Shown: positions 1 through 64,000, counted from the first letter of the stretch. The stretch is DNA of 64,000 bases from Verrucomicrobiaceae bacterium (GCA_019694165.1 JAIBCL010000015.1:1-64000), one strand, 5' to 3'. Notes: generated by a model from the sequence alone, not told the origin. Program-made: numbers and translations.

Positions 1-265
1 CTCCGGCACCACCAGCGCCGGTGACTTCGAGTGTGGCGAGAGCCGGGATGGTGGCGAACGTGGTGCCGTCCTCCGAATCCTCCAGCGTCACGATGGCCTT
101 CTTGGTGTCGGCCAGCGAAGGAAGCGCAGGCAGCGCGAGTTCCACCTCGAAGTGGCACTCGTGCGGAGGCTTCTGGGTGAGGTTGATTGGACTGGTTGTG
201 GCAGTCGCTCCTGCGGCGGGCAGGGCGACCGAGTAGATCAGTTCAGCGTCTTTCAGGGCGTGCAT
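1..265 (-). CDS. Partial phage virion protein, possibly capsid cement/decoration protein
   Basis: The frame is open from an ATG at 265 to the window edge, giving 88 codons without a stop; the C-terminus lies outside. The N-terminus begins MHALKDAELIYSVALP and is followed by Ala/Thr-rich sequence with beta-like character. It lies 39 bp downstream of the major capsid gene on the same strand, where several head modules (for example Bbp16 next to Bbp17) keep a capsid cement protein. The function comes from position and general composition only; no motif proves it. Confidence 0.5.
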   Translation of the reverse strand, partial: MHALKDAELIYSVALPAAGATATTSPINLTQKPPHECHFEVELALPALPSLADTKKAIVTLEDSEDGTTFATIPALATLEVTGAGGAG

Positions 266-304
266 GATGAGAAGAGGGATGATTGTGTTTGATGATGAGC
301 TGGA

Positions 305-1213
305 TCACGCCTCGTCGTTGGCGATCGAGGACGTGCGGATGATCGGGATGCCTTCCCACTCGGTTGGCAGAGGGGCCGGTGTGCCGTTGGCGGTGGTGGC
401 CGTGCGGCTGTTGCGGAGCTGCTCACGCGAGCGACCGTTCATGAAAATGTGAGTCGGCTCGAACCCGAAGTCCGTGAACTTCTCGTAAGCCGCATACAGG
501 ATGGAATCGTTGAGCATCTTTTTGCCCGTGCCGGATTCCTCCACGTTCTTGACGCGCACGGCGCAGTTCTTGTTGGCCAGGCGCATGCCCACACGACCCG
601 TCATCCAGTTGGTGTAGGCCTTGTAGGGGTTGCCGTCGGCATCGTAAACCGTCTCCAGCTCCCAGGTGTCCTGAAGGCGGATGGTCTGGTTGTTGCCGAA
701 GAGGAACTCCAGGCACTCGCGACCGAGACGCAGGAACCACACCGATGTCTTGCTGGCGGAACCGCCCGCATCAACGAGGTGCGCCGCATCGGCCTTGGCC
801 TGGGCGAGCAGTCCGGGGAAGCCCTTCGCGTCGTTGCCGGTGCCGTAGTAGAACTGCGAGCCGATGTACTGCATCGCGGCTTCGATCACACCGGAGGCGT
901 GGTTTTCGAGCAGCCTGCCCTTGTCGCGTGCGCCATCCACGATCTGCGCATCCACGGCGATCTGATGGTCGAGGATGTGAGTCTGGAACGTGCGAGTTTC
1001 GTAGCTCGACTTGGAGCGCGGCACGCCTTCGTTGGCATTGCGGAAGCGGACCGATGGAAGCCCGGTGCGCACGGTGAGTTCCATCGTGGTGCCGGTGATG
1101 GTGTCGGCGGGCACGACGCGAAGCTCAGGCGCGAGCTTGACGACTTCCTCAATGAGGGGATAGCCGATTCCGGCATCGAGCTTGGCGAGATCAAGAAGTG
1201 TGGGGACGGACAT
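305..1213 (-). CDS. Phage major capsid protein
   Basis: This 302-residue protein would form the phage head shell. It starts MSVPTLLDLAKLD and has the Asn/Gly-rich, mixed alpha/beta look of HK97-fold capsid proteins. It lacks the long N-terminal delta domain found in self-scaffolded types, which fits the separate scaffold-like segment in the upstream protease. The gene lies directly downstream of the S49 protease (24 bp gap) and upstream of a cement-like gene, the standard head order. It resembles the Bbp17-type capsids of podoviruses by context and length; the exact family is not certain. Confidence 0.75.
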   Translation of the reverse strand: MSVPTLLDLAKLDAGIGYPLIEEVVKLAPELRVVPADTITGTTMELTVRTGLPSVRFRNANEGVPRSKSSYETRTFQTHILDHQIAVDAQIVDGARDKGRLLENHASGVIEAAMQYIGSQFYYGTGNDAKGFPGLLAQAKADAAHLVDAGGSASKTSVWFLRLGRECLEFLFGNNQTIRLQDTWELETVYDADGNPYKAYTNWMTGRVGMRLANKNCAVRVKNVEESGTGKKMLNDSILYAAYEKFTDFGFEPTHIFMNGRSREQLRNSRTATTANGTPAPLPTEWEGIPIIRTSSIANDEA

Positions 1214-1237
1214 GATGTTTGAGGGAGGAGCTGAGGG

Positions 1238-2512
1238 TTAGCGTTGAGTTTGAAACTGGCGGTTCCACGCGGCGGCTGGTGACTGCGGCTGCTGGGGTTG
1301 CTGATCTCCCGCTGGCGTGATGCGTGCGGGAACCGGGCTGCCCATCTCGGCGGCGATCTGCGCGGCCTTGATGGCGGCGCGCTTGTCGATGTCCTGCTCG
1401 CGGCTGCGGAGTTCGGTGATCTGCGCTTCGAGTTCTTTGTTGCGCAACGAAGAGCGTTCGATGTCGGCCAGGGATGCGGTCAGCTTCGCGTTCAGATCTT
1501 CGCGCTCGGTTTTGAACTCAGAGCGCAAGGCTTCGAGTGCGGTCTCGGTTTGCTGACCGGATGTCCGAGCCGCCTCGAGCTGGGCGGAGGCGTCGGCCAT
1601 CAGGGATTCGTGCGCCTTGGCATCGGCTTCAAGGGATTGAACGCGAGTGAGCGCTTCAGCGAGCTGGTCGTCGAGTGTCTTCATTGACCGTGCGGCGGTG
1701 TCAACTCGCGACGGGCGCAGGTTGCGCAGGCGTGAGATCACCTCGTCACGATTCCTGGCCGTGCCCGCGAGATTGAACTTCTGCGCCTGGCGCGTGCTGA
1801 ACGACTGGCCTTCCATCGCGTCGTCCGGGATGCGGCGGCCACGCGCGAGCACCGCAGCTTTGAAGTCGGCGGCGATTTCTTCGATGTCGGTCTGGATCAA
1901 CGTGCGCTGTTCGTCAGTGAGCGACACACCGGGCATGCCTGCGCTCTTGAATTTCCCGGCTGCAAAGACTTCCACCTTCAGTCCCTGATTCTTGAGCGCC
2001 TCGGAACTGTCCAGCACGGGCAGCAGCACGCCAATCGAACCCACGCGCGCACTCGGCGTGGCGTAGATGGCATCGCATTGCGAGGCGACCCAGTAGGCGG
2101 CGCTGCACATCTGCCCGGCGCTGAACGCATAGACAGGTTTGGTCCGGGTCGCATCGGCCACAGCCTGCGCGAGTTCGGGCGTGCCGTTCACAGTGCCGCC
2201 CGGAGAATCCACATCCAGCAAGAGCGCCTTCACATCCTCGCGTGCCGAGGCTTCCGCGATTGCACTCATCACCTGCTCGCTGTTCGTGGCACCGAAGAGC
2301 AGCGAGGAGATCAGGTCCGGTTTCCTGATGAGCGGGCCGTGGAGCCGGATGATGCCAACGCCATCCTCAACCGAAAGCAACGCATTGGTAGCGCGCTCGG
2401 GTGGCGAACTCCTGCCATCAAAGAAAGCAATGGCCTGCGATGCCATCGCGGTGAGAGCATCGGAGGTGATGAGCCAGGGTTGGCGGGAGAGAACAAAATC
2501 GAGGGCGTTCAC
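1238..2512 (-). CDS. Head maturation protease (peptidase S49) fused to a coiled-coil scaffold-like domain
   Basis: This 424-residue protein has an S49 (SppA/lambda gpC-like) peptidase at about residues 45-260. The motif DVDSPGGTV is near 100-108, the likely nucleophile is Ser137 in MCSAAYW, and the likely general base is Lys187 in AGKFKSAG. From about residue 275 to 390 the sequence is a long Glu/Lys/Ala-rich coiled coil, followed by a Pro/Gln-rich tail. That layout matches lambda C with the Nu3 scaffold at its C-terminus: the protein would both scaffold the procapsid and cleave it during maturation. It sits between portal and major capsid genes, as expected. A near-palindrome TTTGTTGCGCAACGAA lies inside the coiled-coil coding region. 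Confidence 0.88.
   Translation of the reverse strand: MNALDFVLSRQPWLITSDALTAMASQAIAFFDGRSSPPERATNALLSVEDGVGIIRLHGPLIRKPDLISSLLFGATNSEQVMSAIAEASAREDVKALLLDVDSPGGTVNGTPELAQAVADATRTKPVYAFSAGQMCSAAYWVASQCDAIYATPSARVGSIGVLLPVLDSSEALKNQGLKVEVFAAGKFKSAGMPGVSLTDEQRTLIQTDIEEIAADFKAAVLARGRRIPDDAMEGQSFSTRQAQKFNLAGTARNRDEVISRLRNLRPSRVDTAARSMKTLDDQLAEALTRVQSLEADAKAHESLMADASAQLEAARTSGQQTETALEALRSEFKTEREDLNAKLTASLADIERSSLRNKELEAQITELRSREQDIDKRAAIKAAQIAAEMGSPVPARITPAGDQQPQQPQSPAAAWNRQFQTQR
1436..1451. repeat. Dispersed palindrome, imperfect copy of TTCGTTGCGCAACGAA
   Basis: The site reads TTTGTTGCGCAACGAA, one base from the perfect palindrome found at three other places. It lies inside the capsid protease gene. 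Confidence 0.6.
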
Positions 2513-2537
2513 GCCCCTGGGCGGATGTCAACGTCGC

Positions 2538-2864
2538 CTATTTCGTCTGCGGTGAACTCGATCCATCTGATGGAGTGGCAGGCAGGTGTCCGCCACCGAT
2601 CACCTGATAAAGATCACACAGGGTGCTCGCCGCCTCGCTCGCTGAGGCATACCAGGCGGGTTGCAGTACACATGCTGGATGTTCGAGAACATACTCCTGG
2701 AGAATTTGCGAAACCAAATGAAGACGGTCCAGAAGCTCGTGGCAGCCGAACGAACCCAATTTGTAATCAGACGGGTTCTCAATCTCCTTCAATAACTCCT
2801 GCCGGTGTTGTTCATATTCGACTGCGTCAGATGGATCAATCATGGCGGATGGGGTAATACTCAC
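2538..2864 (-). CDS. Conserved hypothetical protein in phage head module
   Basis: A small acidic helical protein of 108 residues if it starts at the GTG at 2864, or 101 if at the ATG at 2843. It has Glu/His/Leu-rich amphipathic helices and no signal peptide or membrane segment. It lies between portal and protease genes, where lambda-like phages often have a small head-completion or regulatory protein. I do not recognise the family. Confidence 0.55.
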   Translation of the reverse strand: MSITPSAMIDPSDAVEYEQHRQELLKEIENPSDYKLGSFGCHELLDRLHLVSQILQEYVLEHPACVLQPAWYASASEAASTLCDLYQVIGGGHLPATPSDGSSSPQTK

Positions 2865-2909
2865 AACTTCCGCGATTCACTCTGAGATGGCAAGCAGGCA
2901 GGCGTTGTC

Positions 2910-4364
2910 TCACTCGCTTTTCACATTGGTTACGGGGCTTTGCACTTCCGGTGGGCCGGACACTTGTGGTTGTGAGCTGGATGGCTTCCAAAGCATGTCC
3001 ACTGGCACGCCGTGCCTGTTCGCCGTCTCGATGATCATCTTCGCGTCTCGCGCACGACGTTCGAGTTCCTCGCCGAAATCAGCACCCAGCTCCTCGTAGT
3101 GGTCGCTGATGGTTTTGAGGCCCATCTCCACGTCCGCCCGGTTTTGCTGCGCCTCGCGCCCTGCGTCCACTGTGATCCTGCGTGGAGTGACACAACTAAT
3201 CTTCCACCAGTTCGCCATCGGCGGCAGTTCGCCTCGATCAATGGCATCACCGATCACGTAGAACCACACGGGCTTGAGCAATCGCTGGATGAGGATCATC
3301 TGACGGAACGAAAACCTGCGATCCGCTTTCGCCACCACCAGGCGCACGCCGGCTCCGCCAATCTTTGACGAATCCGCCGCGAACTCATAAGGCAGCACAC
3401 CGAGTGCAGAATCGCGACGCAGATGTTCCAGGAAACCAGTGAACGTGGGACTCGGGCGCTTCGGCTCGAAGGAGTCGAGCGATTCATTCGGCTTGAGCGC
3501 CACCATCTTGCCGCCCGTGATCTTTTGCAGCGACGTGGCATCGCTGGCTGCGGGCTCCTCCGGCGCGCCCCGGATCGAGAAGTCGCCTTCTTCGTCCAAC
3601 TGCCCCGCTTCGGTTTTGAGAACACGCGTCACATCGCAGTTGTCCTTCACCGCGTGCTTCTCCAGTGCAATGAGTTCCATCTCATCAAGGATGTGATTGA
3701 TGGAATGCTGGATGGGAGGCGCGTGGCGAACGGCGGTGGCCTGCTCCGGCTCGAACACATGCAGCATGTTTGCCGCCGCCACATCGCGTGTGCCGCCGTC
3801 CTCGATCAACCGGTAGGCGGTTGGAGCGCCGTATTCGTCAAAGAGGATGCCATGATTGAGATTGAGCGCGATGTTGGAGTCGCCGACGCGATGCGATTCA
3901 ATCAATTGCAGGGTCGGCAGTCCGAGACGATTGCGTGTCTTGAGCACGAAGTATTCACCATCCACGTCCATGCCGCGACAGACGAGCGCCTGGCATTCCT
4001 CGAAGCTGAACCGTCCGGTGATTTCGCAGCGTGCCGACCATGTACGGAAGTAGTTCTCCGCTTTGCGATTCCATTCCTGGTCATCCGACTGGGCCTGCGG
4101 ACGGATGCCGTCGCCGGTGGAGTAGATTACCATGCTCGACACCATCTCGCGCATGAAGCCTGAGTTCTTCGAGAGGTAGCGCGAGCGGCGCACCAGCTCG
4201 CGGTGGATGGACGGTGTGAGATCCAGCTTGGCATCACGCGGAGCGGAGCCCGGCACGGACCCGCGCCGTGGCGAGGCGTTGGCCGATTCATAGACGGACG
4301 ACCACGCTTTGGGCACGAGAGCCGGAGGCAGCCAGCGAACCGCCATGTTCAGAAGGGCGTTCAT
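2910..4364 (-). CDS. Phage portal protein (lambda B family)
   Basis: This 484-residue protein would form the dodecameric portal ring for DNA packaging and head-tail joining. It has the lambda-family portal pattern: an Arg-rich N-terminal helix region (RELVRRSRYLSKNSGFMREMV), the GDGIRPQ and DVDGEYFV segments, LQLIESHRVG, and a helical C-terminal third with VDAGREAQQNR. I chose the start MNALLNMAVRWL at 4364 because its ATGA overlaps the stop of the upstream gpW-like gene. An open frame continues upstream to 4451 but would overlap that gene by about 90 bp. The length is slightly shorter than lambda gpB (533). Confidence 0.9.
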   Translation of the reverse strand: MNALLNMAVRWLPPALVPKAWSSVYESANASPRRGSVPGSAPRDAKLDLTPSIHRELVRRSRYLSKNSGFMREMVSSMVIYSTGDGIRPQAQSDDQEWNRKAENYFRTWSARCEITGRFSFEECQALVCRGMDVDGEYFVLKTRNRLGLPTLQLIESHRVGDSNIALNLNHGILFDEYGAPTAYRLIEDGGTRDVAAANMLHVFEPEQATAVRHAPPIQHSINHILDEMELIALEKHAVKDNCDVTRVLKTEAGQLDEEGDFSIRGAPEEPAASDATSLQKITGGKMVALKPNESLDSFEPKRPSPTFTGFLEHLRRDSALGVLPYEFAADSSKIGGAGVRLVVAKADRRFSFRQMILIQRLLKPVWFYVIGDAIDRGELPPMANWWKISCVTPRRITVDAGREAQQNRADVEMGLKTISDHYEELGADFGEELERRARDAKMIIETANRHGVPVDMLWKPSSSQPQVSGPPEVQSPVTNVKSE

Positions 4365-4618
4365 TTGGGCAGGAAGCCGATGGAGGACTGGAAGACGCGA
4401 CGCGGCGGTCGGTAAGTGGCCGGATCGAGCGCGCGCAGGGCAAGGGCGCATTCCTCAAGCGTCTCCTTCACCGTCATGGGGAACTGCTTGGTGGCGCTGG
4501 AGCCGCTCTCGCCCCAGGACATGAGCGTCTTGCCTTCGAGGAGCATCTGCTTGGCACGCGCCTGGATGCTGACAATCTCAGCAACCGTGAATCCGACCGT
4601 GAACAAACCCTGCGCCAT
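4361..4618 (-). CDS. gpW-like head-to-tail joining protein
   Basis: An 85-residue helical protein with segments TVAEIVSIQARAKQMLLEG, SWGESGSSATKQFPM and TLEECALALRALDP, then a basic Pro/Arg-rich tail. The pattern (helix, polar beta hairpin, helix) and the place directly before the portal gene fit lambda gpW, a small plug protein bound under the portal before tail attachment. It shares a 4-bp ATGA overlap with the portal gene, so translational coupling is likely. Confidence 0.65.
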   Translation of the reverse strand: MAQGLFTVGFTVAEIVSIQARAKQMLLEGKTLMSWGESGSSATKQFPMTVKETLEECALALRALDPATYRPPRRVFQSSIGFLPK

Positions 4619-4633
4619 GTCCCGGCGCGGCTG

Positions 4634-4906
4634 TCAACGCTTCGCGTCCCTCACATCGTGTTTGATCTCATCGACCGACAGCCGGATGTAGTTCACATCG
4701 GTCTTGACCACGTCGGTGGCGCGTTCCAGCAGCCCGATCTTCACCTCGTGCGACTCGATGCGTTGGCGGTCTTCGTTGCGCAACAACTCCAGGTGACGAA
4801 GCGTGCTGGTGTGAACGCCCCAGGCCGTAGCACCGGCGACAACCAGGGACACGATTTGGACGACATGCCCAAGGCTGATCGTGGAATCGAATCGGGGCGC
4901 GGTCAT
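4634..4906 (-). CDS. Small TM plus coiled-coil protein, probable lysis accessory
   Basis: The 90-residue product has one hydrophobic segment (about residues 12-32, GHVVQIVSLVVAGATAWG) followed by a charged coiled coil (RNEDRQRIESHEVKIGLL). Its 4-bp overlap with the endolysin gene and closeness to a holin-like gene suggest a lysis role, such as an XhlA-like or holin-regulatory membrane protein. This is inference; the sequence shows only the membrane segment and coiled coil. Confidence 0.55.
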   Translation of the reverse strand: MTAPRFDSTISLGHVVQIVSLVVAGATAWGVHTSTLRHLELLRNEDRQRIESHEVKIGLLERATDVVKTDVNYIRLSVDEIKHDVRDAKR

Positions 4907-5484
4907 GAGGCAATGAGCTTGAGGATTGAGGATGGATTGATGAAACCGAGCGTGGCGAGCGATCCACGGCCCTTGAGAAAGCTCAGGCGTGTGGTGATCC
5001 AGTCACCCTCGCGATCCTTCTCCGGTGTTTCCGGGTCGAGCGAGGTGTTGGCCTCGATGGTCGCCATGCTGGAACCGCGACGCGCGGTGAAGATGCCCGC
5101 GTGGCCGTTGCTCGTTTTGCCATGACGTGCAAGCCACACGGCTCCGGTTTCAGGAGCATCGGAGAGCAGGCCGCGCGACTTGAAGTTGGCGGCGCTCGTC
5201 ACGCAGTGCGGAGTCATGACGCGCTGCCATTTGGTGATCTGCTCCGGAGCGACCCGGAGCGTTTTGAGCGCGGCGGTCACCACGCCCTCGGTGAATGCGG
5301 CGCAGTAAGCCCACCCTTCCTCCCACGGCGAAGGACGCATGAGCGAGCGTAATTCACCGGCGAGAGCAACGTCGCGCTGCGGCGTCTGCGGATTGTCCCA
5401 GTCTGCGTTGGGCTTCACTTCACGCAGACCAATGAACCGGCTCGCCTGGCGGATGATTTCGTGTCCGAGCTGTTCGGCGTTCAT
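4903..5484 (-). CDS. Phage endolysin, CHAP/NlpC-like Cys-His peptidase
   Basis: This 193-residue protein has the look of a papain-like peptidoglycan hydrolase. A conserved cysteine sits in EGWAYCAAFTEGVV, at the start of a helix. A downstream His lies in TSNGHAGIFTARRGSS, followed by TIEANTS, the usual C...H...N/E layout of CHAP-type enzymes. There is no signal peptide, so a holin would be needed for release. It overlaps the holin-like gene by 4 bp upstream and the TM protein by 4 bp downstream. The substrate bond is not visible from sequence. Confidence 0.72.
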   Translation of the reverse strand: MNAEQLGHEIIRQASRFIGLREVKPNADWDNPQTPQRDVALAGELRSLMRPSPWEEGWAYCAAFTEGVVTAALKTLRVAPEQITKWQRVMTPHCVTSAANFKSRGLLSDAPETGAVWLARHGKTSNGHAGIFTARRGSSMATIEANTSLDPETPEKDREGDWITTRLSFLKGRGSLATLGFINPSSILKLIAS

Positions 5485-5699
5485 GGCTTCCTCCAGTTGA
5501 TGCGCAGGCGGCCGTAGGCGGCGGTGACAAGACCGGCGAACTGCGCGAGATCATCCCAGTGCGCCTGCGTCCAGGTGATCATGCCCTTCACTTCATCGGC
5601 GGGGATTTCCCAACCGAAGAGATTGCCGATGGCACCGGCGGCGGAGAGGAGGACGCCGATGTAGGTGAGCTTGCCTTGCAGAGTCTGTTTGGGGTTCAT
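5481..5699 (-). CDS. Holin-like small membrane protein
   Basis: A 72-residue protein with a clear hydrophobic segment (TYIGVLLSAAGAIGNLFGW, about residues 12-30), a polar middle, a weaker second segment (AQFAGLVTAAYG) and a basic C-terminus (RLRINWRKP). Size, charge layout and the ATGA overlap with the endolysin gene support a holin or pore-forming lysis role. Sequence alone does not show pore formation. Confidence 0.6.
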   Translation of the reverse strand: MNPKQTLQGKLTYIGVLLSAAGAIGNLFGWEIPADEVKGMITWTQAHWDDLAQFAGLVTAAYGRLRINWRKP

Positions 5700-5735
5700 G
5701 CCCCGGAATGCGATGTCAATTGCACCACCTGGACC

Positions 5736-7562
5736 TCATGCATCAGCAGCGGCCTCTGCGGGCTCAGGTTCTGAATGAGCATCATGTGCCGCCTCACGCC
5801 CCACGAGCTTGAGCATCACCGCCGCAGCCACCTGCATCGACTCGCAGTCCCAGTAATGGTTGGGTCGTTTGCCGATTCGTTCCCAGAGCCACTTGCCGCC
5901 CCTGCGCACGCGCTGCTCGCTTTCCATCTGGCCGAGATAATCGTCACCGGCATCCTCGGCGATTTCCCAGGTGGGGCCGCGCTCCGGGTCCTGATTGCGG
6001 CGCAGACGCGCGAGCATGTCCTTGATGTTCAGGTTCGACCAGTAGAACACCGAGCAGCTCTGCCCGCGTCCCATCACGACCTTGCGCCGTGGCGAATAGA
6101 ACCGATGCACGGAGCGACCATCCTTGGTGCGGTGGACGTAGGTTGGGCGTTTGTCGCCCATGAGCGCGATCCATGCGCGTCTGGCGCACTCGCGATACAC
6201 GTCATAGGTGGCGTGACCAGCATCGACGAACACGAGGTTCGGATGAATCGAGAATCGTTCCTGGATTGCCGCCACCTCGTCCCATGTCGGGATCTTCTCG
6301 CACCAGACGAGCCGTGACGAACCCTCAGCGGACCAGCCGCGCGCCACCGCATAGAAATGATCCATCTGACAGTCCACGGTAAGAATGCGGAGTGGTGCCG
6401 CCGCCTGCGCCGGATCGAAGGGCGTGTCGAGGATGCGGCCCTGCTTGTCCACCGCAGCCTCGCCATCCCAGGTTTCGCCAAGGCGATAGCCGCTCGGCGT
6501 GATCTCCAGCTTGAAGTCCTCGAAGTAGTCGCGCCACGGAAGTGCGAGGCGCTTCTGGTAGAACTGGCGCATCGGTTCGATGTCGCCTTTGCGTGCAGCG
6601 GCCTTGGCGCGCAGATAAAGCTCGGCCAGTCGACCCCAGCTCATCGCGCACAGGGCGTTCCAATGAAAACCCACGTTCTCGGGTGAAGCGTTCACGTTGG
6701 CGGCCACATAGCGCCCGGTCGCATTGAGCACGCGTCTCATGCGGTCAGAATCCTCGTGGTGGTGACCACAACCTTCGCATCGCAGCGAGGCGGTTTCGCG
6801 CACACGGGCAAAGTTCCACTCTCCGGTTTCGTCGCGGGCGTCCTTGCTCCACTCCACGTTCTCCCATTTGAAGGGCTGCCGCAGGACGCACTTCGGACAC
6901 TCGAAGGTCCACTCGCGCATGTCGGTGGTTTCAAACTTGCGGTGGGTGTCGTCGTTCTCCTCGCCGCCCTGGCTCATGAAGAGGCACTTGCCCAGCCAGC
7001 CGAAGGCGGTGACACGCGCCTCGGCCTCGGCCATGTGGCCGGGAGGCCAACGCCATGTCTCATCTCCGATCAACCAGCGAATGGAGCGCCGCTGCAGATT
7101 CGTTTTGTTGTGGGCTCCAAGCACCCACAGAGTCATGCCGTTGGAGAAGTGCTTGGTGGCCGTCTTGAGCTTGTGCCGGTCGCGCGGGTAGAGGGCGGTG
7201 ACGGGCGGGCATTCGTCGAAGATGCGACCAAGGCGGCTCTCAGCCTGGTCGCGGGCGTCGTCGTCGGTTTGATCCAGCCACAACGCGGGGCCGGGAAGGT
7301 TGGCGATGATGTAACAGATGCCGATCTCACCAATCGTGGTCTTCGATGACTGGATGGAGGCGATGATCGAGACGATCCGCGCACGTGGATCGACCAGCGC
7401 TTCGAGTGGCTCCTTCAGCCAGGGCGAGTTGTCCGCGCGAAACCTGCCAGGGACGGGAGAATACGGAATCGCCTGAATTTGATCCTCCGCCCACGCCCAA
7501 GGGGGCCGGCGGTCAGGCGGACGCCAGATGTTGCGCCCCAACTCGCGAAGCACCTCACACAT
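5736..7562 (-). CDS. Phage terminase large subunit (GpA family)
   Basis: This 608-residue packaging motor has an N-terminal ATPase and a C-terminal nuclease. The deviant Walker A segment SIQSSKT is at residues 69-75, typical of lambda gpA-type terminases, and a Walker B-like segment RWLIGDETWRW lies near 155. A zinc-ribbon-like insertion with CPKC and CEGCGHHH lies at about 220-275. The RNase H-like nuclease begins with ILTVDCQMDHFY, and a C-terminal GDDYLGQMESEQR block follows. The tail is Ala/Glu-rich. It overlaps the small-subunit gene by 8 bp. The lysis cassette follows directly, which is unusual. Confidence 0.93.
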   Translation of the reverse strand: MCEVLRELGRNIWRPPDRRPPWAWAEDQIQAIPYSPVPGRFRADNSPWLKEPLEALVDPRARIVSIIASIQSSKTTIGEIGICYIIANLPGPALWLDQTDDDARDQAESRLGRIFDECPPVTALYPRDRHKLKTATKHFSNGMTLWVLGAHNKTNLQRRSIRWLIGDETWRWPPGHMAEAEARVTAFGWLGKCLFMSQGGEENDDTHRKFETTDMREWTFECPKCVLRQPFKWENVEWSKDARDETGEWNFARVRETASLRCEGCGHHHEDSDRMRRVLNATGRYVAANVNASPENVGFHWNALCAMSWGRLAELYLRAKAAARKGDIEPMRQFYQKRLALPWRDYFEDFKLEITPSGYRLGETWDGEAAVDKQGRILDTPFDPAQAAAPLRILTVDCQMDHFYAVARGWSAEGSSRLVWCEKIPTWDEVAAIQERFSIHPNLVFVDAGHATYDVYRECARRAWIALMGDKRPTYVHRTKDGRSVHRFYSPRRKVVMGRGQSCSVFYWSNLNIKDMLARLRRNQDPERGPTWEIAEDAGDDYLGQMESEQRVRRGGKWLWERIGKRPNHYWDCESMQVAAAVMLKLVGREAAHDAHSEPEPAEAAADA

Positions 7563-8160
7563 CGCCCTGATGGAGGAGAGTCAGCACTTCATCAATCGCC
7601 CGTCGGCACTCCTCTTGAATACCGGTGGCGTCGAGCCCTGAGAGAATCGGCGGAAGCTCGTTCTCGAACTTGTTGCGCAGCAAAGCCGTGACCCTTCCCG
7701 CAATGGTGGTCCATTCTTGGCGCACCTGCTCGACGGTCACATACAGTCCCTTGCGCACCGCCACCTTCAGTTCGCGCTCCTCGACTTCGGCGAGCAGTTT
7801 GCGCGCACGCAGAGCAGTCTCCTCATCCGTGGCAACCGTTGCGCCCTTGAGATCGTGACGCTTCATGAACTCGCGCCACTCGCCCACGTCATGCAGACCG
7901 TTGGGAGCGGACTGCGGGGCATCCTTGCGCTTCCGCCATCCGGTAATCGCCTGCCGGCTAACGCCGAGGATGTCGGCCAGCTCCACATAGTTGCGGGCAA
8001 ACGGCGGACCGGTGTTCTCGCCGGTGGTGCTGGCGAGGTTTTGCAGCATGGACCGCTCCGCACGGCTGAGCTTTCCACCGCCATGCACACGCTTGACCAG
8101 ATTGGTCAGATCCTTGTTCAGCAGCTTGCGCGCGATGTCCGGCGGGAGTGTGGCTTCCAT
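7555..8160 (-). CDS. Phage terminase small subunit (Nu1-like)
   Basis: The 201-residue protein would recognise the packaging site and load the large subunit. A winged helix-turn-helix resembling Nu1 is visible at about residues 57-80 (NYVELADILGVSRQAITGW). After it come helical regions (ALRARKLLAEVEERELKVAV) that fit oligomerisation, and a C-terminal part likely to bind the large subunit. It overlaps the terminase large-subunit gene by 8 bp, as terminase pairs often do. Confidence 0.82.
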   Translation of the reverse strand: MEATLPPDIARKLLNKDLTNLVKRVHGGGKLSRAERSMLQNLASTTGENTGPPFARNYVELADILGVSRQAITGWRKRKDAPQSAPNGLHDVGEWREFMKRHDLKGATVATDEETALRARKLLAEVEERELKVAVRKGLYVTVEQVRQEWTTIAGRVTALLRNKFENELPPILSGLDATGIQEECRRAIDEVLTLLHQGDV

Positions 8161-8183
8161 ACTCCGCTGGTTGCGGAGTCAAC

Positions 8184-9002
8184 TCAGGCGATCTCGATAA
8201 CACGGTCCACTCTCGGCTCGAAATACTCCGCACCACCCGTAAACACCGTCATGTTGCCCTCGCGATGCACGCCCTCCCCGTGTGTATGGCCGCAGAACAC
8301 GGTGAGCTTCGTGTTCGGGAACTTGATGCAGCCTTCACGCAACAGCCGACCCAGTGTTGGATTGCAGAAGTGTGGAAGAAACTCCGCATCCGATGGCTTG
8401 CCTTCGTGCCAGGTCGCTTCGGGCAAAGGAGGCACATGGGTCAATACGATGACGTTCTGGTACCGTGCCATCGCCTCGTTCAACGTGGCTGCAACCGCAG
8501 ATGCGAACTCGTCGGCCAGTTCGCGCATCTTCAGCCACCGCACTGGGCGTGGAAGCACAGCAAGATCACGAATGAAGCGGGAGTCATTGAGTTCCACCTC
8601 AGAGGCCGAGCCTGCACCAGCGGTTCCGTCTGCCCAACCATCCACACCCAGCAATGCGGTCGTCGGGCTCAGTTCCACCAATTCACCGCCGGTGAGCCGG
8701 CGCAGATATGGATGCATGGCCGTGGCACGCTGCACGATCTCCTCGGTTGCAGCGAACGACGAATGGTAGCGGTCATGATTGCCCAGTAGTACGAAGACCG
8801 GCTTGGTGATGGTGTTTCCGATCCGTCGGAGATCCTGCTCAAGATTGCTACCATCCGAGATGTCTCCCGTGATGGCGAAGGCATCCGCCTCGATACCGGC
8901 GATACGTTCAATGAACGCCTGGCGAGCAGCGGGCTTCAGAAAGTTCATATGCCAGTCGGTGCCCCAAGCCAGCCTTCTGACAGGAATGGAGAGATGCGTC
9001 AT
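8184..9002 (-). CDS. Calcineurin-like metallophosphoesterase
   Basis: The 272-residue protein carries the full metallophosphoesterase set: DWH near residue 16, GDISD near 47, GNHD near 75, a mid-chain THVPP histidine and the C-terminal GHTH. It would bind two metal ions and hydrolyse phosphomono- or phosphodiesters; the substrate is unknown. It is transcribed just ahead of the terminase genes and overlaps the XRE gene by 4 bp. Phages use such enzymes for DNA-end processing, nucleotide metabolism or counter-defence, and the sequence does not decide among these. Confidence 0.85.
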   Translation of the reverse strand: MTHLSIPVRRLAWGTDWHMNFLKPAARQAFIERIAGIEADAFAITGDISDGSNLEQDLRRIGNTITKPVFVLLGNHDRYHSSFAATEEIVQRATAMHPYLRRLTGGELVELSPTTALLGVDGWADGTAGAGSASEVELNDSRFIRDLAVLPRPVRWLKMRELADEFASAVAATLNEAMARYQNVIVLTHVPPLPEATWHEGKPSDAEFLPHFCNPTLGRLLREGCIKFPNTKLTVFCGHTHGEGVHREGNMTVFTGGAEYFEPRVDRVIEIA

Positions 9003-9223
9003 CGTTTACCTTTTGCGACAGGAACGCCTATCAGCTTCATCAACGCCACCACCGCATAGCCCCTCGGGGTGGCACGCGCCTGCTCCCAGTTCTCCAACGT
9101 GCGTTTGCTGATGCCGAGATGTTCCGCCGCATCACGCTGGCTGAACCCCTTGCGTTCACGCCATTCCTGAAGCGCACGCGCAAACTTCTTTGGAGTCAAT
9201 CCCTTTGGTAGTTTCATGGCCAT
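8999..9223 (-). CDS. XRE-family helix-turn-helix regulator
   Basis: A 74-residue DNA-binding protein made almost entirely of an HTH: ALQEWRERKGFSQRDAAEHL followed by GISKRTLENWEQARATPRG. I chose MAMKLPKG at 9223; starts at 9217 and 9238 are also possible. It is the first gene of the leftward late operon and is divergent from the ParB-like gene. An inverted repeat GTCAACCGCGTTGAC lies in the shared intergenic region and could be its operator (inference). Confidence 0.8.
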   Translation of the reverse strand: MAMKLPKGLTPKKFARALQEWRERKGFSQRDAAEHLGISKRTLENWEQARATPRGYAVVALMKLIGVPVAKGKR

Positions 9224-9252
9224 ACGCAAGTCACGCATAGCCTGCCGGAATC

Positions 9253-9267
9253 GTCAACCGCGTTGAC
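9253..9267. promoter_or_regulatory. Inverted repeat in divergent intergenic region, possible operator
   Basis: GTCAACCGCGTTGAC is a perfect 6-bp-arm inverted repeat with a 3-bp centre, between the leftward XRE gene and the rightward ParB-like gene. Its right arm overlaps a TTGACA. Binding by the XRE protein is a guess based on position. Confidence 0.4.
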
Positions 9268-9281
9268 AGCAGCTCCCCGGC

Positions 9282-10061
9282 GTGAGCATTCCCATCTACT
9301 GCGCCCACACGCGACTCGCCGATCCGGACTCCCTCAAGCCGAATCCGGCGAATCCGAACCGGCATAGCGCCCACCAGATCCAACTGCTCGCCTCGATCAT
9401 TCAGGAGCAGGGCTGGCGGAACCCGATCACCCTGAGCAAACGCAGCGGATTGATCGTGCGCGGGCATGGCCGGCTGGAAGCCGCCTTGCTCATCGGCTGT
9501 GAGGTTGTGCCTGTGGATGAGCAGGACTATGCGAGCGAGGCCGAGGAACTCGCTGATCTCCTGGCCGACAACCGTCTCGCGGAACTCGCCGAACTCGATG
9601 AGGACGAACTCAAGCGCCTGATCAAGTCGATCCAGGAGAGCGATCCGACGTTCGATCTGGAACTGACCGGGTTCATGGACGACGAGATCCGCAAGCTCTT
9701 CGAGGACGGCGATCCCGCCGACGAGATCGAACCCATTCCGCGCATGGAATGCCAGGCTTTCGAGCATCACGACTACCTCGTGTTCATGTTCCACGACCTT
9801 CGCGACTGGATGCAGGCGCTTCAACTCATGGGCGTGCGTGAGGTGAATTACTCGATCACACGAACCACCAAGAAAATCGGCATCGGCCGTGTCCTCCATG
9901 GAAAACGACTTCTCGAACTCTGCAAACGGGCCGCAATGGCCGGAACTCCGCCCCCTGAGCCTGCGCCTGGTGATCCTGAGCCGCAGCCGCGCAAGGACGA
10001 TGACCAGTCACAAGCTGTTCCCGTCGGCCACGCTGCTCGTTCCCGAAAGCGAGCTGAATGA
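9282..10061 (+). CDS. ParB/Srx-fold domain protein
   Basis: A 259-residue protein with a ParB N-terminal-like domain at about residues 12-90: LKPNPANPNRH, then SIIQEQGWRNPITL and the family motif GLIVRGHGRLEAALLIG. Such domains act as CTPases or nucleases, and phages often pair them with DNA-modifying enzymes. A middle region and a C-terminal conserved block (FMFHDLRDWMQALQLM, IGIGRVLHGKRLL) follow, then a Pro/Glu/Arg-rich tail. The tail is encoded where the next gene overlaps in another frame. The GTG at 9282 is the best start available. No partition partner (ParA) is visible. Confidence 0.75.
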   Translation: MSIPIYCAHTRLADPDSLKPNPANPNRHSAHQIQLLASIIQEQGWRNPITLSKRSGLIVRGHGRLEAALLIGCEVVPVDEQDYASEAEELADLLADNRLAELAELDEDELKRLIKSIQESDPTFDLELTGFMDDEIRKLFEDGDPADEIEPIPRMECQAFEHHDYLVFMFHDLRDWMQALQLMGVREVNYSITRTTKKIGIGRVLHGKRLLELCKRAAMAGTPPPEPAPGDPEPQPRKDDDQSQAVPVGHAARSRKRAE

Positions 10062-10695
10062 TTACGCCCACATCCCGCTGGCGGAGAAATTGACTGTGCC
10101 GGATTCCATTCAGGGCATCTCTTCGTTGCGCAACGAAGTGCTGCGCAGGTTCAAGGATGACGCCATCATCATGCTCGATGACGATATCAGCGCGTGCGTC
10201 TGCATGGTGAGCCTGCGCTGCCGCAAGCTCTCCCCCGAGGAAACCCTGGCGATGATCACGAACTCGGCATGGTGTGCGCGCGGAGCCGGCGCGCGTCTGA
10301 TTGGCTGGCATCAGCGGAGCGATCCCCGGTTGCTTCAGCGCAATGATCCCTTCGGCATCAATCACTGGGTTGGCGGCGCGGTGGGCGTGGTGCGCGATGA
10401 ACACGGCGGCGTTCCCAAATGGGATGAACTGCTCAAGTGCAAGTGTGACATCGACGCCTCGCTCCAGGAGCTTCTCGACAATCGCATCGTCTGGAACGAG
10501 GCCCGGTTTTGCTTCGTGCAAGAGCGCGACAAGAACCTGGGTGGCAATTCGCTCTTCAGGAGCGCCGAACGAATCGCCACCGAGAAGCGCCATCTCAAGC
10601 GCAAGTGGAAGGCGCACATCAAGTTTGAGAACTACAAGAGCCAGGAACGCGTGGCCATTGACGCGCCTCGCCGCCAGAGCGTTGCGCTGAACTGA
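9898..10695 (+). CDS. GT-A glycosyltransferase-like protein (phage TET-associated GT type)
   Basis: This 265-residue protein starts a Rossmann-like fold with LSLRLVILSRSRA and has the aspartate motif AIIMLDDDI near residue 95, the metal/NDP-sugar site expected of GT-A enzymes. The block ISSLRNEVLRRFKDDA precedes it, and a conserved GGAVGVV...CDIDASLQELL part follows. The pattern resembles the glycosyltransferases found in phages next to base-modification genes (TAGT family, described with TET/JBP oxygenases). No oxygenase is in the window. The start lies inside the ParB-like gene, an overlap of 164 bp in another frame. The beta strand LVILSRSRA is needed for the fold and is encoded within the overlap, so the overlap appears real. 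Confidence 0.62.
   Translation: MENDFSNSANGPQWPELRPLSLRLVILSRSRARTMTSHKLFPSATLLVPESELNDYAHIPLAEKLTVPDSIQGISSLRNEVLRRFKDDAIIMLDDDISACVCMVSLRCRKLSPEETLAMITNSAWCARGAGARLIGWHQRSDPRLLQRNDPFGINHWVGGAVGVVRDEHGGVPKWDELLKCKCDIDASLQELLDNRIVWNEARFCFVQERDKNLGGNSLFRSAERIATEKRHLKRKWKAHIKFENYKSQERVAIDAPRRQSVALN
10121..10138. repeat. Dispersed perfect palindrome
   Basis: CTTCGTTGCGCAACGAAG is an 18-bp perfect palindrome inside the glycosyltransferase-like gene. Its 16-bp core recurs at 47793 and 49803, with one mismatch at 1436. Confidence 0.75.
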
Positions 10696-10767
10696 TAGGC
10701 ACCCCAAGGCACCCTCCATTTCATGCGACCCTACCCAACCTGCGTAGCAACATGGTGAACCAATCGG

Positions 10768-11385
10768 ATGGATTCCCTCAGTCACGGTGACGAGGCTCCA
10801 TTCATGGACCTGCCCACTCTCTTCCCCAACGATCCTATGCAACTGCGAACCCAGCGCGGCTACAACTTCAGCGAGGTGTCTTCTGCGATGCAGAAGGCGA
10901 TCCGCCGGAGCGATGCTGCGCTTGCGGGCTATTGGGCGCTGGAACTGTGGCAGAGCGGCTTCGGCAGGTATGTGTGGAAGCGGTTGCTCACCATCAGCGC
11001 GGAAGACTGCTGGGGCATTCTCACGCAGGAGGTGAAGGCGTTGCACGACAGCTACCTGGTCATCAATGAGGGCGTGCCGCCCAAGCAGGCTCGCGGGCGC
11101 ATCTTCATCAGCAAGGCGGTGATCCTGCTGTGCCTGTCGAAGAAGAGCCGTGATCCCGATCACTTGCAGAACTTCGTCTATGACCAGACGGCGGGGCTTG
11201 ATCCCAATACGCTGGCCGATGAGTTGCGATCATCAGGCGAGTATGTGGCGATTCCGGACTACGCCTACGACTGCCACACGCGGGAGGGCAAGAAGCGCGG
11301 GAAGACGAAAGCGGACTTCTTCAAGGCGGAGCAGAAAGCGCTGGAGCCGTTTCAGCCTGGGTTGTTTGATCATCTCATTGATTGA
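10768..11385 (+). CDS. Standalone RarA/MgsA C-terminal-like domain protein
   Basis: The 205-residue product matches the helical C-terminal half of RarA/MgsA ATPases. It has SSAMQKAIRRSDAALAGYWA, then YVWKRLLTISAEDCWG, RGRIFISKAVILLCLSKKSR and the closing IPDYAYDCHTREGKKRGK with DFFKAEQ. The AAA+ ATPase half is missing, so it would not hydrolyse ATP itself. RarA acts at stalled replication forks and clamp loaders; the isolated domain might contact replication proteins or the phage AAA+ proteins encoded downstream. That role is inference. Confidence 0.6.
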   Translation: MDSLSHGDEAPFMDLPTLFPNDPMQLRTQRGYNFSEVSSAMQKAIRRSDAALAGYWALELWQSGFGRYVWKRLLTISAEDCWGILTQEVKALHDSYLVINEGVPPKQARGRIFISKAVILLCLSKKSRDPDHLQNFVYDQTAGLDPNTLADELRSSGEYVAIPDYAYDCHTREGKKRGKTKADFFKAEQKALEPFQPGLFDHLID

Positions 11386-11554
11386 ACCCACCTGCGGCGC
11401 TGGTCGCAACAAGGAGGCTGATGGTCGCAACAAGTGGGTGTGAGGGGTCGGAATATCTCCACACCATCCGCCATCAGTGTGTTTCAAACGCATCCCATGC
11501 GCCACCACGCGGCACATGGTTCTGTCGTGGGAAACTGCGGTCTATTAAGGGCTG

Positions 11555-11626
11555 ACAAAATGGCGTCACATTTGGCGCGACACAAAGTTGGACGGTGACG
11601 AGGCCAATGGGTGCCCCGCATGGGGC
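11555..11626 (+). repeat. Structured intergenic repeat, copy A
   Basis: This element runs from ACAAAATGGCGTCACATT through TTGGCGCGACACAAAG and GGTGACGAGGC to the hairpin GCCCCGCATGGGGC (11613-11626, 5-bp stem). An A/C-rich leader (CCTGAACCCTGAACCCAAA) and a start codon at 11658 follow. Copy B at 13179 has the same order and the same hairpin. The gap 11386-11554 before it holds no gene that I can see. Confidence 0.75.
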
Positions 11627-11657
11627 CTGAACCTGAACCCTGAACCCAAATCCATCC

Positions 11658-11861
11658 ATGAACCTCACCAACGCCAGTGCAGAAAGCCACACGGTCGGCC
11701 GCCCGAAAGTCGGCCAGTACAAGGGCCATCCGATGATCACGCTCAACCCCGATGACCGCTTCCCGTTCCAGTTCGGTATTCACAAGGCCAGACTGGTCCT
11801 CCAGCACATCGAGGAGATCCGCAAGTTTGTGGAGAACGCGGAACGCGCCGCCGCAGCCTGA
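11658..11861 (+). CDS. Small conserved-looking phage protein
   Basis: A 67-residue protein with the segment HPMITLNPDDRFPFQFGIHK and a helical C-terminus (ARLVLQHIEEIRKFVENAE). No family is recognised. It follows repeat copy A after an A/C-rich leader, and the next gene starts 21 bp downstream. The sequence shows coding-like composition and no membrane segment. Confidence 0.6.
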   Translation: MNLTNASAESHTVGRPKVGQYKGHPMITLNPDDRFPFQFGIHKARLVLQHIEEIRKFVENAERAAAA

Positions 11862-11882
11862 ACCCTCAGCCCTTCATCCGCC

Positions 11883-12266
11883 ATGATGACGACGATGACC
11901 AGGAAGGCGCTGCTGGCCGCTCTCAAGGAACGGTTGGCACAAGACGACCGCTGGGCGCTGCGCGCGCTCACCGTGGTTTACAGCAACCAGACCGCCGACG
12001 AACAGCGCGCGGAGCAGACCATCGAGCACAACGGGATCGGGTTCTCCGGTCCTGACGCCGAGATACTCAGCTCATTCGCCCGGCAATACCAGCAGCGCGG
12101 CAGCCTCTCGCCGAGGCAGATGGCCGTGCTGCGCCGCAAGATTCCCAGCTACGCGGGCCAGGTCGCCCGTGTGGCTGACACGACACGACTCACGGCGGTC
12201 TTGTCGTGCCATCCAAGTCCGCAATCTGCGGATAGCCGCCAAATGCAACCACAACCCACTGAATAA
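11883..12266 (+). CDS. Conserved hypothetical phage protein
   Basis: A 127-residue protein. Its core (WALRALTVVYSNQTADEQ, then IGFSGPDAEILSSFARQY and LSPRQMAVLRRKIPSYAGQ) has the look of a conserved small phage protein found beside ligase and replication genes. The last 30 residues are low in structure and cover the inverted repeat at 12218. It ends 3 bp before the DNA ligase gene. Function is unknown. Confidence 0.65.
   Translation: MMTTMTRKALLAALKERLAQDDRWALRALTVVYSNQTADEQRAEQTIEHNGIGFSGPDAEILSSFARQYQQRGSLSPRQMAVLRRKIPSYAGQVARVADTTRLTAVLSCHPSPQSADSRQMQPQPTE
12218..12232. repeat. Inverted repeat TCCGCA-N3-TGCGGA type
   Basis: TCCGCAATCTGCGGA, with 6-bp arms and a 3-bp centre, in the 3' end of the small gene just before the DNA ligase. 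Related sites are at 14897, 16910, 18567, 52467 and 56849. Confidence 0.65.
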
Positions 12267-12269
12267 GCC

Positions 12270-13172
12270 ATGAACACAAACACAGTCCCATCCCTGATCA
12301 CCAAGCCGATGCTCGCCGGCAAGTGCGAGCGCATGAACGCCCTGTCGTTCCCGCTCCTCGCCACGCCCAAGCTTGACGGCATTCGCTGCCTCAAGATTGG
12401 CGGGCGCGCCCTGACGCGCTCGTTCAACCCGATCTCCAACCTCCACACCCGCGAGTGGATCGAGGCGCATCTGCCCGACGGCGTGGATGGCGAGTTGGTC
12501 GTCAAGGGAGCCACGTTCAGCGAAACCGCCGGGCATGTGGGCCGCGAATCCGGCGAACCCGACTTCACCTTCGCGGTGTTTGATTTCGTGAACGATGGAC
12601 TCGACGTGCCCTATGCCTGCCGGATGCAGGAACTGGCGCGACTGCCGGAATACGAACGCGTGCAGAAGGTGCTGCCGCTGGAGATCAGCAGCCTCGATGA
12701 TCTGATGGTCTATGAGGAACGCTGCGTGGCCGAGGGCTACGAAGGCGTGATGATCCGCACACCGGGTTCCCCCTACAAGTGCGGGCGCTCCACCGAGCGA
12801 GAAGGCTGGCTGCTCAAGATCAAACGCTTCGAGGACGCCGAGGCAGTGGTGCTCGACACCTACGAGGGACTGACGAACAACAATCCCGCCGAGAAGGATG
12901 CGTTCGGACGCACCAAGCGTTCGAGTTGCATGGAGAACAAGATCGGCCGGGGCGAGCTTGGCGGCTTCGTGGTGCGCCATGTGGAAACCGGCGTGGAGTT
13001 CCGGTTGGGCTACAACCATGTCGTCGGCGGCATCGACAGGGTGGCGCTCTGGGAGCAGCGGGAATCGGTGATCGGCAAACTGGTGCGCTTCAAACACCAA
13101 CCCAGCGGCGCGAAGGAAGCGCCCAGGTTCCCCAAGTTCTGCGGGTTCCGCGAAGCGTGGGACCTCTCCTAG
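12270..13172 (+). CDS. ATP-dependent DNA ligase
   Basis: The 300-residue enzyme would seal nicks using ATP. Nucleotidyltransferase motif I is TPKLDGIRC, with the adenylated lysine at Lys34. Motif III is DGELVV near residue 73, IIIa FAVFDFV, IV EGVMIR and V WLLKIKR. The OB-fold begins near ELGGFVVRHV. It is compact, like T7 ligase, with no extra domains. The leader lacks a Shine-Dalgarno sequence. A second ligase-like gene lies at 17665. Confidence 0.92.
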   Translation: MNTNTVPSLITKPMLAGKCERMNALSFPLLATPKLDGIRCLKIGGRALTRSFNPISNLHTREWIEAHLPDGVDGELVVKGATFSETAGHVGRESGEPDFTFAVFDFVNDGLDVPYACRMQELARLPEYERVQKVLPLEISSLDDLMVYEERCVAEGYEGVMIRTPGSPYKCGRSTEREGWLLKIKRFEDAEAVVLDTYEGLTNNNPAEKDAFGRTKRSSCMENKIGRGELGGFVVRHVETGVEFRLGYNHVVGGIDRVALWEQRESVIGKLVRFKHQPSGAKEAPRFPKFCGFREAWDLS

Positions 13173-13178
13173 CACTCC

Positions 13179-13250
13179 GCAAAATGGTGATCAATTCGGT
13201 GCGACACCACGCGGATCGGTGACGAGGCAAGGGGGTGCCCCGCATGGGGC
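13179..13250 (+). repeat. Structured intergenic repeat, copy B
   Basis: It reads GCAAAATGGTGATCAATTCG, GTGCGACACCACGCGG and GGTGACGAGGC, and ends in the hairpin GCCCCGCATGGGGC (13237-13250) identical to copy A. It sits between the DNA ligase and the amidoligase. A leader with ACCCGAACCCAA follows before the start at 13308. Confidence 0.75.
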
Positions 13251-13307
13251 TAGATCAACGAACCCGAACCCAATTGCCTCAATCATCCGCTAGCTGCGTA
13301 TCTATCT

Positions 13308-14279
13308 ATGAAAGCATCCGACACCCAAGCCGCCTCCATCCAGTGGGGCATCGAACTCGAAACCCGCATCCCCGACACTGCCGGCGTCTCCGTCGGCGGT
13401 TATCACAACGGCCTCCCCGTGCGCTTGGGGATGGATCAAACCAACGGCCTGCCGCTCACCGCCCCCACTTTTGATGGTGGTCACTGGAGGGCCGACCGCG
13501 ACGGTTCCATCGCCTGCGACTACGGCCAGACGGCCTGCGAATTCGTCTCCCCCATTCTGCGCGGCGAGGGTGGCGTCGAGCACCTGATGCGCTTCGTCCA
13601 ATGGGCCAACGCCATCGGAGCCACGGTGAACGGCTCCTGCGGCTGCCACATCACCGTGGGCATCGAGAGCGTGATCGGCACCTCGGATGTGAAGGCGGTG
13701 AGCGAGTTCATTCGCAAGCTTGCCCACATCTGCCGCTGGCACGCCATCAGCCTCTACGGCCAGACGGGAGCTGGCCGCCACCTCAACCACTACAGCCACC
13801 CGCTCTATGACGAGACGGCGCAGAAGATGCGCAAGATCGTCACCTGCGAGGAGGAGCGCGTCAAAGCCGAGGCGGCCGAGCAGTGCGGGCGCGGCATGGT
13901 GAACTTCCGCAAGGCGTTCAAGCGCGACAACGCCGGACGCTACATCGGCGTGGTGGAGTTCCGCGTGTTCGCCGGCACGCTGAACATCCACAAGATTTTG
14001 CACCATCTGGGCAGCGTGCTGGGTCTGTGCCGCCGCGCGCACCAAGTCGAATGCCTCGGTGGCTTTGGAAAGAACAAGGTGCAGCAGAAGCGCACCGCCA
14101 CGGCCACGGACGGCCTGCGGTTCCTCTGGGATTACCTCGGATGGACGGGCAGTGCGCGCCCGATGGCCCTCGGGCTCTTCGGTCCCTTGAAGAGCGAGTT
14201 CAAAGCCATCCGCAAGGCGGCTGAGCGGATGTGCCAGCAGTTCGATGCCCGCTTCCCCGACGCCGGCAGCCAGTTGTGA
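13308..14279 (+). CDS. Amidoligase (COOH-NH2 ligase, GCS-like fold)
   Basis: The 323-residue protein fits the Amidoligase_2 family, which joins carboxyl and amine groups using ATP. It opens with QWGIELETRIP, whose acidic residues at 17 and 19 bind metal in this fold. It then has RADRDGSIACDYGQTACEFV, SCGCHITVGIES, a HLNHYSHPL segment and the strand IGVVEFRVFAGTLN. It is followed 39 bp later by a class II glutamine amidotransferase, which could supply ammonia. Family members have been proposed to modify peptides, cell wall or small molecules. The substrate here cannot be read from the sequence. Confidence 0.82.
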   Translation: MKASDTQAASIQWGIELETRIPDTAGVSVGGYHNGLPVRLGMDQTNGLPLTAPTFDGGHWRADRDGSIACDYGQTACEFVSPILRGEGGVEHLMRFVQWANAIGATVNGSCGCHITVGIESVIGTSDVKAVSEFIRKLAHICRWHAISLYGQTGAGRHLNHYSHPLYDETAQKMRKIVTCEEERVKAEAAEQCGRGMVNFRKAFKRDNAGRYIGVVEFRVFAGTLNIHKILHHLGSVLGLCRRAHQVECLGGFGKNKVQQKRTATATDGLRFLWDYLGWTGSARPMALGLFGPLKSEFKAIRKAAERMCQQFDARFPDAGSQL

Positions 14280-14318
14280 TCCTCAACCCTGAACCCAAAC
14301 CCAAGAACCTGAACCGAT

Positions 14319-14963
14319 ATGTGTGTGATCCTTGTATGTGCCAAGAACGTGCGTCCCAGCCGGGACGTGTTGTATGCCTGTCATGCCGCCAACCCGCACG
14401 GAGCGGGCGTGGCATGGCGTGAGAGTGGCCGTGTGCGTTGGGAGAAGAACCTCGGCCCCGGCAAGCTGAGCGTGCTGCTGCCGAAGCTGGATGGCGAAGT
14501 CGTGATTCACTTCCGCTGGGCCAGCGTGGGCGGAGTGGATGGACGCCTGTGTCATCCGTTCCCCATCACCCCGAAGGCGAACGTATCCCTCAGCGGAAAC
14601 GCCGAGAGCGTGCTCTTCCACAACGGCACGTGGGGCGGCTATGCAGATGCGCTCGTGCGCCTTGAGCAGGTAAGGGACGAACCGCTGCCAACCCGTCCGA
14701 TGAGCGACACCCGCGCAGCCGCTCTGATCGTTCACACCACCGGACCCGATACGCTGCACCGGTTGCCGGGCCGGTGGGTGTGGATGAACGCGGAGCGCAC
14801 GCAGCTCTACGGCCAGTGGGAGCAGTGGGGCGGGATGCTGGTGAGCAACAGCTACTTCACCCATCACATCAAGCGCCCATCGCTGTGCCCCAATCATACG
14901 CAGACTGCGGATAAACGCTTCCGACATCAAACCGACCTCTTTCTCATGCCCGACGAGGCATGA
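14319..14963 (+). CDS. Class II glutamine amidotransferase (Ntn hydrolase)
   Basis: This 214-residue protein begins MCVILVCAKN, so Cys2 becomes the N-terminal nucleophile after Met removal. The family pattern continues with ACHAANPHGAGVAW, VIHFRWASVGGVDGRLCHPF and LFHNGTWGGY, the glutamine-binding and oxyanion segments. It would release ammonia from glutamine. No synthase domain is fused, so it must work with a partner; the upstream amidoligase is the obvious one. The leader CAACCCTGAACCCAAACCC lacks a Shine-Dalgarno sequence. Confidence 0.85.
   Translation: MCVILVCAKNVRPSRDVLYACHAANPHGAGVAWRESGRVRWEKNLGPGKLSVLLPKLDGEVVIHFRWASVGGVDGRLCHPFPITPKANVSLSGNAESVLFHNGTWGGYADALVRLEQVRDEPLPTRPMSDTRAAALIVHTTGPDTLHRLPGRWVWMNAERTQLYGQWEQWGGMLVSNSYFTHHIKRPSLCPNHTQTADKRFRHQTDLFLMPDEA
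14897..14911. repeat. Inverted repeat, TACGCA-N3-TGCGGA
   Basis: TACGCAGACTGCGGA has an imperfect outer pair but the same 9-11 bp core as the other sites, and lies near the 3' end of the amidotransferase gene. Confidence 0.5.
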
Positions 14964-15002
14964 GCCAAACCGAACCCAGAACCCAAACCAAACCGAAATG
15001 AT

Positions 15003-15581
15003 ATGAAACTGTTCAAGTTGATCGCCAGCAAAGCTGGCCGCGTGGTCTTTGATGACCGCATTGAAGCCGCGTCTCCGCGTGAGGCGCGCGAGCAGATGAG
15101 AACGCTCCTCGGGCTGCAAAGCCTCACGGGCGTTGTGTATGCCGTGACGGAAATCCCCGTCGAACTCATTGAGAGCATCGTTGATGCGCGCATCACCCAT
15201 GCGATGCAGCGGCTCAACAGCGGCCAGCCGCCGGAGAGCATCGACAACCTGATCCGCCCCACGGTAGGCGAGGAAGTGCGCTCGCAACTGGCGAACATGC
15301 GCGAGCAGATCGCCACGGCAAGCAGGGCTGCTCCTGCTGAGGCGCAAGAAGGTCCGCAGCGCTTCGATGCGTTTGCGGCTCCATCGACGGTTGTGGTGCC
15401 GGCCAGCCGTCAGCCCCGCCGTACTCGTCCCACCGTGGTGGTGAACGGCGAGAGCGTGAACTGGAAGGCGGTGAAGCGTCTCTATATGCGAACGCGCAGT
15501 ATCAAGCAGACCGCCGCTCACTTCGAACTGTCACCCAACACCGTGAAGGCGCGCATCCGCCGGGAGGGCTGGGGCCAATGA
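15003..15581 (+). CDS. Putative DNA-binding protein with C-terminal HTH
   Basis: The 192-residue protein has an N-terminal alpha/beta part (KLFKLIASKAGRVVFDDR), a helical middle, a Pro/Arg-rich linker near 130-145 and a C-terminal helix-turn-helix (NWKAVKRLYMRTRSIKQTAA followed by HFELSPNTVKARIRREGW). It may be a phage transcription regulator. It overlaps the next small gene by 4 bp. The N-terminal part is not recognised. Confidence 0.6.
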   Translation: MKLFKLIASKAGRVVFDDRIEAASPREAREQMRTLLGLQSLTGVVYAVTEIPVELIESIVDARITHAMQRLNSGQPPESIDNLIRPTVGEEVRSQLANMREQIATASRAAPAEAQEGPQRFDAFAAPSTVVVPASRQPRRTRPTVVVNGESVNWKAVKRLYMRTRSIKQTAAHFELSPNTVKARIRREGWGQ

Positions 15582-15754
15582 GCGAGCGTCTCACCATCAC
15601 CCGCTACGGCAGCCGGTACTGGGCCGTGTGGCTCAACGGGCAATTGCTCGCGGTCACCCTCTACAAGAAGGGCGCTCAATCCGTCACGGCCGTGATTACG
15701 CAGCTCTCCACGCATCACGGAAAGGAGGTTCATCATGCCCTCCAAGCTGCTTGA
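15578..15754 (+). CDS. Small phage protein of 58 residues
   Basis: The ATG at 15578 overlaps the previous stop (ATGA). The product starts MSERLTITRYGSRYWAVWLN and continues with LLAVTLYKKGAQSV, a small beta-rich protein that also ends up overlapping the next gene by 20 bp. The Shine-Dalgarno sequence of the AAA+ gene lies within it. The tight overlap on both sides supports real coding. No function is known. Confidence 0.6.
   Translation: MSERLTITRYGSRYWAVWLNGQLLAVTLYKKGAQSVTAVITQLSTHHGKEVHHALQAA
15721..15729 (+). promoter_or_regulatory. Strong Shine-Dalgarno sequence for the AAA+ gene
   Basis: AAAGGAGGT lies 5-6 nt before the ATG at 15735 and inside the upstream coding region. It is notable because most genes here have no such signal. 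Confidence 0.75.
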
Positions 15755-16397
15755 TCGTGCTCCCAAACAAGCTCCGGCCTCGCCGATGAACTGGAAGCCG
15801 CGTTCTTCCGATGATTTGATCGGCCAGGCTCGGCGTGTCGCTGCCTCGCAGATCGGCAAGGCCAAGCGAATGGCAGGTGATGCGTCGGCCACCGTGAAAC
15901 TCCTGCTCTACGGCCCGCCGGGCGTGGGCAAGACCAGCGTGGTGGAGTTGATCGCCCATGAGTTGAGCGGTTCCTCGCTCGCCATCGAGGATTACAACGG
16001 TCGAGAGGTGACCGTTGACCTCGTGCGCGAGTGGATGCGTGCCCTGCCCTATGGCAGCCTGTTCAGCTCATGGTCGGTGAAAATCGTCAATGAGATGGAC
16101 CGCTGCTCGCGGGAAGCGCAGGACCTGCTGCTCACCTATCTGGATCGTCTGCCGCCGGGCCGGGCGTTCCTCGGCACGAGCAACCTCCAGCTCGATCTGC
16201 TCACCGAGCGGTTCCAGACGCGGTTCCAAGCCATCAAGCTGATGCCTCCCACGACGGGAGAACTCGCGGAGCTGCTGTGTCGGCACTGGCCGGTGCCCGG
16301 TCAGACCGCCGTGCAGATCGCGGTGGGCAGCGGCGGGTGCGTGAGAGCCGCGCTCGCCGATCTCGAAAGCTGGCTCGACCAGCACTCTCAACCCTGA
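15735..16397 (+). CDS. AAA+ ATPase, clamp-loader-like
   Basis: This 220-residue protein has Walker A LLLYGPPGVGKTS (residues 57-68) and a variant Walker B/sensor region VKIVNEMDRCSREAQDLLL, with N-E-M-D in place of the usual DExx. The GTSNLQLDLLTERFQTRFQA stretch includes sensor 1 and a likely arginine finger. The compact size and layout resemble RFC-small/DnaX-type proteins. It may load a clamp or remodel a replication complex. The start is fixed by the AAAGGAGGT signal. Confidence 0.72.
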   Translation: MPSKLLDRAPKQAPASPMNWKPRSSDDLIGQARRVAASQIGKAKRMAGDASATVKLLLYGPPGVGKTSVVELIAHELSGSSLAIEDYNGREVTVDLVREWMRALPYGSLFSSWSVKIVNEMDRCSREAQDLLLTYLDRLPPGRAFLGTSNLQLDLLTERFQTRFQAIKLMPPTTGELAELLCRHWPVPGQTAVQIAVGSGGCVRAALADLESWLDQHSQP

Positions 16398-16417
16398 ACC
16401 CAAACCACAGAACGAAC

Positions 16418-16885
16418 ATGCAACACGTACAGCAAATGATTGAAGAACATGGCGGCTTTGAGGCCGTCCGACAAAACTACCTGCGAATCGAGAACGAGCC
16501 GTTCATGCGGCTTGTCATTGAAGTGATTGGCGGGCCTTACCCAGACGGCGCTTTTGAAGTGAGCGTCGCACATTACGGAGAGCAGAACGGAGATGCGATG
16601 AGGGACCCGGAAATCACGTTCTTGGTCGGCCATTCTGTGACCGGCTGGGAGTGGAGTCCGCTCAACTTCCTGAACGACTATGTGGGTGTTTACCAAGTGG
16701 CCTGCGAAGCGGACGCCAACGGCCTCCAGCGAGTGAAGGACGCGAGGCTCATGCGGGAATTGCAGGAGTTCGCCACGCAGTGGGATCTGAACCTCGTGCA
16801 TCAGGGGTTCATGGATGCATTCCGGCGCAAATACGGCCGCACCTCCCAAGGCGCTGCAAACGGCGCGACCCCAGCCCTTTCGTGA
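16418..16885 (+). CDS. DUF6908-like phage protein
   Basis: A 155-residue protein with the segments PFMRLVIEVIGGPYPDG, FEVSVAHYGEQNGDAMRDPE and GWEWSPLNFLNDYVGVYQ, which resemble a domain of unknown function common in phages and plasmids. I chose ATG 16418, which follows the leader CAACCCTGAACCCAAACC; the frame stays open further upstream into the AAA+ gene. Its last codons overlap repeat copy D. No function is known. Confidence 0.6.
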   Translation: MQHVQQMIEEHGGFEAVRQNYLRIENEPFMRLVIEVIGGPYPDGAFEVSVAHYGEQNGDAMRDPEITFLVGHSVTGWEWSPLNFLNDYVGVYQVACEADANGLQRVKDARLMRELQEFATQWDLNLVHQGFMDAFRRKYGRTSQGAANGATPALS

Positions 16886-16927
16886 AGAGCTTTCCTTTCG
16901 GCCCACAAGCTACGCAGACTGCGTAGT
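16857..16927 (+). repeat. Structured intergenic repeat, copy D
   Basis: It shares GGCGCGAC, CGTGAAGAG and CAAGCTA with copy C and ends in a palindrome, CTACGCAGACTGCGTAG (16910-16926; 7-bp arms, 3-bp centre). The first part is the 3' end of the DUF6908-like gene. An A/C-rich leader and the start at 16968 follow. Confidence 0.6.
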
Positions 16928-16967
16928 CATGCAGGGCCGCTTATCCAAACCCAAACCTGATACCACC

Positions 16968-17672
16968 ATGCCCAAAGCAAAGACACCCTCCGTTGCGGCA
17001 GCGCCCGTTGTTGCTGCCACTCCACCCATTCCCGCCACTGGCCTGCGCAAGGTCAGCCTCGCGGGATTTGCCGTGCAGTCTCCTGCCGGCAAGACCGCCA
17101 AATCGTATCCGCTCCTGCCCGATCCCGACGGTCAGGTGGCGGAGATGGTCGCGATGATCCTCGATCAATCCGCGCAGCTTGAGGCGCTCGACGGTTCCGT
17201 CGAACTTCTCAAGAGCGAGTTGATCGCCATCGCCAAGCCGTTCTACTTCCAGCATCATGCCGGCCAGCATGCCGTTGCCTCGTCGATCGAGGCGCGCACG
17301 GCGGACGGCAAGGTGGTCCGAGTCGGGTTCAGCAATTCCTACCGAGGCACCGCTGACGAAACGGCGCTCGTGAGCGTTGCCGGAGATCATGCCGCGAGGT
17401 TCTTCAAACAGAACTTCGAGATTAAGATCAAGGGCGAGGCGATCCCGGAGGCGGCGGTGGAGCCACTGCTTGCGGAGTTGCAGGAGATGTTTGCGCGATA
17501 TGGCGCTAGCAGCGCGCTCGTTGCAAAGGCCACGATCAAACCGACCAAGGAGTTCCACACGGCGCGGCACACGCTGTTCACGCCGGAGCAGAACGCCGCT
17601 CTTGATAAGATCGTGCCGATCAGCGCGAGCGTGAAGACCAAGCTCGGACGGGGAGGCAGCGACGATGAGTGA
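16968..17672 (+). CDS. Conserved hypothetical phage protein
   Basis: The 234-residue protein has an Ala/Pro-rich N-terminus and then a folded region (YPLLPDPDGQVAEMVAMI, LDGSVELLKSELIAIAKP, VSVAGDHAARFFKQNF). It has no signal peptide or membrane segment. The start MPKAKTPSV at 16968 follows the leader TTATCCAAACCCAAACCTGA. It overlaps the ligase-like gene by 8 bp, so the two are probably co-translated. I do not recognise it. Confidence 0.6.
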   Translation: MPKAKTPSVAAAPVVAATPPIPATGLRKVSLAGFAVQSPAGKTAKSYPLLPDPDGQVAEMVAMILDQSAQLEALDGSVELLKSELIAIAKPFYFQHHAGQHAVASSIEARTADGKVVRVGFSNSYRGTADETALVSVAGDHAARFFKQNFEIKIKGEAIPEAAVEPLLAELQEMFARYGASSALVAKATIKPTKEFHTARHTLFTPEQNAALDKIVPISASVKTKLGRGGSDDE

Positions 17673-18411
17673 TTCCATCGTGCTGTCCATCTTCGGTGGC
17701 GAGCGATGCATTGCGACGCGGGCGGCTCTTGAGGGGGCCGCCCGCAGGCTGGCGGAGAAGCGGCAGAGGCAGATCGAGGCTGCGAAGCCGCCTCTGAGCT
17801 TGATCACCTATCCTGCTCGTCCCATCCAGGGCGGCAGGCTCGAACTCGCTCCGCCGAAGCGCGGCGTGTGGTTTGCCGAGCCGAAGTTCAATGGGTGGCG
17901 GGCGCTCGTCCATACTCCGAGTGGCACGATGTGGAACCGCCACGGGGCGAGGCTCACCATCGCGCATTGCTTCAAGGACGCGCTCGATGAACTGCGCGAC
18001 CTTGCCGATGAAGGGCTGATCTGGGCCGACTGCGAGGCGCTGGAGCGACGACATCAGATCGCGAGAGGTACGTTGATCGTGCTAGATGCGATCCCGGCCG
18101 ATTCCGCGTTCACCCCAAGCTATGCCGAGCGCCGGGAGTTCCTCGAATCCCTCCGCGTTCCGAAGGAGCCTTTTTCGAGCGGCCTCCACGATGGCGATGC
18201 AGCGCCTCTCCTGCTCACCACCAGCCGCATGGTCACCACTCAAAACGAATCTCTCGCGTTCTACCACAGCCTCCGGCACGCCAATCACTGCCTCCGGGCC
18301 GAGTTCTTTGAAGGGGTGGTGATGAAGCGGGCAGATGCGGCTTATCCGGTGCAGCTCCGCAGCAGCACGGAAGAAACACCATGCCTCATCAAGCACAGGT
18401 TCATCACCTGA
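17665..18411 (+). CDS. Second ATP-dependent ligase-like nucleotidyltransferase
   Basis: The 248-residue protein shows the ligase adenylation core: motif I AEPKFNGWRA with the candidate lysine at Lys74, motif III WADCEALE, an IIIa-like GTLIVLDAI and motif IV/V EFFEGVVMKR. A basic N-terminal helix region precedes it. The final OB-fold seems short or absent, so it may be a minimal DNA or RNA ligase, or a nucleotidyltransferase using another substrate. GGGAGG lies 8 nt before its ATG. Confidence 0.65.
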   Translation: MSDSIVLSIFGGERCIATRAALEGAARRLAEKRQRQIEAAKPPLSLITYPARPIQGGRLELAPPKRGVWFAEPKFNGWRALVHTPSGTMWNRHGARLTIAHCFKDALDELRDLADEGLIWADCEALERRHQIARGTLIVLDAIPADSAFTPSYAERREFLESLRVPKEPFSSGLHDGDAAPLLLTTSRMVTTQNESLAFYHSLRHANHCLRAEFFEGVVMKRADAAYPVQLRSSTEETPCLIKHRFIT

Positions 18412-18503
18412 TCCTTTGGTCCCTTTGCCAGCCGTCGGCCCATCGATGGAAACAAGCCATAAGTCGCTTGGCAGCTACAAGTTCACCGACGGCTGGCACT
18501 CCT

Positions 18504-18581
18504 TTGATCAAATGGCGCTCAAATCGGCGCGACACACAAAGTCCCGTGAAGAGGCTCTTCAAGCTATCCGCAGTCTGCGGA
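18504..18581 (+). repeat. Structured intergenic repeat, copy C
   Basis: It contains TTGATCAAATGGCGCTC, ATCGGCGCGACACACAAAG and CCGTGAAGAGGC, and ends in the inverted repeat TCCGCAGTCTGCGGA (18567-18581). A leader with ATTCAACCCAAACACCTG and the ATG at 18618 follow. The front half matches copies A and B; the end matches copy D. Confidence 0.7.
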
Positions 18582-18617
18582 TGGCGAATCCAATTCAACC
18601 CAAACACCTGACCCACC

Positions 18618-19568
18618 ATGCCCACACGCACCACCCATGCCCCTGAAATCGAACTGCCGCCCGATGCAGCCACCGCCGATGATCACCGCAACCCGCGCCG
18701 TAGGAGGCGCGAGGCCGAGGAACAAGCGCCCGAAGTCGGCCACCTCGTGCAACCAGACCCGAGGCATGATCTCGATTCCTTGATTCTGCATCCGGGAGTG
18801 AAGCAGGACATTCACGCCGGCCTGCGCGCGCTGGAGATCCGCGCCGACCTTGAGCGCATCTGGAACATCAGCACCGTCCAGCCGCAGGAGGGACGCTGCA
18901 TCTTGAACTTCTATGGCCCGGCAGGAACTGGCAAGACGCGAGCCGCATTGGGCGTGGCGCTGCGTCTCGGGAAGCCGCTATACCAAGTGGACTACAGCGC
19001 GGTGATCTCGAAATACCTTGGCGACACGGCCAAACATATCCGCCTCGCATTCGCCCAGGCTCGCGAGAACGACGCGGTGCTGTTCTTCGATGAGGCGGAC
19101 AGCTTGTTGTCGAAACGAGTGGCCACTGGTGAATCGTGTTCAACGAGCATCAACCAGAACCGAAACACGCTGATGCAGGAGCTGGATCGCTTTGATGGCG
19201 TGGTCATTGTGACCACCAATCTGTTCGAGAACTACGATCCCGCGCTGCTGCGCCGCATCCAGCGCCATATCAAGTTCCGCCTCCCCGACGAGGCCATGCG
19301 GCGGGAGTTGTTCGCTCTCCATCTTCCCAATCACTCCCGCATCGAGGCGGATTTCGCGGTTCTCGCGGGCCTTTCACGCGGGTTGAGCGGCGGGGACATC
19401 CTCAACATCTGCGTGAATGCGATTCATGCGGGGAGCACGGATGCGGACCCGGCAAAGTGGAAGGTGACGCAGGAGATGATGGAGAAGGAGATCAGGAAGG
19501 TGAAGCGGGCGAAGAAGGAGCATGACGGGAAGAGCGGGAGGGTGAGGAGGAGTGTTGGATTTTGTTGA
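18618..19568 (+). CDS. AAA+ ATPase (classic AAA clade)
   Basis: The 316-residue protein has Walker A FYGPAGTGKTRAAL (residues 98-111), pore-like and Walker B parts YLGDTAKHIRLAFAQAREND and AVLFFDEADSLLSKR, sensor GVVIVTTNLFENYD and arginine-finger region LLRRIQRHIKF, as in Cdc48/FtsH/spastin-type proteins. The N-terminal 50 residues are disordered and basic; the C-terminus is Lys-rich. It could be a protein-remodelling motor. It is the last rightward gene before the metal island, and its 3' end lies next to a decayed CDF gene. Confidence 0.85.
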   Translation: MPTRTTHAPEIELPPDAATADDHRNPRRRRREAEEQAPEVGHLVQPDPRHDLDSLILHPGVKQDIHAGLRALEIRADLERIWNISTVQPQEGRCILNFYGPAGTGKTRAALGVALRLGKPLYQVDYSAVISKYLGDTAKHIRLAFAQARENDAVLFFDEADSLLSKRVATGESCSTSINQNRNTLMQELDRFDGVVIVTTNLFENYDPALLRRIQRHIKFRLPDEAMRRELFALHLPNHSRIEADFAVLAGLSRGLSGGDILNICVNAIHAGSTDADPAKWKVTQEMMEKEIRKVKRAKKEHDGKSGRVRRSVGFC

Positions 19569-19613
19569 ATTTGCAAGATTCTACGCACTGCCGTGGAGGC
19601 CATGGTTTGGCCG

Positions 19614-19960
19614 TCATCTACCGGGCTGCTTCCGAACTGCATTCAAGGCACGCAAGATCGCCATGCCAATAACTCCGAGGCCGAGCGCAGCCAGAAAGCA
19701 TCCCTGCATCAGCGCCAGCGCTCCGCGCAACCGAGCGCGAGCAGGCCGAGGAAGATGACGGAGCCGTCACCAAGGAAATCGAGCGCGTCCGCCTTGAGCG
19801 CCTGACTTCTCGCGAGGAAGCCGCCGATGATCTTGACCATACCGAAGCCGAGATTGAGCAGGATCACGACCCATAAAGCGCGCCGGTAGACGGGATCGCT
19901 TGCGGCTCGCTTCTCGTCGGTGTGGCAGGCGCAGGAGTCGTTGTCGGAGGAGTCGCTCAT
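19614..19960 (-). pseudogene. Truncated, frameshifted cation diffusion facilitator (CDF) gene
   Basis: The frame from ATG 19960 gives 83 residues with the CDF start pattern: a Cys/His-rich head (CACHTDEKR), then DPVYRRALWVVILLNLGFG and LKADALDFLGDGSVIFLG. It stops at 19709 after CAERWR. The next frame continues the family sequence (ALALMQGCFLAALGLGVIGM, AILRALNAV) to a stop at 19614, so one frameshift split it. Intact family members continue for roughly 100 more residues; that part is gone at the junction with the phage AAA+ gene. It was probably a metal exporter gene at the end of the island. Confidence 0.75.
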
Positions 19961-20020
19961 GGATTAATGCGTCGCAGGGGTAGAGACATGAGGCTTCTGC
20001 ATGGATATTTGGCAGTGATT

Positions 20021-23000
20021 TCAGCCGAGCGTGGTTTGCAGCGCTCCTTTCCTGAACTCACGACCTCTCAGCCAAAGAAAGATCACGGGCGTGACGATGA
20101 GGATGTGAACCAGGCTAGAGATCATGCCGCCGATGACGGGAGTGGCGAGGGGTTGCATGACTTCGGAGCCTTGGCGGTGGCTCCACATGATGGGCAGTAG
20201 GCTGGCGACGATGGTGGCGACGGTCATGACTTTGGGGCGCAGGCGGAGGCGTGCGCCGTCTTTGACGGCTTGCACGAGATCGGCATACGCGAAGGCGGTG
20301 CCGAGCTGGGCCATGCGGGCCTTCACCGTTTCTTCGAGATACACGACCATGACTACGCCGGTCTGCACGGCGGTGCCAAAGAGGGCGATGTAGCCGACCC
20401 AGACGGCTCCGTTGAAGTTGTAGCCGAGGAGTTTTTGCAGCAGCACGCCGCCACTGAGGGCGAAGGGCACGGCGAGCATGACATGCGCGGCCTCCAGGGC
20501 GCTGTGATAGACGATGTAGAGCAGCACGAAGATGATGAGCAGCACGATGGGGAAGACGATCTGCATGGTCTGCACGAAGCGGCGCTGATTTTCATACTCG
20601 CCGGTCATTTTATAGGTCATGCCTTCCCAGTCGATGGTTTTGAGCTTCTGCTCGACCTCCAGCACGAAGCCGCCGAGATCGCGGTCTTGCACGTTGGCCT
20701 GGACATAGGAGCGGAGGCGTCCGTTCTCGCTGGCGATTTCGTTTGCGCCGACTTCGCGGGTGATCTTGGCGACCATGCCGAGCGGGATGTAGGTGACGGG
20801 CGCGTTGCTCGCGCTTGATGCCATGCCTGCGGCGGGTGCTGCGCCACCGCTCATTCCGCCTCCGCCACCCATCGGTGCGGTGCCGGATGCGCTCATGCCC
20901 TGACGTGCGGCGACGAGGATGCGGCTGAGTTTTTCGATGTCGTCACGCTCGCCGCGCTGCACGCGGATCTGAATGGGGAAGCGCTGGCGGCCCTCAATGG
21001 TGGTGCTGACGTTTTTGCCGCCGATGGCGATCTCCACGGCGTCGAGCACGTCTTTGGCGCTGAGGCCGTAGCGGGCCATGGCCTGGCGATCCACCTGGAT
21101 ATTGAGGTAGGGCTTGCCTTGCACTCGTGAGGGCGAGACTCCGGCGGCACCTTCGATGCTGTTGATGAGTTTTTCGATCTCGAAGGCTTTGTGCTGAATC
21201 TTGTCGAGGTTGTCGCCGTAGATTTTAACGCCGACTTGGGCGCGGATGCCGGTGTAGAGCATGAGGATGCGGTTTTCGATGGGTTGGAGAAAAGCGGGCA
21301 CATAGCCGGGCACTTGCTTCATCTTCTCCGTGAGTTCGGCTTTCAGCTTGTCCACGGTCATGCCCTCACGCCAAGCGGGATTGCGCTTCACGTTCCAGCG
21401 GCCATCGGGGATGTATTCGGGCTTGAGCATGATGGTCGTCTCCAGCATCTCGGTGGGCGCGGGATCGGTGGCGGTTTCAAAACGGCCCAACTTGCCTGCG
21501 ACGGACTCCACCTCGGGCGTGGCCGCGATGACCTTGTCCTGCCAGGACATGACGCGCTGGATTTCTTTGAGTCCGGTCTTGGGCATCATCACGGGCATGT
21601 AGAGCAGGCTGCCCTCATTGAGCGGCGGCATGAACTCCTTGCCAAAACCTGTGACGGCATCGGCGAGGCGTGGATAGCCAGTATCGCGGAGTTGCTTCAC
21701 GGTGGCGCGTGGCAAACCAAAGGCGGTGAGCAAGGCGACGCCGAGAATCATCATCGCCATGCCGATGACGGTTTTGCGATGATTGAGTGCCCAGTTCAGC
21801 GTCGGCCCATAAAGGCGCAGGAGAAACTTCATCACGAGATTGTGCTCCTCGGCATGAAACGGACCGCGCACGAGCAACGAACACAGCACGGGCACCAGCG
21901 TGACCGCAAGCAGCGTGGAACCGATCATGGCAAAGGTCTTGGTGAAGGCGAGCGGGTGAAACAGCTTTCCCTCCTGCCCGCTCAGCGCAAACACCGGCAC
22001 GAAGGCCAGGATGATGATCGCCATCGCGAAGAAGATGGGGCGGCCTACTTGCTTGCAGGCGGCGAGCGTGACGCTCCACGTTTCCTTGGAGTCGAGCCGC
22101 CCTCCTTTCTTCTTCTCCGCCTCCTCACAGTGTCGGATGACATTCTCCGTGACGACGATGGCCGCATCCACCAGCACGCCAATGGCGATGGCGATGCCGG
22201 TGAGCGACATGATGTTGCTGGTGATGCCGAACTCCTTCATCAGCAGGAACGAGATCAAGATGGAGACTGGCAGCGGCATCGTGACGATGAGGATGCTGCG
22301 GAAGTGCCAGAGGAAAATGATGTGGGCGAGCGTGACGAGTATGAACTCCTCCAGCAGCGCGTGTTTGAGCGTGCCGATGGTGTTATCGATGAGTTCGCTG
22401 CGATCATAAAAGGGCCGGATGGTGACGCCCGGCGGTAGGCTAGGTGCGATTTGCGCGATCTTTTCTTTGATGCGCTCGATGACGGCTTTGGCGTTTTCAC
22501 CCGTGCGCATGACGACGGTGCCGCCCACGGCTTCGTGGCCGTTCAGATCAAGCGCACCACGTCGGAAGTCGCCGCCGATCTGCACGGTGGCGATGTCCTT
22601 CAGATAGATGGGAGTGCCTTCCATGGCCTTCACGGTGACGAGTTCGAGGTCTTCCACGCTTGTGACCAATCCGATGCCGCGCAGCACAAACTCCGCGCCG
22701 TTCTCCTCCACCACCTTACCGCCGACGTTGAGATTGGCGTTTTGCACCGCTGTCATCACATCCATGAGCGTGATGTTCGACATGCGCATCTTGGTGGAGT
22801 TCAGCTCCACCTGATACTGCTTCACAAAGCCGCCGATGCTCGCCACCTCGGCCACGCCTTGCACACTAGCGAGCTGGTAGCGCACATACCAGTCTTGCAG
22901 TGAGCGCAGTTGCGCGAGGTCGTAACCGCCATCCTGCGCTTTGGCAGGATCGACATGGAAGTAGTATTGATACACCCAGCCGAGGCCGGAAGCATCGGGA

Positions 23001-23389
23001 CCGAGCTGCGGCTTCACGCCTTCGGGCATGGAGGCTTGCAGGTAGTTCAGCCGTTCCAGCACCCGTGCGCGGGCAAAGTAAGTGTCCACCTTGTCCTCGA
23101 AGATGATCGTGATGAGCGAGAACCCGAACATCGAGGTCGCACGCACTTCTTTGACGCCTGCCAGACCTTGCAACCCGGTGGAAAGCGGGAACGTCACCTG
23201 ATCCTCGACCTCCTGCGGACTGCGGCCCATCCACTCGCCATACACGAGCACTTGGTTCTCCGTGAGATCAGGGATGGCATCGACAGGCGTGAGGTAGATG
23301 GCCCGCACACCGAGCGCGATGAGCAGCAGAGCCGCGCAAGCAACGAGGAAACGATTTTTCAGGCTCCAGTGAATGATGGCCTCGATCAT
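20021..23389 (-). CDS. cusA: CusA-type Cu(I)/Ag(I) RND efflux pump
   Basis: This 1122-residue inner-membrane antiporter (HME-RND) drives metal ions out through the tripartite complex. It starts MIEAIIHWSLKNRFLV, has IPDLTENQVLVYGEWMGRSP typical of CusA, and the TM4 motif IGVLVDAAIVVTENVIRH of the Cu/Ag group. The methionine positions used by E. coli CusA are kept in LLYMPVMMP, TEMLETTIMLKP and NRILMLYTGI. A Gly/Met/Ala-rich insert near residues 835-860 (GGGGGMSGGAAPAAGMASS) is unusual. It overlaps the adaptor gene by 4 bp. Substrate by motif: Cu(I)/Ag(I). Confidence 0.92.
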   Translation of the reverse strand: MIEAIIHWSLKNRFLVACAALLLIALGVRAIYLTPVDAIPDLTENQVLVYGEWMGRSPQEVEDQVTFPLSTGLQGLAGVKEVRATSMFGFSLITIIFEDKVDTYFARARVLERLNYLQASMPEGVKPQLGPDASGLGWVYQYYFHVDPAKAQDGGYDLAQLRSLQDWYVRYQLASVQGVAEVASIGGFVKQYQVELNSTKMRMSNITLMDVMTAVQNANLNVGGKVVEENGAEFVLRGIGLVTSVEDLELVTVKAMEGTPIYLKDIATVQIGGDFRRGALDLNGHEAVGGTVVMRTGENAKAVIERIKEKIAQIAPSLPPGVTIRPFYDRSELIDNTIGTLKHALLEEFILVTLAHIIFLWHFRSILIVTMPLPVSILISFLLMKEFGITSNIMSLTGIAIAIGVLVDAAIVVTENVIRHCEEAEKKKGGRLDSKETWSVTLAACKQVGRPIFFAMAIIILAFVPVFALSGQEGKLFHPLAFTKTFAMIGSTLLAVTLVPVLCSLLVRGPFHAEEHNLVMKFLLRLYGPTLNWALNHRKTVIGMAMMILGVALLTAFGLPRATVKQLRDTGYPRLADAVTGFGKEFMPPLNEGSLLYMPVMMPKTGLKEIQRVMSWQDKVIAATPEVESVAGKLGRFETATDPAPTEMLETTIMLKPEYIPDGRWNVKRNPAWREGMTVDKLKAELTEKMKQVPGYVPAFLQPIENRILMLYTGIRAQVGVKIYGDNLDKIQHKAFEIEKLINSIEGAAGVSPSRVQGKPYLNIQVDRQAMARYGLSAKDVLDAVEIAIGGKNVSTTIEGRQRFPIQIRVQRGERDDIEKLSRILVAARQGMSASGTAPMGGGGGMSGGAAPAAGMASSASNAPVTYIPLGMVAKITREVGANEIASENGRLRSYVQANVQDRDLGGFVLEVEQKLKTIDWEGMTYKMTGEYENQRRFVQTMQIVFPIVLLIIFVLLYIVYHSALEAAHVMLAVPFALSGGVLLQKLLGYNFNGAVWVGYIALFGTAVQTGVVMVVYLEETVKARMAQLGTAFAYADLVQAVKDGARLRLRPKVMTVATIVASLLPIMWSHRQGSEVMQPLATPVIGGMISSLVHILIVTPVIFLWLRGREFRKGALQTTLG

Positions 23390-25080
23390 GGCAGCGCCTC
23401 CCCTGGCTTGATCTCCTTCACGCACTCCAGCATGTCAGCGCCGAAGAAAGGATTGTGTCCCGGTCGTTCACTGGTCTGCACCCAATGCCCAATTTTAGGC
23501 GCTCCATCCACGACACGATCCACCATGTAGCACTCCCAGACTTTGAACTCTGGCATTCCAGCCGCCATGCGCAGCGGCTCCAGCAGCGCAGTGTTTGCCA
23601 TCGTGAACTGATGAAAGGCCACACGCGCTTTTTGGATGTCATCAAAGCCGTGGAAGTGCCGTGCTTTGTCGAGCGCGTCGAGTTTGGGAGCCAGTTCTGT
23701 GCGTGATTTTAGCGCCTCGATCAGCTCGCCCGTTTGCATCATCGCGGGTTCGCTGGCTTTGTTGAATGCAGCCAGATCGTCGGCGGAGAGCGCTGCGGCC
23801 ATCGCATCGGCTACTTGGATGAAATTGGTCAGGGCTTTCTTCTGGTCGTCCGTCAGCGCGGCGACTGGGGCCATTGGCACCGTAGGCGATGCGAAGGAGC
23901 GGTTCATCTCCGCCTGTCCGTCGATGAGCAGGTTGCCATTGGTCACAATTTTGTCGCCCGCCTTGATGCCGGAGAGCACTTCCAGCAGCGCATCTCCACG
24001 CCGCCCAATCTTCACCACGCTGCGGGCATACGCGCCGCCGCCTTGATCGACATACACCACGGCTTCGGGGCCGGTCTGCATGACGGCGGATTTTGGCAGT
24101 GTCAGCACCGGAGGGATTTCCACAGCCACGGCACCATCGGCATAAAGACGATGCAGCAGTTCGCGGCGACCGTTCACGAGCGGATTGGGCAGTTCCACAC
24201 GCACTTGTGTGGAGCGCGAGGCTTCATCGAAGTTCGGGTCAATGAAGGTGATCTCGCCGGTGAAAACTTTGCCTGGCACCGAGGGCGTGGTCACATCCAC
24301 TTTTTGCCCGATCTTGATCCAAGGCATGTCCTGCTCATACGCGCGGAATTGAAACCACATCACGCTGAAGTCGGCGATGGCAAAGAGCTTCTGGCCCATC
24401 GTCACATACTGGCCCTCATAGACATCGTGCTCGACGACCGTGCCGGTGAGCGGAGCCAGAATCTCAGAGGTCAAGGCGTCGGCGGGTTTCTTTTCCAGCG
24501 CTTCGATCTGCTCCGGGGTCAGTCCCATCTGGCGCAGACGCAGCGCCGTGTTTTTTTTCAGATCGCCCGTGAGCTGGCGATACTCGCGCTCGGTCTGCAA
24601 AAGTGTGGGGCTGTAAAGCAAGGCCAGCGGCTCGCCGGCGACGACTTCCGCGCCATGATGATTGGCGAAAAGCTTGTCCACACGCCCATCGACATAGGCG
24701 CTGATGATGCGGTGGCGGCGTTCATCATCGTCCATCACGCCTGCCACGCGCAGCGTCTTCGTGAGCGGCTGGATTTTCGCCTCGGTCGTTTCGACACGCA
24801 TGATTTGGATTTGATTCTGCGTAAGCGGGATGACATCGCCACCAGCGGCGTCGAAACCTTTTTCGCCTTCGTAAACGGGCGTCAGCTTCATGCCGCAGAT
24901 GGTGCAGCGGCCTGGTTTGTCGCTCTTGATCCAAGGGTGCATGGCGCTCTGATAAAAGAGCACCTTGCGCTCGCCGGATGACGCGGGCGTGGTCATGAAA
25001 ATGTCACCGAAGTTGCCACGCAAAAACCAGCCTCCGACAAGCGCGGCGATGATGAGAAGAAAGGCGATAAAGTTTTTCAT
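23386..25080 (-). CDS. cusB: CusB-type periplasmic adaptor with N-terminal heavy-metal-binding domain
   Basis: The 564-residue membrane fusion protein starts MKNFIAFLLIIAALVGG, an uncleaved anchor or signal. A heavy-metal-binding domain follows with YQSAMHPWIKSDKPGRC and ICGMKLTPVYEG, the CxxCGM pattern found in CusB-like adaptors. Next come the barrel-sandwich, a short helical hairpin (LLQTEREYRQLTGDLKKNTA) and the beta-barrel domain. The last 150 residues are a DUF3347-like helical domain rich in His/Met, sometimes fused to such adaptors. The frame is open to 25146, but MKNF gives a proper N-terminus. Confidence 0.9.
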   Translation of the reverse strand: MKNFIAFLLIIAALVGGWFLRGNFGDIFMTTPASSGERKVLFYQSAMHPWIKSDKPGRCTICGMKLTPVYEGEKGFDAAGGDVIPLTQNQIQIMRVETTEAKIQPLTKTLRVAGVMDDDERRHRIISAYVDGRVDKLFANHHGAEVVAGEPLALLYSPTLLQTEREYRQLTGDLKKNTALRLRQMGLTPEQIEALEKKPADALTSEILAPLTGTVVEHDVYEGQYVTMGQKLFAIADFSVMWFQFRAYEQDMPWIKIGQKVDVTTPSVPGKVFTGEITFIDPNFDEASRSTQVRVELPNPLVNGRRELLHRLYADGAVAVEIPPVLTLPKSAVMQTGPEAVVYVDQGGGAYARSVVKIGRRGDALLEVLSGIKAGDKIVTNGNLLIDGQAEMNRSFASPTVPMAPVAALTDDQKKALTNFIQVADAMAAALSADDLAAFNKASEPAMMQTGELIEALKSRTELAPKLDALDKARHFHGFDDIQKARVAFHQFTMANTALLEPLRMAAGMPEFKVWECYMVDRVVDGAPKIGHWVQTSERPGHNPFFGADMLECVKEIKPGEALP

Positions 25081-25084
25081 GGGA

Positions 25085-26353
25085 TTAGTTGCCCTGGGAT
25101 TTGAGATGGCCGCCTGTGAGGGCGGTGAGCGCTTGCGCGGCGACATGCCGAGCCGTCAGCGCGCGTTTTTGCTCCTGTCGCGCCTCCAGGAGTGAGCGCC
25201 GCGCATCCAGCACTTCGAGCAGCGTGGCCTTGGATGACACCCAGGCGTTTTGAAGGGTCTCCACCGCTTTCACCGTCTTCGGCAGCACCTCGTCGTTGTA
25301 TGCCCTGACGGTTTGCTGGTTGTTTTGCGCCTCGGTGAGAAGCGTGGTGATTTGCGAGTAAAGCTCCCGCTGCTGCGCGGCGAGATCACTGCGGCTGGCA
25401 TCACGCAAGCTCTCCGCGCGTGCGATGTCCGCCTTGTAAACGGAGCGATTGAACCACGGCAGCGTCATTTTCACGGCGAACATGGCGTCACGGAAATCAC
25501 CGCCGGAATAAGTGTTCGTCTCGACGCCGATGGAGAAAGCTGGTTTGCGCTTCTCCCGCGCAGCATCCGCCTCCGCCTGCGCGCCCTCGATCTGATGACG
25601 CATGACGGCGAGCTGCGGATTGTCCTTCTCCAGCCGCGCTTTCAAAGCCGTGGCAGTGGCGAGTTCAGACGCATTGCCATCCAGGACCAGGGATTGCCAA
25701 GGCGTGTCCGCTGCACGTCCCAGCAGCAAATTCAGCGTCGTGCTGAATTGCACGCGCTGCCGTTTGAGGGACGCGAGGGTTTGCGCGCGCATGGCAAGCT
25801 CGCTCTCCAGTCGCAGCGTCTCCGTGGCAGTGGCATCCGGGTTCTTCGCCCGCTCCTCGGCAGTCTTCACGATGGTTCGCAGCCAGACGAGATTTTCGGT
25901 TTGCAGGCGGATCAGCTCATCTGCCAGCGCAAGTTCCAGCACAGCCTGACTGACGGAAAGCCCAAGCTCCGCCGCTGTCTGCTGCCGCATGGATTGCCGC
26001 ACCTGCTGTTCAACGGTCGCGCGGCGTTTCTCCGCCTTGTAGAGGCCGGGACGCGGCAGCATTTGATCAAAGCCGACAAAGACATCCCCATCATCCTGCC
26101 GCATCGAGCGTCGCGCAGCGGTGAGGCCGAGGCCGAGTTGCGGGTCTTCCCAGAGCCGCACAGCTCCAATGGCGGATTTGGCGGCCTGCGTTCGCGCCTC
26201 TGCGGCTGCGATGGAAGGATGCGTGGTGACCGCCTCCTGGATCAGACGGTGGATGAACTGCGGCGCTGCAACCGTGGTGCTGTCTTCGGCCTGAGCCGTT
26301 AAAGCAGCTGCCAGGGACAGCGCCAAGGCAGAGAGTGGTGATGATGTCTTCAT
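25085..26353 (-). CDS. cusC: CusC/TolC-type outer membrane efflux protein
   Basis: The 422-residue protein starts with the signal peptide MKTSSPLSALALSLAAALTA and carries two repeats of the outer-membrane efflux fold, with long amphipathic helices such as LRLESELAMRAQTLASLKRQ and LLTEAQNNQQTVRAYNDEVL. It would form the exit duct of the Cus system. The open frame extends upstream to 26557 but lacks any signal there. It lies 4 bp upstream of the adaptor gene in a compact CBA order. Confidence 0.88.
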   Translation of the reverse strand: MKTSSPLSALALSLAAALTAQAEDSTTVAAPQFIHRLIQEAVTTHPSIAAAEARTQAAKSAIGAVRLWEDPQLGLGLTAARRSMRQDDGDVFVGFDQMLPRPGLYKAEKRRATVEQQVRQSMRQQTAAELGLSVSQAVLELALADELIRLQTENLVWLRTIVKTAEERAKNPDATATETLRLESELAMRAQTLASLKRQRVQFSTTLNLLLGRAADTPWQSLVLDGNASELATATALKARLEKDNPQLAVMRHQIEGAQAEADAAREKRKPAFSIGVETNTYSGGDFRDAMFAVKMTLPWFNRSVYKADIARAESLRDASRSDLAAQQRELYSQITTLLTEAQNNQQTVRAYNDEVLPKTVKAVETLQNAWVSSKATLLEVLDARRSLLEARQEQKRALTARHVAAQALTALTGGHLKSQGN

Positions 26354-26435
26354 TGAGTCCTCATGGAAAAAGCTTCGTTTCGGGTCCGTGCCGCGCGAGA
26401 CGCGGGCACAATGCTCCTGGGAAAACGAGGCTTTG

Positions 26436-26798
26436 TCAGATGAGGAGGGCGCAATGCAGCGCCAGCGCAGGCGGGCAATGCGGCAGGAAGGCATCCGGTG
26501 CCAGCAACCGTAGCGGCACTTGGGAAATGAGCGAGCAGAGTGGCGGAGGCAGCACACCTGCGATCACGGACATGAATTTGATCTCCTGTGTGTGAGGCGC
26601 GGGAGTCGCCGGAGCTGGTTTTGCCGGTGACTCGCTCGGAGCCTTTCCGCACTCACAGATGGCACCGGAGCAGCAAGGCAGCGAGCAGCGGACGGCTGCC
26701 TTCTCCGGTTTGCATGGAGAGCCTGGCACAAAAGCACCCGCCGCCTGCGTCATCAGGAAGATGGCGGTGGTGAGGATTCTGAGCCAGGCGTGTCTCAT
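26436..26798 (-). CDS. Secreted Cys-rich leader protein of the Cus-type operon
   Basis: This 120-residue protein has a signal peptide (MRHAWLRILTTAIFLMTQAA) and a cysteine cluster CSLPCCSGAICECGK near residues 38-52, then a Pro/Ala-rich part and a hydrophobic C-terminus. Similar secreted small proteins head the other two efflux operons at 39431 and 45688. A periplasmic metal-sensing or buffering role (like CzcI) is inference from that repeated place. Confidence 0.6.
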   Translation of the reverse strand: MRHAWLRILTTAIFLMTQAAGAFVPGSPCKPEKAAVRCSLPCCSGAICECGKAPSESPAKPAPATPAPHTQEIKFMSVIAGVLPPPLCSLISQVPLRLLAPDAFLPHCPPALALHCALLI

Positions 26799-26844
26799 GG
26801 AATTCAAAGAAAACGGGTCTTGCGCCGTGTAACGCTGACAGCGG

Positions 26845-27102
26845 CTATTTCTTTTCCGCAGCCTTCACCTTGGCTACGAACTTGGCGGGTTCCTTGTTGA
26901 AGTCCTTCGTGCAGGATTTGCAGCAGAGATACACGTCGGTGCCTTCGTGGGTGACTTTGACGGCCTTGCCCATAGTGCCGAGGTCTTCGTTGGAGACGAC
27001 GCACTTTTTGAGCGGGTAGCTGGCAGGCACGCCGGTATCAGCGGCGGAGACGAGGCCAGCACCGAGGAGCAGGCTGGAGAGGAGGGCGAGGGTGAGTTTC
27101 AT
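26845..27102 (-). CDS. Secreted YHS/TRASH-like metal-binding protein
   Basis: An 85-residue protein with a signal peptide ending LLLGAGLVSA and a YHS-like part: PLKKCVVSNEDLGTMGKAV, then DVYLCCKSCTKDFNKEP. The CVVSNEDLG and CCKSC cysteines are likely metal ligands in the periplasm. A candidate ECF-type promoter lies 59 bp upstream (27161-27190), matching the one before the other small secreted protein at 28659. Confidence 0.72.
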   Translation of the reverse strand: MKLTLALLSSLLLGAGLVSAADTGVPASYPLKKCVVSNEDLGTMGKAVKVTHEGTDVYLCCKSCTKDFNKEPAKFVAKVKAAEKK

Positions 27103-27160
27103 GATGAATGGGTGGAGCGCTGTTTAGGTTTGGTGAGTGCCTGATGTGTGGCAGTCTGGT

Positions 27161-27190
27161 TGTGCAACTCCAAGCAGCGAGGAACCCCTC
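27161..27190 (-). promoter_or_regulatory. Candidate ECF sigma promoter, copy 1
   Basis: On the minus strand the site reads GAGGGGTT, 11 nt, GGAGTTGCACA. The same two blocks with the same 11-nt spacing occur at 28991-29020. Both precede genes for small secreted Cys-containing proteins beside the sigma-factor gene. Confidence 0.55.
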
Positions 27191-27209
27191 AAGATTGTTT
27201 TCAAAAAGT

Positions 27210-27782
27210 TCAGGCGGCCTGTTTCGCCAGCGTCTCCCTGAGCATCTGCCGTGCGCGGTAGATGCGGACTTCGACGGCTTTGGCAGAGCAGCCGAGGGCC
27301 GCAGCCACTTCGGCGTGGCTCATGTCTTCGACGGCGAAAAGCAGCAGCGCCTCACGCAGATCAGCAGGGAGAGTGGCGATGGCTTGATGCACCCGCGCGG
27401 TCTTCTCCCGCAGGGCACTTGCTTCATCTGGAGAGGGCCGCGTGTCGGGCGGCTCGTGGAGCATCGAGCCTTCATCGTCGGTGAGCGGCACGGTGGGGTG
27501 ACGGCTTTTCCAACGCGCGTGGCTGCGAGCGAGATTCGCGGCGATGTGGAAAAGGTAAGTCGAAAAAGCGGCGGTGGGCCGGTAGCTGTGACGGCTGGTG
27601 TAAAGCCGCACAAAGCTCTCCTGCGTGAGATCCATCGCCGTCGCATGATCGCCCGTCATGCGCAAGAGGAACGCGGCCACACGCTCACGCCAGCGGGACA
27701 TGAGCGCGTTCAGCGCAAGGTCATCGCCGCCGGCGAGGCGCTGCATGAGCGTGATGTCGTCGTCATCGGTGGAGGCGATCAT
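27210..27782 (-). CDS. ECF RNA polymerase sigma factor (CnrH-like by context)
   Basis: The 190-residue protein has sigma region 2 (MDLTQESFVRLYTSRHSYRP, FSTYLFHIAANLARSHAR) and region 4 (DLREALLLFAVEDMSHAEVA, ALGCSAKAVEVRIYRARQML). It would direct RNA polymerase to stress or metal-response promoters. The transcription order anti-sigma, sensor, sigma equals cnrY-cnrX-cnrH of Cupriavidus. The candidate targets are the paired GAGGGGTT/GTTGCACA sites on either side of the cassette. Confidence 0.88.
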   Translation of the reverse strand: MIASTDDDDITLMQRLAGGDDLALNALMSRWRERVAAFLLRMTGDHATAMDLTQESFVRLYTSRHSYRPTAAFSTYLFHIAANLARSHARWKSRHPTVPLTDDEGSMLHEPPDTRPSPDEASALREKTARVHQAIATLPADLREALLLFAVEDMSHAEVAAALGCSAKAVEVRIYRARQMLRETLAKQAA

Positions 27783-27797
27783 GGATGGGAAACGCGA

Positions 27798-28274
27798 TTA
27801 ATGTCCGCCGGACATGGGCGCTGCGTCCGTTCCAATGATTTGCGGCAGCATGGCATCCAGATATTTTTTCGACTGCTCTGGCGACATGACGGCGGCGGTT
27901 TCATGCAGGTGCTTGAGCAGCGCTCTCTGGCATTCGAGATGCACGGCAGCCTGCTGCTGAAGCGCCGCTTCGAGTTCAGGGGAGGCGATGTTTCCAGTGG
28001 CCGCGAGCGCCATCACCTTATTGTGCGCGGTGGCTACTTTCATGCACAAAGCCTCGCATGTGGGACGGTAGGCGCGGTGCATGGCGGAGACTTTGGCAAA
28101 CTGCTCATCGGAAAGTTTCATCTCATGGTGCAGCCACTCCAGCTCCGGGAGCAAGGTGCCGCCATCGTGCGTTGCTGTGGCGCTGCGTTCGCAACTGCAT
28201 TGACGGCGCGTAACCACGAACCCGGTGACACCGACGAGCAGGGCAACGAAGACAATCAAAAGACCGCGTTTCAT
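27798..28274 (-). CDS. CnrX-like periplasmic metal sensor
   Basis: This 158-residue protein has one N-terminal membrane anchor (LLIVFVALLVGVTGFVV) and a periplasmic helical domain: LPELEWLHHEMKLSDEQFAK, MHRAYRPTCEALCMKV and HLECQRALLKHLHETAAVM. His, Met, Glu and Cys in these helices are placed as in CnrX/Spy-type sensors, which bind Ni/Co. It overlaps the anti-sigma-like gene by 4 bp and lies 15 bp before the sigma gene. The metal it senses is not certain. Confidence 0.78.
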   Translation of the reverse strand: MKRGLLIVFVALLVGVTGFVVTRRQCSCERSATATHDGGTLLPELEWLHHEMKLSDEQFAKVSAMHRAYRPTCEALCMKVATAHNKVMALAATGNIASPELEAALQQQAAVHLECQRALLKHLHETAAVMSPEQSKKYLDAMLPQIIGTDAAPMSGGH

Positions 28275-28579
28275 TCCGGCATGGAGCGATGCACCGCTTT
28301 CAGAGGATTGATGGAGGCGATGTAAGCGCTGCGCATGGCTGCGCTCTCATCCGGGGCGGTGAGGCCACCGAGACCGATGCCTAGAACCAGCGTGGCCGTG
28401 ACCGTTGCCAGTGCGGGCGCGGGTCGTGCCATCCACTGGAACAAGTGCCGCCAGCGCGCCGCCCATGACTGCTGCTCGGCTATCGCGATGCGCGCCCAGA
28501 CCTCACGCTGGAAGGAAACCGGAAACTCAGGCTTTGGCTGAGTCTGGCGGATCAGGGAATCAAACTCGTCGTCATTCAT
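28271..28579 (-). CDS. Probable membrane-bound anti-sigma factor (CnrY-like by position)
   Basis: The 102-residue protein has a short cytoplasmic N-terminus (MNDDEFDSLIRQTQPKPEF) able to bind a sigma factor, one membrane segment (ALATVTATLVLGIGLGGL) and a short periplasmic tail. I chose ATG 28579; the open frame reaches 28708 but runs through a hairpin. The order with CnrX-like and sigma genes makes an anti-sigma role likely, although sequence similarity is weak. Confidence 0.65.
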   Translation of the reverse strand: MNDDEFDSLIRQTQPKPEFPVSFQREVWARIAIAEQQSWAARWRHLFQWMARPAPALATVTATLVLGIGLGGLTAPDESAAMRSAYIASINPLKAVHRSMPE

Positions 28580-28614
28580 GCTGGGAAAGATGGCGGATGA
28601 TGCATTGAACTCAA

Positions 28615-28642
28615 CCCGCCAGGTCATCCGATGCCTGGCGGG
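28615..28642 (-). terminator. Hairpin between the secreted Cys-rich gene and the anti-sigma gene
   Basis: CCCGCCAGG and CCTGGCGGG form a 9-bp stem with a 10-nt loop, 16 bp past the stop codon at 28659 in the minus direction. There is no long U-tract, so it may be an attenuator or RNA-stabilising hairpin instead of a terminator. Confidence 0.55.
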
Positions 28643-28658
28643 CAGGTTTGGTTGGAAC

Positions 28659-28946
28659 TCAGTTCGCGCAAACCTTGCGCTCTTTGGTGTCGCAGCTCTT
28701 GCCGGCATGAGGCGCAGCGCACCCGGTGTTGCACGTCACGTTCTTGTTCACTGTTACGCCTTTGCCGGAGGCGTTCGGCATGACGACGTTGCGCGTGTCG
28801 CAGCAGGATTTGAAGGCAGCCTTGACAGGCGCGCTAGTCCTTGACGGAGCGGCCGGGAAGTAATTCCAGTCACGGCCAGCAAAGGCGCTGGTGGAACTGA
28901 TGCCGACGATAAGAGCGGCAGCGAGGAGGGTGAGTTTCGTTTTCAT
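28659..28946 (-). CDS. Small secreted Cys-rich protein
   Basis: A 95-residue protein with a signal peptide (MKTKLTLLAAALIVGISSTS, AFA) and six or more cysteines in the mature part (KSCCDTRNVVMPN, VTCNTGCAAPHAGKSCDTK). It probably binds metal in the periplasm. The A/C-rich leader CAAAATCAAACCCAACC ends at the ATG. The candidate ECF promoter at 28991-29020 lies 45 bp upstream, suggesting control by the neighbouring sigma factor. Confidence 0.68.
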   Translation of the reverse strand: MKTKLTLLAAALIVGISSTSAFAGRDWNYFPAAPSRTSAPVKAAFKSCCDTRNVVMPNASGKGVTVNKNVTCNTGCAAPHAGKSCDTKERKVCAN

Positions 28947-28990
28947 GGTTGGGTTTGATTTTGGTTGGACGCCGTGATTGGCGTTCATCC

Positions 28991-29020
28991 TGTGCAACTC
29001 CGTCGCTCCGCAAACCCCTC
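28991..29020 (-). promoter_or_regulatory. Candidate ECF sigma promoter, copy 2
   Basis: On the minus strand: GAGGGGTT, 11 nt, GGAGTTGCACA, identical in both blocks and spacing to the site at 27161-27190. It is placed to drive the secreted Cys-rich gene and possibly the anti-sigma/sensor/sigma cassette. Confidence 0.55.
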
Positions 29021-29053
29021 CAGATTCTTTCTCGCTCGGACTGTTGCGAGCGC

Positions 29054-29455
29054 TCAAGGCTTCCGGTCCTTGCCGATCATCTCCCGCGCGAATCGTGCGC
29101 CATCCTCGGGATTCATCACACGGCTGATCTCCAGATGATGCGCGTCGTTCTCCTCGGGCGTGCCTGAGTCACGGCTGGTGAAAGGATTGCCGTTGCCGTG
29201 GAACTCCAGCTCGATCTCGCGGATGCGCGCGGCCTGTGTGTCGGTGAGATGATACAGGGACTTCCATTTCGCCGTGGTTCGGTTCAGTGCAATGCGCTGG
29301 TTGATGATGCCTGCCACGGTGCAGAATAGAGCGAGCACGGCCATGAACATGGCGACCCATCCGGCCACGACGAGGCGCTCACGCCAAGGTGAGCGAGGCG
29401 GCACGGTGGCACGCGCGTTTTTGTGCGGACGCTTGGAGGGGCGGGAATTCTTCAT
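29054..29455 (-). CDS. Membrane-anchored periplasmic protein, CnrX-like sensor relative
   Basis: The 133-residue protein has a basic cytoplasmic N-terminus, a membrane segment (VVAGWVAMFMAVLALFCTVA) and a periplasmic helical domain (WKSLYHLTDTQAARIREIE, HHLEISRVMNPEDGARFARE). His, Glu and Met near NDAHHLEIS could bind metal. It follows the P-type ATPase gene with a 2-bp gap and looks like a second periplasmic metal-sensor or chaperone protein. The open frame upstream of 29455 overlaps the ATPase and was excluded. Confidence 0.6.
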   Translation of the reverse strand: MKNSRPSKRPHKNARATVPPRSPWRERLVVAGWVAMFMAVLALFCTVAGIINQRIALNRTTAKWKSLYHLTDTQAARIREIELEFHGNGNPFTSRDSGTPEENDAHHLEISRVMNPEDGARFAREMIGKDRKP

Positions 29456-29457
29456 AG

Positions 29458-31422
29458 TCAGTCCGCAGGACTGCGCAGCAGCCGCAGCGCGTTGAGGATG
29501 ACGAGCAGCGTCGCGCCCGTGTCGGCGAGGATGGCGAGCCACAGGCTGGTGTTGCCCGTGAAGGCGAGGATGAGAAAGAGGATTTTCACGACGAGGGCGA
29601 AGGCGACGTTGAACTCGATGATGCTCAGGGTGCGACGGCCCAGCTCGATGGCCTCGGCGACGCGGGTGAGGTCATCCTTCATCAAGGCCATGTCGGCGGT
29701 TTCAATCGCGGTGTCGCTCCCGATGGCACCCATGGCGATGCCGACGCTGGCGAGCGCGAGCGCGGGGGCGTCGTTCACGCCATCGCCGATCATGCCGACG
29801 TGCTGATACGCGGCCATGAGGCGGCGGATGTGCTCGATTTTCTGCTCGGGCAGGAGATCGCCGTGGGCTTCGTCAATGCCTGCGAGACGGGCGATGGCAT
29901 CGACGGTGCGCTGATTGTCGCCGCTGAGCATGACGACTTTTTGAATGCCTGCATGGTGCAACATCTCAAGCGCGCGGGATGCCTCGGGGCGCAGCGTGTC
30001 GGCGATGGTGATGATGCCGAGCACGCGCGCGGCGGCGCAGCCCTCGTGCGGCAGATGGCCGACGATGGCGACGGAGGCTCCGCCAGACTCGATGGCGGCG
30101 AGCTTGAGTTCCAAGTCGGGAGTGCAAATGCCAAGCTCGTGCGCGAGGCGGTGATTGCCGACGAAATGCGGATGCCCGTCCACCATGCCCTGCGCGCCGC
30201 GTCCGGGCAGCGCGCGGTAATCCGTGGCGGGCACGAAGGTGAGTTTTTTCCTTCCCGCCTCCTCGACGATGGCACGCGCGAGCGGATGCTCCGAGTGGGT
30301 GTCGAGCGCGGTGGCGATGCGGAGCACCTGAACCTCCGTCGCTCCTGACAGGATGTGTGTGCCGGTGACTTGCGGGCGTCCGCTGGTGATGGTGCCGGTC
30401 TTGTCCACCGCGAGCACCCTGAGTTTCCCCACCGCCTCCAGATGCGCGCCGCCTTTGATGAGCACGCCGCGCCGGGCGAGCGCAGTGAGGCCGGAGACAA
30501 TCGAGACGGGCGTGGCGATGACGAGCGCGCACGGACAGGCGATGACGAGCAGGGCGAGCGCGCGATACGTCCACTCATGCCAAGCGCCGCCTGCGAGCAA
30601 GGGAGGCACCACGGCGACGAGCAATGCGAGGACGAAAACCACCGGCGTGTAGTAGCTGGCAAATTTGTCCACGAACCGCTGCGTCGGTGCCTGCTGTTCC
30701 TCGGCCTCGCGCACGAGCCGGATGATGCGCGCGAGGGTGGAGTCTTCCGCAGCTTTGGTCACCATCACCTCCAGCGAGCCTTCACCGTTGATGGTGCCAG
30801 CGAAGACGGGATCACCGCTCTGTTTTTCCACGGGCACGGACTCGCCGGTGATGGGTGCTTGATTGATGGCAGAGCTGCCTGTGGTGATGATGCCGTCGAG
30901 CGGCACGCGCTCGCCGCTGCGCACACGGATGATCTCTTTGAGGCCGATCTCCGTGACGGGCACCTCCTCAAACGAGCCGTCGGGCTTTTCACGATGCGCA
31001 GTCTCGGGCGTGAGCTTGAGCAGCGACTCGACGGCCCGGCGCGCGCGGCCCACGCTCCATGACTCAAGCAGTTCTGAGAAGGCAAAAAGAAAAACCACCG
31101 CAGCCGCCTCCGCGTGCTCGCCGATGAGCCACGCGCCGATGACGGCCACGGTCATGAGCACATTCATGTCGAGGCGCTTTTTTCTCAGCGCGTGAAAGGC
31201 CGCCGGAAAAACCAGCAAGCCTCCCGCGAGCGCGGAGAGCGCAAAACAAACCGCGTGAACCGGCGGCGCGCTGATCTTGAGCCATTGCATGAGCAGGCCC
31301 GCGCCGAGCAGCACACCGGAGGCGATGACCAGCGCGTTGCGCGGCAAGGGCGTGTCATCGTGCCCGTGCTCGCATGAGCCGCAGGAAGCGGATTCGTCGG
31401 CGTGTGTGTCTTCGGCGCTCAT
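29458..31422 (-). CDS. P1B-type heavy-metal ATPase (Zn/Cd/Pb type)
   Basis: This 654-residue pump exports divalent metals at the cost of ATP. The TGES motif is near residue 193, the membrane metal site CPC is at 296-298, the phosphorylated aspartate is Asp340 in DKTGT, SEHPLAR is the P1B HP motif, and GDGVNDAPAL is the hinge. The last segment ILADTGATLLVILNALRLL has the Asp that marks ZntA/CadA-type pumps. It lacks the usual N-terminal HMA domain with CxxC and has only a short Cys/His head (CGSCEHGHDD). Confidence 0.92.
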   Translation of the reverse strand: MSAEDTHADESASCGSCEHGHDDTPLPRNALVIASGVLLGAGLLMQWLKISAPPVHAVCFALSALAGGLLVFPAAFHALRKKRLDMNVLMTVAVIGAWLIGEHAEAAAVVFLFAFSELLESWSVGRARRAVESLLKLTPETAHREKPDGSFEEVPVTEIGLKEIIRVRSGERVPLDGIITTGSSAINQAPITGESVPVEKQSGDPVFAGTINGEGSLEVMVTKAAEDSTLARIIRLVREAEEQQAPTQRFVDKFASYYTPVVFVLALLVAVVPPLLAGGAWHEWTYRALALLVIACPCALVIATPVSIVSGLTALARRGVLIKGGAHLEAVGKLRVLAVDKTGTITSGRPQVTGTHILSGATEVQVLRIATALDTHSEHPLARAIVEEAGRKKLTFVPATDYRALPGRGAQGMVDGHPHFVGNHRLAHELGICTPDLELKLAAIESGGASVAIVGHLPHEGCAAARVLGIITIADTLRPEASRALEMLHHAGIQKVVMLSGDNQRTVDAIARLAGIDEAHGDLLPEQKIEHIRRLMAAYQHVGMIGDGVNDAPALALASVGIAMGAIGSDTAIETADMALMKDDLTRVAEAIELGRRTLSIIEFNVAFALVVKILFLILAFTGNTSLWLAILADTGATLLVILNALRLLRSPAD

Positions 31423-31431
31423 GTGCGGGTT

Positions 31432-31782
31432 TTACTTGCCGCTCCTTGTGTCGGCTTTGGTTGAAGACGGGAGCAGCACCATTTGCGAGACGCTATCCTC
31501 GCCGAACAGCGGATTGTGGAGCGTGATCCGCACCCTCATGCCGGGCTTCAAAGTCGAAGGGGAGCTGTCGATGCCGTCGCGCCAAAGCTGGGCGTAGCTG
31601 GTCCACACAAACTTGCGGATCGCGCCGCCATCCTCGACAAACACCACGCTGCGCGCCAAAACGTCCACGCTGCGCACCGTGCCGGTCAGGATCGAGCCAC
31701 GAGGGTAGCGGGCACCGGCGCTGAATGGCATGGCGAGGGTGACGATGAGCATGATGAAGATGAGTCGCGCCAGGGTGTTCAT
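31432..31782 (-). CDS. Secreted hypothetical protein of the metal island
   Basis: A 116-residue protein with a signal peptide (MNTLARLIFIMLIVTLAMPF) and a beta-rich domain (GSILTGTVRSVDVLARSVVF, MRVRITLHNPLFGED) that looks like a small periplasmic OB or barrel fold. Its ATGA start overlaps the stop of the TRASH lipoprotein gene. Role unknown; it may help deliver metal to the ATPase. Confidence 0.55.
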   Translation of the reverse strand: MNTLARLIFIMLIVTLAMPFSAGARYPRGSILTGTVRSVDVLARSVVFVEDGGAIRKFVWTSYAQLWRDGIDSSPSTLKPGMRVRITLHNPLFGEDSVSQMVLLPSSTKADTRSGK

Positions 31783-32042
31783 GGCTTGGAAGAAAATTGA
31801 TCTGGTCGTTTCTCGAACTCGCAGCGGCAGTTCTCGCTGCAAAACCAATAGTCACGCCCACCGTAACGGGCGTGTGGCGTGGCGGGTGTCTTCTCCACCG
31901 TGAGGCAGGAGAAATCGCGTTTGTTCCGGCACACGAGGCATTGCTGCACCGCCGCGCTCTCAGGCGGGATGGGCGGAAGCGGCGCGCATCCGCTGATGAG
32001 AATGAGCGCCGCTGTTGCCAGAATGAGGGTGCCCGTGTTCAT
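31779..32042 (-). CDS. TRASH/YHS-type metal-binding lipoprotein
   Basis: The 87-residue protein has a lipobox, LILISGC, so it is likely a lipid-anchored periplasmic protein. Its mature part has CLVCRNKRDFSCLTV and YGGRDYWFCSENCRCEFEK, the spaced cysteines of the TRASH/YHS fold. It lies between the transporter-like and ATPase genes and overlaps its downstream neighbour by 4 bp. It may act as a metal chaperone or sensor for the P-type pump. Confidence 0.7.
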   Translation of the reverse strand: MNTGTLILATAALILISGCAPLPPIPPESAAVQQCLVCRNKRDFSCLTVEKTPATPHARYGGRDYWFCSENCRCEFEKRPDQFSSKP

Positions 32043-32045
32043 GAA

Positions 32046-32984
32046 TCAGAATGAAAATGAAACACCAGTGATGAGACGGAAAGCCGTCTCGGCCTGGTTG
32101 CCGTTCAGGTCCTGCACCACGGGAAGCTGGACGCCTACACTGGCGGCGCAGCGCTCGGTGAAGGAAGCCTTCACGCCAGGGGAGAGGAAGATCACGGTGC
32201 CGCCAGTGCTGCCGTCGGACTCGCCTTCTTCCTCGCTCTTTTGCACATGGCGCAGCGTGGCCTCGGCCACGAGACTGACCTGTGGATAGGTCTTCGCATT
32301 CCCGCACACGCGCCACGCGAGCGAGGTGCCGACATCGAGACGATCACCGAGGCGATAGTCGTAACGCTCTCCACGGAACGTGTAGAGCGCGCTGGCATCT
32401 AGGGTGAGCGCGGCATTCAGCGGCACGGTGTAGGCCAGACCAGCCATGCCATCCCACGCGCCGGTGCCCGCAGTCGCGGCGGGTTCCACCTGCTCACCTT
32501 CACTGTTGGTGAGGCGGGAGTCGCCGGTGGGGAACTTGATGCCGCCAATTAGCGCGACCTGGCCCGCTGGTCCCTGATAGAAGCGATACTTTCCTGTGAG
32601 CCACAGGTCGGTGAAGCCATCGGGATCAAAGGTGGACAGCTCTGGCTCCTCGCCGTCCTCGCCTTCTTCAAACTCGCGGTTACCTTCAGCGGCGAAGTAG
32701 CCGTAGGTGAGGCCAAGCTGGAAGTTGTCCGCCACGCCGTAGCTGACATTCAGCGTGGAGAGGAATGACCGGTCGAGCAAGTCAACGCCGATCACGTCAC
32801 CGCTGGGAACATCAAACTCCGTCCAGTCGAACTGGAAGGTGCTGGAGAAACTGCCGGGCTTGAGTGTCTCCGCCGTAAGCGTGGTGAAGCCGCTGCCGGA
32901 GGTGCCGGGGCCATGGTCGGCACGGGCGGGGGTGATGAGAGACAAAACAACAAAGACGAGCGCGAGGGTTTCTCGTTTATTCAT
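32046..32984 (-). CDS. Outer membrane beta-barrel protein (MetA-pathway/transporter-like)
   Basis: A 312-residue protein with a signal peptide (MNKRETLALVFVVLSLITP) and alternating amphipathic strands: TFQFDWTEF, LNVSYGVADNFQLGLTYGYF, DLWLTGKYRFY, and the closing AFRLITGVSFSF with a terminal Phe. An acidic loop (EFEEGEDGEEPE) may attract cations. Such barrels often accompany metal efflux genes, but their transport role is not established. Confidence 0.65.
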   Translation of the reverse strand: MNKRETLALVFVVLSLITPARADHGPGTSGSGFTTLTAETLKPGSFSSTFQFDWTEFDVPSGDVIGVDLLDRSFLSTLNVSYGVADNFQLGLTYGYFAAEGNREFEEGEDGEEPELSTFDPDGFTDLWLTGKYRFYQGPAGQVALIGGIKFPTGDSRLTNSEGEQVEPAATAGTGAWDGMAGLAYTVPLNAALTLDASALYTFRGERYDYRLGDRLDVGTSLAWRVCGNAKTYPQVSLVAEATLRHVQKSEEEGESDGSTGGTVIFLSPGVKASFTERCAASVGVQLPVVQDLNGNQAETAFRLITGVSFSF

Positions 32985-33002
32985 GATGAGGTGAGGCAAT
33001 GG

Positions 33003-33029
33003 CCCGCGCCGTGTGCGACACGACGCGGG
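33003..33029 (-). terminator. Hairpin downstream of the small Cys/His protein gene
   Basis: CCCGCG and CGCGGG pair, then one mismatch, then CGTGT and ACACG, with a GCG loop. It begins about 30 bp past the stop at 33059 in the minus direction and lies before the barrel gene. No U-tract follows on the minus strand, so terminator function is uncertain. Confidence 0.5.
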
Positions 33030-33058
33030 GTATTTGATTCTGGTTGCCGGACTGAGAG

Positions 33059-33541
33059 TTATTTCTTCTCCTCCTTCTCGTCGCCGTGCGCGCAGGTGCA
33101 GGCATACTCCTTGTTCTTGCACGTCGGACAGTCGTTGAGGTTGAGATTGAACTTCTCGGTCACGCTCTTCGCATCGGGCTTGGCTTTGATCTGCACCACG
33201 GTGGGCAAGTCGTTGCCTTCGGGGATGGCTTTGTCAGAGACGAGCTTGTTGCCGTCCTTGGTGAACGCCAGTTTGGTGGGAGCCGAGCGGTCGCCCATGA
33301 TGACGCTGATGACCTGTTCGCCGGGGGCGACGACTTTGTTGTCGTCGTCCACGAAACGGATCTCGACCTTCTTGTCCTTGGTGACGAAGAACTCGACGTG
33401 GGGTTCCACCTCGGTGATGAGCTTGCCGCCGGTGGGACCGGCTTTGGCCGCGTGTTCGTGTTTGTCCTTGCCTTTCTCGGCGGCATTGACGGTGAATGCC
33501 AGCGCGAGGCCGAGCAGGGTGGCTGTTAGCAGTTTTTTCAT
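33059..33541 (-). CDS. Secreted metal-binding protein following the second RND pump
   Basis: This 160-residue protein has a signal peptide (MKKLLTATLLGLALAFTVNA), a His/Lys segment (DKHEHAAK), a beta-rich body and a Cys cluster at the end (CPTCKNKEYACTCAHGDE). Its counterpart at 39978 has the same plan and ends CKGCSNPEYACICDE. Both genes directly follow a CzcA-like pump gene. A periplasmic metal-carrying role is inferred. Confidence 0.68.
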   Translation of the reverse strand: MKKLLTATLLGLALAFTVNAAEKGKDKHEHAAKAGPTGGKLITEVEPHVEFFVTKDKKVEIRFVDDDNKVVAPGEQVISVIMGDRSAPTKLAFTKDGNKLVSDKAIPEGNDLPTVVQIKAKPDAKSVTEKFNLNLNDCPTCKNKEYACTCAHGDEKEEKK

Positions 33542-33628
33542 GGTGTGTATGTTGTGTTTGTTTGTCGTTTGGTTTTGCCTTGGCGACGGAGGCTCTGATG
33601 CGCCCGTCGTTTCGAAAATTCGTTGAAA

Positions 33629-36600
33629 TCAGTGCGAGGCGGGAGCTTCGAGTTCGATGGCTTTCGCGGCGGCTTTGCGTCCGAAGGTGTAGAAGACGGT
33701 GGGCGTGACGCCGAGGCCGAGCAGTGTGCTGGTGATGAGTCCGCCGACGATGACGACGGCGACGGGATGGAGGATTTCTTTTCCCGGTTGATCAGCGGCG
33801 AGCACGAGCGGAACGAGGCCGATGCCCGCCGCGAGCGCGGTCATGAGCACGGGCACGAGACGTTCCTTGGTGCCACGGATGACCATCGCCTTCGTGAAAT
33901 TCTCGCCTTCATGCTGCATGAGGTGCAGGTAGTGGCTGATGAGCATGATGCTGTTGCGCGCGGCGACGCCAGCGACGGCGATGAAACCGACGAGGGTGGC
34001 GATGCTGATGTTGCCGAGCTTGAAGTAGGTGAACACAAGCCCGCCGACGAGCGCGAGGGGGATGTCGCAAATGACCTGCGTGGCGAAGAACATCGTGCGG
34101 AAGTAACCGTAGAGAAGGAAAGCGATGATGACGAAGATCACGGCGCTGAGAATGATGATGCGCCGCGTGGCGTCCTGCTGCGCCTGGAACTCGCCTTCGT
34201 AAGTCACGAAGTAGCCCTCGGGCAGCTTCACTTTTTCAGAGACGGTCTTTTGCATCTGCGCGACGAGCACGCCCACATCCCGCACCGTCGGCTTGATCGA
34301 GAGGACGAAGCGGCGCTGGGAGTTTTCACGGTTGATGACGTTCGGTCCCTTCGCCTCGCGCACGTCGGCGACGAGTGACAAGGGAAGCCTCTGGACGTGG
34401 CCGCCTTCGTCGGAATCGTGGACTTCGATGGGCAGCTCGGCGAGGCGTTCCGGACTGTCACGCCATTCGAGCGGCAGGCGCATGACGAGATCGACGGTGC
34501 GCTGGCCTTCGCGCAGCTCGGCGAGTTTTTCGCCGCTGACGAGCGATGAGACGGTTTCATTGAGCCTCACGGGCGTGACTCCGTAGGCTCGTGCGCGGTC
34601 GCGGTCGGGTTCAATGCGGAGCTGCGGGATGGATGATTGTTGGTCGAGCTTGCAGTCCTCGAAGCCAGGGATTTTCTTCGCGACGGCCTGAATCTCGGTG
34701 CCGATGTGACGCAGCTTGTCGAGGTCGGGGCCGAAGACCTTGATGGCGACTGGCGCAGAGACGCCGCTGAGCATGTGGCCGATGCGGTCGGCGAGCGGTC
34801 CCATCACCACGCTGAACGTGCCGGGCACGCCTTTGGCCTTCTTCTTCACGTCCTCCAGAATCTCCGCGCGCGAACGGCCCTTGTGCGTGAGCGAGCCTGC
34901 GTGCTCTTTCGGGTCTTCGCGGAAATCCACGTCGAACTCCGCCGTGCTCACGGGCACGACATGGTCGCCGCGCTCGGCGCGTCCGAGTCGGCGGCCGACT
35001 TTTTTCACTTCGGGAATGGAGAGCAGCTCGGCCTCGATCACGTCGCTGATGCGGTTCATCTCATCAAGAGAAGTGCCTGGCGCGGCGGTGGCGGAGACAA
35101 GCGCCGTTTCCTCGCGGAAGGTCGGCAGGAAGTCCTTGCTCATCTGCGGGTAGAGCATGAACGCGCCGATGACGATGAGGCCGACGACACCGAGCAGCAG
35201 ATACGGCTGCGACAGGCCGAGGCGCAGGAGTGTTTTCTCCAGCGTCCATTTCATCAGGCGGACAAAGTGACCGTCCTTGTGGCCGTGGCCTGCCTTGGGC
35301 CGCAAGAGCATGGAGCAGAGCACGGGGATCGAGGTGAGCGAGACGACGAACGACGCGATCATCGAGATGATGGTGGCGATGGCGATGGGCGCGAAGAGCT
35401 TGCCTTCCACGCCGCTCAAACCGAGCAACGGCAGGAACACGAGCACGATGAGCACGGTGGCGTAGAAGATGGAGTTTCTCACCTCGGTGCTGGCGCGTGC
35501 GATGACTTCGAGACGCGGATGCGGCTTCGGCAGCGCGGTGTTCTCTTGCAAGCGCCTCCAGACGTTCTCCATGCCGACGATGGCGTCATCGACGACCATG
35601 CCGATGGCGACGGCGAGGCCGCCGAGGGTCATGGAGTTCACGGAGATGCCCTGCCATTTGAAGACGAGAAGCGTGATGGCGAAGGAGAGCGGCATCGCCA
35701 TGAGAGAGACGAAGGTGGTGCGGAAGTTCAGCAGGAACAAAAACAGCACGAGCGTGACCATGATCGCGCCGTCGCGGATGGCTTCCTTGAGATTGCCGAT
35801 GGCGTGCTCGATGAAGTCGCCCTGGCGGAACAGCACCACCGACTCAACGCCTGCGGGCAGCACGGGCGCGAGTTCCTTGAGCGCGGCTTCGATTTGCTCG
35901 GTGAGCGCAAGGGTGTCAAAGCCCGGCGCTTTGGTGATGCTCATCACCACGCCATGCGTGCCATTCACGCTCGCGTCGCCGCGCATCGGCTCGATGCCCC
36001 AGTCCACCTTCGCCACATCGCTGATGCTGATGGCGCGGTCGTTGACCTTTTTGATGACGGTGCGCGCGATGTCGTCGAGCTGCACGGTCATGGCGAGATT
36101 GCGCACCATGATTTCCGTCGGCCCCGTGTTGATGAATCCGCCGGTCGAATTGCCCGCCGCCTCCTGCGCGGCCGTTTTCAGCTCCTCAAAGGTGACCTCA
36201 TGCGCGGCCATGCGGTGAGGGTCGGGCATCACCTGCACCTGCTTGATGCCGCCGCCCATGTTGAGGATTTCCGCGATACCGGGAATGCTTTGCAGCCTTC
36301 GCTTGATCGTCCAGTCGGCAAGCGAGCGCACTTCCATCGCCGGCACTTTCCCGTCCGTGCTGCGAATGCCGACGAGCAAAATCTCGCCCATCAGCGACGC
36401 GACCGGTGTGAGGAATGGCGACACGCCTTCCGGCAGCGACTCGCGCACGCCCTGCATCCGCTCCTGCACGAACTGGCGCGCGCGATAAATGTCCGTGCCC
36501 CACGCAAATTCCGCATAGATGAGCGAGAGCGACACGTCGGAAGCTGAGCGCAACCGCGTCAGCCCCGCAACACCCATGAGCGCGCTCTCAATAGGTTGCG

Positions 36601-36796
36601 TGACATTCGTCTCTACCTCTTCCGGCGCGAGACCTTCGGCCTCGGTGAGGATGATGACCGTCGGTTTGGTGAGGTCGGGCAGCACTTCGACCGGCAGCTC
36701 CCGGATAGCCTGAAAACCGAGCACGAGCACCAGCAGCGAGAAGCCGATGACGACGGCGCGATTGTGCAGCGAGAAATAGATGAGCTTGTTGAGCAT
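33629..36796 (-). CDS. HME-RND efflux pump, CzcA-like
   Basis: The 1055-residue inner-membrane pump starts MLNKLIYFSLHNRAVVIG, with the family segment LPVEVLPDLTKPTVIILTEA. TM4 reads GMVVDDAIVGMENVWRR, a double-Asp form unlike the VDGAVV of true CzcA, so it belongs to another HME subgroup whose metal is not well defined. Tail motifs GFIAVAGVAARNSIMLISHY and LTSIPVLCSMLLRPK are typical. A His-rich cytoplasmic loop (KAGHGHKDGHF) may bind metal. It is the third gene of the C-B-A order and is followed by the small secreted Cys protein. Confidence 0.9.
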   Translation of the reverse strand: MLNKLIYFSLHNRAVVIGFSLLVLVLGFQAIRELPVEVLPDLTKPTVIILTEAEGLAPEEVETNVTQPIESALMGVAGLTRLRSASDVSLSLIYAEFAWGTDIYRARQFVQERMQGVRESLPEGVSPFLTPVASLMGEILLVGIRSTDGKVPAMEVRSLADWTIKRRLQSIPGIAEILNMGGGIKQVQVMPDPHRMAAHEVTFEELKTAAQEAAGNSTGGFINTGPTEIMVRNLAMTVQLDDIARTVIKKVNDRAISISDVAKVDWGIEPMRGDASVNGTHGVVMSITKAPGFDTLALTEQIEAALKELAPVLPAGVESVVLFRQGDFIEHAIGNLKEAIRDGAIMVTLVLFLFLLNFRTTFVSLMAMPLSFAITLLVFKWQGISVNSMTLGGLAVAIGMVVDDAIVGMENVWRRLQENTALPKPHPRLEVIARASTEVRNSIFYATVLIVLVFLPLLGLSGVEGKLFAPIAIATIISMIASFVVSLTSIPVLCSMLLRPKAGHGHKDGHFVRLMKWTLEKTLLRLGLSQPYLLLGVVGLIVIGAFMLYPQMSKDFLPTFREETALVSATAAPGTSLDEMNRISDVIEAELLSIPEVKKVGRRLGRAERGDHVVPVSTAEFDVDFREDPKEHAGSLTHKGRSRAEILEDVKKKAKGVPGTFSVVMGPLADRIGHMLSGVSAPVAIKVFGPDLDKLRHIGTEIQAVAKKIPGFEDCKLDQQSSIPQLRIEPDRDRARAYGVTPVRLNETVSSLVSGEKLAELREGQRTVDLVMRLPLEWRDSPERLAELPIEVHDSDEGGHVQRLPLSLVADVREAKGPNVINRENSQRRFVLSIKPTVRDVGVLVAQMQKTVSEKVKLPEGYFVTYEGEFQAQQDATRRIIILSAVIFVIIAFLLYGYFRTMFFATQVICDIPLALVGGLVFTYFKLGNISIATLVGFIAVAGVAARNSIMLISHYLHLMQHEGENFTKAMVIRGTKERLVPVLMTALAAGIGLVPLVLAADQPGKEILHPVAVVIVGGLITSTLLGLGVTPTVFYTFGRKAAAKAIELEAPASH

Positions 36797-36799
36797 GGC

Positions 36800-37996
36800 T
36801 TAGTGCTTTGCCTCCGCTGGGGGTGACTGCTCCGCCGTTGCCATTGCGGGCGCTGGCTCATCGTGCGCCTTTTTGCCCCGTCCCAGCATGGCCACGACGA
36901 GCAGCACGAGCAGCAGTGCATTGCCCGCGAGGGAGAACTGTGTGAGCGGACTCATGCCTTCTTCGTGCCCATGATCGTGCGCGTCTCCTTCGGCTCCCGG
37001 CTTCGCGGCTTTCGCCCCGGCCTTGAGTTCGGAGCCGTCCTCGTTGTGCTCGTGACCGTGCGCGGCGTCGAGCGCGGCCTTCAATGACACACTGCCGCCG
37101 CCAGCGAAGGCGAGCGAGTAAGCGCCGCGCGTGACGACCTCATCACCGGGGAGCAGGCCGCTGAGGATCTCGGCGTAACGGTCGTTGATCTCGCCGACAG
37201 TCACGGAGGTTTTGATGAAGGCGTTTTTCAAATCGAAGTCCTTCACATAAACGGCGCGGCTGGCGGCATCGCCCTGAAGCGCGATGCGCGGCACGGTCAT
37301 CACGCCCGAACGCTTGCCGAGCACAATGCTGAACTCCGCGCGCATGTTGGGCCGTAAGGTGAGGCTGGGATTGTCCAGGCGGAAGATGGCATCGAGCGTG
37401 CCGCTCTCCTTGTCCGCCGCCGTGCCGAAACGCAGCAGCGTGCCGTCGAATTTCTCCTCCGGCAGCGCGGCCACGCGGATGTGCGCCACCGCGCCGGGCT
37501 TCATCTTGCCTGCGAGATGCTCCGGCACGCGCGCGATGGCATACACCTCCGAGAGATCGGTGATACCGAGCAGCGCTTTGTCAGGCTCCACGGGATCGCC
37601 GAGGCGCACATCGCTCTCGGTGACGATGCCGCTCATCGTCGCCTTGACGGCGATGACCGGCGGAGGATCGCCCGCCTGACGGCTCTCCAGTTTGATGAGT
37701 TCATCACCCGACTTCACCATGTCGCCAATCGCCGCCTTCAACTCGACGATGCGACCGGGAATGCGGCTGCTCACGCCCGAGCGCCGCGTGGGCACCGCCT
37801 CGATGCGGCCAAGCGAGAAGATGGTCTTCTCAAAATCCGCCTCTTCGACCTCGACGGTTTCAATCTTGAGGTTTTTAACGCCGGTTTCGTCGAGCACGAC
37901 GGTGCTGGCGGCGCGCTTTGCCGCGTCTTCGCTCTTGTCAGCCGCCAGCAGCGGGGGAGTGCAGAGCAGGGTGAGAAAAAGAATGCTGTGTTTCAT
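36800..37996 (-). CDS. Periplasmic adaptor (CzcB-like) with His-rich and TM tail
   Basis: The 398-residue membrane fusion protein has a signal peptide (MKHSILFLTLLCTPPLLAA), a barrel-sandwich part (RIPGRIVELKAAIGDMVKSG), and beta-barrel and proximal domains (KPGAVAHIRVAALPEEKFDG). Unusually, the C-terminus carries a His-rich stretch (HGHEHNEDGSE and HDHGHEEGMS), then a membrane segment (LAGNALLLVLLVVAMLG) and a polar tail, so the protein may be anchored at its C-terminus. The start MKHS is chosen over the open frame to 38242. Confidence 0.85.
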   Translation of the reverse strand: MKHSILFLTLLCTPPLLAADKSEDAAKRAASTVVLDETGVKNLKIETVEVEEADFEKTIFSLGRIEAVPTRRSGVSSRIPGRIVELKAAIGDMVKSGDELIKLESRQAGDPPPVIAVKATMSGIVTESDVRLGDPVEPDKALLGITDLSEVYAIARVPEHLAGKMKPGAVAHIRVAALPEEKFDGTLLRFGTAADKESGTLDAIFRLDNPSLTLRPNMRAEFSIVLGKRSGVMTVPRIALQGDAASRAVYVKDFDLKNAFIKTSVTVGEINDRYAEILSGLLPGDEVVTRGAYSLAFAGGGSVSLKAALDAAHGHEHNEDGSELKAGAKAAKPGAEGDAHDHGHEEGMSPLTQFSLAGNALLLVLLVVAMLGRGKKAHDEPAPAMATAEQSPPAEAKH

Positions 37997-38018
37997 GGGA
38001 TGGAAAAAGGGGTTCAGG

Positions 38019-39320
38019 TTATTTGCCTGTGCGCATCGTGGGCTTGGATGCGCGAGTGGATTTGAAGGGACTGGTTTCAGGAATGGCGACGGGTTGCGGT
38101 GCGGGCGCGGAACGCGTCGCGGCCTCGTAGCGGATGCGCGCGAGGTGGTAGTCGCGCGTGGCATCGAGCACGGCGGCTTCGAGTTGCAGCCTTTGATCCC
38201 GTGCGCGCAGCACGGTGAAGAGGTCGGTCTGGCCGCTCTCATAGGCTTTCTCCAGCTTGGCCGTCTGCTCGTTGACGAGCGGCAGCAGCTTGTCCTTCGT
38301 CTCAGCGGCGAGCGCGGCGTTCGCCTTCATCTCATTGAGCGCGGCCTGGGCTTCGTTTGCGATCAGCGAGCCGAGCGCCTTCGTCTCCAGCGCCGCGCGT
38401 TGGGCGCTCGCGGTTTTCTCGGCGATCTCGCCCTCGTTCTTGTTCCAAAAGGGAAGTGGGATGGAGACGCGGAAACCAAGGAACCCCGTGCGCGACAATC
38501 CCTCCGGCGCATCCTCCATGCGCTCGCCCTCCAGGACCGCGCCGACGGAAATGTCCTCCCATTTCTTCGAGCGCGCGAGGTCGATGTCGGTGAGCGACGA
38601 CTCCTCCTTCAAACGTGCGAGCTGGTAGTCCGCGCGCTGTTCCCAGCCACGCATCGCTGCCACGCTTTTCATCGCGGGCAGCTCGCCTGTGACAGAGAGA
38701 TCGCTCTGCGATGACAGGCCGAGCTTGGGTTTCAACTCGCCAATGAAACTGACGCGCTCCGTGTCCAGCTTGCGGCCTTCGAGCAACAATCGTTGCGCGT
38801 CCACCTGAGCCTGCGCGGCATCCAGCGCGGAGAGTTCCCCGACAGCGGCGCGTCCTTTTGCAAAGTCCGCGAGCTTGGTCGCCAGTTCCATCTGCTGCTT
38901 TCGCAATGCGCGCTGTTGCTCGATGGAAAGCAGCCGCACCGCTAGTGTCTGCGCCTCCGCGATGATCTTGCGCTCCATCTCGCGCACTTCGAGTTCCGCA
39001 GCGGCGACGAGTTGCGCGCTGAGTTGTTTCTCCAGCCGCAGTCGCGCAGTGACGGGAAATTTTTGGTCGAGCGACAAACCAATGGCTCCCTCGCCGAAAC
39101 GCGGATCGTGCTTCAAATCAAACCCAGCCTCCGGGTTGGCGCGTCTCCCCGCGCCGAGAAGACGACCGCGCGCCTCCTCGATGCTGAGCCGGGCGGCGGC
39201 GAGGTCGGGGTTATGCTGGACTATGCGTTGTGCGATGTCCGGGATTGAAAGCGTGAGAGCCGATGCCGACGAGGCGGCAGCCAGCAGCAGGGAAGTGAAA
39301 AGGAAAGATGAACGAAGCAT
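38019..39320 (-). CDS. CzcC/TolC-type outer membrane efflux protein
   Basis: This 433-residue protein has a signal peptide (MLRSSFLFTSLLLAAASSAS), two outer-membrane efflux repeats with long amphipathic helices (SIEEARGRLLGAGRRANPEA near the start, ALNEMKANAALAAETKDKLL later) and the SRTGFLGFRVSIPLPFWNKN segment typical of CzcC. It would provide the outer-membrane duct of the second system. Confidence 0.87.
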   Translation of the reverse strand: MLRSSFLFTSLLLAAASSASALTLSIPDIAQRIVQHNPDLAAARLSIEEARGRLLGAGRRANPEAGFDLKHDPRFGEGAIGLSLDQKFPVTARLRLEKQLSAQLVAAAELEVREMERKIIAEAQTLAVRLLSIEQQRALRKQQMELATKLADFAKGRAAVGELSALDAAQAQVDAQRLLLEGRKLDTERVSFIGELKPKLGLSSQSDLSVTGELPAMKSVAAMRGWEQRADYQLARLKEESSLTDIDLARSKKWEDISVGAVLEGERMEDAPEGLSRTGFLGFRVSIPLPFWNKNEGEIAEKTASAQRAALETKALGSLIANEAQAALNEMKANAALAAETKDKLLPLVNEQTAKLEKAYESGQTDLFTVLRARDQRLQLEAAVLDATRDYHLARIRYEAATRSAPAPQPVAIPETSPFKSTRASKPTMRTGK

Positions 39321-39430
39321 GGAAAGAGTGATGGTTTGAGGTTCCGGGCATGGACACAGCCATGCCCCAGAGTGTGGCGAATCGTCAGTCGCACCGGGCC
39401 ATCATCGTGGATGGCGGCGCGTGACCAGCC

Positions 39431-39877
39431 TCAAACCAACATCACCATGCAACGAGCCACCTGCACTGCGGCAGGCGGACTCTCACCCCCGGTGTCCAAG
39501 GGCGTCCTCATCATCGAACTCTCAGCGAGTGCCTGCATCAGCATCCACTCATGAACTGGAATCTCCGCCAGCAGCACTTCAACCAGCGCAGGAACGGACA
39601 CGGATGCCAGACCGGCGGTTGAAGCTTTCAACTCCACATTCAACGGCGCGTGGTGATTGGGTTCACCCTGGTCGCCGCAATCCTTTTTCGAGTCCGGGAG
39701 GCAAGGGGCGAAGGCGGTGTCAGTGGCTCCAGCCTCGCGATGACAATGCTCTGCGACCGTCTCGACCACCTTGCCCTGGTGAGAGCAAGCATACCCGCGC
39801 TGCATGCCAAACACCTGCGCACAACCGACGACCAAGACGGCTAGTCGGCAGAGGATGCGTTTGGAAATAGTCGGCAT
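39431..39877 (-). CDS. Secreted Cys/His-rich leader protein of the second RND operon
   Basis: A 148-residue protein with a signal-like N-terminus (RILCRLAVLVVGCAQVFG) and Cys/His pairs (YACSHQGKVVETVAEHCHRE, CLPDSKKDCGDQGEPNHH), then a helical C-terminus (VHEWMLMQALAESSMM). It occupies the same place as the genes at 26436 and 45688, ahead of an outer membrane factor gene. Metal buffering or CzcI-like control is inferred. Confidence 0.58.
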   Translation of the reverse strand: MPTISKRILCRLAVLVVGCAQVFGMQRGYACSHQGKVVETVAEHCHREAGATDTAFAPCLPDSKKDCGDQGEPNHHAPLNVELKASTAGLASVSVPALVEVLLAEIPVHEWMLMQALAESSMMRTPLDTGGESPPAAVQVARCMVMLV

Positions 39878-39930
39878 GACGGCGGTAAAGATGGGGCAAT
39901 GTTGAATTTGTTCAATGCCAAACTTGATTG

Positions 39931-39962
39931 GCTCCTGATTTCGATGGAACGAAATCAGGAGC
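39931..39962 (-). terminator. Strong hairpin between the first and second RND operons
   Basis: GCTCCTGATTTCG and CGAAATCAGGAGC form a perfect 13-bp stem with a 6-nt loop. It lies 16 bp past the stop of the gene at 39978 and before the next leader gene. The T-rich run (TTTCTT) lies on the plus-strand side, so on the minus strand it lacks a U-tract; its position still fits an operon end. Confidence 0.65.
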
Positions 39963-39977
39963 TTTCTTCGAGTTTAC

Positions 39978-40412
39978 TTACTCGTCGCAGATGCAGGCGT
40001 ATTCGGGATTGCTGCATCCTTTGCAGGTGTGCAGCGCGAGCGGAATGCGGAAGTTTTTCGACTTCGCGTCCGCTGTGGTCTTGACTTGCACGACGACTTG
40101 GTAGCCTTCGCCTTCGGGCAGCGGAGCTTTGGAGACGAGAAGGTTGCCTTTCTTCTCGAACTCGATCTTCGCTTTGCCACCGGGGGCTTCGGCGGTGGCG
40201 GTGACGGTTTGCGCGGCGGCTGGCTGCGCCTTCATCGCAGCATCGTAGAAGGCGATGCTGATGGTGCGGTCTTTCTCAACGAAAAACTCGGCGTTCTGAC
40301 CGGTGAGTTCGAGGACGCGGCCTTTGCGCGGCCCGGCTTTGACGGTTTTGTCGGCGAGCGCGGGCGCGATGGCGAGGGCAGTGATGGCGAGGATGTGGAG
40401 CAGTGTTTTCAT
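39978..40412 (-). CDS. Secreted metal-binding protein following the first RND pump
   Basis: The 144-residue protein has a signal peptide (MKTLLHILAITALAIAPALA), a beta-rich body with FFVEKDRTISIAFYDAAMKA and a C-terminal cluster CKGCSNPEYACICDE. The plan matches the protein at 33059 (FFVTKDKKVEIRFVDDDNK, CPTCKNKEYACTC), so the two are paralogues. It overlaps the pump gene by 4 bp. A periplasmic metal-handling role is likely. Confidence 0.7.
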   Translation of the reverse strand: MKTLLHILAITALAIAPALADKTVKAGPRKGRVLELTGQNAEFFVEKDRTISIAFYDAAMKAQPAAAQTVTATAEAPGGKAKIEFEKKGNLLVSKAPLPEGEGYQVVVQVKTTADAKSKNFRIPLALHTCKGCSNPEYACICDE

Positions 40413-43400
40413 GGTGTGTTTGTTTGTGGTTTGGTTTTTCTTTCAAGCCACTCGTAGAGCAACGGCACGACGAGCAGGGTGAGGAAAGTGGAGGTGATGA
40501 TGCCGCCGATGACGACGGTGGCGATGGGGCGCTGGACTTCCGCGCCTGCGCCGGTGGCAATCGCCATCGGGAGGAAGCCGAGCGAGGCGACGAGCGCGGT
40601 CATGAGCTTGGGGCGCAAACGGGTGAGTGTTCCCTCGACAACTGCATCGCGCAGATTGCGGCCTTGCTCGCGGAGCTGGTTGATGAAGCTGATGAGCATG
40701 ATGCCATTCAAGACCGCGATGCCGCTGAGGGCGATGAAGCCGACAGCCGCGCTGATGGTGAAGGGCATTCCGCGCGCGTGCAGCGCGAAGATGCCACCGG
40801 TGACGGCGAGCGGCACGCACAGGAAGATGAGCGCGGCCTGCCGCAGCGAACCAAAGCTCAGGAAGATGAGCACGAAGATCAAACCGAGAGCGAGCGGCAC
40901 GACGATGGTGAGCCGTGCCTTGGCTTCTTGCAGATTCTTGAACTGGCCGCCGAACTCGAAGTAATAGCCGTCGGGGAATTTTACTTTCTCGCGAATCAGT
41001 CGCGTGGCTTCCTCGACAAAGCCTGCGGTGTCACGTCCGCGCACGTTGATGAGAACGGAGACGCGCCGCTGGGTGTCCTCGCGCGCGATCTGGTTCACCT
41101 GATCCACGAGCTTCACCTTCGCCACCTGACCGAGCGCTAGCAGGCTGCCCTCCTCGGTGCGCAGCGGGAGGCGCTCCATCGCGCTGAGATCGGCGCGGCG
41201 GTCTTCGGCGAGCCGCACGATGATGGGCGTGCGGCGGTTGCCCTCGATGAGCGTGCCAACTTCCGCGCCCGCCAGCGCGGTTTCGATCAGACGGTTCATG
41301 TCGTCGGCGTGGACGTTGAATTTTTTCATCGCAGCGCGGTCGGGCTGCACCTCGATCATCGGCACCTTGCCGATGGCGTCGAACTCCGTCTCGCTGCCGC
41401 CGGGCAGGCTGTTGAGGACGGAGGTGACTTCTCCGGCGAGGCGTTCAAGTTCGTCGTAGTTCTCGCCGAAGATTTTGCACAGCAAGTCGGCGCGCGCTCC
41501 GGCCATGATCTCGTTGAAGCGCATCTGGATGGGCTGCGAGACGAGGATGTTCTGCCCCGGCACCTGATCGAGCAACCGCTTCCGCATCAGATCGCCGAGC
41601 GCTTCTTTGGCGATGGGCTTGCCATCGACCTGCCGCCATGTCTCGCGCGCATTGAGCATGACGTAGGTGTCGGACACGTTCGGCCCCATCGGGTCGGTGG
41701 CGACTTCCGCCGTGCCGATGCGCGAGAAGACATCGCGCACCTCGGGGAACTCACGGCGCAGCACGGCCTCGCTCTGCTTCTGCAAGTCCACGGACGAGGA
41801 AAGGCTGGCGCTGCTGCTGCGGATGAGTTGCAGGGTGAAGTCGCCCTCGTCGAGTTGCGGGATGAACTCCGCTCCGAGGCGCGAGAAGATAACCAGCGAC
41901 CACGCAAAGAGCGCGAACATCGGCAGCACGATGAGCCAGCGGAAGCGCAGGCCGAAGGAGAGCAGCGGCGTGTAAATGCGCTTCGTTAGCGTGACGAGCC
42001 AGTTGTCCTTCTCCTTGATCTTGCCGCCGAGCAGGAAGGAGCACAGCACGGGCATCAAAGTGAGCGCGAGCACCAACGAACCGCCGAGCGCGAGCATGAC
42101 GACGACGGCCATCGGCTTGAACATTTTTCCCTCGATGCCTTGCAGCGCGAGGATGGGCAGATAGACGACGGTGATGATGAGCACGCCGAAAAACATCGGG
42201 TTGGCGACTTCCTTGGCCGACTTCAAAACTTCGCGTGCGCGCTCCTCAGCCGTGAGCCTGCGGCCCAGCGCGTGCTGTTTCTCGCCGAGATGACGGACGA
42301 TGTTCTCGACCATCACGACCGCGCCATCAATGATGAGGCCAAAGTCCACCGCGCCGAGGCTCATCAAGTTTCCAGTCAGATGCATCTGCACCATGCCGGT
42401 CATGGCGAAGAGCATCGAGAGCGGGATGACGAGCGCGACGATGAATGCGGCGCGGAAATTTCCCAGCAGCAGGAACAGCACGACGACAACCAGCAGCGCG
42501 CCTTCGCTGAGATTCTTCTCCACGGTGTGGATGGTGCGGTTCACCAGCTCGCTGCGGTCATAGACGGGACGGATGACGATGCCGGGCGGCAGCTTGCGCT
42601 GGATTTCCTCCAGCTTCGCGCGCACGGCCCCGGCAACGAGGCGGGTGTTTTCCCCCGCGAGCATGATGGACGCGCCGACCAGCGCTTCTTCGCCCTCATG
42701 CGAGCTGGCCCCGGTGCGGAAGGCGGAGCCGATGCCGATGGCGGCGACTTCGCTCAGCAGGATGGGCTGCACGCCCGCGCCGAACTTGAGCGGAAGCTGC
42801 GCGATCTGCTCCGCCGTGGTGACTCGGGTAGGAGAGCGCACGATGAGCTGCTCGCCGCCGATCTCGACATAGCCGCCGCCCGCGTTGCGCGTGTTTTGCT
42901 CGACGATCTCCGCGAGGCTGTCGAGCGAGAGGCCCGCCGCCGCGAGACGCGCGGGATCGGGCTGAATGACGATCTGCCGCTCGTAACCGCCGCTGGTGTT
43001 CACCTCCGCCACGCCCGGCGTGCCTCGCAGCAGCGGCTTGACGGTGTATTCGTGAATCTGCCGCAGTTCCATGAGCTGGGCATCGCGCGTCGCGGGTTTG
43101 TGCGGCGCGTCGGCAGTGTAGTCGAGCGTGTAATAGAAGATTTCGCCAAGCCCGGTGGCGACTGGCGCGAGCTTCGGCGTGAGGCCGGGCGGCAGTTCGT
43201 CGAGCACGCCTTGCAACCGTTCGGTGACAAGCTGCCGTGTGCGATAAAGATCAACGCCGTCCTTGAACGTCATCGTCACCTGGGAGAGGCCGAACTTCGA
43301 CAGCGAGCGCAACTCAACCATGTCGGGCAGACCCGCCATCTCGCTTTCGATGAGGAAGCTCACCAACTTCTCGACCTCCTCCGGCGCGAGCGCAGGGACG

Positions 43401-43555
43401 GCGGTGTTGATCTGCACCTGCGGATTCGTGATGTCCGGCACCGCGTCAATCGGCAGATGCAGCGCGGCCCATGATCCCACGCCGATCAACACGAGCATGG
43501 CAAGCATCACGGCGGCGCGCTGCCGCATCACGAGATCGAGAAGGAAATGCAGCAT
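40409..43555 (-). CDS. CzcA-type HME-RND efflux pump
   Basis: This 1048-residue pump starts MLHFLLDLVMRQRAAVMLAM and has IDAVPDITNPQVQINT and the TM4 motif DFGLIIDGAVVMVENIVRH, as in CzcA-like Zn/Co/Cd exporters. Later segments include EFIPQLDEGDFTLQLIRSSS and GFIALSGIAVLNGIMLISFI. It is part of a leader-C-B-A-small protein operon and overlaps the following small gene by 4 bp. The motif points to divalent cations, but the exact metal is not proven. Confidence 0.9.
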   Translation of the reverse strand: MLHFLLDLVMRQRAAVMLAMLVLIGVGSWAALHLPIDAVPDITNPQVQINTAVPALAPEEVEKLVSFLIESEMAGLPDMVELRSLSKFGLSQVTMTFKDGVDLYRTRQLVTERLQGVLDELPPGLTPKLAPVATGLGEIFYYTLDYTADAPHKPATRDAQLMELRQIHEYTVKPLLRGTPGVAEVNTSGGYERQIVIQPDPARLAAAGLSLDSLAEIVEQNTRNAGGGYVEIGGEQLIVRSPTRVTTAEQIAQLPLKFGAGVQPILLSEVAAIGIGSAFRTGASSHEGEEALVGASIMLAGENTRLVAGAVRAKLEEIQRKLPPGIVIRPVYDRSELVNRTIHTVEKNLSEGALLVVVVLFLLLGNFRAAFIVALVIPLSMLFAMTGMVQMHLTGNLMSLGAVDFGLIIDGAVVMVENIVRHLGEKQHALGRRLTAEERAREVLKSAKEVANPMFFGVLIITVVYLPILALQGIEGKMFKPMAVVVMLALGGSLVLALTLMPVLCSFLLGGKIKEKDNWLVTLTKRIYTPLLSFGLRFRWLIVLPMFALFAWSLVIFSRLGAEFIPQLDEGDFTLQLIRSSSASLSSSVDLQKQSEAVLRREFPEVRDVFSRIGTAEVATDPMGPNVSDTYVMLNARETWRQVDGKPIAKEALGDLMRKRLLDQVPGQNILVSQPIQMRFNEIMAGARADLLCKIFGENYDELERLAGEVTSVLNSLPGGSETEFDAIGKVPMIEVQPDRAAMKKFNVHADDMNRLIETALAGAEVGTLIEGNRRTPIIVRLAEDRRADLSAMERLPLRTEEGSLLALGQVAKVKLVDQVNQIAREDTQRRVSVLINVRGRDTAGFVEEATRLIREKVKFPDGYYFEFGGQFKNLQEAKARLTIVVPLALGLIFVLIFLSFGSLRQAALIFLCVPLAVTGGIFALHARGMPFTISAAVGFIALSGIAVLNGIMLISFINQLREQGRNLRDAVVEGTLTRLRPKLMTALVASLGFLPMAIATGAGAEVQRPIATVVIGGIITSTFLTLLVVPLLYEWLERKTKPQTNTP

Positions 43556-43558
43556 GGG

Positions 43559-44287
43559 TCAGTGTCCGCAGGTGCAGGCTTTGCCGCCGCGCAGCACTTG
43601 CAGCTCCGCAAGCCACAGCGACATGACGGGCGTGGTCACGATCTGGTCGCCAGAGTAAAGGCCGTCGGTGATCTCCACCAGCGCGTCATTCATCGCTCCG
43701 GTCTTCACAGGCGTGCGGACATAGAATGAGCCGTTCACCGCATATACAAAGATGCCCTCCGCTGTCTTGAGCAACGCGGAGCGCGGGATGGCCGCCACCG
43801 CATCACCGGCGGGCGCGTGGAAGGTGGCCTTCAAGCGCGCGCCAATCGTGAGCGGCTGTGTGGTGGTGATGGTGATCTCGTAATCACCCAGCGCGCCGAA
43901 AGGCGGCTGCTCCACGCGCTGCACCATTCCCTTGATCGCGGGTGCGTTGCCCTCCGCTTGCAACTCCACTTCCTCTCCCGCCTTGACCTGCGCGGCCTGC
44001 CGCGGTGCGAGCCAGCCGCCTGCTTCGTTCGGTTTCATCGCGCTGAGATTCACTGTGAAGGCGGAGGCGACCTTCTCTTCACCCACGTCGGCGATTTGCA
44101 GGACGATGGCTTTCTTCATCTCGTCAGTGAGCGAGAGTCCCTCGCCTTTCTTGAACTGCGCGCCGTTCTCCGGCGCGGTTTTGTGTTCCGCGCTGGCGGC
44201 AGCGGCGGTTTTTGAGCAGGAGCTTTGGAGCGTGGCGATGCCGAGCGCAATGGCGCTGGCGAGCATGAGCATGGCTGTGTGTTTCAT
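43559..44287 (-). CDS. Short periplasmic adaptor lipoprotein (CzcB-like)
   Basis: Only 242 residues, against about 400 in the second system. It has a lipobox-like LQSSC, a beta-barrel region (LTIGARLKATFHAPAGDAVA), a proximal domain (ALVEITDGLYSGDQIVTTPV) and a Cys/His end (GGKACTCGH). The helical hairpin and most of the barrel-sandwich are missing, so it must reach its partners differently. It lies between the OMF and pump genes with gaps of 6 and 3 bp. The reading frame is intact, so it is a short form and not a broken gene. Confidence 0.75.
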   Translation of the reverse strand: MKHTAMLMLASAIALGIATLQSSCSKTAAAASAEHKTAPENGAQFKKGEGLSLTDEMKKAIVLQIADVGEEKVASAFTVNLSAMKPNEAGGWLAPRQAAQVKAGEEVELQAEGNAPAIKGMVQRVEQPPFGALGDYEITITTTQPLTIGARLKATFHAPAGDAVAAIPRSALLKTAEGIFVYAVNGSFYVRTPVKTGAMNDALVEITDGLYSGDQIVTTPVMSLWLAELQVLRGGKACTCGH

Positions 44288-44293
44288 GGTGGG

Positions 44294-45550
44294 TCAGGGT
44301 TGTGTTTGAGTTTTGACGGCGGGTGCGCCGATGAGTTGTTCGAGATCGAGCGCAGCGCGCAGCACTTCGAGGCGCGTGGCGTTGATGGCTTCCGTGGCTT
44401 CGAGATACTTGTCCTGCATCTCGATGTAAGTGCTCAGCGGCACGGCACCGAGCCGGTAATGGCGATCCGCGAGCTGCGCGGCCTCAGCGAAGGATTGCAG
44501 CGCGTTTGGTTTCCATCCATCGAGCCGCTTCTGTTGCGTCTGCATGATCAGCCATGCCTCTGTGATCTGGCGCTCCACTTCGCGCAGCGCGGATTGCAAC
44601 GATGCCTCCGCCTGGATGCGTCGCGCCTCGGCGGCGTTCACCGCAGGTTGGCCGTTGTTCCAAAGCGGCAGCGGCACTGAGAGCGATAGGCCAATGATCA
44701 TTTCCTTGTCGCCCGCGCGCTCTTGGGATAGGGAAGGCCCGACGCTGAAGGTCGGGTGGCGCTCGTTCTTAGCGAGCGAGACCTTGAGTCCCTGTTGCTC
44801 CAACTCGCTGCGCCGGACACGCAAATCGTAATTATGCTCGGCAGCGGTGTTGAGCAACGCGGTGAGCGTGGTGGCGGAAGGTTTGGGAAATTCCGCGCGC
44901 TTCACTTGCAACGGTGTGTCCGCGCGGCGGCCCATAAGCTGATTGATTTCCAGAAGCGCCTTCTGCATCTCCACCGCTGCCTCGCCCGCTTTGCGTTGCA
45001 CGACGACTTCGGTGGCCTCGATGATCTTCGCCTCCAGCGCAGGCGCGATGCCGCCCGGCTCCCGTTGCACGATGACCTCGCGGACACTGGTGAACCGGTC
45101 GGCCACTTCCGCCGCCGCCGCCGAGTTCTCCTGCTGCGTGGCAAGCGCATAACCCAGCACTTTCACCTTGGCCGCGAGGAAGGCTTTGAACCTTTCCAGC
45201 CCCAGTTCCGCGAGAGCCATGTCACGATCTGCGATGGCCTTGCGCAATCCCAGCCGTCCCGGCCATTCGATGGGCTGCGCGAGCGCCACCGAATACGCCA
45301 GACCTTCCGCCCGCGCATCTCCACCGCGCACACGCTTGTGGCCGAGGTCGAGGCTCAGTTCTGGATTGGAGAGTCGGCACGCCGTGGCGCGACCTGCCTT
45401 TGCCGCCGCGATCTCCGCTTCATAGAAACGAATCTCGGGATTGGCCGCGAGCGTCTTGGTGACGAGATCGGAAATGGAAACAGCGGCTGCCTTGTCCGCC
45501 GCGAAGGCAGGCAGACAAAGCAGCAAGGAAGAAAGGACAATGGAACGCAT
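44294..45550 (-). CDS. CzcC/TolC-type outer membrane efflux protein
   Basis: The 418-residue protein has a signal peptide (MRSIVLSSLLLCLPAFAADK) and two outer-membrane efflux repeats (SNPELSLDLGHKRVRGGDAR, EVERQITEAWLIMQTQQKRL) with the PLPLWNNGQPAVNAAEARRI segment. It would be the duct of the first efflux system. ATG 45550 is chosen; an open frame to 45646 lacks a signal sequence. Confidence 0.87.
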   Translation of the reverse strand: MRSIVLSSLLLCLPAFAADKAAAVSISDLVTKTLAANPEIRFYEAEIAAAKAGRATACRLSNPELSLDLGHKRVRGGDARAEGLAYSVALAQPIEWPGRLGLRKAIADRDMALAELGLERFKAFLAAKVKVLGYALATQQENSAAAAEVADRFTSVREVIVQREPGGIAPALEAKIIEATEVVVQRKAGEAAVEMQKALLEINQLMGRRADTPLQVKRAEFPKPSATTLTALLNTAAEHNYDLRVRRSELEQQGLKVSLAKNERHPTFSVGPSLSQERAGDKEMIIGLSLSVPLPLWNNGQPAVNAAEARRIQAEASLQSALREVERQITEAWLIMQTQQKRLDGWKPNALQSFAEAAQLADRHYRLGAVPLSTYIEMQDKYLEATEAINATRLEVLRAALDLEQLIGAPAVKTQTQP

Positions 45551-45687
45551 GATGAAAAGATTGGGATTGGCGAGCAGGCATGAAGGAGCCTCGACAAGAG
45601 GCACGCAGATGACACCGCTAAACGGGTGTGCATCACTCCGGCGCATTCATTCACCGCCTCTCCATGACGGCGTTGCGCACGGATAAC

Positions 45688-46077
45688 TCAGGCGAGTTCC
45701 GAAGGAGCTCGCGCGAGCAATGCCGCACGGCTCACAAAGACCCACGTCGGCCGCAATTCAGGCGGCGCAGTGGTCATCAAAGGAACAGGCGCGCTTTTCG
45801 CCGCTGCCAATTCATTCAAGCGCACCAACTTTTGGATGATGCCGGTGAGTTCCACCATCTGCATTTCCGGCATGATGACAGGTGCAGGCAGTTGACTGCG
45901 TGCAATGGTGTCGCTCGGGCACGCCTTGGGTTGCGCTGGAGCATCGCGCTCCTTATCCGGGTTGGAACAGCAGCCACACTCCTCATTTGCGGCCTGCTGT
46001 GGCCCCAGACAGCACGCCGAAGCCGGCACCATGAGGGCCAGCAAGAAGAATGCGAGGATTTGCCAGAGGCGGTTCAT
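45688..46077 (-). CDS. Secreted Cys-rich leader protein of the first RND operon
   Basis: A 129-residue protein with a signal peptide (MNRLWQILAFFLLALMVPAS), a Cys cluster (ACCLGPQQAANEECGCCSNP) and a helical C-terminus with Met residues (PVIMPEMQMVELTGIIQKL). It has the same position and plan as the leader proteins at 26436 and 39431. It probably binds metal in the periplasm; exact role unknown. Confidence 0.58.
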   Translation of the reverse strand: MNRLWQILAFFLLALMVPASACCLGPQQAANEECGCCSNPDKERDAPAQPKACPSDTIARSQLPAPVIMPEMQMVELTGIIQKLVRLNELAAAKSAPVPLMTTAPPELRPTWVFVSRAALLARAPSELA

Positions 46078-46513
46078 TTGCGGGATCGGCACCTAAACTC
46101 GCCGACGAGAATGGATGTTCAAGCACGTTGTTGCTCCTTTTTGAGCGCAGATCGCCTTTAAGTTCGTCCGGTTCAATTCTCACGAAGCATCAGTAACGAT
46201 GAGTGATGAAAGCAGCGTGCAGATGCCCGTTCGCGCGAAAACCTGCGGAGGAAATCTATTCCCGAAAACCCGCCTGACCTCGGGAGGAAATCCCCCCTCT
46301 CAAATCGTATGAGGATCAAATTTTCAGCTTTCCACTTTTTTCACCACAACTGCGGGCATTAAGCCCTACAAACGTGTCCGATGTGCGATGCAATAACCGG
46401 CATCACCAGGCATGGAGACGCATCCAAACGAACTTCCAGAGGCAAATCTGACGCGCCGCTAAAACTCCGAAAGTGTAAAGTTGAGTGGCAAATGGTCACC
46501 TCATTTGTCTTGA
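46078..46513. other. Gene-free stretch at the island/phage boundary
   Basis: No convincing gene is visible. The stretch is more A/T-rich than its flanks and has a two-copy repeat (CGAAAACC... GAGGAAATC at about 46236-46255 and 46263-46291) and a pyrimidine run near 46330. It should contain the promoter of the first RND operon and the right boundary of the metal island. I could not find terminal inverted repeats or a clear target duplication. Confidence 0.5.
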
Positions 46514-46942
46514 TCACGACGATGCCCTTGCCTCCTTTTCGCGCCATTCCTCGGCGGCAATTTCTACGGGACCGGGTTTCATTTGCAGCCACTCGTCGAG
46601 TTCTTCGGTGATCAGGTCCACCAGCCGCACCACATTCTCCATCGTGATCTGATCCGGTCCGAAGCGAAACACGCGCCATCCTGCGAGACTCGCCTCGAGA
46701 TATTTCTCCAGGTCCGCGTTGAATCCAGCCGCGCGGTTGTGACGCCCGTTAACCCAGATGCCACCCTCGACCTCGATGAGCACGCGGCCGGGCAGGTAGG
46801 CGAAGTCAGCGCGCCACCTTCGTTCCGGGTGGAACCGGAACTCCCGCTCCAGCCGTGGGCCTTTGGCGATCTGCCAGAGGAACAGGAAGCGTTCTTCGAG
46901 GCGGGAGGGTGATTGCTTGGCGCGGAAACGCAGGCGAGGCAT
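46514..46942 (-). CDS. DUF559/Vsr-like endonuclease domain protein
   Basis: The 142-residue protein fits the small PD-(D/E)XK family: SRLEERFLFLWQ with an early Glu, then WRADFAYLPGRVLIEVEGGI with the D...E-V-E core, NRAAGFNADLEKYLEASLAG and WRVFRF. It would cut or resolve DNA. It is the last gene of the leftward replication module, beside the island edge. The start MPRLRFRAK at 46942 is preferred over 46951. Confidence 0.75.
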   Translation of the reverse strand: MPRLRFRAKQSPSRLEERFLFLWQIAKGPRLEREFRFHPERRWRADFAYLPGRVLIEVEGGIWVNGRHNRAAGFNADLEKYLEASLAGWRVFRFGPDQITMENVVRLVDLITEELDEWLQMKPGPVEIAAEEWREKEARASS

Positions 46943-46957
46943 GACCTGCACAGCAAG

Positions 46958-47167
46958 TCAATCGGACTGGTCGGTTGGTGATGCGCCCTCGGGCTTTTCG
47001 GCGACCCTCCGCTCAACAGCGGCGATTCGCTCCTCAAGATGTTTGATGCGGGTCTGCCGACGCGAGAAGAACGCGCCCAACCATTTGTCGATAGGCATGA
47101 AGAAGACGATCACACCCCAGCCAAGTGCGATGGCGAGAGCCCAATTGAATAGTTCTGATGGTGTCAT
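46958..47167 (-). CDS. Small membrane protein
   Basis: A 69-residue protein with one membrane segment (LFNWALAIALGWGVIVFFMP) and a basic coiled coil (RIKHLEERIAAVERRVAEK). It starts MTPSELFNW at 47167 after the leader AACCCAAACCCCAACACTC. Phage membrane proteins of this kind are sometimes lysis or replication anchors; no family is recognised. Confidence 0.55.
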   Translation of the reverse strand: MTPSELFNWALAIALGWGVIVFFMPIDKWLGAFFSRRQTRIKHLEERIAAVERRVAEKPEGASPTDQSD

Positions 47168-47190
47168 GGTAGTGAGTGTTGGGGTTTGGG

Positions 47191-47430
47191 TTAGAGAAGT
47201 TTCATCTGTTCCGGATCGTCCACCTGGCTCTCGATCTCGTCGGTGATCGTCTTGCTGATGCTGCACTTCACCTTGAGCTTGGAGGGTGCGCCGTCCTGCA
47301 CGGAAATGCGCAGGCCGATGGCGAACTTGCCGTCATCGTCGGCGGAGTCCTTCGCCTCGCGCCAGTGCGTGGTGAGCAGTTCGCGGATGTGATCCAGTGA
47401 TTGATTCTGGAGAGCTTGATCGGTGTCCAT
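47191..47430 (-). CDS. Small hypothetical phage protein
   Basis: A 79-residue acidic protein (LDHIRELLTTHWREAKDSAD, FAIGLRISVQDGAPSKLKVK) with a short beta region and no membrane segment. It follows the A/C-rich leader CTCTAACCCACCACCCCC. It lies in a run of closely spaced leftward genes, which supports coding. Function unknown. Confidence 0.6.
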   Translation of the reverse strand: MDTDQALQNQSLDHIRELLTTHWREAKDSADDDGKFAIGLRISVQDGAPSKLKVKCSISKTITDEIESQVDDPEQMKLL

Positions 47431-47453
47431 TGGAGTGTGTTGGGGGTGGTGGG

Positions 47454-48131
47454 TTAGAGTTGATTGTAGATTTCGACGACGGGCTGGAGGTCGCGCTTGA
47501 AGGCGGCACGTTGCTCGCGCGTGGAGCGTTGCAGCCAGAGGCGTTCCTTCATGCGAGCCCAGAGCGCCACGAGCCGGTTCACATAGGGGATATGGTTCTC
47601 GATGCCGCGATCGGTGGGATCGGGATGGAGTTCCTCCGGCGTGAGCAGCCGGTTGGCGATGATGCTCTTGCGCAGCCGGCGGGTGGAGACGGGGCCGCTG
47701 TCGTCCTGGTGCGCCACGGCCACCTGAAGCCAGCGTTCCTGGTCGGTTTCGTTCAACCGCGCCACCGCCTTGTGATGCTCCCAGGAGAGTTGTTCGTTGC
47801 GCAACGAACGCGGCACGTTGCGTGAAACGTAGGCGTAGTTGGAAAGCGTGGTGCGGTCCAGGCCGGTGGCGGCGAGAGCGGTGTCATACAGGTCACCGCT
47901 GATGCGAGAGGGAGCCGCAGCGTCGTTCTCGAAGCCCGGCAGCCGTGCCTGGCCCCTGAAGTGATCCTCGCCATAGACGAGCCAGTCGCCGATGAGGAAC
48001 GCGGCGCACTTGATCGCCTCGCTGAACTTGGGAGCCAGGCTGCGCCATTCCTCAAAGGAAAGCTCGTCGCGGATGTCCAACCCCGTGCGGGTGATGGCGA
48101 ATTTCGGAGAGTCGGTGATGGAGAGGCTCAT
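47454..48131 (-). CDS. Conserved phage/plasmid-type hypothetical protein
   Basis: The 225-residue protein contains LSFEEWRSLAPKFSEAIKCA, FLIGDWLVYGEDHF, LDRTTLSNYAYVSRNVPRSL and LSWEHHKAVARLNETDQERW. These resemble the helical DNA-binding-like proteins of plasmids and phages that show a ParB-like LSWxHHxxVA signature. A role in replication or regulation is possible. ATG 48131 is chosen because it overlaps the upstream gene by 4 bp. The coding sequence contains the palindrome at 47793. Confidence 0.62.
   Translation of the reverse strand: MSLSITDSPKFAITRTGLDIRDELSFEEWRSLAPKFSEAIKCAAFLIGDWLVYGEDHFRGQARLPGFENDAAAPSRISGDLYDTALAATGLDRTTLSNYAYVSRNVPRSLRNEQLSWEHHKAVARLNETDQERWLQVAVAHQDDSGPVSTRRLRKSIIANRLLTPEELHPDPTDRGIENHIPYVNRLVALWARMKERLWLQRSTREQRAAFKRDLQPVVEIYNQL
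47793..47808. repeat. Dispersed perfect palindrome
   Basis: TTCGTTGCGCAACGAA, identical to sites at 10122 and 49803, inside the hypothetical gene at 47454. Confidence 0.75.
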
Positions 48132-48757
48132 GCGGTGGATCGGAGGTTGAGGGTTCGGGCGGTGCGGTAACTGGTGCGCGCTTTGAGGCTTCTCATGGCG
48201 CGGCTGGGTTTCAGATTGAGGGCCTGAGTCAACTCCACGCAGCGTTTGCTCACGGCGGCGCGGGTGACGCCGTGCTGCTCGGCAATGGCGGTCATGGAAT
48301 TGCCTTCGTAGGTGAGGCCGGTGACCAGGGCGAGGCATTCGAGGGAGAGACGGGCGTTATTCTGGCCGACCAGCTCACCCACCAGGCGGCGGAGGATGTC
48401 GTGGAGATGCTCGCCATCCGCAGGTTGAGGAGCTTGCGAGCATGATGAAGACGGCGCATCCGGTGCCGAGTCTGGCGCGGAATGCTCCGCTGCCTCGGGT
48501 TCATCGGAAGGTTCGTTTGATTCGTCCTCGTCATCAGCGAACTCGTCCTCGCACCGGGCGCGCGAGGAGGAGGCGGCATCGCGCATGGTGCCGCCCGAGG
48601 GGCCGGGGAGCGAGGGCGCATCCACGCCCATCGCCTCAAGCTTCTGCCGTTCGTCCACCGGGAGCGTGGCCACCCACTGCTCGTACTGCCGGCGGTAATC
48701 GTCGTCACGGGCGCGCTGGCGGGAGGCGTAGGAGGATGATGAGGAGGAATCACTCAT
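48128..48757 (-). CDS. DNA-binding protein with sigma-70 region 4-like HTH
   Basis: A 209-residue protein: a Ser/Arg-rich N-terminus, an acidic disordered middle (EDEFADDEDESNEPSDEPEA) and a C-terminal HTH (CLALVTGLTYEGNSMTAIAE, QHGVTRAAVSKRCVELTQAL) with a basic tail. It is probably a phage regulator. It overlaps the next gene by 4 bp and lies directly downstream of DNA polymerase. Confidence 0.65.
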   Translation of the reverse strand: MSDSSSSSSYASRQRARDDDYRRQYEQWVATLPVDERQKLEAMGVDAPSLPGPSGGTMRDAASSSRARCEDEFADDEDESNEPSDEPEAAEHSAPDSAPDAPSSSCSQAPQPADGEHLHDILRRLVGELVGQNNARLSLECLALVTGLTYEGNSMTAIAEQHGVTRAAVSKRCVELTQALNLKPSRAMRSLKARTSYRTARTLNLRSTA

Positions 48758-48779
48758 GGTGGGGTGTGCGTGCGTCCTT

Positions 48780-50750
48780 TCACTTCTCGCCCCAGTGTTC
48801 GCAGACTCCGGCCTCCACCTCGATGGGCACCTGCGGAAAGAGTTCGGCCATCGCCTCGACCATCGTGGTCTGGACGATGAGGCGGACCTGCTCCGCCATC
48901 ACCTCCGGTGCCTCCACGAGCACCTCATCATGCACGGTGGAGATGAGGTGTGCTTCTGCCGGGAGGCGCTCGGCGAGCATGACGAGCGCGCGTTTCATGC
49001 CATCGGCGCATCCGCCTTGAACCGGCGTGTTCACCAGTGCGGTGAAGCGTTCCCATTCGGAAGCCGTCTCCGGGATCAATCTGCGGCGACCCATCACCGT
49101 GCGCACTTCACGTGCTCCGGCATCAGCCTTGTTCCGGCTCTCGCCATGCCACTGGCGCAGCGAGCCGTAGGTGCGGAAGAACTGGCGGCGGATTTGTTCG
49201 GCCTGGTCGAGTTCAAGTTTCACGCCATAGCTGGAGGCTGCGTAGCGAACGAGGCCGGGAGCGGACTGTCCGTAAAGAAGGCCGAAGTTCGCGCTTTTGG
49301 AAATCTGCCGATCCTCCTTGGTCACCGCATTGAGAGCCTTGCCCAGAACCTCGGCAGCCGTCTGCTTGTGAAGATCCACGCCGTTGCGGTAAGCCTCGAT
49401 CATCTTCGTTTCGCCCGCGATGGCCGCAGCGGCACGAAGTTCAACTTGCGAGTAGTCCGCCACGATGAGCTTGTTCCCGGCACCAGGCACGAAGCAGGAG
49501 CGCAGTTCGCCTCGGCCAATGTTTTGCAGGTTTGGATCTTTGGAGGAGAACCGTCCGGTGGCCGTGCCGGTGGGATCGAAGCGACCGTGGATGCGGCCAT
49601 CAGACTTCACGCATTCGATGAGCGACTTCGCCTGTTGCGCGAGTTTTTCAGCGCCCCGGAACGCGAGGATGATCTGGATGATTTTGCCATCGTCGGCTGC
49701 TTTGAGCGTGTCCTCGTTGGTGTCCGCCACCTCGATCCCCTGCCCGGCGAGCGCCTTGAGGAGCTGCTGCGGGCTGGAGGGATTGAGCGCGGGCAGGCCA
49801 AGTTCGTTGCGCAACGAAGAGGCCATGCTGGCGGCGGAGGCGCGTGCCTTGGCTTCGATCTCGCGCAGCTTTGCCTTGTCCACGCCGATGCCTGCCATTT
49901 CCATTTCGACGATGACGGGCATAAGGGCGAACTCCAAGTCAGCCACGACGTCGAGCCTGGCGCGCTCGATCTCGCCCCAGAAGGTCGAAGCCAGTTCGTG
50001 CAGGTGGGCCACGTCACGCGCCGCATAGGCGAGCTGGTCGTCGATGAGGAACATCGAACCCCAGTCGGAGCGGCTGTGATCCGGGGCTGGAGGCACGCCG
50101 AGATAGCGATGCAGGCACTTGTTCAGGTCGTTACCTGGCTTTGTGCCCGCAGAGAGCAGGCGGGCCGCCACGAGCGTGCAGAACACGCGCATTGCTCGCA
50201 GCCCGCACTTCACCCGCAGCCAGAGCAGGTCGAACTTCGCGTTGTGAGCGATGATCTCCACCGATTCGAGAGCCGTCTTCAGTTCGCCGAGATCGTAGCC
50301 GAGGGTGCGCAGGTCCAGGAGCCAAGGCTGCCGGCCATCGACGCACAGCGCGAGTAGGCGGATGTCGCCGCTCCACGGGTCAAGGCCATCGCCTTTCCGT
50401 TCGCCATACGTTTCGATGTCCAGCGCCACGGCCCCGGCACCCCTCACCAGTTCCGCAATGCCCCCAAGGCTGCTGCGGTCGCCGATCAGTTCGGATGCCG
50501 CATGGGGGGTGGCCTTGGGTTTGGGGGTGGAGGTCGTGACTGACGTTGGGTGGCTGCCCCCCGAGGCGCTTGCGCTGACTTCAAGGAAGCGCATAGCGCG
50601 CGCGAATTCAGGTTGAGCTGAATCGCGCTCTCTCTTTAGAGAGATAGGAATTGGTTTCTCAGTTCCCAGGGAACGCGAGAAACGAGGCTCCAAATTCCGT
50701 TCCTTGGGAACGAGTTTGGAATGCACAGTACTGGCGTGAAAAGCCATCAT
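48780..50750 (-). CDS. Phage DNA polymerase I (family A) with 3'-5' exonuclease
   Basis: The 656-residue replicative enzyme has a low-complexity N-terminus of about 95 residues, an exonuclease domain opening with AVALDIETYG (Asp111, Glu113) and AHNAKFDLLWL, and the polymerase domain. Motif A is LIVADYSQVELRAAAAIAGE, motif B RQISKSANFGLLYGQS and motif C ISTVHDEVLVEAP. There is no 5'-3' exonuclease domain. Start 50750 is set by AAGGAGG and the overlap with the primase-helicase gene. Confidence 0.95.
   Translation of the reverse strand: MMAFHASTVHSKLVPKERNLEPRFSRSLGTEKPIPISLKRERDSAQPEFARAMRFLEVSASASGGSHPTSVTTSTPKPKATPHAASELIGDRSSLGGIAELVRGAGAVALDIETYGERKGDGLDPWSGDIRLLALCVDGRQPWLLDLRTLGYDLGELKTALESVEIIAHNAKFDLLWLRVKCGLRAMRVFCTLVAARLLSAGTKPGNDLNKCLHRYLGVPPAPDHSRSDWGSMFLIDDQLAYAARDVAHLHELASTFWGEIERARLDVVADLEFALMPVIVEMEMAGIGVDKAKLREIEAKARASAASMASSLRNELGLPALNPSSPQQLLKALAGQGIEVADTNEDTLKAADDGKIIQIILAFRGAEKLAQQAKSLIECVKSDGRIHGRFDPTGTATGRFSSKDPNLQNIGRGELRSCFVPGAGNKLIVADYSQVELRAAAAIAGETKMIEAYRNGVDLHKQTAAEVLGKALNAVTKEDRQISKSANFGLLYGQSAPGLVRYAASSYGVKLELDQAEQIRRQFFRTYGSLRQWHGESRNKADAGAREVRTVMGRRRLIPETASEWERFTALVNTPVQGGCADGMKRALVMLAERLPAEAHLISTVHDEVLVEAPEVMAEQVRLIVQTTMVEAMAELFPQVPIEVEAGVCEHWGEK
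49803..49818. repeat. Dispersed perfect palindrome
   Basis: TTCGTTGCGCAACGAA inside the polymerase gene; identical to the cores at 10122 and 47793. Confidence 0.75.
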
Positions 50751-52786
50751 AACTCGCCTCCTTGTCCGTTCGGGTTGCTGCCAAATTTCACCCCCTGCCA
50801 GCGGTCGTTCTGGAACTGCAGGATGCGGTATCGAGGATTGCGCAACAGGTCGAAGGTGCGGCGTGCGCGCTCCAGATCACAAGCTTCCCCCATGCCGGCC
50901 ATCGTGGCGATGACGTGCCGGACCACCTCGCTCTGTGCAGGGTCCTTGGAATGCGCCAGCGGCGGCATGTTCTCAAAGAGCGGGCCGTATTTCTGGGCAA
51001 TCCCTCCCCTGCGGTAGGTGGCTTGCGGGGCTTCCTTGGCTGCCTTTCCGGGCTGCTTGACCTTGGAGGCGTCGGCAGCCGCGTCCTTCTCGAAGCGCAC
51101 TCCTTGCCAGCGGACCACGAACGGGTCCACCTGCGGCAGAGCGCGCAGTGTGAGATCGACCACGTAGGCGTCCTTCTGCTCGTGCGGTGTCATGGTGAGG
51201 ATCACGTCGGGATCGCGCGCGAACACGCCGGAGCCGCCGATGCGGTCGATGGCATCCTTGCCGGCCTGGTTGCCTTTGGAGTAGTGCGCTCCAAATACCA
51301 CCGCCGCGCCTGATTGGACGGCTAGCTGCTCGATCTCGTTGCAGAGAGTGGCGATGTCGCCCGCCTTGTTTTCGTCACGCTTGCCTAGGCCCTTGTAAAT
51401 GGGGTCGAGGATGATGAGCGCGTAGCGGCTTTCCTTGATGCGCGCGAGTATCTTCGGAATGAGCACCGAGAAGTCGGTGGCATAACCGCGCAGGTTCCAG
51501 AGGTCGAACATGCTGTGGTCGGCGATGCCCTTGGCGGCGGCAATCGCGTTGAGGCGGTGCTGGAACGCAAAGTCGGGCAGCTCGAAGTTGATGTAGAGGA
51601 CGCGGCCCTGCTTCGTCGGAAAACCCCACCACGGCTTGCCAGTGCTAACCGAGAGCATCATGTCGATCATGCTCCAGCTTTTGCGGGACTTGCTCGCCCC
51701 GCCCAGGATCATCTTCGATCCCTGGTGCAGCACGCCTGCAATCAACTGCGGCGGTTCCGCTTTTGGCGTGGCCATGAATTCGCTGCCCGGAATGATCTTG
51801 GGCAGGCCGTCAGGCGCATTGCTTATCTCCCACTCCGACCAGCCTGCGGCACCGAGATTGACGGCGAGCAGGCGCTGCTGGCGTTTCTCGCCGTCCACTG
51901 TTCGGAACCCATCAGGGCAGCGCGACAGGCGCGAGGGGTTCTTGTTCTGGCGGTCGAGGAACAATCCGCCGAACCAGTCCCACACGATGTCCACGCGGCG
52001 GCGGTATTCGGCCGCGTCAGGCGCTTCGACGCGCACCCAGGCGTGGAGGGATTTGTTGGCCGAGTCGATCACGGCGCTCACCGGCAGGCCGCTGGCGACG
52101 ATGGCTCCATACTGGTCCTCCTTCGGGATCGGCTGACCCTTGTCGTCACGGTCAAACTCCACCAGCACGTGGCGGAACGAGGTGACGTCCTCGTTGCGTG
52201 TGCCGCCCGGGTTCACTGGGTTCACGCGGATGAACAACCCGAGCGGCGTGGAGAAGCACCGTTCAATGCCGCCTTTCTCCTGCACCTTTTTCAGCCAGTC
52301 ACGCACGGAGAGGCTGACTCCACGCTTGGGAATGATGCCGCCATCCTCGTCCTCAGTGGCCGGGGCGATGGAGACATGCTCCTCCGGTTTGAAGCAGGTT
52401 TCGAGAACCTTCGTGAATCCACCTTCAATTGGCGGGGGCACCGGAATGGGTTGTGGACGCGGCTTGTCCGCAGCTTGCGGATTGTTTGTCCGCGCAGAAG
52501 GGCGGTGATCAGAGGAGGTAGCGTGACCTCCGCCAAGCGGTTCCCGAGCCGGATGAGCAAAGGCTGAATTGATGGTCTGGCTCGCCTCGCCGTCGCTGAG
52601 TCCGTCGCTCAGGGCGCGTGTGATGAGCATGGTGTGGGCTTGCTCTGCGGGCATGCCGGCGTCACGGAGCTGGCAGGCTGCTTCAAACAACTGGTGGTTG
52701 CGCTCGCCTTCCGATGCGCCGTTCTCAAGGTAGTGCCGCGTGCGCTGCGGCAGCGGCGGTCGGTCTCCGTTGGATCTGTATTTCAT
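50747..52786 (-). CDS. Primase-helicase: PriCT-like, AEP-like and RepA-type AAA domains
   Basis: The 679-residue protein has three parts. A PriCT-like helical region is at about residues 25-80 (NHQLFEAACQLRDAGMPAEQ). An archaeo-eukaryotic primase-like part is at about 200-292 (FRHVLVEFDRDD, SANKSLHAWVRVEA, NKNPSRLSRCPDGFR). A RecA/RepA-type ATPase has Walker A GGASKSRKS (362-370), Walker B ALIILDPIYKGLG and VFGAHYSKGN. It would prime and unwind DNA for the neighbouring polymerase. It overlaps both neighbours by 4 bp. The order of the first two parts is unusual, as PriCT usually follows the primase. Confidence 0.8.
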   Translation of the reverse strand: MKYRSNGDRPPLPQRTRHYLENGASEGERNHQLFEAACQLRDAGMPAEQAHTMLITRALSDGLSDGEASQTINSAFAHPAREPLGGGHATSSDHRPSARTNNPQAADKPRPQPIPVPPPIEGGFTKVLETCFKPEEHVSIAPATEDEDGGIIPKRGVSLSVRDWLKKVQEKGGIERCFSTPLGLFIRVNPVNPGGTRNEDVTSFRHVLVEFDRDDKGQPIPKEDQYGAIVASGLPVSAVIDSANKSLHAWVRVEAPDAAEYRRRVDIVWDWFGGLFLDRQNKNPSRLSRCPDGFRTVDGEKRQQRLLAVNLGAAGWSEWEISNAPDGLPKIIPGSEFMATPKAEPPQLIAGVLHQGSKMILGGASKSRKSWSMIDMMLSVSTGKPWWGFPTKQGRVLYINFELPDFAFQHRLNAIAAAKGIADHSMFDLWNLRGYATDFSVLIPKILARIKESRYALIILDPIYKGLGKRDENKAGDIATLCNEIEQLAVQSGAAVVFGAHYSKGNQAGKDAIDRIGGSGVFARDPDVILTMTPHEQKDAYVVDLTLRALPQVDPFVVRWQGVRFEKDAAADASKVKQPGKAAKEAPQATYRRGGIAQKYGPLFENMPPLAHSKDPAQSEVVRHVIATMAGMGEACDLERARRTFDLLRNPRYRILQFQNDRWQGVKFGSNPNGQGGEL
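50757..50763 (-). promoter_or_regulatory. Shine-Dalgarno sequence for DNA polymerase
   Basis: AAGGAGG on the minus strand, 6 nt before the ATG at 50750 and inside the primase-helicase coding region. Confidence 0.7.
52467..52481. repeat. Inverted repeat TCCGCA-N3-TGCGGA type
   Basis: TCCGCAGCTTGCGGA, perfect 6-bp arms, inside the linker of the primase-helicase gene. Confidence 0.6.
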
Positions 52787-54327
52787 GGGTGGGTGGTTTT
52801 GGGAGTGAACCGGGTGTCCAGGAACTCGGAGGCTTCATTGAAGGAGGCGAGTTCGGGCTTGGGATGGCCGAGTTTGCGCAGCCAGCGCACCTGCTTAGCG
52901 GTGGCGAGCTTGAGATCGAGCCGCATGAAGATGCGGTCGAGAAGCGCTGCGGCGTGGCCCTTCATCAGCACGCTTGCCGGGTTGAGGCCGAACTTGGCGA
53001 GAAGCTGGGACTGCTTTGCCGTGACCGGGTCCGAGTGCCATCCCATGGTGGGCACGAACTCGGCGAGGCTTGGGTCATTGAGCGTGACCGCGAACTCCAT
53101 CGCGTCGAACGTGCGGGAATTGCGCGTGCGATTCTGCTGGAGCTGTTCGACCAGTTTGCGGGTGCGGTCGGCGTTGGCGGCCGCCTGGGCCTGCTCCAGA
53201 TCACCGTCCGCCCCGAGCGCCTCGGTGATGGCGTCGGCTTCATGGTCGTCAGCGGCGATGAGATGGGCGGGCTTGATGAGGCTGTGCCTCTCGGAGAGCC
53301 AGAGGAAATCGAGCAGAAGCAAATGATCCTTGCCCGGATGGAGCCGTGTGCCACGGCCGACGATCTGGCTGTAGAGCGATCTGATCTTCGTGGGCCGCAG
53401 GCATACCACGCAGTCGATGGACGGCTCGTCGTAGCCTTCCGTCAAAAGCATGGCGTTGGATAGCAGCGTGGTTTCACCGCTGCTGAACCGCTCCAGAATC
53501 TCCTTCCGGTCGGGGCTTCCACCGTCCACATGCTCGGCAGCGAGCCCGTAGTCACGACAGAACGCCGCGAACTTTCGGGAGCAGGAGATCAGCGGCAGGA
53601 ACACCAGCAGCTTGCGGTGCCGATGCTCTGTGGCCAGCAGCCGGGCGATTTCCTCAAGGTAGGGATCGAGCGCGTGCCCGAGATCATCGGCGCTGTAATC
53701 GCCGGCCACCGTTCTCACGCCGTCGAGATTGATGCGCAATGGCACCGTCTTCACCTGGATCGGGCTGAGATAGCCCTGCTTGATCAGGTCGAGCAGCGTT
53801 ATCTCAAACGCCACGTTTTCATAATAGGCCGACAGCGTGCGCTTGTCGCTGCGGTCAGGCGTGGCCGTCACGCCGAGCACGAAGGCGTTCTGATCGAAGT
53901 AGCGCAGCGTGCCGAGATAGGAGTCCGCGAGCGTGTGATGAGCCTCGTCCACCACGATGAGTCCGAAGTGATCGCGCGGCCAGCGGGAGCGCCGCTGCTC
54001 ACGCATGAGCGTCTGCACACTGGCCACCACCACGGGTGCGTGGAGGCTGGCCTTGGATGAAGCCATCTCCACGTCCGCTTCCAGCCCGGTGGTGCGCATG
54101 ATCTTGTCCACGGCCTGGTCGATGAGTTCCTCCCGGTGGGCGAGAATGAGCGCGTGCTTCGGCTGGTAGTGGGCGGCGAGGGAGGCGAACACCACGGTCT
54201 TGCCAGCGCCAGTCGGCTTCGTTGCAAGCTGCTTTTGGTAGTCTTGAAAGCCATGCGTGATGGCTTCAATTGCCGCGTGCTGGTAGGGCCGCAGCTCGAT
54301 CAGCGGTTTAGAACGGGCGGTTTGCAT
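52783..54327 (-). CDS. SF2 DEAD/DEAH-box helicase
   Basis: This 514-residue helicase has motif I ATKPTGAGKTVVFA (near residue 37), motif II VVDEAHH, motif III GVTATPDRSDKR, and later motifs AMLLTEGYDEPSIDCVVCLR and YSQIVGRGTRLHPGK. It resembles phage UvsW/RadD-type branch-migration helicases. The start MQTARSKPL at 54327 has AGGAGG 8 nt upstream. It overlaps the DUF669-like gene by 20 bp and the primase gene by 4 bp. Confidence 0.9.
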   Translation of the reverse strand: MQTARSKPLIELRPYQHAAIEAITHGFQDYQKQLATKPTGAGKTVVFASLAAHYQPKHALILAHREELIDQAVDKIMRTTGLEADVEMASSKASLHAPVVVASVQTLMREQRRSRWPRDHFGLIVVDEAHHTLADSYLGTLRYFDQNAFVLGVTATPDRSDKRTLSAYYENVAFEITLLDLIKQGYLSPIQVKTVPLRINLDGVRTVAGDYSADDLGHALDPYLEEIARLLATEHRHRKLLVFLPLISCSRKFAAFCRDYGLAAEHVDGGSPDRKEILERFSSGETTLLSNAMLLTEGYDEPSIDCVVCLRPTKIRSLYSQIVGRGTRLHPGKDHLLLLDFLWLSERHSLIKPAHLIAADDHEADAITEALGADGDLEQAQAAANADRTRKLVEQLQQNRTRNSRTFDAMEFAVTLNDPSLAEFVPTMGWHSDPVTAKQSQLLAKFGLNPASVLMKGHAAALLDRIFMRLDLKLATAKQVRWLRKLGHPKPELASFNEASEFLDTRFTPKTTHP

Positions 54328-54721
54328 CTGGCACTCCTCCTGTGGTTGAGGTTTGGGCGGCGGGCTGCGTGAGCCAGGCGGCCACCTTGTTGCGTTTCCG
54401 GCCCTTGTATTCCTCGACCATGAGGCGCACACGGCCGGTGCGTCCGATCAAGTCGTCGGCGATGACCTCCACGTCTTCGTCAGGCGTCACTGTCTCACCG
54501 GTGGCGACACGGAATGCGTCGATCTTCCAAAACGAGTTTGGCATGAAGACGAGGTGGTCGAAGAGGATCGCTCCCGAGGGCTCCACGCGGAGTTTGAGTT
54601 CGATCATGTCGTGTCCCTTCTGTGACACGGTTTCTTCGGCGTGGATGACTTCCACGGTGTAGTCTCCCGGTTCAACGAAGTCGGGGCGTGTTGCAATGTC
54701 GGATGCTTTGTAGGTAGGCAT
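54308..54721 (-). CDS. DUF669-like single-stranded-DNA-binding-type protein
   Basis: A 137-residue protein with VEPGDYTVEVIHAEETVSQK, HDMIELKLRVEPSG, FWKIDAFRVATGE and a C-terminal GRTGRVRLMVEEYKGRKRNK. The pattern matches DUF669 proteins, thought to be OB-fold ssDNA-binding or accessory proteins beside phage recombinases. Its neighbours (helicase, Cas4-like nuclease, Sak4-like ATPase) support a recombination role. Confidence 0.7.
   Translation of the reverse strand: MPTYKASDIATRPDFVEPGDYTVEVIHAEETVSQKGHDMIELKLRVEPSGAILFDHLVFMPNSFWKIDAFRVATGETVTPDEDVEVIADDLIGRTGRVRLMVEEYKGRKRNKVAAWLTQPAAQTSTTGGVPDANRPF
54336..54341 (-). promoter_or_regulatory. Shine-Dalgarno sequence for the SF2 helicase
   Basis: AGGAGG on the minus strand, 8 nt before the ATG at 54327, inside the end of the DUF669-like gene. 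Confidence 0.7.
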
Positions 54722-54734
54722 GATGTGCGGTGGG

Positions 54735-55757
54735 TTATTTGGTTTGGGGTTGAGTGGACAGTTGGGCAGAGGCGGCGCGCAGCGAGATGGTGGCCGGGCC
54801 GTGTTTGACGAGTTCCTCCGGGAAGGGCGCGTCGGCGGTGCGCTCCCAGAGATCGCGGAGCTTCGAGGCCGACAGATTGCCGTAGCTGGCGAGCACCTGG
54901 TTCAGTCCGAAGCGTTCGACGCAGGCGGCCACGTCCTCGTGACGGATGAACTGCGCGCCGCGCCGACTGGTGAGCTTCCAGCCGGGGATTGTGGCACCGG
55001 CCTGCAATCGTTGTTTGGCGGCGGTTTCCGCCTTCTCCCGCAACGCATCGAGCACATGACAGGCGGTGAGGAACCGTCCGAGATTGTTGTTGTCGGCAAG
55101 GACGGCCTCAAAGTTGAACGCGGGCTCGGTGGTGGAGATGGCCTGCGCGGCGAGCGTGAGCCGCGCAGGACAGGTGTCGCTCTTCGCGCACCAGGAGCAG
55201 TAGTCACAGACCGAAGGCTGCTTGTCCGGGTTCGTCCAGGCGGCCACGACCGAGTCCACGATCTGGCGCGCTTCTTCAAAGGTGAAGCGCAGCGTGACCA
55301 CCTCCCGCCGGTCGCAGAAGAGCAGATGCGCGGTCCATTCGGAGGCGAAGTGCTGCTCCATGAGGCCGAGCGCGTAGGCCGCCATCTGCTCGCGGTAGTT
55401 GCGCTTCTGGCCGGTCTTCAGATCGGCATGGGCGAGACGTTCGGGCATGATGGCGTCCGCCGTGCCGATGTGATCGAAGCCGGGCACCGCGACGCGGCAC
55501 TCATCTTCACGCGTGAGGATGGGTGATCCGCTGGAGAGCGCGGTGATCATCGTCACCGCCCATTCGACTGCGGCGAGATCTTCCTCCGTGGGTGGATGCA
55601 CGAGATCGAGCGGGGCCGGATCACCGGCCATGCGGGCGCGGAAGATTGTGTCGAGCGAGCTGCCGCGCGCAGCGGCGGAGCCGGCGTTCGGCTGCGGTTC
55701 GTAGCACGGGCACACCGCCAGCTTGGGAAGATTGGAGGGACGCAGGGGCGTGCTCAT
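54735..55757 (-). CDS. PD-(D/E)XK nuclease, DUF2800/Cas4-like with cysteine cluster
   Basis: The 340-residue nuclease has the core VPGFDHIGTADAIMPERLAH followed by ADLKTGQKRNYREQMAAYAL (the D...DxK catalytic set) and cysteines at both ends: CPCYEP near residue 16 and YCSWCAKSDTCPARL near 180, as in Cas4/AddB-type Fe-S nucleases. It would chew DNA ends for recombination. It overlaps the Sak4-like gene by 4 bp. The C-terminal third matches DUF2800-type phage proteins. Confidence 0.82.
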   Translation of the reverse strand: MSTPLRPSNLPKLAVCPCYEPQPNAGSAAARGSSLDTIFRARMAGDPAPLDLVHPPTEEDLAAVEWAVTMITALSSGSPILTREDECRVAVPGFDHIGTADAIMPERLAHADLKTGQKRNYREQMAAYALGLMEQHFASEWTAHLLFCDRREVVTLRFTFEEARQIVDSVVAAWTNPDKQPSVCDYCSWCAKSDTCPARLTLAAQAISTTEPAFNFEAVLADNNNLGRFLTACHVLDALREKAETAAKQRLQAGATIPGWKLTSRRGAQFIRHEDVAACVERFGLNQVLASYGNLSASKLRDLWERTADAPFPEELVKHGPATISLRAASAQLSTQPQTK

Positions 55758-56713
55758 GCGATCGGGGTGACCTCCGCGTTGAACTTCTCGACGGCTTCGA
55801 GGAACCCGATGGGATTGCCGAGAATGCGTGCCGCGTACTCGGGGTTGAGGTCATCGAAGGTGCCGTTCTCCTTGAGCTGGCTGCGTGCGATGAGGAAGGC
55901 TTTGGCGTCCGACTCGCGGCCCTTGACCAGTCCGGCGAGTTTTTCGCCAATGGAAGGTTCGGCCGTTGCGACCACCGGAGCGCTCACCTCACCGAACACC
56001 TTCGCGATGGCCTCGTAGGTGAAAGGGAGCTTCTCTTCGAGGCCATGACGGTTCTTGGCATCCCACGCAGCGGTGTGGGTGGTGTGCAGAACGCGCTCCC
56101 GACCGCCCACGCCACGACGCTTGCCCTGATCATTCTCAGCAACGCGGGTGACGTAGTTGGCGAAAAGTACAACGTCCGCCCATTCCTTGACGAGAGGGGC
56201 CACTTGCTTGCTGAGTTTGAGTTCAAAGCGGTCGTAGCTGCCGGCGGCATCGGGCATCTCAAACTTCTTCACCGTCGAGTGGGCCAGCAGGATGATGTGC
56301 ATCCCGCGCTTGAGCAGCACATCGAGGCTGGCCAGGAATTTGGCCATCTCTTCCGCCACGATGACGTGGCCCTTGCCGTAGCCAAAATCCTCGATGCTCT
56401 CCTTGCTGGCGCGGCGGCAGACGAACTCGGCGAGGCGTTTTTCCAGCCAGTCGATCGTGTCGATCACGAGCGTGCGGAACTCGTGCGGTTCCGTGGCGAG
56501 TTGATTGATGATGGCCAGGATGTCCTCCCACTTCTCAGCGACGAGACGGGCCACATCGAGGTGGTCGGTGCCGCCCTCGGTGTCGAGGAACACGGGATTG
56601 GGTGCCTGGGAGGCGAGTGTCGTTTTGCCGACGCCCTCCGGGCCATAGGCAACGGCTTTTTGGGGACGGGCGACGCGCCCGCGACGGAGCATGGATTGCA
56701 GGGTGTTTTTCAT
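55754..56713 (-). CDS. RecA-fold ATPase (Sak4/AAA_24-like)
   Basis: The 319-residue protein has Walker A AVAYGPEGVGKTTLA (GPEGVGKT at 24-31), FLDTEGGTDHLDV, Walker B TLVIDTIDWLEKRL and the HIILLAHSTVKKFE strand. This matches phage Sak4-like or AAA_24 proteins, which serve as single-strand annealing helpers. With the nuclease and DUF669-like protein it makes a likely phage recombination set. Confidence 0.83.
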   Translation of the reverse strand: MKNTLQSMLRRGRVARPQKAVAYGPEGVGKTTLASQAPNPVFLDTEGGTDHLDVARLVAEKWEDILAIINQLATEPHEFRTLVIDTIDWLEKRLAEFVCRRASKESIEDFGYGKGHVIVAEEMAKFLASLDVLLKRGMHIILLAHSTVKKFEMPDAAGSYDRFELKLSKQVAPLVKEWADVVLFANYVTRVAENDQGKRRGVGGRERVLHTTHTAAWDAKNRHGLEEKLPFTYEAIAKVFGEVSAPVVATAEPSIGEKLAGLVKGRESDAKAFLIARSQLKENGTFDDLNPEYAARILGNPIGFLEAVEKFNAEVTPIA

Positions 56714-56889
56714 GGGATGGTGGTTTGGATTTGGGTGAGGTGTTGGAATGCGGAGTGAAGGAGCCAGCCGAGGACGATCCCGGCGATGAGGAGGCCGGGC
56801 TGCGGCCTCCAGGGTTTGCCGGAACGCAGCCGCAGAGTGGGCCGCAAGTCCGCAAGCTGCGGGTAGTGTTGATGAATTTTTGGAGTCAT
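56710..56889 (-). CDS. Small membrane protein of 59 residues
   Basis: It starts MTPKIHQHYPQLADLRP at 56889, where the ATGA overlaps the stop of the upstream gene; its own stop overlaps the ATG of the RecA-fold gene. One membrane segment (LLIAGIVLGWLLHSAF) ends the protein. Tight coupling on both sides supports coding. The inverted repeat at 56849 lies in it. Confidence 0.58.
   Translation of the reverse strand: MTPKIHQHYPQLADLRPTLRLRSGKPWRPQPGLLIAGIVLGWLLHSAFQHLTQIQTTIP
56849..56863. repeat. Inverted repeat TCCGCA-N3-TGCGGG
   Basis: TCCGCAAGCTGCGGG has one outer mismatch relative to the other family members; it lies in the small membrane protein gene. Confidence 0.5.
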
Positions 56890-57170
56890 TGCTTTTTCTT
56901 TTTGAAGGAGAAGCGTTTCATTGATCCGCCTTCGAGGAAGAGGCTGTGCCGGGCGATCTCGGCGGCGTCTTCGCCGTTGTGGTCGGCGATATCCCGGAGC
57001 TGGCGCTGGCGCTCGAACTCGAGGGCGATCAAATAATCGAGATCTTCCACCGGCATTGAGGTGTGCCACAAGCCGTCGGCGGTGCGGGTGATGCTCACGC
57101 TCACCTTGCGCGGCTTGTCGGGCAGGGCGGCGCGGCGCGGGGTGTAATGGATTGTGTCGGCGTCGGTCAT
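56886..57170 (-). CDS. Hypothetical phage protein, relative of its neighbour
   Basis: A 94-residue protein with RKVSVSITRTADGLWHTSMP and the C-terminal segment FERQRQLRDIADHNGEDAAE, then a Lys-rich end (FSFKKKKQ). The segment resembles YERQRQLTEIATHGDEDNAE in the next gene at 57174, so the two adjacent genes are probably related by duplication. Function unknown. Confidence 0.6.
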   Translation of the reverse strand: MTDADTIHYTPRRAALPDKPRKVSVSITRTADGLWHTSMPVEDLDYLIALEFERQRQLRDIADHNGEDAAEIARHSLFLEGGSMKRFSFKKKKQ

Positions 57171-57173
57171 GGC

Positions 57174-57491
57174 TCAGGCGCGGGTTGGGAATTCCTTGGC
57201 GAGGTCCGTAGCGGCGCATTCCGCGTTGTCCTCGTCACCGTGGGTGGCGATCTCGGTGAGCTGACGTTGCCGTTCGTATTCGCTGGGATCGCGGGTAAGC
57301 CAGCAAAGACGTCCGTCGGCACGCGCTTGCCGCGCTTGCAGCCACAGTTGGTCTCGCGCCACGTCATCGCTGATCTGAGCAGCAAAGACAGGCTGCCTGG
57401 AGTCGTTGATGAGGTTGCTGATGACAAAAGTTCCCACCGGCAACTCAAGCAGCAGGGAGCGGGTCAACCGCTTTCGCGACAACGTGTTCAT
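57174..57491 (-). CDS. Hypothetical phage protein, relative of its neighbour
   Basis: The 105-residue protein starts MNTLSRKRLTRSLLLELPVG at 57491, overlapping the RHH gene by 4 bp. A beta-rich middle (TFVISNLINDSRQPVFAAQI) precedes YERQRQLTEIATHGDEDNAE. No known family; it shares the C-terminal motif with the protein at 56886. Confidence 0.6.
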   Translation of the reverse strand: MNTLSRKRLTRSLLLELPVGTFVISNLINDSRQPVFAAQISDDVARDQLWLQARQARADGRLCWLTRDPSEYERQRQLTEIATHGDEDNAECAATDLAKEFPTRA

Positions 57492-57703
57492 GGAGTCTCG
57501 GGGGTTTGATGCCGGCCCTTGCGTTCGATCTCCCTGCTGAGGCACTGTTCCACAAGGCTGCTAAGGGAGCGGTGATCGTTGAAGGCCAACTGTTCCGCAC
57601 GGCGACGAATGTCCGGCAACAAAGTAAGGCTTACACGCTGGCGCTTGGTGTCTTTGCGAGGACGGCCACCGGAACTTTGGCTGCGTTGCGGAATGCGGGA
57701 CAT
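57488..57703 (-). CDS. Ribbon-helix-helix regulator
   Basis: A 71-residue basic protein: GGRPRKDTKRQRVSLTLLPD (the ribbon strand) and IRRRAEQLAFNDHRSLSSLV, EQCLSREIERKG (two helices), the CopG/Arc-type fold. As first gene of the leftward replication module it may regulate its own operon through the inverted repeat at 57746-57764. The ATG 57703 is chosen over a GTG at 57724. Confidence 0.72.
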   Translation of the reverse strand: MSRIPQRSQSSGGRPRKDTKRQRVSLTLLPDIRRRAEQLAFNDHRSLSSLVEQCLSREIERKGRHQTPETP

Positions 57704-57745
57704 GATTCCGCACACTCTACACACTTATACACACGAACAATTTAT

Positions 57746-57764
57746 TTTTGACTTGAAATCAAAA
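57746..57764. promoter_or_regulatory. Inverted repeat in the divergent promoter region
   Basis: TTTTGA and TCAAAA arms separated by 7 bp in an A/T-rich stretch between two divergent RHH-type genes. Minus-strand TATAAG and plus-strand TTGACT elements lie nearby, so it is likely an operator and promoter region. Binding is inferred. Confidence 0.5.
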
Positions 57765-57765
57765 C

Positions 57766-58497
57766 ATGCGCATGAATACTCACACTATGTCCACGCCCCG
57801 TCCCAACAAGGAGAGAGTCAATATTTCCGTGAACCCCCAGGTGCATGGGCGGTTCAGCCAGCTTGCCGAGCGCAACAGCCAGTCTGTTTCCGGTATTCTC
57901 AACGATTTGATGATAGTGTATTGCGGGCCATCGGAGGCGGATGATGATTCCACAGCCAGCCCGCAGGTCATCCAGCGCCTGCGCCAAACCCTCATGGTAT
58001 CCGAGCGCACTGTGCTTCAGCGTGTGGTGAGGAGAATCGCTATTGAAGCGGGCCTTGAGGACATTGATCTGGATGAATCAGATCCAACAAGCATTGTGAA
58101 AATCCCCGAGAAGCACGTCACCGAGTGGATCGGTCAGGTTGCGAAGATCAGGACGGGAGTGCGGCTGACTTTTAACCTCGCTCAAGAGCCCGACATCGCA
58201 CTGGGGCAGTCCCTCATGTTTCGTGGAGCGTCCAAATGTGAGCGCGTGATTCTGGTTGTTCCCTGTCGCCTTGGAGTTTCGCAATCGGTTATTCATGCAA
58301 CTGAACAAGCCGGCCTCGAAGTCTGTGGTGTAGATGCACTTGAAAGCCTTTTGCGGCAGCGCGTGAAGCGTGACGACTCAGAAGAAACTCCTGATAGTGA
58401 CGGGCGAAAGCGGGTCCGCGACGCCGCCAAAGAGCTAGAACGCATGAAGACGCGGCGCAAAAGGAGTTCTGCCAAGGCCTCAAAACAACCCGCCTGA
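57766..58497 (+). CDS. RHH-type N-terminal protein at the head of the defence-like operon
   Basis: The 243-residue protein has an N-terminal ribbon-helix-helix-like segment (KERVNISVNPQVHGRFSQLA, ERNSQSVSGILNDLM), a second helical part (TLMVSERTVLQRVVRRIAIE), an alpha/beta domain (RVILVVPCRLGVSQSVIHAT) and a basic tail (KTRRKRSSAKASKQ). It may be an operon regulator. Starts at 57772 and 57787 are also possible. The central domain is not recognised. Confidence 0.6.
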   Translation: MRMNTHTMSTPRPNKERVNISVNPQVHGRFSQLAERNSQSVSGILNDLMIVYCGPSEADDDSTASPQVIQRLRQTLMVSERTVLQRVVRRIAIEAGLEDIDLDESDPTSIVKIPEKHVTEWIGQVAKIRTGVRLTFNLAQEPDIALGQSLMFRGASKCERVILVVPCRLGVSQSVIHATEQAGLEVCGVDALESLLRQRVKRDDSEETPDSDGRKRVRDAAKELERMKTRRKRSSAKASKQPA

Positions 58498-58508
58498 CAC
58501 AGCACGCC

Positions 58509-58967
58509 GTGGCTACCCACGAACCTCTCTTTGGACCGAATCCTGTGCAACGCACGGTAGAACAGTTACGCCACGACTGTGTGGAGGCATTCGATTGCTC
58601 TACGCAGCGTCCACTCATCATGGAGGGGGTCAGCACTTGCCACGACCAAATAAAGGGCGCGTCTCTCACCGGTGACATGTGGGTTGGGGGAGAATTCGTC
58701 ACTGCTGACCCAGAGCCGGCCAGTGCGATGGTATTGTTAAAAGTTCCTGCCAGTGTCCATGTCACAGGACGCCAAACTTCCACGATGGAGTGGCTTCGCG
58801 GTGAGCATGCAAATGCGGAATACTTTTGCGAAACATACTGCCTTCACGAAGTCCTTCCGACTGACGAATGCTATGATCTCTACCGTGAAACGGAGGCTGC
58901 AATCCGTGAGGAATTTTCCATGCACCAGGACGGCTCCCTTCGTGGCTACGCTGTCATCTCCATTTGA
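58509..58967 (+). CDS. Hypothetical protein preceding the SNF2 helicase
   Basis: A 152-residue acidic protein starting at a GTG. It contains TVEQLRHDCVEAFDCSTQRP, ASAMVLLKVPASVHVTG and HEVLPTDECYDLYRETEAAI, with three spread cysteines. No family is recognised. It lies 11 bp after the RHH-type gene and 4 bp before the SNF2 gene, so it is probably part of the operon. Confidence 0.55.
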   Translation: MATHEPLFGPNPVQRTVEQLRHDCVEAFDCSTQRPLIMEGVSTCHDQIKGASLTGDMWVGGEFVTADPEPASAMVLLKVPASVHVTGRQTSTMEWLRGEHANAEYFCETYCLHEVLPTDECYDLYRETEAAIREEFSMHQDGSLRGYAVISI

Positions 58968-58971
58968 GCAC

Positions 58972-61900
58972 ATGAGCGAAGAATTCGATCATCGCATTGC
59001 ACGGTTCGATGGAATCATCCAACGAAGCGAATCCGTGTTGAAGGACCGGCCGGACCAGGCCGCGTTGCGCCTTAACCTTGGCACCGCACGCTCTTTGCGC
59101 GACCTGCTAAGGCGTAGGCAGTTGATGGCTGAAGAGGGGGTGCTCTTGTCGTCTGGAGTTACGCCGTATCATGCCAAATTCTTTGCGGCTGAATTGCTGC
59201 GACGGACACCAGACGGCGAGGATCGTTTCGCGAGCACGCTCATGGATGCCAAGGTTGACTTGAACCCTCACCAGGTAGACGCCGCGCTGTTTGCATTTCG
59301 ATCCCCTCTCTCGCAAGGCGCACTGCTGGCGGATGAAGTCGGACTGGGCAAGACAATAGAGGCCGGGCTGGTGCTCGCGCAATTTTGGGCCGAGCGCCGC
59401 CGTCGCATCCTCATTATCGTGCCAGCGAGCTTACGGATGCAATGGCGCCAGGAACTGGAGGACAAGTTTCATCTCCGCTCGCTCATCCTGGAAACGAAAT
59501 CCTTCAACACCGATGTAAAAGCTGGCATCCCGAATCCATTCGACCGTCCGCAGGACGATCCGCGCATCGTCATTGTTTCCTACAACTTCGCGCGCAACAA
59601 ATCAGCGCAAGTGGCGGCTGTCCCATGGGATCTGGTCATCATGGATGAGGCCCATCGGATGCGCAATGTTTACAAAAAAGGCAACAGAATTGCGCGGGAG
59701 TTGCGAGATTGCTTGAAGAACAGGCGCAAGATTCTACTCACGGCAACGCCACTGCAAAACACCCTGATGGAGCTCTATGGCCTGGTGAGCTTCATTGACG
59801 ACTATTTGTTTGGCGATCCCAAGAGCTTTGCGTCACAGTTTACCAACGGTGACAGCAACTTCACTGAATTGAAAGCGCGACTCGCACCAGTGTGCAAACG
59901 CACATTGCGGAAAGACGTTCAGGAATATGTTCAGTTCACCAAGCGTGTTTCGCTCACAATCAAGTTCCGGCCCACGGACGAGGAGCATCAGGTCTATGAG
60001 ATGATCTCCAGCTATTTGCAGCGCGCTTCGTTGCAAGCGTTGCCATCGAGCCAGCGGAGCCTGATGACGCTGGTGCTGCGAAAGCTCCTGGCTTCATCCA
60101 CTTTTGCAATCGCGGGTGCCCTTGAGTCCCTCGGTCGGAAACTGCGCGAGCGGCTTATCGAAAATGCGGATGCCGCGAAGAAGGCCGAAGAGTTGCGCGA
60201 AGAACTCGCCGGAGACTTCGAGGAGTATGACGACATCCAGGAAGAGTGGGATGATGAGGGGGTGCCTTCTGAATTTCTCTCGCCTGATGACATCACTGCG
60301 ATCGAGGATGAGATTGCTGAACTAGATGCTTTTCGCACTCGCGCCACAGCCATCGTGGAGAATGCGAAGGGCCAGACTGTGCTCACAGCTCTGGAGAAGG
60401 GCTTCTCGGAAGCCGCCCGCAACGGTGCAGCGCAGAAGGCGATCATCTTTACGGAATCCCGACGCACCCAGGAGTATTTGGTTCGTATTCTGGAGAAGAC
60501 ACCATACGCAGACGGCATTGTGTTGTTCAATGGCTCTAACAGCGATGCTCGTTCCCAGAAGATTTACCGCGACTGGCTGAAGCTCCACGCCAACTCAGAC
60601 CGCGTCACCGGCTCCCGCACTGCTGACAGTCGCGCGGCACTCGTTGATTATTTCCGTGACCGAGGCCAGATCATGATTGCGACTGAGGCTGCGGCAGAGG
60701 GGATTAACCTGCAGTTCTGCTCGCTGCTCATCAATTACGACCTCCCGTGGAACCCTCAACGGATCGAACAACGCATCGGTCGCTGCCACCGTTACGGGCA
60801 GAAGCATGATGTCGTGGTTGTGAACTTCCTCAATGAACGCAACGAAGCCGACCAGAGGGTGCTTCAACTGTTGGAAGAAAAATTCCAACTGTTCAGCGGA
60901 ATATTCGGGGCCAGCGACGAAGTGCTCGGTGCGATTGAAAACGGAGTCGATTTCGAGCGCAGGATTCTCGACATCTACCAGCGTTGCCGCACGCGGGAGG
61001 AAATTCAGACGCAGTTCAATTTTTTGCAAGACGATCTCAGGGAGAAAATTCAATCCACCAAGAACGAGGCCCATCAGCGGCTCATGGACAACTTCGACAC
61101 CACCGTGGTAGAACGCCTGCGAAGTCTCAAACATGAAGGGCAGGCCGCCGTCCATCGGCACGAACGCTGGCTGTGGGATGTGACCCGTCACGTCTTGGGC
61201 AACCGCGCAGCCTTTATGCCGGATCGCTTTGCCTTTATTTTACATGAGAGCCCGCTGCCGGATCAAGTCCCGACTGGTTACTACTCGCTCGCGCGTCACG
61301 GGAGTAGCGGACACACCTACCGTTTCGGCGGAGAATTCGCGCAGCATGTTTTGCAGCAGGTCACCCAGCAGCAGCTTCCTCCCGCGAGCCTCGTCTTTGA
61401 CAGCGCCAGCCCTGGTGTGCGCATCACTCCGCTGCGGGAGCGTCGCGGCAGCAGTGGCACGCTCCTTCTCAGTCGTGTCTCAATGGACTACTCAGACAAA
61501 ACCGGTCATGATGAGGTGATTCTCTCTGCTGTCTGCGATTCAGGCGAAGTATTGGATGACGAAATGGCCCGCGACTTGTTCCGGCTGCCCGCAAAGGTCG
61601 AGCCGCAGGTTAATACACCTGACATTGCGCCGCTCGCGGCTCATCGTGATGAGCGTGCCAACGACATTTTCAGCAAGGCTGATCAACGTAATGCCGAACT
61701 GTTTGAGCAGGAAACGACCAAACTCGATGGCTGGGCGACGGATATGAAGAAGAGCCTTGAAGCGGAATTGAAGCAACTCGACCAAGAGATCGCCGATGCG
61801 AAGCGGCAGGGCAAGACCGCGCCCAGTCTCGCCGAGAAAATTGAATGGCAGCGCAAGCAGAAAGCCTTCGAGCAGCGCCGAAAAGAACGCCGCCGCCAGC

Positions 61901-62022
61901 TTTACGATGAGCAGGACAAGGTGGACGACCGGCGCGGCAAGCTCATTAATGAAGCCGAGGAAAAGCTCCGCCAGACGCGCAGCGTTGAGGAACTCTTTGT
62001 CATTCGCTGGAAGATTGCATGA
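58972..62022 (+). CDS. SNF2-family helicase/ATPase
   Basis: This 1016-residue protein has an N-terminal helical domain (about 95 residues), the SNF2 ATPase with motif I LLADEVGLGKTIEAG (121-128), motif II DEAH (225-228), motif III LLTATPLQNTLMELYG, an acidic insert (EEYDDIQEEWDDEG), motif V GQIMIATEAAAEGINLQFCS and motif VI RIEQRIGRCHRYGQ. The C-terminal 300 residues include a long coiled coil (EAELKQLDQEIADAKRQG). ATG 58972 is preferred; an earlier in-frame ATG at 58753 would overlap the upstream gene by 215 bp. Such helicases serve in DISARM and type III-like defence; the next genes favour a Mod-linked system. Confidence 0.88.
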   Translation: MSEEFDHRIARFDGIIQRSESVLKDRPDQAALRLNLGTARSLRDLLRRRQLMAEEGVLLSSGVTPYHAKFFAAELLRRTPDGEDRFASTLMDAKVDLNPHQVDAALFAFRSPLSQGALLADEVGLGKTIEAGLVLAQFWAERRRRILIIVPASLRMQWRQELEDKFHLRSLILETKSFNTDVKAGIPNPFDRPQDDPRIVIVSYNFARNKSAQVAAVPWDLVIMDEAHRMRNVYKKGNRIARELRDCLKNRRKILLTATPLQNTLMELYGLVSFIDDYLFGDPKSFASQFTNGDSNFTELKARLAPVCKRTLRKDVQEYVQFTKRVSLTIKFRPTDEEHQVYEMISSYLQRASLQALPSSQRSLMTLVLRKLLASSTFAIAGALESLGRKLRERLIENADAAKKAEELREELAGDFEEYDDIQEEWDDEGVPSEFLSPDDITAIEDEIAELDAFRTRATAIVENAKGQTVLTALEKGFSEAARNGAAQKAIIFTESRRTQEYLVRILEKTPYADGIVLFNGSNSDARSQKIYRDWLKLHANSDRVTGSRTADSRAALVDYFRDRGQIMIATEAAAEGINLQFCSLLINYDLPWNPQRIEQRIGRCHRYGQKHDVVVVNFLNERNEADQRVLQLLEEKFQLFSGIFGASDEVLGAIENGVDFERRILDIYQRCRTREEIQTQFNFLQDDLREKIQSTKNEAHQRLMDNFDTTVVERLRSLKHEGQAAVHRHERWLWDVTRHVLGNRAAFMPDRFAFILHESPLPDQVPTGYYSLARHGSSGHTYRFGGEFAQHVLQQVTQQQLPPASLVFDSASPGVRITPLRERRGSSGTLLLSRVSMDYSDKTGHDEVILSAVCDSGEVLDDEMARDLFRLPAKVEPQVNTPDIAPLAAHRDERANDIFSKADQRNAELFEQETTKLDGWATDMKKSLEAELKQLDQEIADAKRQGKTAPSLAEKIEWQRKQKAFEQRRKERRRQLYDEQDKVDDRRGKLINEAEEKLRQTRSVEELFVIRWKIA

Positions 62023-62525
62023 GTGAGGAAACACCAGCCACGCTCGATGTGCCGGAGGTTGAACCGTTCGAGTTCGAGCTTCCCACTGGCTACCGCGTGC
62101 GCGTCGCCGCGATGGTTGTGAAGCAGACGCCAATGATGGAGGACTATCTGCGCGGTGCCGGCGTGTTGGAAATTTGTGTCGTGCGCGTGTATTGCAACCA
62201 GGATCATCACCTCAACCGCATGGTGCTCATGCACGAGTTCCACGCATCCTCGGAGTTCGAACCGCACGTCCTGCCGCGTGTCTGGGAGTGGCTGGCGGGG
62301 TTTGTAGCTCAACGGCTTCATCTGGAATTTGAATCGCTGGATGACTTTATTGAAGCACTGGAGAACGAACTCTCCCGTGGCACGTTCGAGGAGGAGGAAG
62401 CTGTGGAGCACATTGAGCACATTCCGGAGATCTGCGAGCCGGAAGCGTTTGACCACGAGGACGACTCCATCCACAACGACCAGAACGAACCATCTGGCCC
62501 CGACACACTCGGGAGCCGCACCTGA
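62019..62525 (+). CDS. Acidic hypothetical protein between helicase and Mod
   Basis: The 168-residue protein overlaps the helicase stop by 4 bp (ATGA) and ends 3 bp before the methyltransferase gene. It contains FEFELPTGYRVRVAAMVVKQ, RMVLMHEFHASSEFEPHVLP and a Glu/Asp-rich C-terminus (EHIEHIPEICEPEAFDHEDD). The tight spacing suggests it works with its neighbours. No function is recognised. Confidence 0.65.
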   Translation: MSEETPATLDVPEVEPFEFELPTGYRVRVAAMVVKQTPMMEDYLRGAGVLEICVVRVYCNQDHHLNRMVLMHEFHASSEFEPHVLPRVWEWLAGFVAQRLHLEFESLDDFIEALENELSRGTFEEEEAVEHIEHIPEICEPEAFDHEDDSIHNDQNEPSGPDTLGSRT

Positions 62526-62528
62526 ATC

Positions 62529-64000
62529 ATGCCTGCGCCGAAGCAAAAACTCGAACTCAATTGGATCGGCAAGGAAGTCCGCCCGAAATTGGAGCCGCGG
62601 ATCCTGCTATGCGATCCGGAGAAAAGCTACCACTCACCGCACCGCGTCTCGGCGAATGACATCTTCGACAACACTCTGATCCACGGAGACAATCTGCTTG
62701 CTCTCAAAGCCTTAGAACAGGAATTCACGGGCAAGGTCAAGTGCATCTACATAGACCCGCCCTTCAACACAGGACAGGCATTGGAGCACTACGACGATGG
62801 CGTCGAGCATTCGATATGGCTCTCCTTGATGCGAGACCGATTGGAAATTCTTCATCGCCTGCTTTCAAATGACGGTTCAATTTTCGTCCACATAGATGAC
62901 AACGAACTGGGTTACTTGCTGGTCCTGATGGACCAAATTTTCCAGCGTGCCAATCGCATGTCCGTAATCGCCTTCAAGCAGGGGGCTCCAACAGGACACA
63001 AGGCCATCAATCCTGGATGTGTGACGACAACGAATTTCATTTTGCTTTACGCCAAGCAAAAGGCAGCGTGGAAGCCGAAGCGTCTATTCACCGGTCGCGA
63101 ACGAGATAATCGCTACAATCAATTCTTGCTGAACCCCGACGAGCCGTTTCCGAAATGGCAGTTTGTGACGCTTACACGTGGCTTCGCTCAGCACCTCGGC
63201 GTAACAGAAAAGGAGGCGCGCGCCCGCGCGAAGGCAAGCCCGGCTATCCTTGATGAGTTTGTAATTCAGCACGCGAACCATGTCGTTCGTTTGGCTCAAC
63301 CGGATTACGACGCTGTGAGTGAAGCGGCGCGTAAAATGATCGACGAATCTTCCGCCCAAGCTGATCACATCTTCAAATTGGATCGAGAGAAACACTCCGA
63401 TATGTATTTCGTCGGTGGTGAACGCATTTTATTTTATCGCGACAAGCTAAAGAACATCGATGGGGAACTTGTCGCAGGCGAGCCGCTTACAACTCTCTGG
63501 GATGATCTACTTTCAAATAACCTTCACAATGAAGGCGGGGTCGAGTTCCCGAAAGGCAAAAAGCCTGAAGCTCTCATCAAACGCGTTCTAGACCTCACCA
63601 CAGAAGAAGGCGACCTAGTTTTGGACTCGTTCGGCGGATCAGGCACTACAGGAGCAGTTGCTCATAAGATGAAGCGGCGCTGGATAATGGTCGAGCTGCG
63701 CGAGCACTGCAAAACCCATGTGCTTCCAAGGATGCGAAGGGTGATTGATGGAACTGACCTGAGCGGAATCACAAAGGCTGTTAGCTGGAAGGGCGGCGGC
63801 GGTTTTCGCTACTACCGGCTCGCGCCGTCGCTCGTGGAGATGGACCGCTGGGGCAATGCAGTCATCAACAAAGCCTTCAATCCTTCCATGCTCGCGGAAG
63901 CCGTGTGCAAACTGGAGGGCTTCACCTACGCCCCAAGCGAGACCGTCTGGTGGCAGCACGGACATTCCAGTGAACGCGATTTCATCTGGGTCACCACGCA
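62529..64000 (+). CDS. Partial type III-like DNA methyltransferase (Mod)
   Basis: The frame runs from ATG 62529 off the window end (490 codons seen). It has motif IV DPPFNTG at residues 76-82, then IWLSLMRDRLEIL, IFVHIDDNELGYLLVLMDQI, a target-recognition-like middle, and the SAM-binding motif FGGSGTTG near 368-375. The order IV before I marks a beta-class adenine methylase, typical of type III Mod subunits. The partner Res nuclease would be expected downstream, outside the window. Confidence 0.88.
   Translation, partial: MPAPKQKLELNWIGKEVRPKLEPRILLCDPEKSYHSPHRVSANDIFDNTLIHGDNLLALKALEQEFTGKVKCIYIDPPFNTGQALEHYDDGVEHSIWLSLMRDRLEILHRLLSNDGSIFVHIDDNELGYLLVLMDQIFQRANRMSVIAFKQGAPTGHKAINPGCVTTTNFILLYAKQKAAWKPKRLFTGRERDNRYNQFLLNPDEPFPKWQFVTLTRGFAQHLGVTEKEARARAKASPAILDEFVIQHANHVVRLAQPDYDAVSEAARKMIDESSAQADHIFKLDREKHSDMYFVGGERILFYRDKLKNIDGELVAGEPLTTLWDDLLSNNLHNEGGVEFPKGKKPEALIKRVLDLTTEEGDLVLDSFGGSGTTGAVAHKMKRRWIMVELREHCKTHVLPRMRRVIDGTDLSGITKAVSWKGGGGFRYYRLAPSLVEMDRWGNAVINKAFNPSMLAEAVCKLEGFTYAPSETVWWQHGHSSERDFIWVTT

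Follow-up and report, generated by a model that had tools for sequence, protein, structure and literature searches.

A multi-pump heavy-metal island as probable accessory cargo at a defined slot of a Verrucomicrobiaceae phage lineage

How does a large block of heavy-metal efflux genes come to lie between two halves of a phage? The question is raised by a 64,000-nucleotide stretch of DNA (hereafter the window; bases 1-64000 of the 170 kb contig C3) from the 7.8 Mb, 66-contig genome of a Verrucomicrobiaceae bacterium. An initial annotation had phage packaging and early genes ending at 19568 and replication genes restarting at 46514, with nothing but metal-handling genes on one strand in between and a truncated CDF gene at one edge. 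Gene identification bore out each part of this layout (Table 1): a GP7-family major capsid protein (MCP) gene through to an AAA ATPase gene (AAA2) on the left, a DUF559 gene followed by a DNA polymerase A module on the right, and, between them, identified genes that are all metal-related and all on the minus strand, with an N-terminal CDF piece at the left border. In our reading, which we hold with considerable confidence, a temperate tailed phage residing in the chromosome carries the island as accessory cargo, in a dedicated and repeatedly refilled slot between AAA2 and the DUF559 gene.

Table 1. Features of the window and of related elements (window coordinates unless a contig or locus is named).
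Feature	Position	Strand	Evidence or remark
MCP, GP7 family	305..1213	-	PF20911 5.7e-33; 99% identical in sister prophage C50
S49 head protease	1238..2512	-	PF01343 1.2e-27
Portal protein, lambda type	2910..4451	-	PF05136 2.1e-43
Endolysin-like protein	4903..5484	-	phrog_9589 8.3e-7
Terminase large subunit (TerL, GpA type)	5736..7562	-	PF05876, PF20454
Terminase small subunit (TerS)	7555..8160	-	phrog_57 4.9e-13
Element-specific palindrome	10121..10138		exact copies also at 47792, 49803; one-mismatch copies at 1438, 4774
p10768, most conserved early gene	10768..11385	+	88-94% aa identity across genera
Early genes: DNA ligase, amidoligase, GATase, AAA1, ligase-like	12270..18411	+	
AAA2, AAA ATPase; 3' end is left edge of cargo slot	18618..19568	+	PF00004 5.3e-26
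Truncated CDF transporter, 83-aa N-terminal remnant, island left edge	19709..19960	-	
CusA-type RND permease	20021..23425	-	TIGR00914 1020 bits; PDB CusA 1e-238
CusB-type adaptor with heavy-metal-binding domain	23386..25146	-	PF16576, PF19335
Outer-membrane factor (CusC type)	25085..26557	-	PF02321
ECF sigma factor	27210..27782	-	PF04542, PF08281; TIGR02937
Putative anti-sigma membrane protein	28271..28708	-	suggested by adjoining sigma factor and one hydrophobic segment in translation
Small membrane-anchored protein, CnrX-like by position only	29054..29542	-	accompanies island in relatives
P1B-type (Zn/Cd-like) ATPase	29458..31422	-	TIGR01525 600 bits, TIGR01512 526 bits
CzcA-type RND permease, second system (CzcA2)	33629..36796	-	TIGR00914 779 bits
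RND adaptor, second system	36800..38242	-	PF16576
Outer-membrane factor, second system	38019..39320	-	PF02321
CzcA-type RND permease, third system	40409..43555	-	TIGR00914 1218 bits
Short adaptor, third system	43559..44287	-	TIGR01730 2.6e-14, below cut-off
Outer-membrane factor, third system	44294..45646	-	PF02321
Right slot edge; homology to sister prophage restarts at 46275	46275..46513		blastn
DUF559 endonuclease-like gene	46514..46951	-	PF04480; phrog_503 2e-32
Replication module: DNA polymerase A, AAA_25 protein, helicase, PD-(D/E)XK/DUF2800, AAA_24	48780..57219	-	
Second cargo region near right end: DrmD-like helicase, type III methyltransferase	58753..64000	+	restriction subunit next on contig
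Palindrome core	C3 10123, 47794, 49804, 74363; C50 157682, 179962, 181963, 204575		
Palindrome core	C36 876, 13537; C54 998, 13686		
Structural-gene-free element loci	L161-L163, L177 (G028:C11); L164, L175 (G028:C17); L191 (G031:C50)		

The window lies in a tailed prophage of about 90 kb, most of it on C3. Terminase, portal, capsid and protease genes are present in the order of a tailed-phage head module, and the large terminase subunit has relatives at 85-86% amino acid identity in genomes G012, G030, G031, G033 and G047. A sister element in the same genome, on contig C50, is 88-94% identical in nucleotide blocks to window positions 1-19536 and 90% identical to 46275-50437. C3 and C50 each break at the capsid gene, and two further contigs, C36 and C54, open with homologous 15 kb tail modules that end in a tyrosine integrase (PF00589); tape-measure and tail-fibre profiles were seen directly in a relative (G033:C45), to whose tape-measure protein the corresponding protein of the C36/C54 module is 38% identical. 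The figure of about 90 kb assumes that C3 pairs with C54, as assigned by elimination. The sister element measures about 72.4 kb and is bounded by a 14-bp attachment (att) core, GTTCGATTGGCAAT, that splits a leucine-rich-repeat (LRR) gene. The integrase of the window's element lies at its end, adjoining tRNA-Leu, and the contig runs on beyond; a search for this element's own attachment core found none, and a 10-bp match in the tRNA-Leu anticodon loop was dropped because the host tRNA half was absent on the other side. Of the two carriers initially envisaged, prophage or phage-plasmid, the prophage is favoured, the sister element having integrated at a specific site in the chromosome, and no observation speaks for the phage-plasmid. 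We infer that the 90 kb form can be packaged and induced.

Outside the slot, the two elements of this genome also diverge. The window's DNA polymerase is a separate 656-aa gene (48780-50750), whereas that of the sister (L008:174-5000) is fused to a BT4734-like N-terminal domain to give 1608 aa, and the replication module therefore differs between them. The window's second cargo region scored as DrmD (1.4e-212), MTase_III (1.5e-169) and REase_III (4.3e-205) in PADLOC, and this variable region continues over C3 64001-74039, with Sir2-, UmuD- and DinB/DnaE-like genes recognised by eye; its counterpart in the sister holds a type I methyltransferase with HsdS/HsdR-like neighbours.

The island itself spans ~26.7 kb and comprises three CusA/CzcA-type RND systems, a Zn/Cd-type P1B ATPase, an ECF sigma factor, small accessory proteins and the CDF remnant. 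All three permeases exceed the TIGR00914 cut-off for heavy-metal RND pumps, each with an adaptor and an outer-membrane factor, and the ATPase scored 600.5 bits in TIGR01525 against a cut-off of 346.25. A CnrX identity for the small protein beside the ATPase was dropped, with no match in family-profile or PDB searches. Judged by these protein families, the island would confer heavy-metal resistance on the lysogen: in the prophage state, with its own ECF sigma factor, it would act through three tripartite RND exporters and the P1B ATPase. A composite transposon was rejected for the lack of any transposase among the island ORFs scanned and of long flanking direct repeats among the matches listed. 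A plasmid collection searched with the island returned only short similar fragments, and thus no near plasmid source.

The initial annotation had proposed looking in related genomes for the same phage modules without this island, and for the island elsewhere. Both were found. AAA2 has named relatives in Prosthecobacter and other Verrucomicrobiaceae and more distant ones in Chthoniobacter, and it bounds the slot on the left, with the DUF559 and DNA polymerase genes on the right. In the sister element this slot holds a different 12 kb cargo, with an RND permease (66% nucleotide identity to the window's third), an outer-membrane factor, a NicO transporter and a multihaem cytochrome, and near-empty slots of about 0.6 kb and 1.5 kb occur at loci L218 and L210. 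The island is present in the AAA2 slot at no fewer than seven loci: it fills the slot in G012:C4, G028:C11 and G033:C45, and island genes adjoin AAA2 in G049:C170, L217 and the IMG/VR viral contig L141, which encodes TerL as well. Gene order in G028:C11 is that of the window, while G033 lacks the Cus block, which in G012 lies elsewhere. Among 44 AAA2 loci with enough downstream sequence, eight carry at least two metal-island homologues (the sister's different cargo counted). Other copies of the slot contain unrelated cargo, such as an MkoA-like helicase with kinase- and phosphatase-like genes (the latter identified by eye), or KaiC-like and restriction-like genes (also by eye). In G012 (L157, L158 and L160, on C4, C9 and C11), two slot-bearing contigs end within one gene, p9856, near which the contig with the sole structural module begins.

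Islands of largely the same gene order are also found in chromosomes; the stretches examined there, of 20-60 kb, contained no phage marker. In a tree of CzcA2, slot-borne islands fall in three places among the chromosomal ones, and the supported branches need at least three changes between phage and chromosome, which may reflect several captures, or captures together with losses; an ATPase tree was more poorly resolved. Since the island lies in chromosomal stretches without phage genes and at least three changes are needed, capture or exchange recurred. Metal cargo in the slot is thus recurrent, with more than one acquisition. A comparison of G033 with G012 adds timing: the backbones are 79-85% identical in nucleotide sequence and the islands 91-95%, so the cargo moved after the backbones diverged.

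Several observations direct attention to the 3' end of AAA2. The 3' ends that we compared share a final motif and then diverge immediately. Counted by eye, some 30 incomplete AAA2 copies across the family retain the 3' end, compared with very few internal 5' pieces, and such 3' fragments separate successive cargo units in relatives. In G049 a complete AAA2 is followed by a 2.7 kb unit, then by a 3' fragment of AAA2 and finally by the metal island; the fragment and the start of the island are 96-100% identical to the AAA2 end of G033, and the full AAA2 of G049 is 73-97% identical. In L184 (G047:C138; 4180-14608) cargo units are separated by three 3' fragments of AAA2, all pointing the same way. 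At the right edge of the slot no obvious anchor was seen. With 3' fragments between units and islands more alike than backbones, cargo exchange probably proceeds by recombination at the AAA2 3' end. In the mechanism that we propose, an incoming unit would bring its own AAA2 3' end and recombine at the resident one, so that older cargo would end up further downstream, set off by a residual 3' fragment; the slot would thereby be refilled repeatedly with host-type metal islands, helicase/restriction-like genes and signalling genes, in phages and in structural-gene-free relatives alike. The broader proposal, that the AAA2 3' end is a cargo-loading site for phages and satellites, at which units of "3' end plus cargo" pick up host metal islands and build displaced arrays, we advance tentatively, at somewhat less than an even chance.

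The relatives that lack structural genes share the early genes and the slot with the phage, and an integrase with replication genes but no structural genes was shown for G028. On three contigs (G028:C11, G028:C17 and G031:C50) a related integrase lies directly beside p10768, with no head or tail genes beside it. These integrases are 82-95% identical among themselves and about 51% identical to that of the window's genome. No close terminase or capsid match was found anywhere in G028, and G031 has a terminase match on another contig. One of these elements, G028:C11, carries the island. They look like satellites or deletion derivatives.

A palindrome common to the two phage parts and missing from the island had been reported initially, and it recurred in our counts: CGTTGCGCAACG, at no more than one mismatch, has five occurrences in the window where 0.53 would be expected (none of 100 shuffles gave as many), with copies on both sides of the island and none inside it. 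The palindrome TTCGTTGCGCAACGAA is likewise missing from the island, and its 14-bp core has 12 copies in the whole 7.8 Mb genome, all on C3, C50, C36 and C54, that is, on the two related phage elements; the reversed control gave 0. The palindrome (14-18 bp) adjoins the integrase at one end of the element and an Xis-like gene at the other, likewise in relatives, and it is a candidate operator or partition site. That palindromes adjoin the integrase in the full phage and in the structural-gene-free forms would fit a regulator common to both, and the shared palindromes are at most suggestive of mobilisation of the G028 and G031 forms by a helper phage.

Other explanations can be set against these readings. 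For cargo entry, a site-specific recombinase, in place of homologous recombination, could recognise the 3' end of AAA2 as an attachment site; cargo junctions do lie at, or a few bases from, the stop codon of AAA2, whose end is made whole again by each insertion. However, the 5' breakpoints of the AAA2 fragments vary, from about residue 165 to 261, a motif scan revealed no recombinase in the cargo units, and between G033 and G012 identity climbs stepwise through AAA2 towards its 3' end, as in homologous exchange, leaving the recombinase improbable. The joined structure might alternatively be a chimera of phage and metal contigs, produced in assembly or binning, as a 66-contig genome with breaks inside phage repeats could invite. 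The same type of AAA2-island junction recurs, however, in independently assembled contigs (G033:C45, G012:C4, G028:C11, G049:C170 and the IMG/VR contig behind L141). Because G033:C45 spans MCP and head genes, AAA2, island and DUF559 in a single contig, the IMG/VR contig links terminase and island, and near-empty slots exist, an assembly join is very unlikely, and we give the chimera almost no credence.

The nature of the carrier invites two further alternatives. The window's element could be a defective remnant, with the island a chance arrival in a prophage no longer functional and not travelling by phage. It is some 17 kb longer than a sister whose capsid protein is 99% identical, and it may therefore exceed the capsid's capacity and be defective; several relatives, moreover, are without any head and tail genes. 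Yet in neither element of this genome are the head, tail, integrase or Xis-like genes interrupted, and the island recurs at the identical slot in several diverged elements and in a terminase-encoding viral contig, such that we regard decay followed by chance entry as unlikely. A second possibility, not favoured but with a somewhat better claim, is that the block of AAA2, slot and polymerase is an independent satellite-like integrative element for which head and tail genes would be optional, as the three contigs with integrase beside p10768, the lack of TerL and MCP matches in G028 and the palindromes beside the integrase in both forms might suggest. Against this, block and packaging module adjoin in one constant order in the window's genome, in G033 and G012, in IMG/VR contigs and in the isolate Chthoniobacter flavus, and the short form could arise by deletion of the structural block.

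Comparable arrangements are known elsewhere. In E. coli, P2-like phages and P4-like satellites are described as having hotspots for antiviral cargo (PMC9122126); they share with the present slot variable cargo at a fixed place flanked by conserved phage genes, in phages and structural-gene-free relatives, and other copies of the Verrucomicrobiaceae slot likewise hold helicase/restriction-type genes. They differ in the recurrent cargo, here a large multi-pump metal island, and in the host family, here Verrucomicrobiaceae; the present slots measure about 19-36 kb and have the 3' end of an AAA ATPase gene as their anchor. A viral contig from chromium-polluted soil, VC-2, is annotated with heavy-metal RND efflux genes (PMC8240259); that study lists genes on contigs, whereas here a complete island is tracked across genomes in a defined, shared slot for which sister and near-empty versions are known. 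Streptococcus phage phi-SsUD.1 encodes a cadmium-type P-type ATPase (cadA) 46% identical to that of the island, but the match is a cadA-annotated cation ATPase and not a tripartite RND system, in an unrelated host. Verrucomicrobia phage P8625 infects the same phylum and, of the listed INPHARED terminase matches, had the best E-value; at 25.6% identity, and with a 33 kb genome, it is too distant for the same family. Matches to RND pumps in INPHARED phages were set aside: all stay below 60% identity, and many come from records resembling host contigs ('Acinetobacter phage MD-2021a', Salmonella assemblies) or from unannotated faecal contigs. Titles, abstract openings and keywords in the literature yielded no account of this phage family or slot, which falls short of proving that none exists.

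The locus thus reveals a phage lineage which, together with structural-gene-free relatives, repeatedly carries a large host metal island at one defined site, and it offers a concrete route for the spread of metal resistance in a phylum that has received little study. A testable anchor for how phage cargo arrays form is provided by the AAA ATPase gene at its 3' end. If that end is indeed the loading site, phages would regularly carry multi-pump metal resistance among Verrucomicrobiaceae.
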